This document shows positions 1 through 48,551 of a stretch of DNA of 48,551 bases, piece after piece. Source of the stretch: Steroidobacter sp. (lineage in GTDB: Bacteria; Pseudomonadota; Gammaproteobacteria; Steroidobacterales; Steroidobacteraceae); contig JAICPY010000024.1 of assembly GCA_025929585.1 (NCBI GenBank), positions 1-48,551 on the forward strand, written 5' to 3'. Below the pieces are notes generated by a model. It was not told the DNA's origin, did no database searches, and saw only the letters and a list, made by a program, of their open reading frames with translations. Within the stretch, counting starts at the first letter, position 1. Each line of letters opens with the position of its first letter. The translations under genes and the position numbers were made by a program.

Positions 1-300
1 GCAACGCTCGAGACGCAGGAGAGTGTGAGCCCTCCCACTCAAGTAAGTACCAGTGGCGTCACAATCCTGGCCGGCACTGGGTTTCAGGCCTATCCTGACC
101 TTCGGTCGCGATTTTCAGAGCTCCCCGTTCACGAGTCACTCTTACCGCGAGCGTGCGACATCGCCACTCTGGCAGAGTTGGAACTACTGGCTGGACGAGG
201 ACGGCCGGCAGCGCAGGCTCGGCCCGTGTATCTTCGAGATCGCGTGACATTCGTGAAAGAAATGTGACGTACGACTCTGGGCAGATGGCTTGACGATGAG
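1..300. other. No supported gene upstream of the phoB promoter
   Basis: Only short open frames of 64-116 codons occur on either strand. None has a recognisable motif or a convincing ribosome binding site, and the frames overlap each other. A weak palindrome (GAGTG...CACTC, about 21-40) could be the tail of a gene ending before the window. I see no RNA gene here. Confidence 0.5.
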
Positions 301-334
301 GTTTCACTGAACTGTCATATTCGACTGCTGTAAT
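301..334 (+). promoter_or_regulatory. PhoB box and -10 element of phoB
   Basis: Two 7-bp half-sites, GTTTCAC (301-307) and CTGTCAT (312-318), are separated by 4 bp, which is the PhoB-box geometry. A near-consensus -10, TGTAAT (329-334), begins 10 bp after the box, where a PhoB-activated promoter that uses the box instead of a -35 should have it. Transcription would start near 341, leaving a leader of about 190 nt before phoB. The site suggests autoregulation by PhoB; this is inferred from sequence only. Confidence 0.7.
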
Positions 335-350
335 GTTCACATGAGTATTG

Positions 351-513
351 GGTTGACGGTTGACGGTTGGCGGTTGACGGCCAGAACAAGCGGCGATTTG
401 CAGCAGCAACTGACGTCCCAGCCTGATGATTGCTCGTGTCTTTCAAGAAGCCTGGTTCAGCAAAACCTCAAGCGGATTTTTCTGACCGTCAACCGCCAAC
501 GGTCAACCGTCAA
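351..513. repeat. Inverted heptamer array, GTTGACG family, in the phoB leader
   Basis: The left arm (352-380) holds four GTTGACG-type units (third unit GTTGGCG). The right arm (485-513) is its reverse complement with one mismatch in 29 bp. The loop is 104 bp. The element lies wholly between the predicted phoB transcription start and the start codon at 530, so it would be part of the phoB mRNA leader. Confidence 0.9.
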
Positions 514-529
514 CGCGTAAGCCAACCCT

Positions 530-1225
530 ATGCCCTCAAAGCAGATCTTGATCGTCGAGGACGAACGGCCGATTCGCGAGATGATTGCGTTTGGACTTCG
601 GCGCGGAGGCTACGAGGTGCGGGAAGCATCCGATGTCGGTGAGGCTCGATCGAGCATCGCGAATCACCGTCCCGATCTGGTGCTGATCGACTGGATGCTG
701 CCGGACATGAGTGGCTTGGAGCTGACGCGCGCGATCAAGCGCGATAAAGAAACACAAGACGTGCCCGTCATCATGCTCACCGCTCGATCGGAGGAGCAGG
801 ATAAAGTCATCGGGCTCGACAGCGGCGCGGACGATTACATCACCAAGCCCTTCTCGCCGCGGGAGTTGCTCGCGCGTATTAACGCAGTATTGCGGCGCTC
901 CAACAATGGTCAAGACGCCGATGTGATTGAAGCCGAAGGTCTGGTGCTCGATGCCGCGGGTCATCGCGTTACCGCCGGCGATCAAACGGTGCAACTGGGT
1001 CCCACCGAATATCGGTTATTGTCGTTCTTCATGACCCATGCCGAGCGGGTGTACAGTCGCGCTCAGCTCTTGGATCGCGTGTGGGGCGGCAACGTTTATG
1101 TCGAAGAAAGAACCGTGGATGTGCACATTCGACGCCTGCGCAAGGCGCTCGAGGCGTTCAACTACGATCGTTTCATTCAAACCGTTCGCGGATCCGGATA
1201 TCGCTTCTCCACGCGCGCGGAGTAA
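530..1225 (+). CDS. phoB: Phosphate regulon response regulator PhoB
   Basis: This is a 231-residue OmpR/PhoB-class regulator. The receiver domain (about 5-120) has the acidic pocket E10-D11, phospho-acceptor D54, T84 and K106 in an ITKPF motif. The C-terminal winged-helix domain (about 135-230) ends with the usual RGSGYRF motif. The protein is phosphorylated by PhoR when phosphate is scarce and binds Pho boxes. The stop lies 3 nt before phoR, so the two genes form one operon. The start codon has no clear Shine-Dalgarno sequence; the C-rich arm of a heptamer array ends 16 nt before it. Identity as PhoB rather than another OmpR-type regulator rests on the phoR partner, the pst genes and the Pho boxes in the window. 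Confidence 0.95.
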   Translation: MPSKQILIVEDERPIREMIAFGLRRGGYEVREASDVGEARSSIANHRPDLVLIDWMLPDMSGLELTRAIKRDKETQDVPVIMLTARSEEQDKVIGLDSGADDYITKPFSPRELLARINAVLRRSNNGQDADVIEAEGLVLDAAGHRVTAGDQTVQLGPTEYRLLSFFMTHAERVYSRAQLLDRVWGGNVYVEERTVDVHIRRLRKALEAFNYDRFIQTVRGSGYRFSTRAE

Positions 1226-1228
1226 CGC

Positions 1229-2566
1229 ATGAAGTTGCCGGCCGTACTCTCTACGATCGGTTGGCAGGCGGCATATCGACTCGCGGCGGCCCTGCTCGCG
1301 GCGCTGATCTTGGGTCTAATCACCGGCCGCATGGCGCTCTGCTTCGCCATCGTGCTCGGCATGTATGCTTTTTTCCAGAATTGGAATCTGTCTCGCCTCG
1401 AGCGGTGGCTGCGCTTGCGTCGCGTTCAGCCACCGCCCGATATCAGCGGCCCCTGGGGCGAGGTCGTTGCAATCGTGAGCCGTATTTATCGGCGCAAGCA
1501 ATATCACCGGTCCCGAGTCACGGAACTGCTGCGCGAATTTCGCCGCCTGACCAGTGCAATGCCGGAAGGTGCGGTATTGCTCGGCCCTGAACACGAAATT
1601 CTGTGGTTCAACGGGCGCGCAGGGGAGTGGCTTGGATTACGGCGCAAACGGGACTTCGGAATTCGAATCGCGAATTTGGTACGCCATCCGGATTTCGTGG
1701 AATATCTGCAAACCGGCACGCCTGCCAGTGGCGTTGTGGTGCACGAGCCCGCAGCCTCCGGTGGACGGTGGTTTTCATTCCATATCGTTCGCAGCGACAC
1801 GGGTGTTCGCCAGCTGCTCATCGTGCGAGATGTGAGTCGCGAGCAGCAGCTCGAATCGATGCGCAAGGACTTCGTTGCGAACGCATCGCACGAGCTACGC
1901 TCGCCTCTGACCGTGATCAGCGGGTATTTGGATGCGCTGGCAGACGATGAAAAGCTCGATGCGACTTGGAGCTCGCCGGTCCTGGAGATGCGACGCCAAG
2001 CCGAGCGCATGGGCACCATCATCAATGATCTGCTGGAGTTGTCGAAACTGGAATCCGGAGACACTCCGAAGGATGATCAGCCTGTAGATATTGCGGGCCT
2101 GCTGGCGTTGCTCCGCAAAGAGGTGCTGCAGTCTGAGCACCGCCCCGAGCATGTGAACTTGAAGCTCGACAGCGATGCCCTGCTGCTAGGCTCGGAATCC
2201 GAGTTGCATTCCATCTTTTCCAACCTCGTGTCTAACGCCGTGAAGTACACGCCTGAAAATGGCGAGATAGAGATGCGTTGGTGGACGGATGAAGACGGTG
2301 GTCACTTGTCGGTACGCGACACAGGGGTCGGTATCGCGCGCGAACACATTCCTCGCTTGACCGAGCGCTTCTATCGTGTTGATCCCGGCCGTGCTCGAAG
2401 CATGGGTGGGTCCGGGTTGGGCTTGGCTATCGTCAAGCATGCATTACAACGTCATGGTGGTTCTCTGCGCATCAAAAGCAGAGAAGGCGTGGGAAGTACC
2501 TTCACCTGCGACTTTCCCCGTGAACGCATCTTGTCGCGAGACTCGAAAGCAACTGCTGTGAGCTAG
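1229..2566 (+). CDS. phoR: Phosphate regulon sensor histidine kinase PhoR
   Basis: This 445-residue membrane kinase has two hydrophobic segments at about 15-33 and 35-50, a PAS-type region (about 100-200) and a HisKA domain whose SHELRSPL motif places the phosphorylated histidine at residue 221. The ATPase domain has an N box (NLVSNAVKYTP), a G1 box (DTGVGI) and a G2 box (GGSGLGLAIVKH). It lacks a large periplasmic sensor, as expected for PhoR, which senses phosphate through the Pst transporter and PhoU. It follows phoB by 3 nt. Downstream come palindromic repeats and no typical T-rich terminator. Confidence 0.95.
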   Translation: MKLPAVLSTIGWQAAYRLAAALLAALILGLITGRMALCFAIVLGMYAFFQNWNLSRLERWLRLRRVQPPPDISGPWGEVVAIVSRIYRRKQYHRSRVTELLREFRRLTSAMPEGAVLLGPEHEILWFNGRAGEWLGLRRKRDFGIRIANLVRHPDFVEYLQTGTPASGVVVHEPAASGGRWFSFHIVRSDTGVRQLLIVRDVSREQQLESMRKDFVANASHELRSPLTVISGYLDALADDEKLDATWSSPVLEMRRQAERMGTIINDLLELSKLESGDTPKDDQPVDIAGLLALLRKEVLQSEHRPEHVNLKLDSDALLLGSESELHSIFSNLVSNAVKYTPENGEIEMRWWTDEDGGHLSVRDTGVGIAREHIPRLTERFYRVDPGRARSMGGSGLGLAIVKHALQRHGGSLRIKSREGVGSTFTCDFPRERILSRDSKATAVS

Positions 2567-2568
2567 CT

Positions 2569-2709
2569 TGGGGACGCTCCTCGTCCCCGAGGAGTGTCCC
2601 CTCACCCCACCGAAGAGTAAGGCCCCTGTTCGGGGATATTCCTCGTCTTCGAGGAACATCCGCTCAGAAAGAAGAGGGGGACACTCCTCGAAGACGAGGA
2701 GCGTCCCCA
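2569..2709. repeat. Triple palindromic (REP-like) repeat after phoR
   Basis: Three related hairpins follow one another at 2570-2601, 2634-2661 and 2677-2708. Each is a 12-14 bp stem around a 4-nt loop, centred on CTCCTCG/CGAGGAG and ending in GGGGAC/GTCCCC in the outer two. The outer copies also form a 36-bp inverted repeat with each other. No transposase of the RayT type is in the window. The element could protect or end the phoBR transcript, but there is no T tract. Confidence 0.85.
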
Positions 2710-2729
2710 GGAAGACGAGGACCCCCAGC

Positions 2730-2758
2730 GCGTAACGTTTCCGTCATCATCCTGTCTC
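2730..2758 (+). promoter_or_regulatory. Triple half-site Pho box upstream of the lipoprotein gene
   Basis: Three 7-bp half-sites, GCGTAAC (2730-2736), CCGTCAT (2741-2747) and CTGTCTC (2752-2758), are each separated by exactly 4 bp, giving the 11-bp helical phasing of PhoB boxes. A weak -10 (CATACT, 2774-2779) follows. The site lies about 135 bp before the lipoprotein start and suggests that this gene, and probably the receptor after it, belongs to the Pho regulon. Confidence 0.65.
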
Positions 2759-2893
2759 CGAGTTGTAAGACAACATACTTACTTTACGCCCACAAGAAGG
2801 CGGCTCTGCCTGAAGAGGCAAGCAGCATCGAATGCGACGCGGTCATGTCCGCGTTTACGAAACATTCATTCAACTGTGTGGGAGATCGACTCG

Positions 2894-4585
2894 ATGAGAC
2901 TTAAATATCTGGTGGCGGCCAGCGCGTTGGCTGCTGGATTGGCCGGTTGCAGCAGCGGTGATATTGGAATCGAGCCTGCCACCAATGTGACCAACAGCAA
3001 CAATACGACGAACAATGGGAACGGCGGCAACGGCGGTGCAACGAACCCGTGCGCGTCGTACCAAAATTCGGCCGCGCAGACTATTCAAGGTACTTTCGAC
3101 GGTGCCAACTGCACCTATTCACCTTCGTTCGTCGATGCCGGCAACAACTTGACGGTTGATTTAACCATCCCCGCACTGCCAGAAGGCGGCGCGCATATTT
3201 TCGAAGGCAGCCTGTTCGTCGGTGAGAGCTATAGCACCGATGCAGAGTTGGCCACAGCTGGAATCAGCGAGGGCGGTGACGGTCCTGTTCTGACGATCGA
3301 AGCAGGAGCGACGCTCGCGTTTTCCTCTTCGGCGCAGTTCATGGTGATCAATCGCGGCTCGCAAATCTTTGCGGTCGGTCGCGCCGATGCACCCATCACA
3401 TTTACCTCTTTATCAGATGTAGAAGGCACAGTCGGCGCGTTCGACGTACAGCAGTGGGGCGGTCTAGTCATCGACGGCTTCGGTGTTACGAACCAGTGCG
3501 CGTACACAGGTTCAGTCGCGACCGGGGATCTGGCGCTCGCTGGCGAATGCCACGTCGATTCGGAAGGCTCAGCTGGGCTGGACGAGAACCAGTATGGCGG
3601 TGACAACAACGACGATAGCTCGGGCAGGCTCGAGTACGTCGTTGTGAAACACACCGGCGCCACCGTCGGTAACGGCGATGAGCTCAACGGAATCACCTTC
3701 GGCGCGGTCGGTCGCAACACAATCGTTCGCAACGTTCAGGTGTACTCGGTGTACGACGACGGGCTCGAGTTCTTCGGCGGTGCTGTGGACGTCGAGAATT
3801 TCGTCGGCCTCTACATCCGCGATGACTCGCTGGATTTTGATGAGGGCTATTCCGGAACGATCACCAATGCGCTGATCGTGCAGTCTGCAACGGATGGCAA
3901 CAGCTGTATCGAGGCGGACGGTATCGGTGGCTTCGATGGCCTCGATGCTTCAGGTGTAGAAGCCGTCATCGCACAAGGAATCAACAGCCGCCCGACGATC
4001 AACCGCATGACATGTATCTTCTCGCCAAATGGAGAGGCGACGGCCACGCACGAACCCGGCATGGGTGTGCGACTGCGCGAAGGCATTTTCCCAGTCATCA
4101 ACGATTCTTTGGTTATCGGCTCGTTCGCCGTCAACGATCAGGCAGAAGCGAATGACAACTACTGCCTGCGAATCGACAATCGCTCGCAGCAAGCGGCATT
4201 GGATGGCGATCTGCAGTTGAACCGCGTGATCTTCGCTTGTGCAGAGCGCACTCGCGGTCAAACCTTCCCTGACGCCGCCACGACCGAGGAAAGCTTCGCA
4301 CTCGGGGCGGGCAATGTGTTCGCAACAATCCCGAACAACACTGCCGTGAACGCTACGGCTGCGGCGGATCCCGATCTGCAACTGTTGGAAGGTGCACCGC
4401 CTGTGTACTCGATTGCTTGGTCAACCTCGCTCGTGGATGGCGCCTCACCCGCAGCTACGACCGAGCCAACCGATGCGGATCGAGCCTTCTTGGGTGCCCT
4501 CAGTGCCGGAGAGACGGACTGGACTCAACCCTGGGCGTACGGCTTGCACGCCGACAACCGCGCCGAAGCGCTTTGGTTCGAGTGA
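2894..4585 (+). CDS. Predicted surface lipoprotein, beta-helix type, partner of the TonB receptor
   Basis: This 563-residue protein starts with a lipoprotein signal; the lipobox LAGC places the lipidated cysteine at residue 19, followed by an N/G-rich linker (about 30-50). The body is rich in V/I-x-N/D turns and phrases such as LTIEAGATL, ITFTS and WGGLVIDG. I know these from proteins thought to fold as parallel beta-helices and often found beside TonB-dependent receptors. The ATG at 2894 is chosen over an in-frame GTG at 2876 because it is preceded by GGGAG at good spacing and begins the signal peptide directly. A triple Pho-box half-site lies upstream. A role in capturing a phosphorus-containing ligand for the next gene's receptor is inference; no catalytic motif is recognised. 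Confidence 0.75.
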   Translation: MRLKYLVAASALAAGLAGCSSGDIGIEPATNVTNSNNTTNNGNGGNGGATNPCASYQNSAAQTIQGTFDGANCTYSPSFVDAGNNLTVDLTIPALPEGGAHIFEGSLFVGESYSTDAELATAGISEGGDGPVLTIEAGATLAFSSSAQFMVINRGSQIFAVGRADAPITFTSLSDVEGTVGAFDVQQWGGLVIDGFGVTNQCAYTGSVATGDLALAGECHVDSEGSAGLDENQYGGDNNDDSSGRLEYVVVKHTGATVGNGDELNGITFGAVGRNTIVRNVQVYSVYDDGLEFFGGAVDVENFVGLYIRDDSLDFDEGYSGTITNALIVQSATDGNSCIEADGIGGFDGLDASGVEAVIAQGINSRPTINRMTCIFSPNGEATATHEPGMGVRLREGIFPVINDSLVIGSFAVNDQAEANDNYCLRIDNRSQQAALDGDLQLNRVIFACAERTRGQTFPDAATTEESFALGAGNVFATIPNNTAVNATAAADPDLQLLEGAPPVYSIAWSTSLVDGASPAATTEPTDADRAFLGALSAGETDWTQPWAYGLHADNRAEALWFE

Positions 4586-4614
4586 TCGATCGCGACATCA
4601 CACCGTGACGCGAA

Positions 4615-4646
4615 GGCGAGAGCACCTCGATCGAAGTGCTCTCGCC
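4615..4646 (+). other. Intercistronic hairpin between the lipoprotein and receptor genes
   Basis: A perfect 11-bp inverted repeat (GGCGAGAGCAC at 4615-4625, GTGCTCTCGCC at 4636-4646) encloses a 10-nt loop that is itself mostly TCGATCGA-like. No T tract follows, so it is more likely an mRNA-stability or partial-termination hairpin than a full terminator. Confidence 0.6.
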
Positions 4647-4687
4647 GATACCCGATCGAGCGTCGTTTCGAATAAACAGGCAAAGAC

Positions 4688-7432
4688 ATGAAGAGAGTCA
4701 GAAAAGAATTGATCAAGCTGCCGCCTCTGGTTGTGATGGCGAGCGCATTGTCCGGTGTGCATGTTCAAGCGAGTGCACAAGAGACGCAAGATGGGGCAGG
4801 CACGGTATCGCAGGCGCTGAGCACTCCGAGCACCGAGCCGACCGAAGTGGTCGTGACAGGCCGCTCGTTGAGCGCGAGCGAGGAGCTGATTCAAGAGCGG
4901 CTCGAGGACTCGGCGGTGATCGATACGATCGGCGCCGAAGCGATCAGCAGATTGGGCGATTCGACCGTGGCAGCTACGCTCAGACGTATCCCCGGGTTGT
5001 CCTTGGTCTCGGACAAGTACGTCTATATACGAGGGCTCGGTGAGCGCTACTCAGCGACATCGCTGAACGGTTCGGATATTCCCTCGCCGGATCTGACGCG
5101 CAACGTCATTCCCTTGGATATCTTTCCGACTTCGGTCGTCGAATCGGTGCGAGTTCAGAAAGCGTGGTCGCCGGATCTGCCTGCCAATTTCGGCGGCGGT
5201 AGTGTGAACGTTCGTACGCGCGGTGTACCCGAGCGTTTTGAGATGAATTTGGAGCTGGCGACTGGAACCAATACCGAAACAAACGGCAAGGTGTTGAGCT
5301 ATGCCGGCGGCGATGATGACAAGTGGGGCACGGACGATGGGACGCGTGCGTTACCCGCGGAGATCAAGTCCGCGTTGAACACTTACCAGGGCAATGTTGG
5401 CGTTCAGAACATTCTGACCTTCTTGCGTCGCGCAGGAAATGGTAGCGCGACGCTGGCAGATGCGCAGGCGGTGAACCGATCGCTCGGTGTGGCGCTGAAT
5501 CGCAATCTTGCGATCGAAGAGGAAAGCGTCACGCCGGATTACGGTGTCAAGGCAACCGTAGGCAACCGCTTTCTGATCGGCGAAGACTGGGAGCTCGGAT
5601 TGCAGGTGGGTGGCACATATGACAATAGCTGGCGCGAATCCGAAAGATTGTCGCGCAACTTTTCCTTCCCCGAAGAGCGGACCGATACGGTCAATGAGTC
5701 GACGCACTCGATCAACTTGTCCGGTACGGCAAACATCGGCCTGAAGTTCGCGGTAGACCATGAAGTCTCAGCGACGAGCCTATTTCTGCGCAGCACCGAT
5801 GATGACACCTATATCCGTGATTTCTTCAACGAGAATCGCGAGATCTCGGATGGTCTCGGATTTAGAAACTACGGATTCAGATTCGAGGAACGCGAGCTCG
5901 TAACGAATCAGATCCAGGGCAGTCACTACCTCGGCGAGACGACTCGCGAGAAATTTCCGATTGTCGAGACACTGCTCGGATGGCTCCCGGACGAAACGAA
6001 TGTTTCCTGGTTCTATTCGGACTCCAAAGCGACGACCGATATCCCCAACGAGGTGCAGATTACTTCCAGCACCAATACCGATGCGAGCACGGGGGAAGTT
6101 CTAAGCGAAGCGGTGGCGTTGTCTTCTTCAGCGGCAGACTATCGGTACACCAACTTGGAAGACCAAGTCGAAGACTATGGATGGACCGGTACGCTCCCGA
6201 TCCAGATTGGCACCTCGACGATCGAGCTCAAAGGAGGCACGCGACATTCGCAGAAGGTGCGCACCTATCGCCAATCGCAGTTCAGCTTAGGTCCGCTGTC
6301 CGTCAGCGATCCGGACATGCTCGTCGGTTCGCTCGATCAAGTGTTCTCGGATGAAAATATCCTAGATCCTGCAAACAACTATGTATTTGCACGTCAGGGG
6401 ACCAACAACCAAAGCTATATCGCCGCAACGATGACGGATTCGGTCTTTGGTGTAGCCGAGTGGACCTACGATGAACGTTGGCGTTTGAGCGGCGGCGCGC
6501 GGTGGGAGGACTATCGTCAGGCCGCAGTCGATTGGAATCCTCATGGCTATACGGCCGCCGATCCTCAAGTGACGACAGATCCCGAAGTCCTCGAGCGCGG
6601 CACCTTCAAGTCGGACGAGATCTATCCAGCGGCGTCCGTAACCTATATGTCGGACTGGCTGGCAGAGACATTCCAACTGCGCTTCGGTTGGAGCCAGACG
6701 ACGATCCGCCCGGACTTGCGTGAGTTGACGGATGCGAGCTACATCGACCCGATTACGGACATCCTCACGCGTGGAAATCCAGGAATCATACCAGCCGACG
6801 TCGATAACTATGACATTCGAGCCGAGTGGCATTTTGGCGGCGGCGATAGCTTCACAGTGACGCTGTTCGACAAGGAGATTGAGAATCCGATCGAGTTCTT
6901 CGAATCCGCGGCGAGCGATACGACGATTGCTCGCGAGGTGCTCAATGCCGATTCGGCGTTCGTTCGCGGCGTCGAGCTCGAGGGCCTGAAACGCCTAGGC
7001 TTTCTCGGTGGATTCTTCGAAACACTGTTCGTGCAGGGCAACGTGACGGTGCAAGAGTCCGAGCTAGTTGCCGGTCCGCGTGCCGATGCTCCGACCAATG
7101 CGGTGCGAGAAATGGCAGGCGCGTCGGAATACGTAGCCAACGTCATGCTCGGGTACGACTCTCCAGGTGGAAAGCACACGGCCTCGGTGATCTACAACGT
7201 TTTTGGTGAACGGCTGTATGTCGCAGGGCGCAACGGCGCTCCGGATGGCTTCGAGCAGCCCTTCCATTCCATCGACCTGACGTACTCGTGGTATCCCACC
7301 GATTCGCTGACGATCAAGATGAAGGCTCAGAATCTGTTGAACGAGTCCATTCAAATCGAGCGCGAGAACGTGCTGACGTTCGAAGAGAAACCAGGCTCAA
7401 CGCTCGCCTTGAGTGCCTCGTATCGCTTCTGA
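4688..7432 (+). CDS. TonB-dependent outer-membrane receptor
   Basis: This 914-residue receptor has a signal peptide ending near ASAQE (about 31), a TonB-box-like stretch EVVVTG (about 53-58) and a plug domain with RRIPGLSLV, VYIRGLGERY and GGGSVNVRTRG. A 22-strand-type barrel follows, ending in aromatic F914. Such receptors import bulky ligands using TonB energy. The substrate cannot be read from the sequence. The gene follows the lipoprotein by about 100 nt, probably on the same Pho-controlled transcript, which suggests a phosphate-containing ligand. A strong hairpin terminator follows the stop. Confidence 0.9.
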   Translation: MKRVRKELIKLPPLVVMASALSGVHVQASAQETQDGAGTVSQALSTPSTEPTEVVVTGRSLSASEELIQERLEDSAVIDTIGAEAISRLGDSTVAATLRRIPGLSLVSDKYVYIRGLGERYSATSLNGSDIPSPDLTRNVIPLDIFPTSVVESVRVQKAWSPDLPANFGGGSVNVRTRGVPERFEMNLELATGTNTETNGKVLSYAGGDDDKWGTDDGTRALPAEIKSALNTYQGNVGVQNILTFLRRAGNGSATLADAQAVNRSLGVALNRNLAIEEESVTPDYGVKATVGNRFLIGEDWELGLQVGGTYDNSWRESERLSRNFSFPEERTDTVNESTHSINLSGTANIGLKFAVDHEVSATSLFLRSTDDDTYIRDFFNENREISDGLGFRNYGFRFEERELVTNQIQGSHYLGETTREKFPIVETLLGWLPDETNVSWFYSDSKATTDIPNEVQITSSTNTDASTGEVLSEAVALSSSAADYRYTNLEDQVEDYGWTGTLPIQIGTSTIELKGGTRHSQKVRTYRQSQFSLGPLSVSDPDMLVGSLDQVFSDENILDPANNYVFARQGTNNQSYIAATMTDSVFGVAEWTYDERWRLSGGARWEDYRQAAVDWNPHGYTAADPQVTTDPEVLERGTFKSDEIYPAASVTYMSDWLAETFQLRFGWSQTTIRPDLRELTDASYIDPITDILTRGNPGIIPADVDNYDIRAEWHFGGGDSFTVTLFDKEIENPIEFFESAASDTTIAREVLNADSAFVRGVELEGLKRLGFLGGFFETLFVQGNVTVQESELVAGPRADAPTNAVREMAGASEYVANVMLGYDSPGGKHTASVIYNVFGERLYVAGRNGAPDGFEQPFHSIDLTYSWYPTDSLTIKMKAQNLLNESIQIERENVLTFEEKPGSTLALSASYRF

Positions 7433-7449
7433 TCGAGATCCTCCTCGAG

Positions 7450-7490
7450 CGGCCCGTCTCCTTGTCCATAAGGAGGCGGGCCGATGTTTT
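7450..7490 (+). terminator. Rho-independent terminator after the TonB receptor
   Basis: The 13-bp stem starts CGGCCCGTCTCCT at 7450 and pairs with AGGAGGCGGGCCG ending at 7483, with one G-T pair. It has a short loop and is followed closely by TTTT (7487-7490). Confidence 0.75.
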
Positions 7491-7547
7491 CTGGGGCTTC
7501 AATTTTCCTTCACGCTGCATGCGCCGCGCGATTGTTAGTATCGCGAC

Positions 7548-9497
7548 ATGCTCACTCGAACCTCGAAGGGTAAGGTCTCGCTAGCTTTCGGCCTCATTGC
7601 ATCCATCGCCGCACTCTGCGGCGGTGCTCGGGCGCAGATCTCGGATATCGCGGATTTCGCCAGCTCACCGCAGTTCTTCGGTGCGTCTCTCTCGCCGGAT
7701 GGCCAAACCTTGAGCTATGTGCAATATGCCTCGGGGCGCGAATCGCTGGTCTTGATGCGTGTGCGCGAGCATCGCGTGAGGCGACCGCTAAGTCTCGAAT
7801 CGAAGCAGGAGAGATTCGGCTGGTGTGATTGGGCAAGCAACAGATTCATCTTGTGCGGTACCGCTTCGGCCGTCCGCAAACCGGAAAGAGTCGAGCTGCG
7901 AACGCGTTTATACGCCATCGACGCAGTCCACGGGGAAACGCGAGAGCTCAATCGGCGGCTGTCCGATCCGATTCGGGATCACATCATCGGATTCTCCGCG
8001 CGCGGTCCTCATCGCGTGCTCGTACAGCACGATCCGAAAAGGACCGGTTATCCGGAAATCGCAGAGCTAGACGTCGAAACCGGCCGACTCACGCGCATCT
8101 TGCGTTCGCGCCCACCCATTCGACGATGGATGGCAGATTATCGAGGCGAGGTGAAGTTAGGCATTGCATACGACGCTGCGCGCGCGTCCTTCTATGTGCG
8201 AGATGACAGTAGTGAGAACTGGACGGTTCTCAATGAACAGGACATGTCGGATCCCGAGGCAATCGCTCCACTGTCGATCGGCGCAGGCAATAACGTGTAT
8301 GTGCTGAAACACCATCGTGGTCGTGCCGCACTCTTTCGCGCGGATGCCACGAATCCGAAGTTCTCGCCTGAACTGGTCTTTGCCGATCCGAAGTACGACA
8401 TCGTGGGGCCAGTGATACTGGATCGGAACAGCGGCGAGCTGTTGGCCGTACGTTACGTTCAAGACTCGGAGCTTCAAGCGGCATTCACACAAGATGAAGT
8501 CCGCCGCCAAGCTTGGCTCGATGCAAGATTGCCGGATTCGGTCAATCTCATCTCGGATCGCAGCGACGACGGGCGGTGGTTGCTTGTGGAGTCGAGCAGC
8601 GATCGAGATCCGCCATCGACTTACCTGTTCGACACTGAGCAAGCGAACTTAATCCTGGTAGGGCATTCGTTTCCCAAGCTCGAAGGTAAGCAATTTCCGC
8701 CGATGCAATCGATTACCTATAGCGCGAGGGACGGGCAGGGGATTCCTGGCTATCTCACCCTTCCCTTTGGCGCACAAACAAAAGGTCTTCCGGCGATCGT
8801 GTTGCCTCATGGCGGTCCTGAAGCTCGCACGTGGAAACGTTTCGACCCTCTGGTGCACTTCTTGGTGCAACGCGGCTACGGCGTACTGCAAATGAATTTC
8901 CGTGGCTCGCTCGGCTACGGAGCGGGTTTCGCGGCCGCCGGCGCCGGGCAGTGGGGTGGCGTGATTCACAACGATATTACGGATGGCGCGCGGTGGCTGG
9001 TTGAACAAGGAACCGCAGATCCCACGCGGATGTGTATCGCGGGTGCGAGCTTCGGTGGCTATGCGTCGCTTCTGGGAGCGACGCGAGAGTCGCAGTGGTA
9101 CGCGTGCGCTGCGAGCTTCGGAGGAATTTCGGATCTGCTCGCGTTCTCTCAACATACGCAGCGACTTGCCGATGCCGACGTGTGGCGAGAGCGACTAGGA
9201 GCGGATGGGCAGGGTTTGTGGCAAATGTCGCCAATCGCTCGTGTGCGCTCAACGCAGACGCCGGTGTTGCTCGTACATGGACTCTTGGACGCAGTCGTAC
9301 CCGCGAGCCAATCGCGCAGATTCGCACGCGCATTGCGTAAAGAAGGTAAGCCGCATGAGTTGATTATGCGAGCCGACTGCGATCACGAGATGACCATCGA
9401 GTCGTGTCGAACCGCGTACTTCAAGGAACTGAGCAGTTTCTTGAATCGCCACATTGGCCCGAGCCCAGCAGGTGTCATGCAACCGCTAACGAGGTGA
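7548..9497 (+). CDS. S9-family prolyl oligopeptidase-like peptidase, secreted
   Basis: This 649-residue alpha/beta-hydrolase peptidase has an N-terminal signal peptide ending near ARAQ (about 30), a beta-propeller-like middle region and a catalytic domain (about 390-640). The nucleophile is S501 in GASFGGYAS. The other triad residues are D581 in HGLLDAVVP and H613 in CDHEM. The oxyanion region LPHGGPEAR and the LGYG loop are also typical of dipeptidyl/acylaminoacyl peptidases. It probably cleaves short peptides in the periplasm. It has no Pho box of its own and is cut off from the receptor gene by the terminator at 7450-7490, so it is not clearly part of the phosphate response. Confidence 0.9.
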   Translation: MLTRTSKGKVSLAFGLIASIAALCGGARAQISDIADFASSPQFFGASLSPDGQTLSYVQYASGRESLVLMRVREHRVRRPLSLESKQERFGWCDWASNRFILCGTASAVRKPERVELRTRLYAIDAVHGETRELNRRLSDPIRDHIIGFSARGPHRVLVQHDPKRTGYPEIAELDVETGRLTRILRSRPPIRRWMADYRGEVKLGIAYDAARASFYVRDDSSENWTVLNEQDMSDPEAIAPLSIGAGNNVYVLKHHRGRAALFRADATNPKFSPELVFADPKYDIVGPVILDRNSGELLAVRYVQDSELQAAFTQDEVRRQAWLDARLPDSVNLISDRSDDGRWLLVESSSDRDPPSTYLFDTEQANLILVGHSFPKLEGKQFPPMQSITYSARDGQGIPGYLTLPFGAQTKGLPAIVLPHGGPEARTWKRFDPLVHFLVQRGYGVLQMNFRGSLGYGAGFAAAGAGQWGGVIHNDITDGARWLVEQGTADPTRMCIAGASFGGYASLLGATRESQWYACAASFGGISDLLAFSQHTQRLADADVWRERLGADGQGLWQMSPIARVRSTQTPVLLVHGLLDAVVPASQSRRFARALRKEGKPHELIMRADCDHEMTIESCRTAYFKELSSFLNRHIGPSPAGVMQPLTR

Positions 9498-9507
9498 GGC
9501 GCAGTCG

Positions 9508-9525
9508 CCGTAACACGACCGTAAC
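9508..9525 (+). promoter_or_regulatory. Distal Pho-box-like direct repeat upstream of the porin
   Basis: Two identical half-sites CCGTAAC (9508-9514 and 9519-9525) are separated by 4 bp. The spacing fits a PhoB box but the sequence differs from CTGTCAT. It lies about 155 bp before the porin start and could be a second, weaker PhoB site. Confidence 0.45.
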
Positions 9526-9601
9526 TTAGAGCCTCGCCCTCGTTATAAATCCATCGCACCGTCGTAGTCATACTGTCACAAGTAGAATGGCTGCCAGCCG
9601 G

Positions 9602-9635
9602 TTGAAATTTTTCTGTAACAAAGCACGGGTATAAA
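9602..9635 (+). promoter_or_regulatory. Pho box and -10 element of the porin gene
   Basis: TTGAAAT (9602-9608) and CTGTAAC (9613-9619) are separated by TTTT, a PhoB-box layout with an AT-rich spacer. The -10 TATAAA (9630-9635) starts 10 bp after the box, the spacing expected for a PhoB-dependent sigma-70 promoter. Transcription would start near 9642, about 40 nt before the GTG start. Confidence 0.7.
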
Positions 9636-9680
9636 GCGGACGGTGAGTCCGAGGCCTTAAGGATCGTTAGGAGAACCGAC

Positions 9681-11045
9681 GTGAAAAGCGTATTGATCTC
9701 GGGAGCGATGATGGCGCTGCTGTCAACGCAAGGCATGCAGCAGGCCATGGCACAGGCCACGGCACAGAATGTAGAGCGCGGCGATGAGCTCGCGCAGATT
9801 CGTGAGCAACTCCAAGCGCTCATCCGGCGAGTGGATAAGCTAGAACAGCAGAACGATGCGCTGAAAAGCGAGAACGAGAATCTCAAGGCGCAGGACGAAT
9901 ATCTGAAGGCCGAGACGCGCGGACTGCGTAAGGAATCGGCGGTTCATGCATCGGAGGTCGGCAAGATCAAAGGCTCCGATTGGGCCAGTCGGGTCGCGTT
10001 GAAGGGGGATGTTCGCTATCGCCACGAACAGATCAGGGACGATACGCTCAGTAGCTCAGGCGATGTGACCGCAGATCGGTATCGAGATCGTGTCCGCGCG
10101 CGTATCAATGCAGAAGTGAAAGCCACCGAGACGGTTTCACTAGGGATTGGATTTGCGACCACGGAAGGAGGTGATCCGCGCGGTTCGAATACGACACTAG
10201 GCGAAGTCTTCTCGAGAAAGAGCATCGATCTAGATACGGCGTACTTCGATTGGAAGTTCTCGAACTGGGGCAATCTGATCGGTGGCAAGATGAAGCAGCC
10301 GTTCTTCAAACCCGGCCAGAGCCTGTTCTGGGACAGCGACGTCAATCCCGAGGGGCTCGCGGTTGGAGTCAACCATGGGATCTATTTCGGCACGGCCTAT
10401 AACTATTGGATCAACGAAGTCTCGGGCCCCGAAAGCGCGGTGACGTCCGATACGATGCTGCATGGTTTGCAGATCGGCGCAAAACTGCCAGTTGGGGCTG
10501 CGACGCTAACGCTCGCCGCACATTATTTCGACTTGAGTGCCGGGGAGGGCAGGGCGCCGTTCTTCAGCGGCCCGAACGGCAACACGACCATCAACATTCC
10601 TTCCGGCGCCGGCACTGTCGCTGTGCTCGCGAATGACTATGAGGTGATCAACCTCGGCGCGGAATTCAACGCGATGCTGGGCGATCTGCCTCTACAGCTC
10701 TGGGCCGATGTGGCCCAGAACCAGGATGCAGACGATTTGGATACGGCTTGGTCCGCCGGGATCGTACTTGGCAAGGCAGGTAACTACCGCACGTGGGAAC
10801 TCGGAGCGGGTTATCAGGTCCTCGAGAAGGATGCGTTGTTCGCGCAATTGATCGATTCGGACTTTGGAGCCGGCAATTCCGACAATGAGGGTATGGTTCT
10901 GCGCGCGGCCTACGCACCCGTGAAGAACTGGGTGCTGAATGCGACCTATTTCATGACCGAGCGCAACGCGGACGTCGCAAACTCCGCCGGTCAGGTCGGC
11001 GTTGACTACGATCGGTTTCAGGTGGATTTCAATGTGAAGTTCTAG
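9681..11045 (+). CDS. Putative phosphate-starvation porin with N-terminal coiled coil
   Basis: The protein has 454 residues, with a signal peptide ending around AMAQA, a long heptad-rich coiled coil (about 33-80, LEQQNDALKSENENLK) and a beta-barrel ending in the outer-membrane signature NVKF. The coiled coil probably trimerises the protein in the periplasm, as in other putative porins of this kind. The GTG start is supported by AGGAG 7 nt upstream and by the signal peptide that begins there. The Pho box with an ideally spaced -10 suggests induction under phosphate limitation, so anion or phosphate uptake is likely but unproven. The stop is followed by a perfect 16-bp palindrome (11045-11060). 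Confidence 0.85.
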   Translation: MKSVLISGAMMALLSTQGMQQAMAQATAQNVERGDELAQIREQLQALIRRVDKLEQQNDALKSENENLKAQDEYLKAETRGLRKESAVHASEVGKIKGSDWASRVALKGDVRYRHEQIRDDTLSSSGDVTADRYRDRVRARINAEVKATETVSLGIGFATTEGGDPRGSNTTLGEVFSRKSIDLDTAYFDWKFSNWGNLIGGKMKQPFFKPGQSLFWDSDVNPEGLAVGVNHGIYFGTAYNYWINEVSGPESAVTSDTMLHGLQIGAKLPVGAATLTLAAHYFDLSAGEGRAPFFSGPNGNTTINIPSGAGTVAVLANDYEVINLGAEFNAMLGDLPLQLWADVAQNQDADDLDTAWSAGIVLGKAGNYRTWELGAGYQVLEKDALFAQLIDSDFGAGNSDNEGMVLRAAYAPVKNWVLNATYFMTERNADVANSAGQVGVDYDRFQVDFNVKF

Positions 11046-11058
11046 CGCCGCATGCGGC

Positions 11059-11168
11059 GCGTGCAGACGTGCAGAGGTGAAGGACGTGTGGACGTAAGAT
11101 AGAGACGGATTGGCTCCGCTTCTCGCGTCTACACATTTACACATCTACACGTTTGCACGTCTACACGC
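11059..11168. repeat. Inverted octamer array between porin and phoU
   Basis: The right arm (11126-11168) has five 8-bp units of the GTCTACAC/ATTTACAC type. The left arm (11059-11094) has degenerate complementary units such as GTGCAGAC and GTGTGGAC. The loop is about 31 bp. It has the same architecture as the heptamer arrays but an 8-bp unit. Confidence 0.75.
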
Positions 11169-11231
11169 GCTCCTTGCTCCCCTACTGCCAAAGCGCTATA
11201 CAGCAGCTACTTCGGTCCGTTCGAGCCACCC

Positions 11232-11975
11232 ATGGAAAAATCTGACCTGTCCCATCACATCCTCAGCCGCTACAACGATGACTTGGAGCGGGTGCGCACG
11301 AACGTGCTGCAGATGGGGGGCTTCGTAGAGGAGCAATTGAGTCAAGCGGTCGAAGCCCTTGTGCAAGGCGACAGTCGTTTGGGCGAGCAGGTCGCTCGTG
11401 GCGATGCGAAGGTCAACGCGATGGAGGTTGCGATCGATGACGATTGCAGCCGCATCCTTGCGACGCGCAGTCCGGCTGCTTCCGACTTGAGATTGATTGT
11501 AGCGGTGATCAAGACGATCACCGATTTAGAACGCATCGGCGATGAGGCCGAGAAGATCGGTTACATCGGTTCGAGGCTCGCAGCGGTCGAGCGTCCCGCT
11601 GACCGCTATCGCGAGTTGAAGCACCTGGGCAGGATCGTCGGCGACATCCTGCACGAAGCTCTGGATGCTTTCGCGCGTCTCGATCCTGAAGCGGCGGTTG
11701 CGGTTGCGAAGAAGGATCGGCTGGTCGATGAGGAGTATGAAGCGATTCAGCGTCAGTGCATCACGTTCATGATGGAGGATCCGCGAACGATCCGCCGCGC
11801 GTTGGATGTACTTTGGGTGGCGCGAGCGTTGGAGCGCATTGGCGACCACGCGAAGAACGTTTGCGAGTACGTCGTATATATGGTCTACGGCAAGGACATT
11901 CGCCACTTGTCTATGGAAGACGTCGAGAAACATGTGCAGACTCGTTCTCAACGCGGCCAGACGCCGGCGTCTTGA
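11232..11975 (+). CDS. phoU: Phosphate signalling protein PhoU (first copy)
   Basis: This 247-residue all-helical protein has two PhoU three-helix repeats (about 20-110 and 125-215). They carry the acidic motifs DLERIGDEAEKI and ALERIGDHAKNVCEYV that bind metal in PhoU proteins. PhoU couples the Pst transporter to PhoR and restrains PhoR when phosphate is plentiful. This copy sits after the porin and away from pst; a second phoU (18341-19051) follows pstB. No Pho box is seen between the porin and this gene, so it may be read from the porin promoter or its own promoter. Confidence 0.93.
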   Translation: MEKSDLSHHILSRYNDDLERVRTNVLQMGGFVEEQLSQAVEALVQGDSRLGEQVARGDAKVNAMEVAIDDDCSRILATRSPAASDLRLIVAVIKTITDLERIGDEAEKIGYIGSRLAAVERPADRYRELKHLGRIVGDILHEALDAFARLDPEAAVAVAKKDRLVDEEYEAIQRQCITFMMEDPRTIRRALDVLWVARALERIGDHAKNVCEYVVYMVYGKDIRHLSMEDVEKHVQTRSQRGQTPAS

Positions 11976-12001
11976 TGCCGCTCATTGAGTGGCATGTGAT
12001 A

Positions 12002-12080
12002 GTTGACGGTTGACCGTTGACCGTTGACAGTAAGAGGCGTGTTTTATCGGACCGTCAACTGTCAACCGTCAACTGTCAAC
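12002..12080. repeat. Inverted heptamer array, GTTGACG family, before dsbB
   Basis: The left arm (12002-12029) has four GTTGACG/GTTGACC units. The right arm (12052-12080) has four CCGTCAA/CTGTCAA units. The loop is about 22 bp. It is the same unit family as the array before phoB. The right arm ends 11 nt before the dsbB start codon. Confidence 0.9.
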
Positions 12081-12091
12081 GCCTCCTCTAT

Positions 12092-12607
12092 ATGAATCTT
12101 CCTTTCGGTCGTCGGCTCGGCAACGCGCTTGGGTTTCTCGCGTGCGCCGCATTGATAGGCTATGCGCTTTATGCGGAGCATGTGCTTGGGCTGCCACCGT
12201 GCCCCTTATGTATCTTTCAGCGCGTTGCCGTCATCGCGATCGGCGTGCTGTTTCTGATCGCGACCCTTCACAATCCAGGCCGCACAGGATCGCGGGTTTA
12301 TGGGTCACTGATTGCAATCGCCGGCATTTGCGGAATCGCCATTGCGGCCCGGCACATCTGGATCCAGGCGCAACCGCCGGGCTCGGTGGCCGCATGCGGT
12401 GCGGATCTCGATTATCTGATGGAGATCATGCCGCTCACGGAAGTCGTCTCCAAAGTCCTCACCGGCTCGGGTGAATGCGGCACCATCGATTGGACGTTTC
12501 TGGGCTTGTCGATGCCGTGGTGGGTAGCAGCCGCGCTAGCGGCGCTCGTCACGTTCGCGTTATTGGTGAATGTAGCACGACAACCGAACGACGGAGGAAG
12601 GGGATAA
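12092..12607 (+). CDS. dsbB: Disulfide bond formation protein B
   Basis: This 171-residue inner-membrane protein with four hydrophobic segments reoxidises DsbA and passes electrons to quinone. The quinone-side pair is C37-P-L-C40, and the second periplasmic loop has C102 and C129. These are the four essential cysteines of DsbB. The ATG at 12092 is chosen over an in-frame start at 12017 because the upstream extension would be translated from the heptamer array and homology begins at MNLPFGRR. There is no Shine-Dalgarno; CCTCCT, which resembles an anti-SD, lies just before the start. The TAA stop lies in the next array. Confidence 0.93.
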   Translation: MNLPFGRRLGNALGFLACAALIGYALYAEHVLGLPPCPLCIFQRVAVIAIGVLFLIATLHNPGRTGSRVYGSLIAIAGICGIAIAARHIWIQAQPPGSVAACGADLDYLMEIMPLTEVVSKVLTGSGECGTIDWTFLGLSMPWWVAAALAALVTFALLVNVARQPNDGGRG

Positions 12608-12754
12608 TGATTAGGAGTAGGGGGTAGTAAGAGCGGAAGAGGGTATTGATTAGAGGTAGTAAGAAATGATTAAAGGTAGAAGAAGAACGGGAAAGGATCG
12701 CGGCGATGCCTCTCTTTGCCTTACTACCCCCTACCCCCTAATCATTACCCCCTA
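12603..12754. repeat. Inverted array, GGGGGTA family, between convergent dsbB and dapE
   Basis: The left arm (12603-12633) reads as GGGGGTA/GATTAGG-type units, and the right arm (12719-12754) is its near-perfect complement over about 33 bp. Extra degenerate copies (GATTAGAGGTAG, ATGATTAAAGGTAG) lie in the 85-bp loop. Both convergent genes end inside the arms: the dsbB TAA (12605-12607) and the dapE TAA (12747-12745). Confidence 0.9.
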
Positions 12755-13899
12755 AACTGCTGCTCTACGAGCAGCAACTCCATTACCCTCTCATACGTCT
12801 GCGAGAGCGTCTCGATATCCGCGACTCGAACGCTTTCGTTCACTTTGTGAATCGTTGCGTTGATGACGCCGAGCTCGACGACTTGCGCGCCGGTGGGTGC
12901 AATGAAGCGACCGTCCGAAGTGCCGCCGGTCGTCGAGAGCTCCGGTGTACGACCGGTTTTTTCTTTGACTGCTTTGATCACTGCATCCGACAAAGAGCCT
13001 GGTGGCGTGAAGAAAGGAAGACCTGAGACGAACCATTCGAGCGTGTAGTTCACCTTGTGGCGATCGAGGATGTCGGTGATCGTCTGCTGAAGCTTCTCCA
13101 CCGTCTGCTCGGTGGAAAATCGAATATTGAAGCGCGCCTTCAATTCGCCTGGAATGACGTTCGGTGCGCCGGTGCCGGCACTGATATTCGAGATTTGAAA
13201 CGTCGTGGGCTGGAAGAATTCGTTGCCCTTGTCCCAGATGCGCGCGGCCAATTCGGCGAGCGCGGGCGCGGCGGCATGCACCGGATTGTCTGCAAGGTGG
13301 GGATAGGCGACGTGGCCTTGCACGCCGTGAACAGTGAGCTTGCCCGAAAGAGAACCACGGCGGCCGATCTTGACCATGTCGCCTAGCGCATCGGTGCTGG
13401 TTGGCTCGCCGACGACACACCACGTAATTTTCTCGCCGCGCGCTTCCAAAACTTCCATGACGCGACGTGTGCCATCCACAGAAGGACCTTCCTCATCGCT
13501 CGTGAGCAAGAAGGCCAGGGTGCCAAGGTGGTTCGGGTGCCGCGCGATGAATCGCTCGGTTGCGGTGATCATGGCAGCCAGACCGCTCTTCATGTCCGCT
13601 GCTCCGCGGCCGTAGAGCATGCCATCGCGTACCACCGGTTCGAACGGATCGGTTTGCCATTCCTCACGCGGACCCGTCGGAACGACATCGGTGTGGCCTG
13701 CGAAGCAGAGTAGGGGCGCGCCGGAACCATGCAGGGCCCAGAGATTTTCGACGGGGCCAAACGGCATGCGTTCGAGGCGGAAACCCAGTGTCCCCAGACG
13801 TTCACCGATAACTTGCAGACAGCCTTGATCTTCGGGGCTGACGGAAGCGCGGCGAATGAGATCTTGGGTAAGAGCGAGGGTTGGCGAGGCGCTGGACAA
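12745..13899 (-). CDS. dapE: Succinyl-diaminopimelate desuccinylase DapE
   Basis: This 384-residue M20 metallopeptidase removes succinate from N-succinyl-LL-diaminopimelate in lysine and peptidoglycan synthesis. Visible are the metal-ligand motifs [10 protein letters not shown] and [10 protein letters not shown], the acidic motif [12 protein letters not shown], and the late TGGTSDGRF motif. The TTG at 13899 is chosen because GGAG lies about 7 nt upstream; starting at 13968 would add a non-conserved tail. The last residues before the stop overlap the right arm of the array. It lies alone here, separated from map-glnD-dapC-dapD by the pst block. Confidence 0.92.
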
Positions 13900-14036
13900 G
13901 GGGAACTCCGAAAAGCCTGCTTCGAGCAAAGTGCGCGGACTTATAGCGAACGCATCCCGTGGCGGCAAGCGCCGATCATGACCATTTCGTGACTAAATCC
14001 ATCCCGAGCAGCACTAAGGCATGCGCCGAGCGCGTC

Positions 14037-14054
14037 CGGTAACAGAACTGTCAT
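14037..14054 (+). promoter_or_regulatory. Pho box of pstS
   Basis: CGGTAAC (14037-14043) and CTGTCAT (14048-14054) are separated by AGAA. The second half-site is identical to the consensus. A poor -10 (CAGACT, 14065-14070) has the right spacing. The box overlaps an upstream in-frame ATG at 14053, which argues that translation of pstS begins at 14122. Confidence 0.7.
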
Positions 14055-14121
14055 GAAAGATTGGCAGACTTGCGCCCGTTCGGAAGTTTCTCGAAGGCTC
14101 ACGATCACGGGGTTCAAGTTC

Positions 14122-15126
14122 ATGAAGTTCTGGAACATATTCGGTTCGGCAGCGATGTTGATGGCACTGCAGGCCGGCGTCGCGCCACAGGCGGCATCCG
14201 CCCAGAGCACCATTAAGCTGGATGGCTCTAGTACGGTGTTTCCGATTGCAGAAGCCGTCGCTGAGGAATTTCAAATCTCGAAGCGCGGCAAAGTTCGGGT
14301 GACAGTGGGTATCGCAGGCACCGGTGGCGGATTCAAGCGTTTTTGCCGTGGTGAGACCGACGTTTCGAACGCCTCTCGCCCGATCTTAAAGGAAGAGATG
14401 GAAGCTTGCCGTAAGGCGGGTATCAAATATCTCGAACTGCCGGTCGCCTTCGATGCGCTGACAGTCGTCGTGAATCCAGCTAACACCTGGGTGAAGGCGC
14501 TCACCGTCGCAGATTTGAAAAAGATGTGGGAGCCGAGCGCGCAAGGTCGAGTTTCACGTTGGAATCAGATCCGCCCGGAATGGCCGGCTGAGCCACTGAC
14601 GTTGTTCGGCCCCGGAGCCGATTCGGGTACGTTCGACTATTTCACTGAAGCAGTGAACGGTAAGTCGAAGGCGAGCCGCGGCGATTTTGCCGCCAGCGAA
14701 GACGACAACGTCATCGTCCAGGGCGTCGAAAACAACAAGAACGCACTCGGCTATTTTGGCTACGCCTATTACATCTCCAACAAAGATCGAGTGCGCGCCG
14801 TGCCGGTCGTCAATAAGTCCGGCAAAGCAGTGATGCCTAGCATCGAAGCCGTCAACGACGGAAGCTACGAGCCACTGTCACGTCCCTTGTTCATCTACGT
14901 CAGCGAACCGGCTGCTCAGCGCGCCGAAGTGCGGGAGTTCATCAACTTCTACCTGACCGAGGGCTCCGAGCTGGCCAAGGAAGTCGGCTACGTGCCATTG
15001 CCGAAAGAGGCGTATCAGCTCGCGCTCAAGCACTTCAAGGAAAAGAAACTCGGCACGGTCTTCGGCGGCGTACCGGAAGTGGGCGCCACGATCGATGAGT
15101 TACTCGCGAGAGAGGGGAAGCTTTAA
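14122..15126 (+). CDS. pstS: Phosphate-binding periplasmic protein PstS
   Basis: The protein has 334 residues with a signal peptide cut near AASA-QS (about 27). The phosphate-binding signatures are LDGSSTVFPI near the new N-terminus, TGGGFKRFCRGETDVSNASR, and GADSGTFDYF. PstS captures phosphate and delivers it to PstC-PstA. The ATG at 14122 begins the signal peptide; the in-frame ATG at 14053 lies in the Pho box and is rejected. A GTGACGG array separates it from pstC, so the transporter genes may receive less transcript than the binding protein. Confidence 0.95.
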   Translation: MKFWNIFGSAAMLMALQAGVAPQAASAQSTIKLDGSSTVFPIAEAVAEEFQISKRGKVRVTVGIAGTGGGFKRFCRGETDVSNASRPILKEEMEACRKAGIKYLELPVAFDALTVVVNPANTWVKALTVADLKKMWEPSAQGRVSRWNQIRPEWPAEPLTLFGPGADSGTFDYFTEAVNGKSKASRGDFAASEDDNVIVQGVENNKNALGYFGYAYYISNKDRVRAVPVVNKSGKAVMPSIEAVNDGSYEPLSRPLFIYVSEPAAQRAEVREFINFYLTEGSELAKEVGYVPLPKEAYQLALKHFKEKKLGTVFGGVPEVGATIDELLAREGKL

Positions 15127-15133
15127 CGAATCA

Positions 15134-15272
15134 GTGACGGGTGACGGGTGACGAGTGACGGGAAAGAAGGCGATTCGTTGAGGCTCCTGCGCGGCACAGA
15201 CCGGGTTTGCGGATTTGCCACAGATGAGCAGAGCGCTCCTTCCCGTCACTCGTCACCGGTCACCCGTCACCC
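15134..15272. repeat. Inverted heptamer array, GTGACGG family, between pstS and pstC
   Basis: The left arm (15134-15163) has four GTGACGG/GTGACGA units then GAA. The right arm (15240-15272) is its reverse complement with one mismatch over about 30 bp. The loop is about 76 bp. About 100 bp without features remain before pstC; a small GCCTGGCC/GGGCTAGGC hairpin lies near 15315-15341. Confidence 0.9.
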
Positions 15273-15374
15273 GCGGGTCGACGATGACTGCCCGACCAAG
15301 TAAAGTTCGCCCCGCCTGGCCGAGGCATCCTGGGCTAGGCATCAATACCGTGCACGAAATGTAAAGTTGTCTGC

Positions 15375-16298
15375 TTGAGTACCACCGACTTCACACCGGC
15401 TCTGTCGCGCAGCGCATTGCGCTATCGCAAGCTGCGGGATCGCACTATCGAGTTGCTATTGCTTGCAGCTGCGTTGGTCGCGGTCTTCACGACACTCGCG
15501 ATCGTGGCGATTTTGTTGATCGAGTCCAGCGCGTTCTTCGAGCATGTCTCCATCGTGGACTTCCTGACAGACACGATGTGGACGCCGCTGTTCGCAGATG
15601 CTCACTACGGGATTTTGCCCTTGGTGGCTGGCACGCTGACGACCACGATGGTGGCATTGATCGTTGCCGTTCCTCTCGGCACGTTGATCGCCATTTACTT
15701 GAGCGAGTTCGCGCCGCACCGCATTCGCGAAACGGTAAAGCCTATTTTAGAGCTGCTGGGCGCCGTGCCCACGGTTGTCTATGGATATTTCGCGCTCACC
15801 ATGGTCACGCCAGCCCTGCAGTGGCTGATGCCGGACTTACCGGGTTTCAACATGCTCAGTGCCGGTCTGGTGATCGGATTGATGATCGTGCCCTATGTCA
15901 GTTCCCTCAGCGAAGATGCGATGCGGGCGGTACCGCGTTACATGCGTGAAGGCTCGTACGCTATGGGAGCCACACGCCTGCAGACAGCGCTGCGAGTCGT
16001 CGTTCCAGGTGCGTTTTCCGGCTTGGCTGCTGCTTTCATTCTCGGCATTTCACGAGCAGTGGGCGAGACAATGGTCGTGGCGATCGCCGCGGGTATGCAG
16101 CCGAATCTAACCTTCGACCCGCGAGAGCCGGCCGCAACGATCACCGCATATATCGTGCAGGTGAGCCTCGGTGATCTGCCACACGGCAGCATCGGTTATC
16201 AGAGCATCTTCGCCGCAGGTCTCGTGCTGATGTTCCTGACTCTCATCTTCAACGTCGTTGGTTTCTCTCTGACACGGCGCTTCCGGGAGGCGTACTGA
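15375..16298 (+). CDS. pstC: Phosphate ABC transporter permease PstC
   Basis: This is a 307-residue permease with six hydrophobic segments. The cytoplasmic EAA-type loop that docks to PstB is visible as AMRAVPRYMREGSYAMGATR, close to the end of the fourth segment. It forms the membrane channel with PstA. The start is a TTG with no clear Shine-Dalgarno; there is no ATG or GTG in frame near it, so this start is the least certain in the operon. The stop overlaps the pstA start as TGATG, showing translational coupling. Confidence 0.92.
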   Translation: MSTTDFTPALSRSALRYRKLRDRTIELLLLAAALVAVFTTLAIVAILLIESSAFFEHVSIVDFLTDTMWTPLFADAHYGILPLVAGTLTTTMVALIVAVPLGTLIAIYLSEFAPHRIRETVKPILELLGAVPTVVYGYFALTMVTPALQWLMPDLPGFNMLSAGLVIGLMIVPYVSSLSEDAMRAVPRYMREGSYAMGATRLQTALRVVVPGAFSGLAAAFILGISRAVGETMVVAIAAGMQPNLTFDPREPAATITAYIVQVSLGDLPHGSIGYQSIFAAGLVLMFLTLIFNVVGFSLTRRFREAY

Positions 16299-17242
16299 TG
16301 AGTGTCAATCCGGCGATGGCGCCGTTCCTAGATCCGAATTCAGTCAAGCGCGGGCTGTCGCGCCGCAAGGTCCTGGATAAGGTATTCGTGATCATCGGAC
16401 TCACCGTCATGCTCGCCTGCCTGGCGATCTTGGCGGTGTTGTTTATCGATCTCATCAAGGATGGCTCCGAGCGCTTCACGTGGGATTTTTTTACCAACTT
16501 CGCATCGCGACGCGCTGAACGCGCCGGCATTCTGGCTGCGTGGGTCGGCACGACGCTCATCATGGTCGTGACGGCTATCTGCGCGGTTCCAGTAGGGGTC
16601 GCCGCTGCGATTTACCTCGAAGAGTACGCACCCAAGAACTGGTTCACGGCGATCATCGAGATCAATGTGACGAACCTCGCTGGTGTGCCGTCGATCGTCT
16701 ATGGATTGCTCGCATTGGGATTGTTCGTCTACGAATTCGATCTCGGACAAAGCATTGCCGCCGCTGGCCTGACGCTCGCGCTCTTGATTCTGCCGATCGT
16801 AATCGTCGCGACGCGAGAATCGATTCGCTCAGTTCCTAAAGCGATTCGCGAGGCGGCGTACGGCCTGGGAGCGACGCGGTGGGAGGTCACGAAGGATCAC
16901 GTCCTGCCGTACTCCACAGGCGGCATTCTCACCGGAATGATTCTGGGTTTGTCGCGCGCGATCGGCGAAACCGCGCCCATCATCACCATCGGTGCGCTGA
17001 GCTTCATTGCGTTCCTACCCGAATCGCCTTTCACGTCCGAGTTCCCGTTCATCTCATTCGGATGGTTGAACGATCCGTTTACCGCGATGCCGATCCAGAT
17101 GTTCAACTGGGTGTCGCGTCCCGATCCTGCGTTCCAAGCAAATGCCGCCGCTGCGGGTGCGATTTTGCTTGGGATGACCTTGATGATGAATGCGGTTGCG
17201 ATCTGGATTCGCTATCGGTTCCGCAAAAAGATCAACTGGTAA
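16298..17242 (+). CDS. pstA: Phosphate ABC transporter permease PstA
   Basis: This is a 314-residue permease with about six membrane segments, the second half of the PstCA channel. The EAA loop [19 protein letters not shown] and the motif [13 protein letters not shown] are typical of PstA. Its ATG overlaps the pstC stop by one base. A 53-nt gap, with AAGGTG before the next start, separates it from pstB. Confidence 0.94.
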
Positions 17243-17295
17243 GGCTGGGGATTGTGCCGATTACACGATCCAGTTTAAGACACAAGGTGACAACG

Positions 17296-18225
17296 ATGGA
17301 TTCAACCACGACAGCTCGCGCACAATCGGTGCAGCAGCAGACGCGCCAGAATCCACAGGAGCCGGCATTGCGAAGCGAAAAATCCTCTGGTTCGCGAGAC
17401 GAGGCCCGCATCGAGACTCCCCGGATCTCGATCGCAGTAGATGACACCCGCAAAGTGCGGGCCCTGAACGTCAAGGCGGCTGTGGACAACTTGAGCTTCT
17501 ACTACGGGCAGCACCGCGCGCTGAAGAACCTGACGATTCCCATCGCAGATCGTCAGGTAACCGCACTCATTGGTCCATCCGGTTGCGGCAAGAGTACCTT
17601 CTTGCGCTGCTTCAACCGCATGCATGACTTGCAACCCGATACTCGTTACGAGGGTAGCATCACGTTGCATCCAGATAATCTGAATCTGGTGGGGCCGGGC
17701 GTGGATCCTATCGAAGTGCGTATGCGCATCGGCATGGTGTTCCAAAAGCCCAATCCGTTTCCAAAATCGGTTTTTGAGAATGTCGCTTACGGCTTGCGGC
17801 TGCGTGGTGTTCGCAATCGCGCAACGTTGGCGGAAGAAGTCGAAAAGGCCCTACGTGGCGCCGCGCTTTGGGATGAAGTGAAGGATCGCCTGCAGGATTC
17901 AGCGCTCGCACTTTCGGGTGGACAAATGCAGCGACTGTGCATCGCGCGGGCGCTTGCGACGACACCTGAAATTTTGCTGTTCGACGAACCGACCTCGGCG
18001 CTCGATCCGATCGCCACCGCGAAAATCGAGGAGCTGATCTCAACGCTGCGTGATCAAGTCACCGTTCTCATCGTGACCCACAACATGCAACAAGCCGCGC
18101 GCGTCTCCGATTACACCGCCTTCATGTACCTCGGTGAGCTGATCGAATTCGACGAAGCCGCCAAGATTTTTACCAATCCGAGCAAGAAGGCGACGGAAGA
18201 TTACATTACGGGGCGCTATGGCTAG
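17296..18225 (+). CDS. pstB: Phosphate ABC transporter ATPase PstB
   Basis: The 309-residue ATPase powers phosphate uptake. The Walker A motif GPSGCGKST (K99), signature LSGGQMQRL, Walker B ILLFDEP and switch histidine THNMQQ are all present. The first roughly 50 residues (Q/S/E-rich, [11 protein letters not shown]) form a disordered extension; enterobacterial PstB is about 257 residues. The ATG at 17296 with AAGGTG upstream is chosen over a much longer open frame that overlaps pstA. Confidence 0.95.
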
Positions 18226-18240
18226 CACGCCGCACGAGCA

Positions 18241-18335
18241 GTGATGTAGGTGATGAAAGTGACGTAAGTGATGAAGGTGTGTTTCATCTATTCCGCCACG
18301 TACATCACTTTCATCACCCTCATCACTTCCATCAC
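18241..18335. repeat. Inverted nonamer array before the second phoU
   Basis: The left arm (18241-18279) has four 9-bp units of the GTGATGAAA type (GTGATGTAG, GTGATGAAA, GTGACGTAA, GTGATGAAG). The right arm (18297-18335) is the inverted equivalent. The loop is only about 17 bp. The arm ends 5 nt before the phoU start codon, which has no Shine-Dalgarno. Confidence 0.88.
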
Positions 18336-18340
18336 GCTCG

Positions 18341-19051
18341 ATGCCCGATCCCCTCGAAGGCCACACAGCTAAAGCTCTCGATGGAGCGCTTGCCGAGCTG
18401 CGCCTGCGCGCAGTTTCGATGGGCGGTTTGGTCATCGATCAAGTATCTACATCTATCCGCGCACTACTCGAAGGGGATGCGACGCTTGCGCAATTGGTGA
18501 TCTCACGCGAAGCACGGGTCAACGATCTCGAGCGCACGGTTGATCGAGACGCCTTCGAGCTCATAGCGCTGCATCAGCCCGTCGCAGGCGATCTGCGCAT
18601 GGCAAAGGCCGTGTCGCGCATCACGGTGGAGCTAGAAAGGGCGGGGGACGAATCCAAGAAGATCGCGAAGTTCGCTGCGCGTCTCGCGACGGGTGAGCCG
18701 CAAGGTCCGGTGCACGCTGTCGCGCGCTACCTGCGTCACATGGCCACTCTGACGACCGGAATGTTGCGAGATGCGGTGCGTGCTTTGGATGAAGCCGACA
18801 GCCCAATGGCGCAAAGCGTGACTGCTCGCGACTCCGAGCTCGACGCCGAATTCGCCGCTGCGCTTCGTCAACTGCTGACACTGGCCATGCAGGATCAGCG
18901 ATTCCTAGGCGCCACGATCGACACCGTGTTCGCGCTGAAAGGTCTGGAGCGAATCGGCGATCACGCAAAGAACATCGCGGAGCAAGTGGTATTCGTCGCA
19001 AGCGGTGAGGATGTGAGGCATCGGCGGAAAAGAGTGACGAGTGACGAGTGA
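18341..19051 (+). CDS. phoU: Phosphate signalling protein PhoU (second copy)
   Basis: This 236-residue two-repeat helical protein has the motifs ELERAGDESKKIAKF and GLERIGDHAKNIAEQV. It follows pstB, the usual position of phoU. It is clearly related to, but well diverged from, the copy at 11232-11975, which suggests an old duplication or separate origins. The last five codons and the TGA stop (19049-19051) are made from the first GTGACGA units of the next array, so the C-terminal VTSDE is repeat-encoded. Confidence 0.92.
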   Translation: MPDPLEGHTAKALDGALAELRLRAVSMGGLVIDQVSTSIRALLEGDATLAQLVISREARVNDLERTVDRDAFELIALHQPVAGDLRMAKAVSRITVELERAGDESKKIAKFAARLATGEPQGPVHAVARYLRHMATLTTGMLRDAVRALDEADSPMAQSVTARDSELDAEFAAALRQLLTLAMQDQRFLGATIDTVFALKGLERIGDHAKNIAEQVVFVASGEDVRHRRKRVTSDE

Positions 19052-19168
19052 CGAGTGACGGGTGACGGGCAAGATGATTATGAAACTCGACCCCGCCTCG
19101 CAGCTCACGCCTGCAGATCTGAGTACCTACAGAGTCGTCTTCTTGCTCGTCACCCGTCACCTGTCACT
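19032..19168. repeat. Inverted heptamer array, GTGACGG family, between convergent phoU and dapD
   Basis: The left arm (19032-19072) has about six GTGACGA/GTGACGG units. The right arm (19143-19168) has three CCGTCAC-type units. The loop is about 70 bp. The stop codons of both neighbours, phoU (TGA 19049-19051) and dapD (TGA, 19166-19164), lie in the arms. Confidence 0.9.
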
Positions 19169-19979
19169 CTCTCAGTAGCTCGTTGATCCCCACCTTCGAT
19201 CGCGTCTGCGCATCGACGCGCTTTACGATTACGGCGCAATACAGACTATATTTTCCGTTTGCCGCAGGAAGGGAACCTGACACGACGACGGCGCCGGCCG
19301 GTACGCGGCCGTACGAGACCTCGTCGCGCTCGCGGTCGTAGATGCGGGTACTTGCGCCGATAAAGACGCCCATAGAGATGACCGCGCCTTCTTCGACGAT
19401 CACTCCCTCGACGATTTCCGAACGCGCCCCGATGAAGCAGTTGTCCTCGATGATCGTCGGACTCGCTTGCAACGGCTCGAGCACGCCGCCAATGCCTACA
19501 CCGCCTGATAAGTGAACGTTGCGACCGATCTGCGCGCATGAACCGACTGTGGCCCAGGTGTCCACCATCGTGCCTTGGCCGACGTAAGCACCGATATTCA
19601 CGTAAGAGGGCATCAAGACTGTGTTCGACGCAACATATGCTCCCCGGCGAACGATAGCGTGAGGAACGACGCGCACACCTTCGGCACGAAGACGCGCTTC
19701 ATCGTAGCCGGCGTACTTGAGAGGGACTTTGTCGAAGAACTGCGTGTAACCCGCATCCACTACCTGATTGTCGTTCAGTCGAAACGACAGCAACACGGCC
19801 TTCTTCAGCCATTGATTGACCTGCCACTTCCCATCGACCTTTTCCGCAACGCGCGCTTTACCCGCGTCGAGCAAACCTATCGCTTCGTTGACGGCGTCGC
19901 GCACATCGGCTGGTGCGTTCTTAGGACTGAATTCGCTGCGACGTTCGAAGGCGGAATCGATGAGGGATTGCAGAGGCAT
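19164..19979 (-). CDS. dapD: Tetrahydrodipicolinate N-succinyltransferase DapD
   Basis: This 271-residue enzyme transfers succinate from succinyl-CoA to tetrahydrodipicolinate in lysine/diaminopimelate synthesis. The C-terminal two-thirds is a left-handed beta-helix of hexapeptide repeats ([43 protein letters not shown]). It is last in the minus-strand group map-glnD-dapC-dapD. The start codon follows directly after a CCGTCAC array with no Shine-Dalgarno, and the stop codon is inside the next array. Confidence 0.95.
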
Positions 19980-20093
19980 GGTGACGGAGTGACGGGTGAC
20001 GAGTGACGGGGCAGAGAGTTTAGCGTGTGGCGGCTATCCCTGCTTTCCTTCTCGTCCTGTCTTGCCCGTCACCCGTTACTTGTCACCCGTCAC
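19980..20093. repeat. Inverted heptamer array, GTGACGG family, between dapC and dapD
   Basis: The plus-strand left arm (19980-20011) has four GTGACGG/GTGACGA units. The right arm (20061-20093) has four inverted units, one changed to CCGTTAC. The loop is about 49 bp. Read on the minus strand, the first arm supplies the dapC stop (TGA, 20092-20090) and the second arm ends against the dapD start codon. Confidence 0.9.
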
Positions 20094-21277
20094 CTGCCCG
20101 CGACATAGTCGCGAATCCTTCCCGCCGCTTCCACGCATTCGGCTTGGTTGGCAACTAGAGAGATTCTCACTCGACCGCGGCCAGGATTTCCTTGCGCGGT
20201 ATCGCGTGAGAGATAGCTTCCCGGCAGGACCGTCACGTGTTTGCGCTCGAACAATTCGCGAGTGAAGCGCTCGTCATCAGGCACGGTTGGCCATAGATAA
20301 AAGCTCGCGTCCGGTGCCTCGATGGGAAGCGCTTCGCGCAGGATCGGCAGGACGGCCGCGAACTTATTGCGATAGAGCTTGCGGTTCTCGATGACATGAG
20401 CATCGTCGTTCCACAAAGGAATGCTGACGAGCTGAGTGTGAATCGGCATCGCACAGCCGTGATAAGTGCGGTACAGCAAGAAGGCTTTGATGACGGAAGG
20501 GTCGCCCGAGACGAATCCTGATCGCAATCCGGGCACGCTCGATCGTTTGGATAAGCTATGAAATACGACGCACCGCTCGAAACGAGTGTGACCGGCGGCG
20601 ATCGCTGCTTGCAGTAAGCCTGGCGGTGGATTCGCCTCATCGAGGTAGATCTCGCTGTAACACTCGTCCGAGGCAACCAAGAAATCGAATCGCTCGGCAA
20701 GCTCGATGGCGCGACGTAGATAACGCACGTCCGCGACCGCTCCGGTGGGATTGCCTGGCGAACACAGAAACAGCAACTGGCAGCGACGCCACACCTCGGC
20801 GGGGACGCTATCGAGATCCGCGAGCAGAGTCTTGCTGTTTGCCATGAAGTAGGGCTCAGCGCCCGCAAGCAGAGCCGCGCCTTCATAGATTTGATAGAAC
20901 GGGTTTGGCATAGCCACCACGGGGGACTGCTTGGCATCGACCACAGATTGGGCGAATGCGAACAATGCCTCTCGAGTGCCATTCACAGGCAAGACCATCG
21001 TTTCCGCATCGAGGGTGCCGGCGGGCAGGTTGAAGCGGCGAGTGAGCCAGTCGGCAACGGCAACTCGAAACGCAGGCAAGCCCAACGTTGCGGGATAGTT
21101 GCCTAGCGTCTGGAGATTTTTCGTGAACTCTTCCAGCACGATTCGAGGTGCTGGATGGCGAGGCTCGCCGATCGACATCGAGATTGGGTTCAGCGCCGCC
21201 GGTGGTGCAGCGCCAGCAAGGAGCGCGCGCAGGCGCTCGAACGGATACGGCCGCAACTGCCCAAGCAATGAATTCAT
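20090..21277 (-). CDS. dapC: Succinyldiaminopimelate aminotransferase DapC
   Basis: This 395-residue fold-type I PLP aminotransferase has a GTREALFAF region near the cofactor phosphate, CSPGNPTGAV, DECYSEIY, and the PLP lysine in FHSLSKRSSVPGLRSG. DapC converts N-succinyl-2-amino-6-ketopimelate to succinyl-diaminopimelate. The assignment as DapC rather than another class I aminotransferase rests on its place between glnD and dapD. Its ATG overlaps the glnD stop by 4 nt. The stop is in the following array. Confidence 0.9.
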   Translation of the reverse strand: MNSLLGQLRPYPFERLRALLAGAAPPAALNPISMSIGEPRHPAPRIVLEEFTKNLQTLGNYPATLGLPAFRVAVADWLTRRFNLPAGTLDAETMVLPVNGTREALFAFAQSVVDAKQSPVVAMPNPFYQIYEGAALLAGAEPYFMANSKTLLADLDSVPAEVWRRCQLLFLCSPGNPTGAVADVRYLRRAIELAERFDFLVASDECYSEIYLDEANPPPGLLQAAIAAGHTRFERCVVFHSLSKRSSVPGLRSGFVSGDPSVIKAFLLYRTYHGCAMPIHTQLVSIPLWNDDAHVIENRKLYRNKFAAVLPILREALPIEAPDASFYLWPTVPDDERFTRELFERKHVTVLPGSYLSRDTAQGNPGRGRVRISLVANQAECVEAAGRIRDYVAGR

Positions 21278-23967
21278 GCGCGACGATCGAGGGATTCAGT
21301 CAATCGCTGCGCCAACAGCTCGCGTCGTTCACTGCTCAAGGGCCGCAGAGTTTCGTCGGTCACGTAGAAGACGTCCTCAGCTCGCTCGCCGACCGTCATG
21401 ATCTTCGAGGCATAGATGTAGACCTTATCGCTCATGAAAACGTGCGCGACCTGAGACAGAAGCCCGGGCCGATCCCCGGCAATCAACTCGACGATCGTGC
21501 GCTGGTTGATCGGATCCTCACTGAACGTGATTTGTGTAGGTGTAGAAAACATTCGAACTTGTCGTGGCGCGCGACGAGTCACGGTCACGGTTGCATCTTC
21601 AGGTTTGGAAAGCGCATGTTCGAGTTGCTGCTGAATATCCCGAATGCGTAACGCATCGGTAATCTCGGCTCCCGTGTCTTCCAGCACGTGATAGACATCC
21701 AGACTGAAGCCATCCGCTGTTGGCGTGATTCGCGCATCAACGATGTTCAACCCCAGTTGGTCCAACAGCGCCGTGGTGCGTGCGAAGCTGTGCTGGGTCT
21801 GAGGGGTGTAGGTGCTGATCCCGGTGCCGCCGCGTCCGGAGCGATCCTGCACGGAAACGAGCGATGAGTAGTCGCTTAGGTCGCGCTCCGCGAGCATCTG
21901 CGTATGCCAAGTGATTTCCTCGGGTGTATGCCGAAGGAAATACGCATCCGTCAAGCGCCCCCAAACTCGCTCCTGCTGATCGGGACGCAGGCCGATTCGA
22001 GCAATGAGCTCGCGCGCTTGAGTCTGCGTCTCGGCGATCAACTCGTCCTGATCGATGGGGCTTTCCAGGCCGCGGCGCAAAGCCTGTTTGGTGCGTTCGT
22101 AGAACTCCGCGAACAGCGAGGCTTTCCAATTGTTCCAGAGTTTCGGGTTCGTGCCTCGCACGTCTGCGACGGTGAGCACGTAGAGGTGATCCAAGTGCGT
22201 TTGGTCGCCGACGAGTTTAGCGAACTCGTGAATGACTTTCGGATCGCTGATGTCCTTTTTCTGCGCCGTCACCGACAGCACGAGATGATTGCGCACCAGC
22301 CACGCCACCAGGCGAGCGTCGTACCGTGACAAACCTTGCTCTAGGCAGAATGCCTCGGCATCGACGGAGCCGAGCTCTGAATGATCCCCGCCGCGGCCCT
22401 TGGCGATGTCATGAAACAGGGCCGCCAGATAAGCCACTTCCTGCTTGGGCAGCGATTGCATGATGCGCGAGAGCTCGGGCAACTCGTGATCGTATTTCGG
22501 CATCGCGAGCCGGCGCAGATTGCTCAGTACGAACAACGTGTGAGCATCGACCGTATAAGCATGGAAGAGATCGTACTGCATGCGTCCGACGATGCGTCCG
22601 AACGCAGGAATGTATCGGCCTAAAATGCCATACAGATTCATCCGGCGCAGCTCGTGCGTGACCCCGATCGGCACACGCAGAATTTCGAAGAACAGACGAT
22701 GATTGCGTGGATGCTGCCGGAACTCCTCATCGATCAGCCATAAGTGGCGAGTGATTTGGCGAATCGTCGAGGCGCGTACTCCACGAATGTTCGGGTGCTG
22801 CTGCAAAACGACGAAGATTTCCAGCAACGCAGAAGGGTAGCGATCGAATACCTCTTCGTTCGTGATCTCCAGATAGTCGTTGCGGATCTGGAAACGCGGA
22901 TTGACGGGAATCGGCTCGTTGGAAGAATCCAGTTGGATGGCTTCGCGGAACAGCTGCAGCAGCATTTCGTTCAGCAAGCTCACGTCCATCGCCGTGCGGT
23001 AATAGCGCTGCATGAATTGTTCGACGGCGAGTGTGTAGGTCGCGTCCTCATAGCCGAACATTTTCGCCAGCTTGATCTGATGATCGAACAGCAACCGATC
23101 CTCGCGGCGCTTCGTCAGTACGTGCAACGCGAAGCGGATTTTCCACAGATATGCCTGCGCCGTTTTCAGCTTGCGCAGCTCGCTCTTGGTGAGAAAGCCA
23201 TGATCGACGAGCTCATCGAGCGACTCGGCGCCAAAGTGACGTTTCGCGACCCACCCGATCGTTTGAATATCGCGTAGCCCGCCGGGGCTGGATTTGACGT
23301 TCGGTTCGAGGTTGTAGGCGGTATCGTGATAGCGATGGTGGCGCGCGGTTTGCTCAGCAACCTTTGCTTCGAAGAAATCCTTTGTCGGCCAGACTCGTTC
23401 CGGTGCGAGCGCGCGACGCATCGCCTCGAACAACGATTCCGGGCCCGTCAACATCCTCGATTCGATCAGTGTGGTAGCGACGCTTACGTCAGCCGCGCTT
23501 TCGCGCTGGCAATCATCGATGGTGCGAACGCTGTGACCGACCTCGAGGCCAATGTCCCACATGAACGTGAGGAAGCGTTCGAGATGAGTCTGCCACGGAG
23601 TTGATTCGCTCTTGGGCAATAAGATCAGAATGTCTATGTCCGAGCATAGATTCAGCTCACCGCGCCCATAGCCTCCGACAGCGATCAATGCGATCTCGCG
23701 AGCATGCTCGCCGACGTGCGCGCTCCACGCGCTCTTGAGTAGCATATCCACGAGCCGTGCACGATCGCGTACCAGTCGTTCGACTGGCTCGTCATCTAGA
23801 AAACGCTGTTGAAGCTTCTGATCGCCTTCAGTGAGCGCGGCGCGGAAGGTCGCAATGTCTTGATGGTGTGGACCGAGGGACGCTTGCAGTGCGGGAAGGT
23901 ACTCCCAGTTGGGATCGCTCACGGTTGCCGTGAGTTCTTCCATATCTTCGGTGGTGATGATCGGCAT
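21274..23967 (-). CDS. glnD: Bifunctional PII uridylyltransferase/uridylyl-removing enzyme GlnD
   Basis: The enzyme has 897 residues. The nucleotidyltransferase domain carries GGYGRGELN with metal ligands D110 and D112. A helical middle region precedes the HD hydrolase domain (HD at 519-520, LFHDIAKGRGGDHSELG), and two ACT domains follow (about 705-785 and 820-897) that sense glutamine. GlnD modifies the PII proteins with UMP according to glutamine level. It starts 16 nt after map and overlaps dapC, so it is mid-operon. Confidence 0.95.
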   Translation of the reverse strand: MPIITTEDMEELTATVSDPNWEYLPALQASLGPHHQDIATFRAALTEGDQKLQQRFLDDEPVERLVRDRARLVDMLLKSAWSAHVGEHAREIALIAVGGYGRGELNLCSDIDILILLPKSESTPWQTHLERFLTFMWDIGLEVGHSVRTIDDCQRESAADVSVATTLIESRMLTGPESLFEAMRRALAPERVWPTKDFFEAKVAEQTARHHRYHDTAYNLEPNVKSSPGGLRDIQTIGWVAKRHFGAESLDELVDHGFLTKSELRKLKTAQAYLWKIRFALHVLTKRREDRLLFDHQIKLAKMFGYEDATYTLAVEQFMQRYYRTAMDVSLLNEMLLQLFREAIQLDSSNEPIPVNPRFQIRNDYLEITNEEVFDRYPSALLEIFVVLQQHPNIRGVRASTIRQITRHLWLIDEEFRQHPRNHRLFFEILRVPIGVTHELRRMNLYGILGRYIPAFGRIVGRMQYDLFHAYTVDAHTLFVLSNLRRLAMPKYDHELPELSRIMQSLPKQEVAYLAALFHDIAKGRGGDHSELGSVDAEAFCLEQGLSRYDARLVAWLVRNHLVLSVTAQKKDISDPKVIHEFAKLVGDQTHLDHLYVLTVADVRGTNPKLWNNWKASLFAEFYERTKQALRRGLESPIDQDELIAETQTQARELIARIGLRPDQQERVWGRLTDAYFLRHTPEEITWHTQMLAERDLSDYSSLVSVQDRSGRGGTGISTYTPQTQHSFARTTALLDQLGLNIVDARITPTADGFSLDVYHVLEDTGAEITDALRIRDIQQQLEHALSKPEDATVTVTRRAPRQVRMFSTPTQITFSEDPINQRTIVELIAGDRPGLLSQVAHVFMSDKVYIYASKIMTVGERAEDVFYVTDETLRPLSSERRELLAQRLTESLDRRA

Positions 23968-23983
23968 GTAGTGGAGGTTCGCT

Positions 23984-24751
23984 TCAGCGCTCTGCTGCGC
24001 TGAGCGTGAGTACCTCGCAGCCGCTCTCGGTTACCAGCACAGTGTGCTCCCACTGTGCCGACAACGAGTGATCCTTGGTGATCACTGTCCAGCCGTCGGC
24101 CAGCAGTCTCACGTGACGTTTACCCGCATTCACCATCGGCTCGACAGTGAACGTCATGCCCGGTAGCAATTCCATTCCACGCCCTCGATCCCCGTAATGA
24201 AGGATCTGAGGGTCTTCGTGAAAGACACGACCGATGCCGTGACCGCAATACTCTCTCACGACGCTCAAGTGCTGAGCTTCCACGAACGTCTGAATGGCTG
24301 CTCCGATGTCACCTACGTGTGCACCGGCGCGCACTTCACGGATGCCGATCCACATGGCTTCGCGTGTGATGTCGATCAGCCGCTGCGCCGAAGGAGCAAT
24401 CTTGCCGACCGCATACATGCGGCTGGTATCGCCATGCCAGCCGTCCTTGATGACCGTGACATCCACATTGATGATGTCGCCTTGCTTCAAGCGCTTCTCT
24501 GGGCTAGGGATGCCGTGGCAAACGACGTGGTTCACCGAGGTGCAAACCGACTTGGGAAAACCGCGATAGTTCAAGGGCGCGGGAATCGCCTGTTGGACAT
24601 TGACGATGTAGTCATGGACACGAATATTGATGTCCTCGGTGGTAATGCCGGGAACGATGTAGGGCTCGATCATGTCCAGCACATCCGCTGCCAGCCTGCC
24701 GGCGAGGCGCATGTGTTCCTGCTCTTCTGGGGTCTTGATCGTGACCTGCAT
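23984..24751 (-). CDS. map: Methionine aminopeptidase, type I
   Basis: This 255-residue metalloprotease removes the initiator methionine. Metal-ligand motifs are visible in [22 protein letters not shown], the [10 protein letters not shown] histidine region and MTFTVEPM. The ATG at 24751 begins with [18 protein letters not shown], which aligns with the usual MetAP start; a longer frame to 24835 is not conserved. It is divergent from rpsB, an arrangement common in proteobacteria. Confidence 0.95.
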
Positions 24752-24889
24752 ATGTCGTGTCGTCGGGGGTGAGGTCAGCTGACCCGCCGAGGAGCGCGTC
24801 GCCTTGTTTGTCAGTGATTGCAGGAGGCCGCGCATCAGAAAGGGGAGCCTGGCTTAAGGGAGACTGCCGGAAAAAACATCCGGCCATCG

Positions 24890-24918
24890 TTGGACCATGG
24901 AGGAGTTTATGGTATAAA
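24890..24918 (+). promoter_or_regulatory. Strong sigma-70 promoter for rpsB-tsf
   Basis: The -35 TTGGAC (24890-24895) and -10 TATAAA (24913-24918) are 17 bp apart and are followed by a GC-rich discriminator (GCGCGCGC), typical of growth-rate-controlled ribosomal promoters. Transcription would start near 24925, giving a leader of about 135 nt before rpsB. Leader-based autoregulation by S2 is known in E. coli and is possible here, but I could not confirm the fold. Confidence 0.8.
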
Positions 24919-25059
24919 GCGCGCGCTTTTTTCGCAACGAATCTCTCATTTAACTCTCACACTCGGACCGACACATACGACGGGGTGCCCTCAGCCGCTA
25001 GCGGCAGTGGGTCGTTGTATGGGGCGAGTGGAGGCTCAACCCCTACAGGAGACTTGCCA

Positions 25060-26109
25060 ATGGCCAGCGTGTCCATGCGACAGATGCTGGAAGCGGGCGT
25101 CCATTTCGGACACCAAACCCGTTTCTGGAACCCCAAGATGGCTCAATACATCTTCGGGGAACGAAACCGAATTCATATCATCAATCTCGAGAAGACGCTT
25201 CCGCTTTATAACGAGGCGGCCGTATTCGTGCGGCAAGTCGTGTCCGACGGCGGCCGCGTACTGTTCGTGGGCACCAAGCGTTCTGCTCGGGAAGCGATCC
25301 GACAAGCGGCGATTCGCGCCGGAATGCCTTTCGTGAGCCATCGTTGGCTCGGCGGCATGTTGACCAACTTCAAGACCGTGCGCCAGTCGATCAAGCGCCT
25401 CACGCAGCTCGATGAGATGGCACAGAACGGCACGCTCGAGCAACACAGCAAGCGCGAAGCGCAGGGTCTACGACGCGAGCGTGAAAAGCTCGAGCGAAGC
25501 CTTGGCGGCATCAAAGAGATGGATTCGCTGCCCGATGTGCTCTTCGTGATCGACGTCGGTCATGAGCGCATTGCGCTCAACGAAGCCAAGAAGCTCGGCA
25601 TTCCCGTCGTGGCCGTCGTCGATACGAACTGCGCCCCGGAAGACGTCGATTATCTGATTCCCGGCAATGACGACGCGATGCGCGCGATTCAGCTGTACGC
25701 CGAAGGCATGGCCGATGCCGTGCTCGAGGGACGTTCAACTATTCCGGAAGTGCCGACGGGTGAAGATGAATTCGTGGAGCTCGACGAAGAGGGCAAGCCC
25801 AAGCCGAAGACGGGTGCGCCTGCACCGCGCCGTGGTAGAACGGCTGCAGTGAAGAAGAAAGCACCGACTCGCCGTCGCACTCCTGAAAAAAGCGAGGATG
25901 CGGATCTGGTCGAGAATGTCGTGGCCGCCGAGGTCGACGACGTCGAAGCAGATGTGTCGCCCGAGGAGTTCATGGCTCGCCGACGAGCTGCTCTTGCGAA
26001 GCGCAAGCCAGCAGCCGGAGAGGCGACTACGCCTGCGGCGGCGGACGCCCCTGCAGCGGCTCCAGCCGCTACGCCCGAGGCGCCTGCCGATGCACCGGCT
26101 GCGGAGTAA
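25060..26109 (+). CDS. rpsB: 30S ribosomal protein S2 with a long acidic/Ala-rich tail
   Basis: The first 235 or so residues are typical S2 ([53 protein letters not shown]). The protein is 349 residues against about 240 in E. coli. The extra 110 residues are low complexity, first basic ([19 protein letters not shown]), then acidic ([14 protein letters not shown]), then Ala/Pro-rich. The ATG at 25060 is preceded by AGGAG; a longer open frame upstream covers the promoter and is rejected. It is followed 3 nt later by tsf. Confidence 0.96.
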
Positions 26110-26112
26110 GAG

Positions 26113-27003
26113 ATGGCTGTAACAGCAGAAGCAGTAAAGTCGCTCCGGGAGCGCACGGGCGCAGGAATGATGGAGTGCAAGAAGGCACTCGTTGAAACCA
26201 ATGGCGATTTGGATGCCGCCGCCGAGTTGATGCGCAAGGCAGGGTTAGCGAAGGCCGACAAGAAGGCTTCGCGTATCGCTGCTGAAGGTGTGGTCGTGAT
26301 CGAGCGCAGCGCGGATGCAAAGCGTGCTGCGATCGTCGAGGTCAATTGCGAGACGGACTTCGTCGCTCGAGAGCAGGACTTTCAGAACTTCGCTGCCAAT
26401 GTGGCCAAAGTCGCTTTGGCTCATGCCCCAGCGGACCTGGAAGCCTTGTCGGCATTGAGCATGGAGACTGGCGCGTCGATCGATGAGGCGCGCCGCGTGC
26501 TGATTGCCAAAATCGGCGAAAACATCAGTGTTCGTCGATTCGCGATCCTCGATGCGCCTGCAGTCACCGGTGCATATCTGCATGGCAGCCGCATCGGTGC
26601 CTTGGTCGCGATGAAGTCCGGCGATGAGGCGGTGGCCAAGGACATCGCCATGCATGTGGCGGCAATCAATCCGGCGCGGGTATCCGCAGCGGAAGTGCCG
26701 GCCGATGAAGTCGCGAAAGAACGCTCGATCTTCGTCGAGCAGGCCAAAGGCGATCCGAAGACTGCCGGTAAGCCTCAAGAGATCGTCGACAAGATCATCG
26801 AAGGCAAGATTCGCAAGTGGCTCGGAGAGATCACTTTGCTCGGCCAACCCTTCGTCAAGGACGATAAGCAGACGGTCGAGCAGTACTTGAAGAAGGCTGG
26901 CGGCGAGGTGCTTGCGATCATCCGCTACGAAGTGGGTGCGGGCATCGAGAAGAAACAAGAAGACTTTGCCGCGGAGGTCATGAAACAAGTGCGCGGCCAA
27001 TAG
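26113..27003 (+). CDS. tsf: Translation elongation factor Ts
   Basis: This 296-residue nucleotide-exchange factor for EF-Tu has an N-terminal UBA-like domain (VKSLRERTGAGMMECKKAL) and the TDFV motif (81-84) that contacts EF-Tu. It is transcribed with rpsB (3-nt gap) and followed by a clear terminator at 27031. Confidence 0.97.
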   Translation: MAVTAEAVKSLRERTGAGMMECKKALVETNGDLDAAAELMRKAGLAKADKKASRIAAEGVVVIERSADAKRAAIVEVNCETDFVAREQDFQNFAANVAKVALAHAPADLEALSALSMETGASIDEARRVLIAKIGENISVRRFAILDAPAVTGAYLHGSRIGALVAMKSGDEAVAKDIAMHVAAINPARVSAAEVPADEVAKERSIFVEQAKGDPKTAGKPQEIVDKIIEGKIRKWLGEITLLGQPFVKDDKQTVEQYLKKAGGEVLAIIRYEVGAGIEKKQEDFAAEVMKQVRGQ

Positions 27004-27030
27004 GCTTGCGCTCGAGGATCGATGCTAATC

Positions 27031-27060
27031 AGAACCCCGCTTCGGCGGGGTTCTTTATAA
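27031..27060 (+). terminator. Rho-independent terminator after tsf
   Basis: A perfect 10-bp stem AGAACCCCGC/GCGGGGTTCT (27031-27040, 27045-27054) closes a stable TTCG tetraloop and is followed by TTATAA. It ends the rpsB-tsf unit. The next 130 nt hold the start region of pyrH, whose AAGAAGG lies before its ATG. Confidence 0.92.
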
Positions 27061-27193
27061 TGGGTCACAGCTGAAGCGATTGGATATCCTCGGAGAAGCC
27101 GATCAGCGCAGCGGAGCGATTCGCACGAAGGGCGCAGTTTGAGCGATCCATCGTCGCGAGTGTTCGCGGCAAGTCAGTCATAAGAAGGTATTC

Positions 27194-27955
27194 ATGACGT
27201 CGAACGACTCAGATTCAGGTGGACGCTCGCCCAGCGAGCCGGGACAAGGCTTGCGGCGCATTTTGCTGAAGCTCTCAGGCGAAGCGCTGATGGGGGAGGA
27301 AGACTACGGCATCGATCCAAAGATGCTCAAACGGGTGGCCGGCGAAATCCGCGAGGTCATGAGCTTAGGGATGCAGGTCGCGGTGGTCATCGGCGGCGGC
27401 AACATATTCAGAGGCGCCGGCCTTGCCCGCGCTGGCATGGACCGGGTCACCGGCGATCACATGGGGATGCTCGCGACGGTGATGAACTCGCTCGCGATGC
27501 AGGATGCGCTCGAGGCGCTGGGGCTTTACGCCCGTGTCATGTCCGCGATCCGCATCAATGAGGTGTGCGAAGAGTACATTCGCCGTCGCGCCGTGCGTCA
27601 CCTGGAGAAGGGTCGCGTAGTGATTTTGGCTGCCGGAACCGGCAATCCATTCTTCACCACCGATACGGCAGCCAGCCTCAGGGCGATCGAGATCAATGCC
27701 GATCTTTTGCTCAAAGCGACCAAGGTCAATGGCATCTATACCGACGATCCCATGAAGAACCCGAGCGCAACGCGCTATTCCCGTCTCACCTTCGATAAGG
27801 TATTGATGGATCGTCTCAACGTCATGGATGCGACTGCGATCGTGATGTGCCGCGACAATAATCTGCCGCTGCGCGTGTTCGATCTGACGAAGCCGGGAGA
27901 GCTCCTGCGCATCGTGCGCGGAGAGGATGTGGGGACGTTGGTTTTGAATGCTTGA
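27194..27955 (+). CDS. pyrH: UMP kinase
   Basis: This 253-residue hexameric amino-acid-kinase-fold enzyme phosphorylates UMP to UDP. Motifs include [38 protein letters not shown] and [13 protein letters not shown]. The N-terminal 16 residues before [10 protein letters not shown] are a short non-conserved tail. The AAGAAGG motif supports the ATG. It is separated from frr by a GGGGATA array. Confidence 0.97.
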
Positions 27956-27961
27956 AGACTA

Positions 27962-28017
27962 GAAGGGGATAGCGGATAGGGGATAGGGAGGCTATCTCTT
28001 TATCGCCTATCGCCTTC
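27962..28017. repeat. Inverted heptamer array, GGGGATA family, between pyrH and frr
   Basis: The left arm (about 27962-27986, three GGGATAG-type units) pairs with 27993-28017 (TATCGCC units). The loop is very short and AGGAGG-like bases separate the arms. It ends just before the frr Shine-Dalgarno. The same unit family occurs before lpxA and between the SUI1 gene and yceI. Confidence 0.8.
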
Positions 28018-28029
28018 GTGGAGATGACT

Positions 28030-28587
28030 ATGCTGAACGACATCAAGAAAGATGCGACCGAGCGCATGCAGAAATGCGTGCTGTCGCTTAAGAACGAACT
28101 CAAGAAGCTGCGCACCGGGCGAGCACATACCAGTCTGCTCGAGCATATTCGGGTCGACTACTACGGGAGTGAAGTGCCGCTGCAGCAGGTTGCCAGCATC
28201 TCTTTAGAAGACTCGCGCACGATCACGGTGACGCCGTGGGAAAAGAACCTGGTACAGGCCATCGAGAAGGCCATCATGAAGTCCGAGCTGGGACTGATGC
28301 CGAATACCGCAGGCACCGTCATTCGTGTGCCCATGCCTCCGTTGACAGAGGAACGGCGGCGCGATCTGACCAAGGTCGTACGTCACGAAGCAGAGAATGC
28401 GCGTGTAGCCGTGCGGAACGTTCGCCGGGACGTGATGAACACGCTGCGCGATATGCTCAAAGAGAAACTCGTATCTCAGGACGATGACCGTCGTGCACAG
28501 GACGAGGTGCAGAAGCTTACCGACAAGCACATCGCAGAGATCGATCAGGTGCTTGCCGAAAAAGAAAAGGAATTGATGCAGGTGTAG
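28030..28587 (+). CDS. frr: Ribosome recycling factor
   Basis: This 185-residue protein splits post-termination ribosomes with EF-G. It matches family length and motifs ([72 protein letters not shown]). The ATG at 28030 is chosen because MLNDIKKDA aligns with the family start and GTGGAG lies 6 nt upstream; GTG 28018 and ATG 28024 are in frame but less likely. Confidence 0.97.
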
Positions 28588-28597
28588 AGGAAGAGAA

Positions 28598-28626
28598 GCG
28601 GTTGGCGGTTAGCGGTTAGCGGTTAG
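28598..28626 (+). repeat. Solo heptamer arm, GGTTAGC family, between frr and uppS
   Basis: Four units (GGTTGGC then GGTTAGC, GGTTAGC, GGTTAG) lie in tandem with no inverted partner in the 135 bp before uppS. The matching inverted arm of this family occurs at 45965-46010. This may be half of an element whose second arm was lost. Confidence 0.8.
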
Positions 28627-28761
28627 ATAAGGACATGATTCGTACAGGGCAAGCGTCAAGTGAGTCACCTCGTACCCGATTGGCGATCGCTCGCGTCCAA
28701 CGCACATAACACATGATCAAACAGCTTGCTTCTTCGGTGCGCTTCGTCGTGGCCTGTGCTC

Positions 28762-29511
28762 ATGGCGGTGTCTGAGTCGCGCGGCAGCTCCAGCGCCGTT
28801 CCTCGGCACATTGCCGTCATTATGGATGGCAATGGCCGATGGGCTGCTGCACGCGCCTTACCGCGCTCAGCAGGTCACAGCATGGGCGTGCGTTCGGTCA
28901 AGCAAATCGTCGAAAATTGCGCGGCGCGGGGTGTCGAAGTCCTCACGTTGTTTGCGTTCTCTTCGGAGAACTGGAAGCGGCCAAAGGAAGAAGTGTCGAT
29001 GCTGATGAGCCGATTTCTTCAGGCACTGGACGATGAGGTAGATAAACTGCATGAGAACGGCGTCCGGCTGCGTTTCATCGGCAACCTCGCGCAGTTGTCA
29101 TCGGCTTTACGTGAGCGCATGGAAGCTGGAATGCGCCTCACAGCAAACAACAGCCGCATGACACTCATGATCGCTGTGGCGTATGGCGGCCGCTGGGATA
29201 TCACCGAAGCCGTGAAGGGCCTTGCCAAGCGCTGTGCGGCCGGCGAGCTAAATCCCGAGCAGATCGAGGAGACAACGCTCAGTGCTGAGCTCGCGCTGGC
29301 GGACCTGCCCGATCCCGATCTCTTGATCCGAACCGGCGGTGAGCACCGCATCAGCAATTTCTTACTATGGAATCTCGCGTACACGGAATTGTACTTCTGC
29401 GATGTTCTGTGGCCGGACTTCGGTGAAAAGGAACTTGCAGCGGCGATCGACCACTTCGGCCGTCGCCAACGCCGATTCGGACTCACTCCAGACCAAGCTG
29501 AGGTGCGGTGA
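28762..29511 (+). CDS. uppS: Undecaprenyl diphosphate synthase
   Basis: The 249-residue cis-prenyltransferase makes the C55 carrier for peptidoglycan and O-antigen synthesis. Visible are the catalytic aspartate D22 in VIMDGNGRWA, FAFSSENWKRP, and the C-terminal RTGGEHRISNFLLWNLAYTE. The ATG at 28762 is preferred over upstream starts because the family start is about 15-20 residues before IAVIMDGN. Its stop overlaps the cdsA start. Confidence 0.96.
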   Translation: MAVSESRGSSSAVPRHIAVIMDGNGRWAAARALPRSAGHSMGVRSVKQIVENCAARGVEVLTLFAFSSENWKRPKEEVSMLMSRFLQALDDEVDKLHENGVRLRFIGNLAQLSSALRERMEAGMRLTANNSRMTLMIAVAYGGRWDITEAVKGLAKRCAAGELNPEQIEETTLSAELALADLPDPDLLIRTGGEHRISNFLLWNLAYTELYFCDVLWPDFGEKELAAAIDHFGRRQRRFGLTPDQAEVR

Positions 29512-30305
29512 TGCTTCGCCAGCGTGTCCTGACTGCGTTGGCGCTAGGTGCGATCGCGCTGTTAGCCGTCTTCTTGCTCCCGCACGGAGCAATGATGGCC
29601 GTCCTTGCGTTGTTGGTGATCGCGGGGGCGTGGGAGTGGTCGGCATTTCCGGGCTTCACGCATTATTCAGCTCGCCTCGGCTATGTAGCGCTAATCGCGC
29701 TGGGTGTTGCGGGGACATGGGCTCTTGGCAATGTGGGCGCGGACTTGAGCGTGCTGCTTTACACCGCAGTCATGTGGTGGCTGGTGGCGCTCGCGTGGAT
29801 CGTGATTTTTCCGGGCGCAGTCAGCGGTGCCTCGGCGGGAGTAGCGGGGCTTTTCGTACTGATCCCAGCCTGGCTTGCGTTAGTTCGACTCCATGAACAG
29901 GCACCCGCGCTCATGCTGTTTCTGTTGTTACTCGTGGTCGCCGCCGATGTCGGTGCGTATTTTGCCGGTCGGCAGTTCGGCCGCAACAAGCTGGCGCCGC
30001 GAGTCAGTCCTGGAAAAACCTGGGAGGGTGTGTTGGGCGGATTGGCTGGCGCTGCGATCGTCGCGGTCATCGGGGTCCGCTTCTTTACGGTCCCCGTAGT
30101 GCCTTTTGTGGGCCTTTCGCTGGTCGCTGTTCTTGCCTCGGTGGTCGGTGATCTGACCGAAAGTCTGTTCAAGCGGCACGCCGGAGTGAAGGACAGCGGC
30201 AGTTTGTTGCCCGGCCACGGTGGAGTCTTGGACCGGGTCGATAGTGTTACGGCCGCCGCGCCGGTCTTTCTCGTGGGTCTCGAACGGCTCGGACTGTTCA
30301 GATGA
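29511..30305 (+). CDS. cdsA: Phosphatidate cytidylyltransferase
   Basis: The 264-residue multi-spanning membrane enzyme makes CDP-diacylglycerol, precursor of all phospholipids. The family signature [18 protein letters not shown]...[12 protein letters not shown] is present near the C-terminus. The ATG at 29511 overlaps the uppS TGA, and the stop overlaps the dxr ATG, so the genes are translationally coupled. Confidence 0.95.
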
Positions 30306-31480
30306 ACCGCACACGCCTCGCTATTCTGGGCTCGACCGGCAGTATCGGGTTGAGCACCTTGGATGTCATTGCCCGACACCCGGATCGCTACGAGGTATTC
30401 GCTCTGGCGGCACGTAATAATGTCGGTCGATTACTCGAGCAATGCATTCGCTTCCGCCCTAGATTTGCGGTAGTCGTCGAAACCTCTGCCGCACTCAAGC
30501 TGCGTGCTGAGCTCGCGCCAGCAGGCATGAAGACCGAAGTTCTTTCGGGCGCACAGGCATTGGCGGATATCGCGGCACATCCTGAGGTGGATGCAGTGAT
30601 GGCCGCGATCGTGGGAGCAGCCGGCTTGAGATCGAGCCTGGCCGCGGCCTGTGCAGGCAAGCGTGTGATGCTCGCCAACAAAGAAGCCTTGGTGATGTCG
30701 GGGCCCTTGTTCATGCAAGCCGTCCGCGAAGGCGGTGCCACGTTGATTCCTGTCGATAGCGAGCACAACGCGATTTTCCAATGCATGGGCGGAGATCGCG
30801 CCAGGGGTGTGCGGCGCGTGCTCTTGACCGCATCCGGAGGGCCTTTTCTGCGTGCACCCGAGCAGGTCTTACGCAGCGCCACTCCCGATCAAGCTTGTGC
30901 CCACCCGCGATGGGTCATGGGCCGCAAGATTTCCGTGGATTCAGCGACGCTGATGAACAAAGGACTGGAGCTGATCGAAGCCTGTTTGTTGTTCGATCTG
31001 GCACCTTCTCGCGTGGAAGTGGTCGTACATCCTCAAAGCATCGTGCATTCCTTCGTGGAGTACTTGGACGGTTCAATGCTGGCGCAGCTTGGGAATCCAG
31101 ATATGCGTACACCGATTGCACATGCTTTGGGTTGGCCCGATAGGCTTCCCTCCGGTGTAGAATCGCTGGACCTCATCCGCACGGCGCGATTGGACTTCGA
31201 AGCGCCTGATATGGGCCGATTTCCTTGCTTGCGCCTGGCGAGGAATGCCGCTGAAGCCGGTGGCACAACTCCGGCCGTCTTGAATGCCGCCAACGAAGTG
31301 GCCGTCGATGCGTTTCTGGAAGGCCGTCTTGGTTTTCTCGATATTCCTGGCGTGATCGAGGATGTCTTGGCAAAACACGGCAACGCTCCCGTCGTTTCTC
31401 TCGAGGATGTTCTTGGAGCAGATGAATGGGCGCGTGCGCAAGCGCGCGCCGCGGCAGCGATTACTGGAGCCTGTGCATGA
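30302..31480 (+). CDS. dxr: 1-deoxy-D-xylulose 5-phosphate reductoisomerase
   Basis: The enzyme has 392 residues and performs the first committed step of the MEP isoprenoid pathway. The NADPH site is [14 protein letters not shown] near the N-terminus. The catalytic region includes [29 protein letters not shown] and [18 protein letters not shown]. The flexible-loop histidine region follows ([13 protein letters not shown]). It overlaps cdsA (ATGA) and rseP (ATGA). Confidence 0.97.
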
Positions 31481-32847
31481 TTTCGCCCGACACACCGCTG
31501 GAATACCTGATCGCGATCGCCGCATTCATCGTGGCGATCGGCGTGCTGGTTGCGGTGCATGAATTCGGTCATTTTTGGGTCGCGCGGCGTCTGGGTATCC
31601 GTGTTCTAAGGTTCTCTATCGGATTCGGCAAGCCGCTCTGGCAGCGCACCAGTGCCGTCGACGGCGTCGAATACGTCATCGCCGCAATCCCGCTGGGTGG
31701 CTATGTGAAGCTGCTCGATGAGCGAGAAGGCAATGTTCCCGCTGAGCTCTTGCCGCGGGCGTTCAATCGACAGCCGGTGTGGAAACGAATTGCAGTGCTG
31801 TTGGCCGGTCCGGGCTTCAACATGGTCTTTGCCGTGTTGTTGTATTGGGCGCTGTTCACCGCAGGCGTGCCGGCGTTGAAGCCATACGTCGGCGAAGTGA
31901 CGCCCAACTCGATCGCAGCGCAGGCAGGTTTGAAAGGCGGCGAGCAAATCATCGGCGTCGCCGGTCAGCAGGTAAACACGCTCGAGGGCGCGATCCTGGG
32001 CATCCTCGAGGATCTCGTCGATGACGGCACGATCGCGATGCGCGTGCGCGATGTGAAGGGCAGCGAGCGCGAAGTAAAACTCCTCGCAGGCGAGCGCAGC
32101 CGCGAGCTGACCGAACCTGATGCGTTACTTCCCGGTTTAGGCTTTCAGATGGGGCAGCCTCGGGTTGCGGCCGTCGTTGCAGAGGTCGTGAAAGGCAGCG
32201 CAGGGGATAAAGCGGGGCTCGAGCCGGGCGATGAAATCGTTCGTATGGGCGAGACACCCGTTGAGGATTTTTCGCACCTGGTACGGCTCGTCGAGCCCAG
32301 TGCCAATCAGCACGTAGTGCTTGAAGTACAGCGCGAAGGTCGGCGAATTGAATTACCTCTGACGATTGGCGAAGACGAGGTTGACGGTAAGCGGATCGGA
32401 CGCATCGGCATTGCGCCCAATACCGATCAAATGTTCAGCTTGGAACAGTATGGCCTCGTGCCTGCGCTGGGCGAGGCGACAGTGAAGACATGGGACATGT
32501 CGATCTTCACGCTGCAGATAGTGGGGCGGATCTTGACCGGCGATGTGTCGCTGAAAGCGATTTCGGGCCCAATCAGTATCGCGGAGACCACTGGATTCGC
32601 GGCGCGCCAAGGATGGAGGACTTTCCTCAGCACGCTGGCACTCATCAGCATCAGCTTAGGCGTGCTCAATTTATTGCCCATTCCCATCTTGGACGGTGGG
32701 CAAGTGGTTTATCAGCTTGCGGAACTGGTCAAGGGGCGGCCGGTCTCAGAACGTGCAATGCTCGTGGGTCAACAAATCGGCATTGCGATGTTGCTGCTGA
32801 TGATGACCGTCGCCTTCTATAACGATATCGCTCGGCATATAAACTAA
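31477..32847 (+). CDS. rseP: Site-2 protease RseP
   Basis: This 456-residue intramembrane metalloprotease releases sigma-E by cutting RseA. The zinc motif is H28-E29-F-G-H32 in the first membrane segment, and the second metal-site motif [11 protein letters not shown] is near the C-terminus. Two PDZ domains lie in the periplasmic part (about 120-300). The ATG at 31477 overlaps the dxr stop. The stop is followed by one base and then the left inverted repeat of a MITE-like element. Confidence 0.95.
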
Positions 32848-32848
32848 G

Positions 32849-33132
32849 GGCCTGTTAAGACTCATTTTGCGTGCTGCGTTGCGCCTCCAATCGTCTGATG
32901 CGAGGCGCAAAAACGCAGCTCATATGTCGATATGAGCAAGTTTTTTAACGATGCAGCAGACGATTCGAGACGCAACCCATGAAATGTATGAATAACTTTA
33001 ATCGGGACGAGCTATTGCGCTCCAGGGCGTTGTTGCTCCTCCACTTGAGTACATTGAGTACACGGCGGTCGTCGCGCCTAGCCCTGAACCGCAATAGCTC
33101 GTCGCAGCTCGTAAAATGAGTGTTAACAGGCC
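32849..33132. mobile_element. MITE-like 284-bp foldback element at the bamA start
   Basis: The terminal inverted repeats are 30 bp (32849-32878 and 33103-33132), starting GGCCTGTTAA and differing at three positions. Inside are two more nested inverted repeats: GTTGCGCCTC-type at 32878-32897 with 32959-32978, and ACGAGCTATTGCG at 33007-33019 with 33090-33102. The element has no coding capacity, so a transposase elsewhere would be needed. The right terminal repeat contains ATG 33116, one candidate start of bamA. No convincing target duplication is visible. Confidence 0.75.
32918..32946 (+). terminator. Terminator-like hairpin inside the MITE-like element
   Basis: GCTCATAT (32918-32925) and ATATGAGC (32930-32937) form an 8-bp stem with a GTCG loop, followed by AAG and six T. 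It could end the uppS-rseP transcript and reduce read-through into bamA. Confidence 0.6.
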
Positions 33133-35584
33133 GATGTATCTGAGATCCATCATCCATGCGACGCTTTTGCTCGCAGCTGTCGGTGTCGTCGACACTTTGG
33201 ACAATCGTGCTGTTGCCCAAGTGCAGACTAATCAAGCCTTCATCGTCGGAGACATCCGCATCGAAGGTTTGCAGAGAATCTCGGAGGGCACGGTCTATAA
33301 CTATCTCCCGGTAAACATCGGCGATCAGCTCGACAGTCGACGCGTCGCCGAGGCCTTGCGAGCGCTGTTCGCGACCGGGTTCTTTCGCGACGTGGAGCTG
33401 CGCCGCGATGGCGGCACTCTCGTCGTCGCGGTCCTCGAGCGTCCTTCGATCGAGAGCTTCGAGATCAAAGGCAATAAGGACATCAAGACGCCCGACCTGC
33501 AGCGTTCGATGCGCAACGTCGGACTGGCGCCCGGTAAGACCTTCGATCAATCGACGTTGGATGAGGTCAAGCAATACCTCACCGATCAGTATTTCTCTCG
33601 GGGCAAGTATGGCGTGCGTGTCGATACGCAGGTCGAAGAAGTGCCCGGTAACAAGGTCAAGATCACGATCGATATCAAGGAAGGCAAACGCGCTCGCATT
33701 CGGCAAATCAATGTTGCCGGCAACACGGCGTTCCCCGAAGAAGATCTGCTCGAAGAGTTCGAGCTCAGAACACCTAATTGGCTTTCGTGGTACCGACAGG
33801 ATGATCGGTATGGCCGAGAGGCATTGTCAGGCGATCTGGAGAAGCTGCGCTCGTATTACATGGATCGCGGGTACGCGAATTTCGCGGTCACCTCCACACA
33901 AGTGGCAATCGCGCCGGAGAAAGACGACATCTTCATCACGGTCAATATCGATGAAGGGGATGTCTACAAGATTTCGGAGCTCAAGCTCGCAGGCAACATG
34001 GTCGTACCTGAAGAACAGCTGCGCAGGCTGATTCTCGCCAAACCAGGCGACACTTATTCGCTGAGAAACATCACCACGACGACGGAGGCGATGAAGTTGC
34101 GATTGGGCTTGGATGGCTATGCGTTCGCCACTATCGATCCGGTGCCGCAGACGAACGAAGAAACCAAGGAGATTTCGATTACGTTCGTCGTCGATCCGAA
34201 GAATCGCGTCTATGTTCGCCGCATCAACTTCAACGGCACTTCCGGCGTGAATGACGAAGTGTTTCGGCGCGAGATGCGCCAACTCGAAGGCGCCTATTTG
34301 TCGAATGCGCAGGTCGAACGATCCAAGGAGCGCGTGCAACGATTGCCGTTCATCGAAAGTGTGGAAGTAGAGACCAATCAAGTTCCCGGCGCCGCGGATC
34401 TCGTCGACGTGGATTTCGAAATCAAAGAAGGCTTGCCCGGTCAATTCGGTGGTGGCATCGGCTACTCCGAGTCGCAATCGATCATCTTGAACGGCAACTT
34501 CGTTCATTCGAACTTCATGGGTACCGGAAATCGGGTTGCGGCCGAGATCAACTCGGGCCGCTACACGAAAGCGTTCAGCTTCGCGCACACCGATCCTTAC
34601 ACGACGATCGACGGCGTGCAGCGCACCGTTTCGGTCGGCTATCGAGACATCACGCAGCTGACCTCGGCGACTTCGGACATCGATACCGAGACAATCTCCG
34701 CGGGGCTCAACTACGACTTCCCGCTGAGCGAGTATCAGTACTTTGGCATCGGCATTTCTGCGCAGCGCGCCGAGCTACTCGGTTCGGAAGGAGGCAGCGC
34801 GGCTCAAGTGCTCGAATGGTTGACCAACAACGGCGATTCGCGCGTTCAATGTAGGCAGATCACGCCGGATGCGGATTGCGATGACTTCGCGGAGTTCGAG
34901 CTCATCAGCAGTCAGTTCACGACCTTCGAGCTCAATCTAGGCTGGCGTTACGATTCGCGGAACAGAGCGTTGTTCGCCGATCGCGGACGCCGTCAGCGCT
35001 TCAACATCGGCTACACCCTTCCGGGAAGCGACGTCGAGTTCTGGAATGCATCCTTCGATTATCTGCAATTCGTACCGATCTGGCGCAGCTTCACCTTGAT
35101 GATCAATATGGAGCTTGCCTACGGTAAGGCGCTCGGAGACACGACGGCGTTGCCTCCCTATCGGCAATATTTCGCCGGTGGTCCCGAATCGGTGCGCGGT
35201 TTCCGCGAGAGCCGATTGGGCCCGAAGGATAACTTCGGCCGGCCCTATGGCGGCAATATCAAAACGATCGCCCAGACCGAGTTGCTCCTGCCGATGCCCG
35301 AAAAGTGGCGCAACAGCGCCCGCTTTAGCCTGTTCTACGACATCGGCAACGTGTTCTCGGATCAAGACATCGACTTTTTCGGGCCGGGGGGGCAACGATC
35401 GGACTATGAATTCAGCTATGATGAGCTGAAACAATCCGTTGGCGTCGCGGTGCAGTGGCTTGCACCTTTGGGCGTCTTCCGCTTCAGTTACGCGCTGCCA
35501 TTGAACGATGAGCGCGGCGATCAGCCGGATCGCTACGGCGATCAGACGGAAGGATTCCAGTTCTCGATCGGTCAGGCCTTCTAA
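33116..35584 (+). CDS. bamA: Outer membrane protein assembly factor BamA
   Basis: This is an 816-822 residue Omp85 protein. It has a signal peptide (cut near AVAQV), five POTRA domains (about 30-430) and a 16-strand barrel with VRGFRESRLGPKD, the conserved (V/I)RGF barrel-lid motif, ending in F. BamA inserts beta-barrel proteins into the outer membrane. The start may be ATG 33116, inside the right terminal repeat of the MITE-like element and giving MSVNRP from transposon-like DNA, or ATG 33134 just outside it, which starts directly with MYLRSIIHATLLL. Neither has a strong Shine-Dalgarno. Between them I slightly favour 33134. Confidence 0.96.
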   Translation: MSVNRPMYLRSIIHATLLLAAVGVVDTLDNRAVAQVQTNQAFIVGDIRIEGLQRISEGTVYNYLPVNIGDQLDSRRVAEALRALFATGFFRDVELRRDGGTLVVAVLERPSIESFEIKGNKDIKTPDLQRSMRNVGLAPGKTFDQSTLDEVKQYLTDQYFSRGKYGVRVDTQVEEVPGNKVKITIDIKEGKRARIRQINVAGNTAFPEEDLLEEFELRTPNWLSWYRQDDRYGREALSGDLEKLRSYYMDRGYANFAVTSTQVAIAPEKDDIFITVNIDEGDVYKISELKLAGNMVVPEEQLRRLILAKPGDTYSLRNITTTTEAMKLRLGLDGYAFATIDPVPQTNEETKEISITFVVDPKNRVYVRRINFNGTSGVNDEVFRREMRQLEGAYLSNAQVERSKERVQRLPFIESVEVETNQVPGAADLVDVDFEIKEGLPGQFGGGIGYSESQSIILNGNFVHSNFMGTGNRVAAEINSGRYTKAFSFAHTDPYTTIDGVQRTVSVGYRDITQLTSATSDIDTETISAGLNYDFPLSEYQYFGIGISAQRAELLGSEGGSAAQVLEWLTNNGDSRVQCRQITPDADCDDFAEFELISSQFTTFELNLGWRYDSRNRALFADRGRRQRFNIGYTLPGSDVEFWNASFDYLQFVPIWRSFTLMINMELAYGKALGDTTALPPYRQYFAGGPESVRGFRESRLGPKDNFGRPYGGNIKTIAQTELLLPMPEKWRNSARFSLFYDIGNVFSDQDIDFFGPGGQRSDYEFSYDELKQSVGVAVQWLAPLGVFRFSYALPLNDERGDQPDRYGDQTEGFQFSIGQAF

Positions 35585-35627
35585 GTCGAGTAGAATTCAC
35601 GCTTTGCATATCCGAGGTCGATCTCTC

Positions 35628-36197
35628 ATGACACGTTTGAGTCTCACAGGTTGGATTTTGTCCGCCGGGTTGGCGCTGCTGGCACCCCTGAGCATGGCTC
35701 AGGCGCAGTCTAAGATCGCCGTGGTCAATGTACCCAAACTTCTCGAGGAGGCACCGCAGGCAAAGTCCGCGATGCAAGCTCTGGCAGATGAGTTCGCGCC
35801 GCGGCAGCGAGAAATCGTAGCGGCTCAGAACGAATTGAAAACCAAAGAAGAGAAGCTGCAGCGAGATGGCGCCGTGATGGCTGAAAACGAGCGGCGCACC
35901 GCGGAGAAGGAGTTGCGCGATGGGCAACGCGAGTTGGCGCGCAAGCAGAACGAGTACGTGGAGGACTTGAACGTACGACGGAACGAAGAGATCGGTAAGT
36001 TGCAGCGTTCATTGCTCCAGGAAGTGCAGATCTTTGCGCGCGGTGCAAATTACGATCTCGTCGTCGGCGATGGAGTTTTGTACGTGAATGAGTCCATGGA
36101 CATCACTCCGCAAGTCCTCAGTGCGTTGCAGGCACGAGCAAAGACGGCTGGTTCCAAGCCCGCACCGACGCCGGCGAAACCGGCTCCGAAACCCTGA
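35628..36197 (+). CDS. skp: Periplasmic chaperone Skp/OmpH
   Basis: The 189-residue protein has a signal peptide ending SMAQA-QS, the Skp-type start KIAVVNVPKLLEEAPQ, a long charged coiled-coil (about 45-135) forming the tentacles, and a P/A/K-rich tail. It delivers unfolded outer-membrane proteins to BamA, the preceding gene. The ATG at 35628 has GAGG about 10 nt upstream; a longer frame starting inside bamA is rejected. Confidence 0.93.
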   Translation: MTRLSLTGWILSAGLALLAPLSMAQAQSKIAVVNVPKLLEEAPQAKSAMQALADEFAPRQREIVAAQNELKTKEEKLQRDGAVMAENERRTAEKELRDGQRELARKQNEYVEDLNVRRNEEIGKLQRSLLQEVQIFARGANYDLVVGDGVLYVNESMDITPQVLSALQARAKTAGSKPAPTPAKPAPKP

Positions 36198-36234
36198 TCC
36201 CATCGGCCGTGAGTCAACGAAGGCTCGCCCGGCC

Positions 36235-37290
36235 ATGTCCAGCAACATGACCTTGGGCGAGCTTGCGGTTCGATTCGGCTTGGAGTTACGAGGCGATCCG
36301 CAGTTGCGGATCTCCAAGGTCGGAACGCTGGAAGGCGCTGACTCTTCCGCCGTCACGTTTCTAGCCAACCCGCGCTATCGCCGCTTTTTGCGGCATACCA
36401 AGGCGGGAGCCGTCGTACTGGATCCAAAGCTCGCCGAGGAGTGTCCGGTTGCAGCACTTCTTTCGAAGAATCCTTACGCAATGTATGCCCGCATCGCCGC
36501 GATTCTGTATCCGGCGAATGTGTTTGCACCTGGGATCCACAGCTCGGCAATCGTCGATCCCACGGCGCAGATCCACCAGAGTGCCTTTGTCGGAGCGCAT
36601 GTCGTCGTGGGTGCTCACGCGAAGATTGGCGCTCGCTCGGTAGTGGGTCCCGGCACGGTCATTTTCGAGAAGGCGTCGATTGGAGCGGATACTCGCCTCG
36701 TGGCGAATGTAACGGTATGTCAATCGGTGGTCATCGGGAATCGCTGTCTGATCCATCCAGGCGTGATCCTCGGCGCAGATGGTTTCGGTTTAGCGCCGGA
36801 TGCTGGTGGCTGGGTCAAAGTGCCGCAGGTCGGCAGCGTCACGATCGGTGATGATGTCGAGATTGGTGCCAACACCACGGTTGATCGAGGTGCGATCGAA
36901 GACACTGTCATCGAAGAAGGCGTGAAGCTAGATAATCAAATTCAGATCGCCCACAACGCACGGATCGGCGCGCATACGGTGATCGCCGGATGCAGCGGCA
37001 TTTCAGGAAGCACTACGATCGGCAAGCGATGCATGATCGGCGGGCAAGTCGGCGTCGCCGGACATTTGACGATCTGTGACGACGTCGTGTTGACGGGCCG
37101 TGCTTTTGTCAGCAGCAACATCACCAAGCCCGGCACGTATTCAAGCGGTTTGCCGGTGGAAGAAGCGAGCCGCTTCCGCAAGAATGCCGCGCGTTTTTAT
37201 CAGCTCGATGAATTCGTGCGATCCGTCCGAAGATCGCGTCGGCACGCCGCGGACGAGCTTGCCGATCGCAGCGCTCCGGAAGAGGAATAA
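36235..37290 (+). CDS. lpxD: UDP-3-O-acyl-glucosamine N-acyltransferase LpxD
   Basis: This 351-residue enzyme adds the second fatty acid in lipid A synthesis. It has an N-terminal uridine-binding domain (FLANPRYRRFL), a hexapeptide left-handed helix, and the catalytic histidine region QIAHNARIGAHTVIAG. A C-terminal helical tail (SRRHAADELADR) follows. The ATG at 36235 is preferred because the family begins at MTLGELAVRF. Confidence 0.95.
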   Translation: MSSNMTLGELAVRFGLELRGDPQLRISKVGTLEGADSSAVTFLANPRYRRFLRHTKAGAVVLDPKLAEECPVAALLSKNPYAMYARIAAILYPANVFAPGIHSSAIVDPTAQIHQSAFVGAHVVVGAHAKIGARSVVGPGTVIFEKASIGADTRLVANVTVCQSVVIGNRCLIHPGVILGADGFGLAPDAGGWVKVPQVGSVTIGDDVEIGANTTVDRGAIEDTVIEEGVKLDNQIQIAHNARIGAHTVIAGCSGISGSTTIGKRCMIGGQVGVAGHLTICDDVVLTGRAFVSSNITKPGTYSSGLPVEEASRFRKNAARFYQLDEFVRSVRRSRRHAADELADRSAPEEE

Positions 37291-37305
37291 TCGAGCGCAA
37301 GTGGA

Positions 37306-37791
37306 ATGGAACAACAAATGACCGAAATCTTGAAAATGGATATCAACGAGGTGATGCGCAGGTTGCCGCATCGCTATCCGTTCCTGCTCGTGGATCGCGT
37401 GCTGGAATGTGAGTCTGGCAAGTCGATACGCGCGTTGAAGAACGTGACTTTCAATGAACCCTTTTTCCCAGGGCATTTCCCTCATCGCCCGGTGCTACCC
37501 GGCGTGATCATTTTGGAAGCCCTTGCTCAGACCGCCGGCATCCTCGCGTTCGTCACCGCGGGTGTCTATCCCGACGAACATCGCCAGCTTTATTTTGTCG
37601 GCATCGACAAGGCCCGCTTTCGCCGCCCGGTTTTGCCGGGTGATCAACTGATTCTCAAGGCCACGCTCGAACGTTCACTGCGCGGCATCTGGAAATTTTC
37701 CACGACCGCTGAAGTTGAAGGCGAGGAGGCCACCAGCGCCGAGATGATGGTGGCGCCAGGGGAAACGAAGGGGATAGGGGATAGGGGATAG
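37306..37791 (+). CDS. fabZ: 3-hydroxyacyl-ACP dehydratase FabZ
   Basis: This 161-residue hot-dog-fold dehydratase of fatty acid synthesis has catalytic H57 and E71 in [21 protein letters not shown]-type sequence. An in-frame ATG at 37318 is an alternative start and gives 157 residues. The last seven residues (KGIGDRG) and the TAG stop are encoded by the GGGGATA array, so the natural C-terminus appears to have been replaced or extended by repeat DNA. Confidence 0.95.
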
Positions 37792-37879
37792 GGGATGGTC
37801 AGAACCCATTCGCAGCCCGATCGAGCCTCTGCGCGTTCATTTCGTACTATCGCCCATCGCCTATCCGCTATCGCCTTCT
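37769..37879. repeat. Inverted heptamer array, GGGGATA family, between fabZ and lpxA
   Basis: The left arm (37769-37798) has four GGGGATA units. The right arm (37847-37879) has inverted TATCGCC/TATCCGC units. The loop is about 48 bp. The four G4 tracts spaced by ATA also fit a G-quadruplex. The right arm ends 9 nt before the lpxA start codon. Confidence 0.9.
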
Positions 37880-37888
37880 CCTGATTCA

Positions 37889-38677
37889 ATGTCCATTCAT
37901 CCCACCGCCCTCATCGACTCCAGTGCGCAGATCGACAGTGATGTCGAGATCGGCGCATATACGGTCGTTGGGCCGGGTGTGACGATCGCCTCGGGTTGTT
38001 GGGTGGGGCCTCACGCCGTGATCGAAGGTCCGACGACAATCGGGCGTGATAACAACATCTTTCAGTTCTCCTCGATCGGCGCAGCGCCTCAGGATCTCAA
38101 GTACAAGGGAGAACCGACTCGGCTCGAGATCGGCGAGCGCAATACGTTCCGTGAGAACTGCACGATCAATCGCGGGACGACTAAGGATCAGCTCGTTACG
38201 AAGATCGCGAACGACAATTTGTTCATGGCCGGCTCGCATGTCGGTCACGACTGCGTGATCGGCTCGCATTGCGTGTTCGCGAACTACGCGACCTTGGGCG
38301 GTCACGTTGAATTGGGCGATTGGGTGCATATGGGAGGATTCTCCGGTATCCATCAATTCTGCAAAGTTGGTCCGCATGCGTTCATCGCGAACAACACCGC
38401 GGTGACGCGCGACGTGCCACCGTACATCATGACGGTTGGACGGCCTGCGGAACCGCATAGCGTGAATGCCGAAGGATTGAAGCGTCGCGGCTTTACTGCT
38501 GAGCAAATCCGCAATATTCGCGATGCGTACAAGATTCTCTATCGCTCCGGATTGAAGCTGGCGGCGGCACTGGAGCAACTCGAAAGCCGCGCGAAGACGC
38601 AATCCGAGCTCGAGCTCTTCGTCGCCTTCCTGAACGAATCGACTCCGCGCCGCGAGCGAGTAGGAATCGTGCGATGA
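37889..38677 (+). CDS. lpxA: UDP-N-acetylglucosamine acyltransferase LpxA
   Basis: This 262-residue enzyme performs the first step of lipid A synthesis. It is a hexapeptide beta-helix with the catalytic histidine motif HVGHD (117-121), HQFCKVG, and a C-terminal helical domain (RRGFTAEQIRNIRDAYKILYR). The start ATG lacks a Shine-Dalgarno and lies just after the C-rich arm of the array. Confidence 0.96.
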   Translation: MSIHPTALIDSSAQIDSDVEIGAYTVVGPGVTIASGCWVGPHAVIEGPTTIGRDNNIFQFSSIGAAPQDLKYKGEPTRLEIGERNTFRENCTINRGTTKDQLVTKIANDNLFMAGSHVGHDCVIGSHCVFANYATLGGHVELGDWVHMGGFSGIHQFCKVGPHAFIANNTAVTRDVPPYIMTVGRPAEPHSVNAEGLKRRGFTAEQIRNIRDAYKILYRSGLKLAAALEQLESRAKTQSELELFVAFLNESTPRRERVGIVR

Positions 38678-38734
38678 TCGCTCTGAATTCCGCTCGCATC
38701 TCTTCCTCACGCTTTTCTCGATAAGTAGTGAGCC

Positions 38735-39922
38735 GTGGCAAACGGTTCGGGTCCACTTTTCGTTCTGGTGGCGGGGGAAACCTCGGGTGACAACCTAGGC
38801 GCACAGCTCATCGAGGCACTTCGTGCGCGCATCCCGAATGCACGCTTCGCAGGCATTGCAGGCCCTCGCATGATCGCGGCTGGTTGTGAGCCGTGGGAAC
38901 AGGCCGAGAATCTAGCTGTCATGGGGTTGTTCGAAATCATTCCCCATTTGCCGCGATTGCTTGCCATTCGGCGGGCGCTGATCGCACGCGTCTTGCAGGA
39001 ACGGCCGGACGTTTACATCGGCATCGATGCCAAGGAATTCAATCTTCGCGCCGCGCCTGAGATCAAGGCGGCCGGGATTCGAACCGTGCAGTACGTGAGT
39101 CCGCAAATCTGGGCGTGGCGACAAGGCCGAGTGCGAACCATCGGTGCTGCGGTCGACCTGGTCCTATGTTTGCTTCCGTTCGAGAAACGTTTTTATGACG
39201 AGCACGGGGTGCCGGCTGAGTTCGTCGGGCACCCTCTCGCAGATCGAACCCCGATGCATCTGGATGCCACTGCAGCGCGAATGCAGCTCGGTCTTCCGAC
39301 TGCGGGCACTTACGTCGCCTTGTTGCCCGGAAGCCGCCTCGCTGAAGTAAAAGGCCTGGGATCTGATTTCGCAAGGACGGTCGTTTGGTTGCGCGCTCAG
39401 AAGAGGGAATTGAAGTTCATCGCAGCGCTTGCGACACCGCGAGTGCGTGAAAGCTTCGAGCAAGCACTCGCCGCGGCGGGGCTGACCGGAGAGGTCACTC
39501 TGGTCGACGGCAGAGCGCAAGAAGTGATGGCGGCGAGCGATGTCGTGCTGCTCGCCTCGGGCACGGCGACTCTCGAAGCTTTGCTCGTAAAGCGTCCGAT
39601 GGTTGTCGCATATCGCTTAGGCTTGCTGACAAGTTTCCTGCTTAAGGGTCTGAAAGTCTTCAAGGCGCCTTTCTTCGCTCAGCCTAATCTCTTGGCCGGG
39701 CGTCAGGTTGTTCCCGAGTTCCTCAACAACCAAGTGCGCGCGGAGATACTCGGTCCGGCACTCTTGCAACAACTCTCCCGTGCGGATCGGGCAGAGCTAG
39801 TGCAAACTTTCAGCTCAATTCATGAGACGCTTCGGCGCAACGCGAGCGCGCGAGCCGCGGAAGCCGTCTTGCGATTGGTGAATAGCGGACGGCGGACGGC
39901 GGACGGTGAGGACTCAGAGTGA
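38735..39922 (+). CDS. lpxB: Lipid-A-disaccharide synthase LpxB
   Basis: The 395-residue GT-B glycosyltransferase joins two acylated glucosamines to the lipid A disaccharide. Motifs are [45 protein letters not shown] and [21 protein letters not shown]. The start is a GTG after a 57-nt gap. The C-terminal residues ([10 protein letters not shown]) are read through the left arm of a GGACGGC array, a unit that contains no stop codon in any frame. Confidence 0.95.
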
Positions 39923-40017
39923 AACAGAGTTGGTAGTGAGCATCGCGGAATCAGACATGATCGACGATCGCGCACATCAATCGTCAGAGTCTCCGGTTCT
40001 CCACCGTCCGCCGTCCG
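39885..40017. repeat. Inverted heptamer array, GGACGGC family, inside the lpxB end and rnhB start
   Basis: The left arm (39885-39915) has three to four GGACGGC units then TGAGGACTC. The right arm (39987-40017) carries GAGTCTCC...CCGTCCGCCGTCCG. The loop is about 71 bp. Unlike the other arrays, both arms are within coding sequence: the left encodes the lpxB tail and the right encodes the rnhB N-terminal extension. Confidence 0.85.
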
Positions 40018-40667
40018 AGACTGAAAGGAATCCCGCGAGGACCGTCCCCCATTCACCACTCGTAGCTGGCGTCGACGAGGCGGGGCGCGGACCGCTCGCG
40101 GGACCGGTCGTTGCAGCGGCGGTCATTCTGGATCCACGTCGGCGTATTCGTGGCGTGCGCGATTCGAAAGTGGTCGATCCCGAGGAACGCGAAGTGTTGG
40201 CGCTCAAGATTCGGCGCAATGCAATCGCGTGGTCGGTCGCTTGGGCGGATGTGGAAGAGATCGACACGCACAACATCTTGCAAGCAACTTACCTGGCGAT
40301 GCGTCGAGCCCTTGTTGGCTTGCACATCCATCCTGCTCACGTCCAAATCGATGGCAATCGCTGCCCTTCATTCGAGGAGTTGCCGCTTACGTGCAGCTTC
40401 GAAGCGATCATCGACGGTGATGCTTTGCGCACTTGCATCGGTGCCGCTTCCATCCTGGCAAAGGTGACGCGTGATGCAATGATGGTGCGGCTCGATGAGC
40501 TATACCCACAATATGGTTTCGCCTCTCACAAGGGTTACAGCACACCGCAACATTACGAAGCCCTCGATCGTCACGGCCCATGCGCGATTCACCGTAAGAG
40601 CTTCGAGCCAGTACGTCTCGCTACGCGCGGCGAGCTGATCGCCTCGCAGTTGACCGTTGACGGTTGA
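39957..40667 (+). CDS. rnhB: Ribonuclease HII
   Basis: This 236-residue enzyme cuts RNA in RNA-DNA hybrids. The active-site motif [19 protein letters not shown] and later acidic residues ([22 protein letters not shown] region) are intact. The catalytic domain begins about 30 residues after ATG 39957. There is no closer ATG, GTG or TTG, so the protein must carry an N-terminal extension, part of which comes from the right arm of the GGACGGC array. A longer frame from 39906 is possible. The last residues (LTVDG) and the TGA stop come from the next array. Confidence 0.9.
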
Positions 40668-40708
40668 CAGTACGAACGCGGAATACAAACTCACCGTCAC
40701 CCGTCACG
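40649..40708. repeat. Mixed-family inverted array between rnhB and dnaE
   Basis: The left arm (40649-40670) has three GTTGACG-type units, while the right arm (40691-40708) has CCGTCAC units of the GTGACGG family. The arms still pair roughly because the families share TGACGG. The loop is about 20 bp. It appears to combine two families. The right arm ends 9 nt before the dnaE ATG. Confidence 0.75.
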
Positions 40709-40717
40709 CAACGCCGA

Positions 40718-43700
40718 ATGTTCATCCACCTCCATCTGCACACCGAGTACTCGCTGATCGACAGCGTCGTGCGCATTCAGAGCGAGGCCGAGGGAGTTCC
40801 GGGACTGATGGATGCGGTAGCGGCAGCTGGAATGCCCGCTGTTGCACTGACAGATCAAAGCAATCTGTTCGCGATGGTGAAGTTCTATAAGGCAGCGCAA
40901 TCGATGGGCATCAAACCCATCGTCGGTGTCGATCTGCTCGTGCGCGAAGTCGGCGATCGTGTCGAGCCGACGCGGCTGGTATTGCTCTGTCAGAACAATG
41001 CGGGCTACTTGAATCTCTCGCGTTTAGTCACGCGAGCGTATCGAGAAGGTCAGACCCGGGGCATACCGATGGTAGATAGGTCATGGTTTAGCGCCGATAC
41101 ATTATTTGGCTTGATCGCACTGTCGGCGGGCCACGAAGGAGACGTCGGCCGTGCGCTGATACACGGGCGCGAAGCAGATGCGGAGGCTGCACTCGATCAG
41201 TGGCTCGCCCTGTTCGGAGATCGCTATTACCTCGAACTGCAGCGCACCGGACGACCTGGTGAAGAGGCCTATCTGAACGGTGCGTTGGACCTTGCGAGCG
41301 CTCGAGGTGTCCCGGTCGTGGCCACGAACGATGTGCGGTTCATTCGACCTGAAGATTTCGAAGCGCACGAAGCTCGCGTGTGCATCCATGAAGGCGCATT
41401 GCTCGATGATCCCAAGCGATCGCGCAAATACAGTCCGCAGCAATACTTGAAGACGCCTGCGCAGATGGAGGAGCTGTTCCAAGATATCCCTGAAGCAATC
41501 GAGAATTCAGTGGAGATCGCGCGGCGTTGCAGCTTGGAATTGAAATTAGGCAAATCGGTGTTACCGGCCTATCCGGTGCCCGAAGGCGCGACGATCGAAG
41601 ACTTCCTGCGCGAAGAAGCTCGTCGCGGATTGGCTCAGCGTCTGGCAAAGCTCACTGCTCGCAACGACGGTAAGCGTGTGCGACTCATTGCGCCGGACGA
41701 TTATCGGGAGCGATTGGAAGCCGAGCTCGGCGTCATCTGCCAAATGGGCTTTGCCGGTTACTTCTTGATCGTCGCGGATTTTATTCGATGGGCGAAAGAA
41801 AACGGCGTGCCCGTCGGGCCCGGCCGCGGCTCGGGCGCGGGCTCGTTGGTGGCCTACTCGATCGGTATTACCGATATCGATCCTCTGCAATACGACTTGC
41901 TGTTCGAACGCTTCTTGAATCCTGAGCGCGTCTCGATGCCGGACTTCGACGTGGATTTCTGCATGGATGGTCGCGACCGCGTGATCGACTACGTGGCCGA
42001 TCGCTACGGACGCGAGCGCGTCTCGCAGATCATCACTTACGGAACGATGGCAGCGAAGGCTGTGGTGCGGGATGTGGCGCGAGTATTTGGACTGAGTTAC
42101 GGCTTCGCCGATTCGATCGCGAAACTCATTCCCTTCGAGCTTGGCATCACCTTGAAAGATGCGCTGGAGAAGGAACCGGAGCTGCAGCGTCGCTACAAGA
42201 ACGAGGAAGAGACGCGTTCGCTGATCGACATGGCGATGGCGCTCGAGGGCTTGGTTCGAAACGCTGGCATGCACGCGGGCGGGGTCGTCATCGCGCCTTC
42301 CGTATTGACCGATTTCGCGCCTTTGTTTTGCGATGAGAACGGCACCAGCCTGGTGACGCAATTCGACAAGGACGATGTCGAGGCCGCCGGTCTGGTGAAG
42401 TTCGATTTCCTCGGTCTGCGTACGCTCACAATCATCGATTGGGCAGTGAAGATCATCAACGCCGAACGCGAGCGCAAAGGCGAGCCGCCGCTTGATATTG
42501 CCGATCTGCCGATGGACGACGTTGCAACCTACGACTTGTTGAAGCGCTGCGAAACCACCGCGGTGTTCCAGCTCGAATCGCGCGGCATGAAAGATCTGAT
42601 CCGCCGCCTACAGCCGGACTGCTTCGAAGACATCGTGGCGCTCGTGGCCTTGTTTCGACCCGGTCCACTGCAATCGGGCATGGTCGATGATTTCATTGCG
42701 CGCAAACACGGTAAGACGACCGGCCCGATCGACTATCTCCATCCAGAGCTGAAACCAGTGCTCGCACCGACGTACGGTGTCATCTTGTATCAAGAGCAGG
42801 TGATGCAGATCGCGCAGGTGCTCGCCGGATACACACTCGGCGGCGCCGATCTCTTGCGCCGAGCGATGGGCAAGAAGAAGCCCGAAGAGATGGCGAAGCA
42901 GCGCTCGGTGTTCATCGACGGAGCAACGAAACGTGGTGTGGAGCAGGGAACGGCGGCACACATCTTCGATCTGATGGAGAAGTTTGCCGGCTACGGATTC
43001 AACAAATCGCACTCGGCGGCATACGCGTTACTTTCATATCAGACGGCTTGGCTGAAAGCACACTACCCCTCAGCGTTCATGTCGGCTGTTTTGTCTTCGG
43101 ACATGGACAAGACGGACAAAGTCGTCGCACTCAAGTACGAGTGCGATCAGATGGGACTGAAGGTCGAGCCGCCTGATGTGAATCATTCGCAGTACATGTT
43201 CACGGTCTCCGGCCAGCGCAGCATTCGATATGGACTGGGCGCGATCAAAGGTGTCGGGCAATCCGTAATCGAAGGGCTGGTGGCCGAGCGCAATGCTTCG
43301 GGCGCGTATCGGGATTTAGCCGATCTATGTCGGCGGAGCGATGCGAACCGTATGAACCGGCGCGTGCTCGAAGCATTGATTCGTTCGGGGGCGGCGGATT
43401 CTTTGGGCGCGAATCGGGCGACTCTGATGCACGCGTTGCCAGTGGCTATGCAGCTCGCCGATCAAACCATTCGAGCTCGAGTGGTCGGTCAAGATGACAT
43501 GTTTGGCTTGCTCGATCCGAGTCCCGCGACCAGCGGCCCGGTAGCGACTGAAGTGCTGCCTGATTGGAGCCGTCGCGTTCGTCTGGAAGGTGAGCGTGAC
43601 ACTCTCGGTTTGTATCTGACCGGGCATCCCTTCGAGGAATTCGAAGCCGAGATCAAACCAATCATCAGCGGTCGCATTGCCGATGTAACCGGCGATCGAC

Positions 43701-44245
43701 CCGTCGCGACCAATGAAGGGTTCCGCTTCCAAGGTAAGCCCGTCACCGTGGCCGGGATGGTGTTCGATATAGGCAAACGAGGCGGACGCGTCATCTTCAC
43801 GCTCGATGATCGCAGCGCCCGACTGGAAGCCTCGATGTTCGAGGACATCTGGCAGCAATATCGAACGCTGATTGCGAAGAGTGCGATCATCGTCGTGGAA
43901 GGCTCTTTGCGTTTCGATGAGTACATCGAAGGATGGCGGCTCACGGCCAAGCGCGTCATCGATATCGATCACGCACGCGAACAGCATGCGCGCCGCCTCG
44001 TTATTCGTTGGCCCGAGGGGGGCGATCGCAGTTTCGTCAAAACGATCGAGCACACATTGCGTCCATTCCGCGGAGGCCGCTGCGCCGTCGCGATCCGCTA
44101 CCAAGGAAGCGGCGCCCGCGCGGAGCTCGTGCTATCGGAAGAATGGTCGGTGAAACCCACGCGCGAGCTCACCGATAAGCTTGCGCAATTGTGTGGGAAC
44201 GACGGCTTTAGAGTGGTGTACGGGGCGAGAGGGGAGAATAGCTAG
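40718..44245 (+). CDS. dnaE: DNA polymerase III alpha subunit
   Basis: This is the 1175-residue replicative polymerase. It has a PHP domain with HLHLHTEYSLIDS at the N-terminus and a polymerase palm with catalytic D409 and D411 in PDFDVDF. It also has helix-hairpin-helix and OB domains (about 830-1080) and a C-terminal tail. The glycine-rich GPGRGSGAGSLVAY motif is intact. The ATG at 40718 is chosen because FIHLHLHTEYS aligns at the family start; an earlier TTG lies in the array. There is no Shine-Dalgarno. accA, the usual next gene in many relatives, is absent here. Confidence 0.97.
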   Translation: MFIHLHLHTEYSLIDSVVRIQSEAEGVPGLMDAVAAAGMPAVALTDQSNLFAMVKFYKAAQSMGIKPIVGVDLLVREVGDRVEPTRLVLLCQNNAGYLNLSRLVTRAYREGQTRGIPMVDRSWFSADTLFGLIALSAGHEGDVGRALIHGREADAEAALDQWLALFGDRYYLELQRTGRPGEEAYLNGALDLASARGVPVVATNDVRFIRPEDFEAHEARVCIHEGALLDDPKRSRKYSPQQYLKTPAQMEELFQDIPEAIENSVEIARRCSLELKLGKSVLPAYPVPEGATIEDFLREEARRGLAQRLAKLTARNDGKRVRLIAPDDYRERLEAELGVICQMGFAGYFLIVADFIRWAKENGVPVGPGRGSGAGSLVAYSIGITDIDPLQYDLLFERFLNPERVSMPDFDVDFCMDGRDRVIDYVADRYGRERVSQIITYGTMAAKAVVRDVARVFGLSYGFADSIAKLIPFELGITLKDALEKEPELQRRYKNEEETRSLIDMAMALEGLVRNAGMHAGGVVIAPSVLTDFAPLFCDENGTSLVTQFDKDDVEAAGLVKFDFLGLRTLTIIDWAVKIINAERERKGEPPLDIADLPMDDVATYDLLKRCETTAVFQLESRGMKDLIRRLQPDCFEDIVALVALFRPGPLQSGMVDDFIARKHGKTTGPIDYLHPELKPVLAPTYGVILYQEQVMQIAQVLAGYTLGGADLLRRAMGKKKPEEMAKQRSVFIDGATKRGVEQGTAAHIFDLMEKFAGYGFNKSHSAAYALLSYQTAWLKAHYPSAFMSAVLSSDMDKTDKVVALKYECDQMGLKVEPPDVNHSQYMFTVSGQRSIRYGLGAIKGVGQSVIEGLVAERNASGAYRDLADLCRRSDANRMNRRVLEALIRSGAADSLGANRATLMHALPVAMQLADQTIRARVVGQDDMFGLLDPSPATSGPVATEVLPDWSRRVRLEGERDTLGLYLTGHPFEEFEAEIKPIISGRIADVTGDRPVATNEGFRFQGKPVTVAGMVFDIGKRGGRVIFTLDDRSARLEASMFEDIWQQYRTLIAKSAIIVVEGSLRFDEYIEGWRLTAKRVIDIDHAREQHARRLVIRWPEGGDRSFVKTIEHTLRPFRGGRCAVAIRYQGSGARAELVLSEEWSVKPTRELTDKLAQLCGNDGFRVVYGARGENS

Positions 44246-44330
44246 AGACTGCAGTCTATAGTCCGCAGTCCGCAGCAAGAGCCTTGCGACTCTGTCTACA
44301 GACCACGGACTGTGGACTCAAGACTCAGCT
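44246..44330. repeat. Inverted heptamer array, AGTCCGC family, between convergent dnaE and yceI
   Basis: The left arm (44246-44275) has AGTCTAT, AGTCCGC and AGTCCGC units. The right arm (44292-44330) has inverted GAGTCTT, GAGTCCA, CAGTCCG-type units. The loop is short and contains GCAAGAGCCTTGC (44275-44287). This is the most degenerate of the paired arrays. Confidence 0.75.
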
Positions 44331-44331
44331 C

Positions 44332-44940
44332 TCACTCTTCCTTCGCTTCCACCTGAATCTCCAACTCGACGTCCATGAAGAAGCCGCGGTTCTTACCGTA
44401 GCTCACGCCGAAGTCTTCGCGGTTGAACTTTCCGATGGCGTTGGCACCGCACACTTCCTTGCCGGAGGGTTGTTCACGGCACACGAAATGATCGATCGTA
44501 AGTGCAACGGGCTTTGTAACGCCGTGCAAGGTGAGCTGACCATCGACTTTCGTCGGTGCGCCGTTCTTGAAATCCTTGAGCTCGCCTTTATAGGCCACGC
44601 TCGGAAATCGTGCGACGTCGAACATATCCGGTGACTTCGCGTGTGCATTCATTTTCTCGTTTCCGAAGTCGATCGAAGCCGCATCGATCGCGATATCGAT
44701 CGCGCCTTTTTCGGCTGTTCGATCCAACACGACGGTTCCCGACGTGGAATTGAATTTTCCGCGCCAGAATGACAGGCCGCCGGCGTGATCTGCCTTGAAG
44801 CTCGGATAGGTATGTCCGGAGTCGATCTTGAACGTTTTAGACGAGCTCGGCGCCTTCGAGGTCGAGGGCGAACCGAGCGCCGGCATCGCGATCAGCGTCA
44901 AAGAAGCCGCCAATAAGCTCAATGAAGTATTCACTCTCAT
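44332..44940 (-). CDS. yceI: YceI-family periplasmic lipid-binding protein
   Basis: The 202-residue protein has a signal peptide (about 1-22) and a lipocalin-like YceI barrel with KIDSGHTYPSFKADHAGGLSFWRGKF, the usual first strands, and FGVSYGKNRGF near the end. YceI proteins bind polyprenoid-type lipids; the cellular role is not settled. AAGGA lies before the ATG on the minus strand. It converges with dnaE across an AGTCCGC array. Confidence 0.92.
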   Translation of the reverse strand: MRVNTSLSLLAASLTLIAMPALGSPSTSKAPSSSKTFKIDSGHTYPSFKADHAGGLSFWRGKFNSTSGTVVLDRTAEKGAIDIAIDAASIDFGNEKMNAHAKSPDMFDVARFPSVAYKGELKDFKNGAPTKVDGQLTLHGVTKPVALTIDHFVCREQPSGKEVCGANAIGKFNREDFGVSYGKNRGFFMDVELEIQVEAKEE

Positions 44941-44959
44941 CGTGGGTCCTTATAAAAGG

Positions 44960-45052
44960 GAAGGGGATAGGGGATAGGGGATAGGGGATAGGGGATAGTC
45001 GGAGCAGAGCCAACTCTGCCGAAGGTATTTATGGCTATCCGCTGTCGCCTTC
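44960..45052. repeat. Inverted heptamer array, GGGGATA family, between the SUI1 gene and yceI
   Basis: The left arm (44960-44998) has five GGGGATA units. The right arm is shorter (45034-45052, about two and a half inverted units). The loop of about 35 bp contains a perfect GCAGAG/CTCTGC hairpin (45004-45019). The arm lengths are unequal, so unit number appears to change independently on each side. Confidence 0.88.
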
Positions 45053-45064
45053 AAAATCGTCTTG

Positions 45065-45445
45065 CTAGCCTCCAGCGCGTTTGGCCTTCCAACCGCGGCG
45101 GAGTAGTTCCTCAACGAGGCGATCTCTGTGATCGCCCTGGATCTCGATGCGTCCATCGGCCACAGCGCCGCCGGACCCGCACTTTTTCTTGAGCTCGGTC
45201 GCGAGCGATTCCAATTGCGCAAGCGGCAGGCCAAGACCCGAGACTACAGTTACACCTTTGCCTTTGCGACCTTGTGTCTCGCGGCTGACACGCACCACAC
45301 CGTCGCTCGAGGGCTTTGCAGGAGTGCCTTTCTTGCAGACACACTCCCGCACAACGCGCAAGCAATTCGGACAACGCTCGCCGATGCCGGTCGAATAAAC
45401 GATTCCGCCGCCATCACTGGGCGGCCGATTACGAGTGGATGCCAT
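45065..45445 (-). CDS. yciH: SUI1/YciH-type translation initiation protein
   Basis: This 126-residue protein has an N-terminal zinc-ribbon-like cysteine set (C25, C28, C35, C37) followed by a SUI1/eIF1 fold (about 45-122, with GKGVTVVSGL and the C-terminal HRDRLVEELLRRG). YciH is thought to restrain or proofread initiation under stress. The cysteine cluster before the SUI1 domain is common in proteobacterial YciH. It precedes yceI on the minus strand across an array. Confidence 0.9.
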   Translation of the reverse strand: MASTRNRPPSDGGGIVYSTGIGERCPNCLRVVRECVCKKGTPAKPSSDGVVRVSRETQGRKGKGVTVVSGLGLPLAQLESLATELKKKCGSGGAVADGRIEIQGDHRDRLVEELLRRGWKAKRAGG

Positions 45446-45508
45446 CGGATCAGTGTACCAGGGCTCTTCGTGAGCGCCGGCTGCCTGCGCAAATCGCGCA
45501 CAAGCAAA

Positions 45509-45533
45509 CGGCGCCCGACATTATCGGACGCCG
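45509..45533 (-). terminator. Hairpin upstream of the SUI1 gene (minus strand)
   Basis: CGGCGCCCGA (45509-45518) and TCGGACGCCG (45524-45533) form a 10-bp stem with one mismatch and a 5-nt loop. On the minus strand it is followed by TTTG. It is a possible second terminator behind the one at 45552-45575. Confidence 0.5.
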
Positions 45534-45551
45534 CTTCAGTCTAGTCTGCTT

Positions 45552-45575
45552 AAAAGCGTTAACTCAGGTTAACGC
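45552..45575 (-). terminator. Rho-independent terminator after the 76-residue gene (minus strand)
   Basis: GCGTTAAC (45556-45563) and GTTAACGC (45568-45575) form a perfect 8-bp stem with a 4-nt loop. On the minus strand it is followed by TTTTA. It ends the gene at 45610-45840. Confidence 0.75.
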
Positions 45576-45609
45576 ACGAGATTCGGCCAGCGTGGATCAG
45601 CAGCACCGA

Positions 45610-45840
45610 TCAACTCGATTTGGACGAATCGCGAATTTCTTGCGGGTCGTGTTCCTTTGCCCGCTCCTTCGCCTTGTTCTCGGCGCTGCGAATTTCCTGC
45701 TCTTCTTCGCTGCTGACATCGCCTGCGTGCTGGATTTCTTCCTGCCCGCGTTCGGATTGCACGAAATTGCGAGTCGCTTCGCGATAATTGCGATCGGCCG
45801 TCTTGTTGCCTTCGCCTTCGTTGCGCGGGGTCGTGCCCAT
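45610..45840 (-). CDS. Small hydrophilic conserved-type protein
   Basis: This 76-residue, highly charged protein without cysteine or membrane segment starts MGTTPRNEGEGNKTADRNYRE. The phrase NEGEGNKTADRNYREATRNFV is familiar to me from small proteins of unknown function in proteobacteria. GAGGAG lies before the ATG on the minus strand and a good terminator follows, which supports a real gene. I cannot assign a function; its composition suggests a disordered or stress-type protein. Confidence 0.75.
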   Translation of the reverse strand: MGTTPRNEGEGNKTADRNYREATRNFVQSERGQEEIQHAGDVSSEEEQEIRSAENKAKERAKEHDPQEIRDSSKSS

Positions 45841-45925
45841 GTGTTTGCTCCTCTCGTCAGTGACCCAACAGAACGCGTAGGCGCTGATCGGGTTCCAGGA
45901 TGCTCTAGGAGAGAGGCCGTTACGA

Positions 45926-46010
45926 TGAGTGGTTAGACGGAAGAAAGCGCAGCAGCGCCTCTGATCTAACCACTAACCGCGAACCCAACCGCCAACCGCT
46001 AACCGCTTCC
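45926..46010. repeat. Inverted heptamer array, GGTTAGC family, upstream of the 184-residue gene
   Basis: The right arm (45965-46010) has about six CTAACCG/CCAACCG units. The left arm (45926-45942) keeps only about two. The loop is about 22 bp with GCGC/GCGC. It belongs to the family of the solo arm at 28598-28626. Confidence 0.8.
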
Positions 46011-46034
46011 TCCCTGTGCGGTTATGCTGCGCGC

Positions 46035-46589
46035 ATGTACTGGATCCTCGCTGCTCTATTTCTGTTGGTGATGCTCGCCGTGCCGCGCTTGCGCCCTGTT
46101 GCGGTCATTGGTTGTGTGATTCTCGGAGGCATGCTGCTGTGGGGTGTGTTCGAGCGCGTGCGGGGAACCGATCCCGATAATCAGCCGGAAAGAGGGCGAC
46201 CGACGACGCCGGCGGCGATGTCACAAGCACTGCCGCCGGAGGATCTCGAGCTTGTCGGGCTGAGGTTGTCCGGTGGGGGCGCGCCGTTCAGGTTGACCGG
46301 GGAGGTGATGAACCGGTCTTCGAATCTCAGGCTCAAATCGTTCATGCTCGATATTAGGCGACGCGACTGCTACGAGGGTGCGCTGGATCCGAGCGGCTGC
46401 GTCGTGCTTTGGGGTGTGAGGCAGTGGATCGAGTTGGCCGTGCCGCCGCAGCAAACGCGAGAGTTTGCAATTTCGATTTGGGCGCGTGGCGATGCTCCGC
46501 GTGCCGTTGGCACACTTCGCGATGACTTCAAAGTTGTGACAGCGAGCGGCGAGCCGGGGACGAGCAGCGGCGCTGCCATCGAGCGATGA
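46035..46589 (+). CDS. Membrane-anchored protein with FxLYD-like domain
   Basis: The 184-residue protein has two hydrophobic segments (about 1-16 and 21-38). A periplasmic domain (about 72-165) contains LTGEVMNRSSNLRLKSFMLDI, resembling the G-x-V-x-N-x-S pattern of FxLYD-type beta-sandwich domains. Two cysteines (about 115 and 122) may form a disulfide. There is no clear Shine-Dalgarno. The function is unknown. A GC hairpin (46593-46615) follows the stop. Confidence 0.7.
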   Translation: MYWILAALFLLVMLAVPRLRPVAVIGCVILGGMLLWGVFERVRGTDPDNQPERGRPTTPAAMSQALPPEDLELVGLRLSGGGAPFRLTGEVMNRSSNLRLKSFMLDIRRRDCYEGALDPSGCVVLWGVRQWIELAVPPQQTREFAISIWARGDAPRAVGTLRDDFKVVTASGEPGTSSGAAIER

Positions 46590-46592
46590 TGA

Positions 46593-46615
46593 ATGCCGCT
46601 TGAGTTATGCGGCAT
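46593..46615 (+). other. Hairpin after the FxLYD-like gene
   Basis: ATGCCGC (46593-46599) and GCGGCAT (46609-46615) form a 7-bp stem with a 9-nt loop. No T tract follows, so termination is uncertain. Confidence 0.4.
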
Positions 46616-46638
46616 GTTGGCGGTGGACCGTTGACAGG
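46616..46638 (+). repeat. Remnant of a GTTGACG-family arm
   Basis: About three degenerate units (GTTGGCG, GTGGACC, GTTGACA) occur without a clear inverted partner; only weak traces (CAACTGCGAACGTC) appear about 35 bp later. It is probably a decayed array. Confidence 0.5.
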
Positions 46639-46775
46639 GAACGGGGCGCGCTTCTCTGACAGCTAATATCAACTGCGAACGTCTACTGTGTGCCATTCAT
46701 GATTAGAATCCATCACACATCCGCATGGCCATGATGGCGACGAAATTCCACTCACACCAGCCATAGAACTGCCCC

Positions 46776-47369
46776 GTGCACATAGCGCTACCGTATCTGA
46801 TTGCCGGCTGGTCTGGCTTCTTCGTTATGGCCGTCGAGTTGCTCGGCGGACGACTGCTCGCACCCACATTCGGCAGCAGCATTTACGTCTGGGGCGCGAT
46901 CATCACTGTGTTCATGCTCGCGTTGTCGCTCGGCTATTTGGCTGGCGGAAGATGGTCGACACAACACCCTAGTGTCCGCCGCTTGGGCGTATTGTTGATC
47001 GCCGCAGCCGCGACCGTGGCTCCCATCCTGTTTGCAGGAGAGTGGCTGCTCGAGTCGGTCGCGGTGCTCGTACCGGACCCGCGGTTTGGTTCCTTGCTTG
47101 CGGCCCTCGCCTTGTTCTTCGTGCCAACTTTCTTCTCTGGCATGGTCTCCCCTTATGCGGTGCGTTTGCTCGTGCGCGATCGTGCAACTTCGGGACGACA
47201 TGCAGGTCAATTGTATTTCGTTTCCACTTTCGGCAGTGCCGCTGGAACCTTGCTGACCTCGTTCTACCTTGTACTGCTAATGCAGGTGAATCATATTTTG
47301 CTGGCACTGATGAGCATCTCGGTGCTCTTGGGTGTGAGCGCATATGCAATGAGGGGTCCAGCTACGTGA
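46776..47369 (+). CDS. Six-TM membrane protein, N-terminal half of a fused MFS/spermidine-synthase type
   Basis: This 197-residue protein of about six membrane segments begins IALPYLIAGWSGFFVMAVELLGGRLLAP. I recognise that sequence as the membrane half of proteins annotated as fused MFS/spermidine synthase, which also have GxxSPYAVRLL and LYFVSTFGSAAGTL. Here it is a separate protein, and its TGA overlaps the GTG start of the spermidine-synthase-like gene. The start is GTG with no strong Shine-Dalgarno. Export or channelling of a small molecule has been suggested for such fusions but is not established. Confidence 0.85.
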   Translation: MHIALPYLIAGWSGFFVMAVELLGGRLLAPTFGSSIYVWGAIITVFMLALSLGYLAGGRWSTQHPSVRRLGVLLIAAAATVAPILFAGEWLLESVAVLVPDPRFGSLLAALALFFVPTFFSGMVSPYAVRLLVRDRATSGRHAGQLYFVSTFGSAAGTLLTSFYLVLLMQVNHILLALMSISVLLGVSAYAMRGPAT

Positions 47370-48295
47370 TTGCGATGCTTTCATTCCTCGAGCGCACATC
47401 TTGGCTTCGCAAGTCGCTACCACTTGCGTTGGTAGTTGGCCTGTTCTCGTGCGCAAGTCACGCGCAAAGCATGAAGCTCGTTCATTCCGAGAAGTCGCTG
47501 TATCGGGATGTGCTGGTCTATGAGAGAGCGGGCGAAAGATGTATGTGCTTTACGCGAAACTGCCGCATCGGCCGGCAGTCGTGCATGGACATCAAGAATC
47601 CTCTGCGCGTCGTGATGAACTATCCGCAGATGATGCTCGGTTCGCTGTTCGTCAAGCCGCAACCTCAATCGATCCTCGTCATCGGTTTAGGCGGAGGCAC
47701 GCTTCCGCAAGCGCTTACTCGCTTCGTGCCGAACGCGCGCATTGATGTGGTGGAAATCGATCCAGCGGTGATTCGGGTAGCAAAGCGCTATTTCGGCTTC
47801 GTCGAGCGCCCGAACGTCCGCGCGATCGCCATGGATGGGCGCGTCTATGTCAAGCAAGCGTTGCGCCAGCAACGGCGCTACGACCTGATTATGCTCGATG
47901 CTTTCGATCACGAGTACATTCCCGAGCACCTACTCACGAAGGAATTCTTGCAGGAGGTCGACAGCCTCCTTGCTCCCGGTGGCGTGCTGGCGGCAAACAC
48001 TTTTTCCTCCAGTCGCCTCTACGATCATGAATCGGTGACTTACGCCGCGGTCTTTGCCAGGTTCTATAACCTCAAACGCGACAATCGCATCATCATAGCC
48101 GTGAATGGCGAGCTGCCTTCCACAGCCACATTACGCGCCAATAGCCGTCGATTCGAATCGGGGTTTCGTCAATTCGGCATCGCGACATCTCGCCTTCTGC
48201 CGTTGTTTACAACCGAAGCGGACTGGAGCCGCGATGCTCGCGTATTGACGGATCAGTATTCACCGGCGAACTTGCTGAACCTAGGAAGCGAGTGA
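47366..48295 (+). CDS. Spermidine-synthase-like methyltransferase-fold protein with signal peptide
   Basis: The 309-residue protein has a predicted signal peptide (about 1-34, ending SHA-QS) and a Rossmann domain with LVIGLGGGTLPQAL, VVEIDPAVI (acidic E130/D132), MDGRVYV and LIMLDAFDHEYIP. It lacks the D-S-S-D-P motif of true spermidine synthases, so a real polyamine synthase activity is doubtful. Four cysteines (C59, C61, C66, C73) precede the Rossmann fold and could bind metal or form disulfides. GAGGGG 9 nt upstream supports the GTG at 47366; ATG 47375 is an alternative. Confidence 0.8.
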   Translation: MIAMLSFLERTSWLRKSLPLALVVGLFSCASHAQSMKLVHSEKSLYRDVLVYERAGERCMCFTRNCRIGRQSCMDIKNPLRVVMNYPQMMLGSLFVKPQPQSILVIGLGGGTLPQALTRFVPNARIDVVEIDPAVIRVAKRYFGFVERPNVRAIAMDGRVYVKQALRQQRRYDLIMLDAFDHEYIPEHLLTKEFLQEVDSLLAPGGVLAANTFSSSRLYDHESVTYAAVFARFYNLKRDNRIIIAVNGELPSTATLRANSRRFESGFRQFGIATSRLLPLFTTEADWSRDARVLTDQYSPANLLNLGSE

Positions 48296-48534
48296 GAATC
48301 GGGAATCGGGAATCGGGAATCGGGAATCGGGAATCGGGAATCGGGAATCGGGAATCGGGAATCGGGAATCGGGAATCGGAGAAGCAAGAGAAGCCTTGCA
48401 AAACTACTTGACGCTGGGTGGAGCGACGGAACCATCATCTCGCCGACTCCCGACTCCCGACTCCCGACTCCCGACTCCCGACTCCCGACTCCCGACTCCC
48501 GACTCCCGACTCCCGACTCCCGACTCCCGACTCC
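48296..48534. repeat. Long inverted heptamer array, GGGAATC / GACTCCC
   Basis: The left arm has 11 perfect GGGAATC units (48301-48377) plus a partial one. The right arm has 12 perfect GACTCCC units (48445-48528) plus a partial one. The loop is 67 bp and includes GCAAGAG...CCTTGC. Every left unit differs from the complement of every right unit at the same base (A versus G at position 5). It is the longest array in the window and starts directly after the stop of the preceding gene. Confidence 0.95.
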
Positions 48535-48551
48535 GTAAACCACAATGGCTA

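Follow-up and report, generated by a model that had tools for sequence, protein, structure and literature searches.

Intergenic gaps of the Steroidobacter genome studied here carry short G-rich tandem arrays whose words form dispersed families, and the arms turn up repeatedly as units that preserve the sequence of their unit variants. The arms mostly stand as inverted same-family pairs around a loop that is not copied, and we see about an even chance that this account as a whole, with active copying of the arm as the source of such elements, is right. Because several word families follow one plan, arms recur without their loops and sister species can differ in word at an orthologous gap, the copied unit (the arm) becomes separable from the architecture (the pair). 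Bacterial heptamer arrays have previously been ascribed to slippage or to G-quadruplexes (views quoted in PMC4692102), and work on Xanthomonas, in the sections of that paper drawn on here, leaves their origin open. It becomes testable in a genus with array-rich genomes (G000, G008 and G030) and others that, as far as sampled, are nearly array-free.

Array elements in the window and in the genome sample

The window (the whole 48,551-nt stretch of DNA that was analysed) contains 21 arrays of period 6-10 by our own finder; 20 order-3 Markov copies of it give 0-2 each (mean 0.6). TRF and direct reading both place arrays at the positions given by a first-pass annotation made from the letters alone, and its inventory of sixteen inverted pairs, G-rich arm first, with two solo arms, agrees with the 16 pairs and one or two solo arms counted here (Table 1; the second is a decayed GTTGAC arm near 46620). 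The arm at 40649, entered there as solo, has a partner of a different word. Arrays were said to lie in nearly every gap, which is too strong (about 17 of about 40 window gaps are occupied), and so is the description of the words as unrelated: GGTTAGC-GGATAGC-GGATAGG-GGCGATA and GGTTGAC-GGTTGGC-GGTTAGC step by one base. A strict pair score is passed by 10 of the 16 pairs, and the remaining six were inspected singly. The pair at 12607 scores well once the query is lengthened; for those at 40649, 44256 and 44962 the score is 8.5-10.5, where the wrong side gives 3.5-6; those at 27964 and 45928 rest on reading because their scores are hardly or not above the wrong side.

Table 1. Array elements of the window, with the state of the orthologous gap in sister genome G030 where compared
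Position	Strand	Word	Arms and loop (nt)	Remarks
351..514	.	GTTGACG	351-380 / 485-514, loop 104	
11060..11167	.	8-mer GTGTAGAC	11060-11089 / 11130-11167, loop 40	
12002..12080	.	GTTGACC	12002-12028 / 12054-12080, loop 25	missing in G030 (gap of 37 nt)
12607..12752	.	GGGGGTA family	~12607-12631 / ~12720-12752	
15134..15273	.	GTGACGG	15134-15160 / 15244-15273, loop 83	
18241..18339	.	9-mer GTGATGAAA	loop 25	
19032..19169	.	GAGTGAC		convergent genes, both 3' ends overlapped by arms
19980..20094	.	GTGACGG	loop ~54-65	
27964..28015	.	GGGGATA		weak right arm, judged by reading; G030 gap holds GGTTAGC array
28597..28626	+	GGTTAGC		solo arm
37769..37876	.	GGGGATA		G030 gap holds GGCGGAC pair
39885..40017	.	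GGACGGC		identical word in G030
40649..40706	.	mixed	GTTGAC arm / GTGAC partner 40693-40706	
44256..44318	.	AGTCCGC		weak pair
44962..45050	.	GGGGATA	right arm 45035-45050	right arm weak
45928..46007	.	GGTTAGC	left arm 45928-45936	left arm weak, by reading; not called in G030
48296..48534	.	GGGAATC / GGGAGTC	12 units / 13 units	each arm homogenised separately

The elements are common beyond the window, as that annotation supposed: a sample of 810 kb (15.8% of the genome; genes called with home-made scripts) holds 192 intergenic arrays, against 9 in a Markov copy of all positions, although the density may be somewhat high since the sampled G000 contigs were chosen among those listed with GGGGATA or GGGTGAC matches. 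Polarity is strong, with a partner array on the inward side in 119 of the 192, on the outward side in 4 and in the flank of another locus in 8; a pair is called at a score of 12, the 63 arms below 10 are counted as solo, and 10 arms fall between. Loop length runs from 18 to 165 nt in the 86 pairs of the sample. Period 7 (146/192) and, among period-7 arrays, four units (77/146) are the commonest states. Families of period 8 and 9 also recur in the genome, and the period-8 CGCAGCGG family behaves differently from the other families. GGGGATA read backward is a shift of itself, so the reversed-word control is void for that word.

The four-unit mode could mean that four G tracts are retained for G-quadruplex folding, of which GGGGATA and GGGAATC tracts are capable. 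The same mode appears without GGG, however (12/17 for GTTGAC, 13/19 for GGTTAGC/GGTTGGC), and for the GTGAC word, which does bear GGG, three units are commonest (12/26, with four in 6). Because GG-only words have an equal mode, a G-quadruplex requirement is rejected as a general reason for four units, and elements kept for such folding are highly improbable.

Recurrent arms and unshared loops

Among 54 heterogeneous arms, 60 pairs have an exact 21-mer in common, whereas unit-shuffled arms give a mean of 38 and a maximum of 56 in 200 shuffles. An inner motif, YMRGA, occurs in 109 of 172 arms against 20 of 172 in shuffled loops, and several families are common to the genome and its sister. The fixed plan with a changing word, which the first-pass annotation had put forward, is seen within the genome. 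Its further claim that local words are expanded with no spreading sequence is mostly wrong, since arms of about 30 nt with the same unit-variant order recur at many loci, and is also countered by GTTGAC, GGGGATA, GGTTAGC and GGACGGC arrays in the sister genome. As a general mechanism, local origin would have replication slippage and template switching build inverted arrays in place. The element at 48296-48534 has something of this character, its arms being set apart by the same one-base difference in all units, which means that arms do expand separately, and the preference for 7-mers matches a slippage idea quoted in PMC4692102. Against the identical arms, the shared inner motif and the same words in the sister genome, local origin is very unlikely, and as the main source it is largely refuted.

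Loops behave otherwise. An exact 26-mer in the arm (plus 6-8 flanking bases) links 64 element pairs, and in the 44 usable ones the loops score 7.6 against 6.9 when shuffled, about as dissimilar as shuffled loops despite the matching arms. The loop is not copied, and no loop family was found among the 86 pairs. Since loops are not common to elements, what spreads in a family is not the full element with its loop, on which the first-pass annotation was right; fast loop decay beside constrained arms is a less probable alternative. A search for loop donors with 59 loop cores in the 16% genome sample gives 50 non-self matches, of which three loops that contain nested arms account for 36. Of the other 14, 12 are 14-26 bases long and two reach 33 and 46 bases at about 80%; base-shuffled loops give 1. 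We read this as no clear donor in that sample, though the matches exceed the shuffle. Gap lengths, used to ask whether a loop is the native spacer, favour new DNA in 6 of 11 cases and do not in 5; the arrays that G030 carries in the gaps of 37769 (among the six) and L253:6980 (among the five) make these two cases unsafe. One loop contains a terminator-like hairpin. Loops as structured RNA were rejected (their mean z is -0.08, n=68, and that of intergenic pieces free of arrays -0.40).

Gene context, orthologous gaps and candidate enzymes

Elements lie close to genes, with a stop-side distance of at most 35 nt in 81 of 95, and are rare in divergent gaps (6/81 against 100/464, p 0.002). Such placement would suit mRNA hairpins kept by selection as terminators, 3'-end stabilisers, RNase III sites or devices bridging a Shine-Dalgarno (SD) site to its start codon. 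Of the 33 start codons that an element approaches to within 25 nt, 1 is preceded by an SD-like 4-mer, compared with 187 of 571 in other genes; in 11 of the 33 such a 4-mer stands on the far side of the element. Near stop codons the corresponding figure is 46 of 222, which 11 of 33 does not clearly exceed (p 0.12). The wobble test gives no sign of selection (43 sense-strand G.U against 46 A.C, p 0.83), so neither the sense-strand wobble tolerance nor the compensatory pairing expected of a selected hairpin or intrinsic terminator is seen. Pairing within an element is hardly above that of random same-family arms (0.904 of paired positions, against 0.890 between same-family arms of different elements), and 63 of the 192 arms have no partner. 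Selected RNA hairpins are quite unlikely to account for the elements.

Comparison of the same gap between genomes, which the first-pass annotation had proposed, shows the constant plan with a variable word at orthologous gaps as well. Of 38 orthologous gaps, 6 are occupied in both genomes, 9 in our genome only, 2 in the sister only and 21 in neither; by automatic calling, 4 of the 6 gaps with an array in each genome carry different words, and reading by eye adds more such cases. Co-occupancy may be partly a matter of which gaps tolerate inserts. Target-site duplications could not be seen because non-genic sequence is hardly alignable between the two genomes.

If whole arm-loop-arm hairpins replicated through a RAYT-type Y1 transposase in trans, with loops diverging fast, the elements would be REPIN-like doublets. 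Paired arms do outnumber solo ones and are better conserved (0.967, n=76, against 0.930, n=39; p 0.018), the elements are intergenic, and the genome has one Y1_Tnp gene, as in REPINs (PMC3116915, in its available sections). Yet loops are unrelated even between elements with exact arm 26-mers in common, their spread of lengths contrasts with the 71 bp spacing of GI REPINs in the same source, and no array was found in the 3.3-kb locus of the Y1_Tnp gene. This reading is unlikely. As agents, both enzymes sought were rejected: of 14 genomes of the genus, 6 have a Y1 transposase and the tested array word is missing from 4 of these, and reverse transcriptase (RVT_1) numbers 0 in array-bearing G008, so that neither tracks the arrays. 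Among Y1_Tnp and RVT_1 no mobilising enzyme was found. Nor did the genome sample contain any long-range pair of solo arms (0) that would make arms around a gene an autonomous copy.

The arm that recurs measures about 30-40 nt. Its outer end is purine-rich, four G-rich heptamers (or 8-/9-mers) commonly follow, and the inner end is often YMRGA; copies sit in small intergenic gaps, mostly with the G-rich strands of two inverted arms facing each other. An active copying process, whether by templated insertion or through a transposase supplied in trans, might produce the elements, a pair perhaps arising in one event, for example by an arm copy added to both break ends before joining. Slippage could afterwards lengthen or shorten arms, and selection against damage to genes and divergent promoters would decide where elements remain. 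A stricter version, distinctly unlikely, takes the pair as a scar: a fixed-length G-rich arm copied onto the 3' ends of both break sides, joined via filler DNA. If true, bacteria would have here an equivalent of foldback formation or of head-to-head fusion of the telomere type, several words serving as templates in the same genome.

Relation to known systems

STRR heptamers of cyanobacteria are likewise dispersed intergenic heptamers beside genes. CRISPR and attC arrays (conserved repeats, spacers, Cas or integrase) differ in architecture by inspection. The closest known system is the G-rich GGGAATC heptamer arrays of Xanthomonas (Rehm et al. 2015, PMC4692102), and the lead given in the first-pass annotation, to GGGAATC-type arrays in Lysobacter-like genomes, was right in kind, the published case being Xanthomonas. 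As described in the sections of that paper drawn on, those arrays are heptameric and intergenic, with a four-unit mode, near stop or start codons and in few divergent gaps; Xcc has 186 repeats, with 70 cases of two nearby sites in convergent orientation, convergent inverted pairs dominate here too, and GGGAATC itself is among the window words. They differ in having a single word type, where many occur here: the present words mostly do not follow GGGAATC/GGGANTN, the GGAATC group makes up only 4 of the 146 period-7 arrays, and the G-quadruplex reading offered there does not fit GG-only words. An inner motif, a loop comparison and an arm-family analysis were not encountered in those sections.

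In form, the elements may work like miniature foldback elements. Foldback (FB-type) transposons, in the parts of PMC4079207 consulted, carry inverted repeats, themselves containing tandem subrepeats, on either side of a central domain that varies in size and composition, and the elements studied here are arranged likewise. Foldback transposons are eukaryotic, far longer and bear target-site duplications; for the present elements no transposase link was found, with Y1_Tnp and RVT_1 sought. REPINs and BIMEs (PMC3116915; also PMC3733652 and PMC2817692, each in part) resemble them as intergenic inverted doublets with more decayed singlets. REPIN arms, however, are not tandem arrays, and the genome described in PMC3116915 has, in the text available, three sequence groups with set spacing, a less conserved spacer and a RAYT link; a replicative unit including the spacer, set spacing and an associated RAYT were not found here. 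The TAACTGA heptamers of Beggiatoaceae are also dispersed and intergenic beside genes, but they consist of one word, repeated directly; in the account as available, a single inverted case is noted for 170 sets (PMC4679880).

Inverted arrays in the window and in the genome sample

The arrays are real and numerous in the genome sampled, and their distribution between lineages is patchy. Within the window they are confirmed by TRF and by direct reading, and a simple finder set to periods 6-10 and a score of 10 returns 21 arrays against 0-2 in each of 20 Markov copies. Ten of the 16 inverted pairs pass the strict score, the six weaker ones were inspected one at a time, and there are 1-2 solo arms. 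A scan of the genome for tandem 6-10-mers with an inverted partner, as proposed in the first-pass annotation, extends this picture. The source genome, which GlnD relatives assign to the Steroidobacteraceae close to Steroidobacter, is a 5.13-Mb draft of 297 contigs (the window being contig C111); the window and 40 further stretches, 810,059 bases or 15.8% of it, hold 229 arrays, and an order-3 control of the same sample gives 9, all positions counted. Crude gene calls place 192 arrays between genes; 146 of these have a period of 7, 32 of 8, 13 of 9 and one of 6. With a partner called at score 12 or more and a solo arm at a score below 10, 119 of the 192 have their partner on the inner side, the G-rich arm preceding the C-rich one, against 4 on the outer side and 8 when the flank is taken from another locus. 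The sample holds 86 pairs, with loops of 18 to 165 nt (median 56), and 63 arms without a partner. Three contigs (C38, C44 and C46) start inside or near GGGTGAC arrays, so the assembly may break at arrays, which may therefore be undercounted.

Four units is the mode (77/146 period-7 arrays), also in words without GGG (GTTGAC, 12/17; GGTTAGC/GGTTGGC, 13/19); the GTGAC word peaks at three (12/26). The GGGAATC heptamers of Xanthomonas have a four-unit mode, which Rehm et al. (2015, PMC4692102) tie to G-quadruplexes; as a general cause, quadruplexes are contradicted by the GG-only words of the source genome. In that account two sites lie close together in convergent orientation in 70 cases in Xcc and 75 in Xac, heptamers are scarce in divergent gaps, dnaE is named among the repeat-associated genes, and function is left open. 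REPINs, as described in PMC3116915, differ from the present elements in how they are spaced, in their spacer and in their link to a RAYT; foldback transposons, as described in PMC4079207, match them in form. No multi-word inverted heptamer system appeared in the literature searched (titles and abstract openings, with few subscription journals covered).

Arms copied as units, loops not copied

The constant plan with variable words, as first proposed, holds up, in the form of several dispersed families of arms and not of local word growth. Words repeat at many loci with the order of variant units kept (list of 141 arms). An exact 21-mer is common to 60 pairs among 54 heterogeneous arms, above the level of unit-shuffled arms (mean 38, maximum 56 in 200), and arms are therefore copied as units; the idea that short words expand in place, with no spreading sequence, is not supported on this point. 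The loops are not copied along with them. All-against-all comparison of 86 loops yields only five matches, each of 12-19 bases. An exact 26-mer in an arm (6-8 flanking bases included) is common to 64 element pairs, and in the 44 of these with long enough loops the best local score has a mean of 7.6 and a maximum of 13, where shuffled loops give 6.9 and 11; the elements thus do not spread as full-length copies, loops included, which the first-pass annotation had set against its own view. How two arms of the same family end up opposed across a loop that is not itself copied is the point of interest. A folding test saw no unusual folding in the loops, some of which contain nested arms or repeats (see table).

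Two arms within an element resemble each other little more than arms taken from different elements do. The match within and between elements is 0.891 and 0.855 for GGGGATA-type arms, 0.905 and 0.880 for GTGAC, 0.920 and 0.902 for GTTGAC, 0.926 and 0.909 for GGTTAGC, 0.971 and 0.971 for GGGGGTA, and 0.835 and 0.813 for period 9; the period-8 set (0.904 and 0.647) is a mixture of families. Where GGGAATC faces GGGAGTC, one difference is fixed in all units, which indicates that each arm is homogenised by itself. Different families have in common an inner end [CT][ACT][AG]GA within about 10 bases (109/172 arms, against 20/172 with shuffled loops), and outer flanks are purine-rich (A at -1 in 91/172, G at -2 in 83/172). 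Several words, on reading the word list, are one-step neighbours of each other. A GC-rich period-8 family (CGCAGCGG) has near-identical arms and, unlike most other arrays, sits in convergent gaps, 50-324 nt from stop codons; it is probably a different element.

Position relative to genes and the same gaps in a sister genome

Codon-model gene calls give both neighbours for 81 of the 86 pairs (five lie at edges): 55 co-directional, 20 convergent and 6 divergent, against 280, 84 and 100 background gaps of at least 40 nt in the sample (divergent, Fisher p 0.002). The stop-side distance is 35 nt or less in 81/95 and the start-side distance 25 nt or less in 33/67. An SD-like 4-mer precedes the start in 1/33 genes starting within 25 nt of an element, against 187/571 array-free genes (p 7e-5); it lies just beyond the far arm in 11/33, not clearly more than the 46/222 near stop codons (p 0.12). 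These figures are most simply explained if elements entered small gaps and some of them landed between an SD and its start. Several words contain TGA or TAG, and some gene ends fall within arms. A selected mRNA hairpin should show sense-strand G.U pairs in excess of A.C mismatches; the counts are 43 and 46, with no G.U excess (p 0.83), and by element 18 go one way, 19 the other and 18 tie. One gene adjoining arrays, in the source genome and in G008, resembles dnaE at its N-terminus.

Comparison of the same gaps with the sister genome G030 bears out the variability of words. Among 38 orthologous gaps, both genomes are occupied in 6, the source genome only in 9, G030 only in 2 and neither in 21 (co-occupancy odds ratio 7, p 0.04, to which short operon gaps add); the word differs in 4 of the 6. 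The loop may be new to the gap: gap lengths favour this for 6 of 11 testable elements, although 37769 among these six and L253:6980 among the other five are unsafe, a G030 array being present.

Features and comparisons by position (L numbers are stretches other than the window; bare numbers are window positions)
Position	Genome	Observation
27964; 45928	source	pairs based on reading, not score
40649-40706	source	mixed-word pair, two words in one pair; just upstream of dnaE-like gene
L140:11976-12003	G008	array just upstream of dnaE-like gene
48296-48534	source	12 GGGAATC facing 13 GGGAGTC
19032-19169; 37791; 40667	source	gene ends, stop codons included, within arms
27955; 37791; L090:16724; L090:19254	source/G030	both occupied, word differs
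12607; L090:6352	source/G030	both occupied, word same or near
L090:5415, 10762, 15688; L253:6970; window 15122 (decayed in G030)	source/G030	other words, by eye (sub-threshold or outside tabulated gaps)
39905	source/G030	same word, by eye (sub-threshold or outside tabulated gaps)
11947; 28583; 45852; L090:13578, 14380	source/G030	G030 empty, by eye
11975-12092	source/G030	apparent clean empty site in G030 (gap of 37 nt; flanks in source 26+11 nt)
L090:14390	source/G030	flanks -11, G030 -10; likewise resembles a clean empty site
L094:6322; L094:19535; L098:10114; L246:5010		CGCAGCGG period-8 family
L092:11734; L253:6980; L099:5812		arms of same or another family nested within loops
L142:326-490	G008	nested inverted repeat inside loop, CATTCCCGCG...GGGAATCCA type
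L179:997-1869		RAYT-like gene; long direct repeats on both sides, with GAAGCCCCCTTCCAGGGGG-type palindrome, not heptamer arrays

Candidate enzymes and distribution among relatives

A search for Y1 transposase and RVT_1 found no agent for the arrays. The source genome has one Y1 transposase, RAYT-like by look; such a gene occurs in 6 of 14 genus genomes, of which four lack the tested array word. None was found in array-bearing G007 (by contig coordinates the same genome as G030; 75% complete). RVT_1 is present in the source genome as a single copy with an internal stop and absent from array-bearing G008, so the arrays do not depend on a resident RVT_1. A preprint (PMC12632851) describes a telomerase-like RT from bacteria.

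Between genes, the samples contain 34 arrays in 400 kb of G008, 84 in 267 kb of G030 (too high a density, most contigs having been chosen for matches), 1 in 278 kb of 14 other relatives and, in a separate sample, 2 in 100 kb of G013 (score 12). Few arrays lie in the orthologous gaps of the relatives examined, among them Steroidobacter gossypii and Peristeroidobacter soli. When up to 2 mismatches are allowed, (GGGTGAC)3 has 219+258 matches (overlapping) in the source genome, 42+14 in G008 and 3 in G007; 11 other genus genomes have none. Allowing 1 mismatch at most, (GGGTGAC)4 is present in 6 of the 369 class genomes, the source among them; the others are G115, G118, G292, G387 and G395. G292 and G387 belong to the same genus and carry GGGAGAC variants at several loci.
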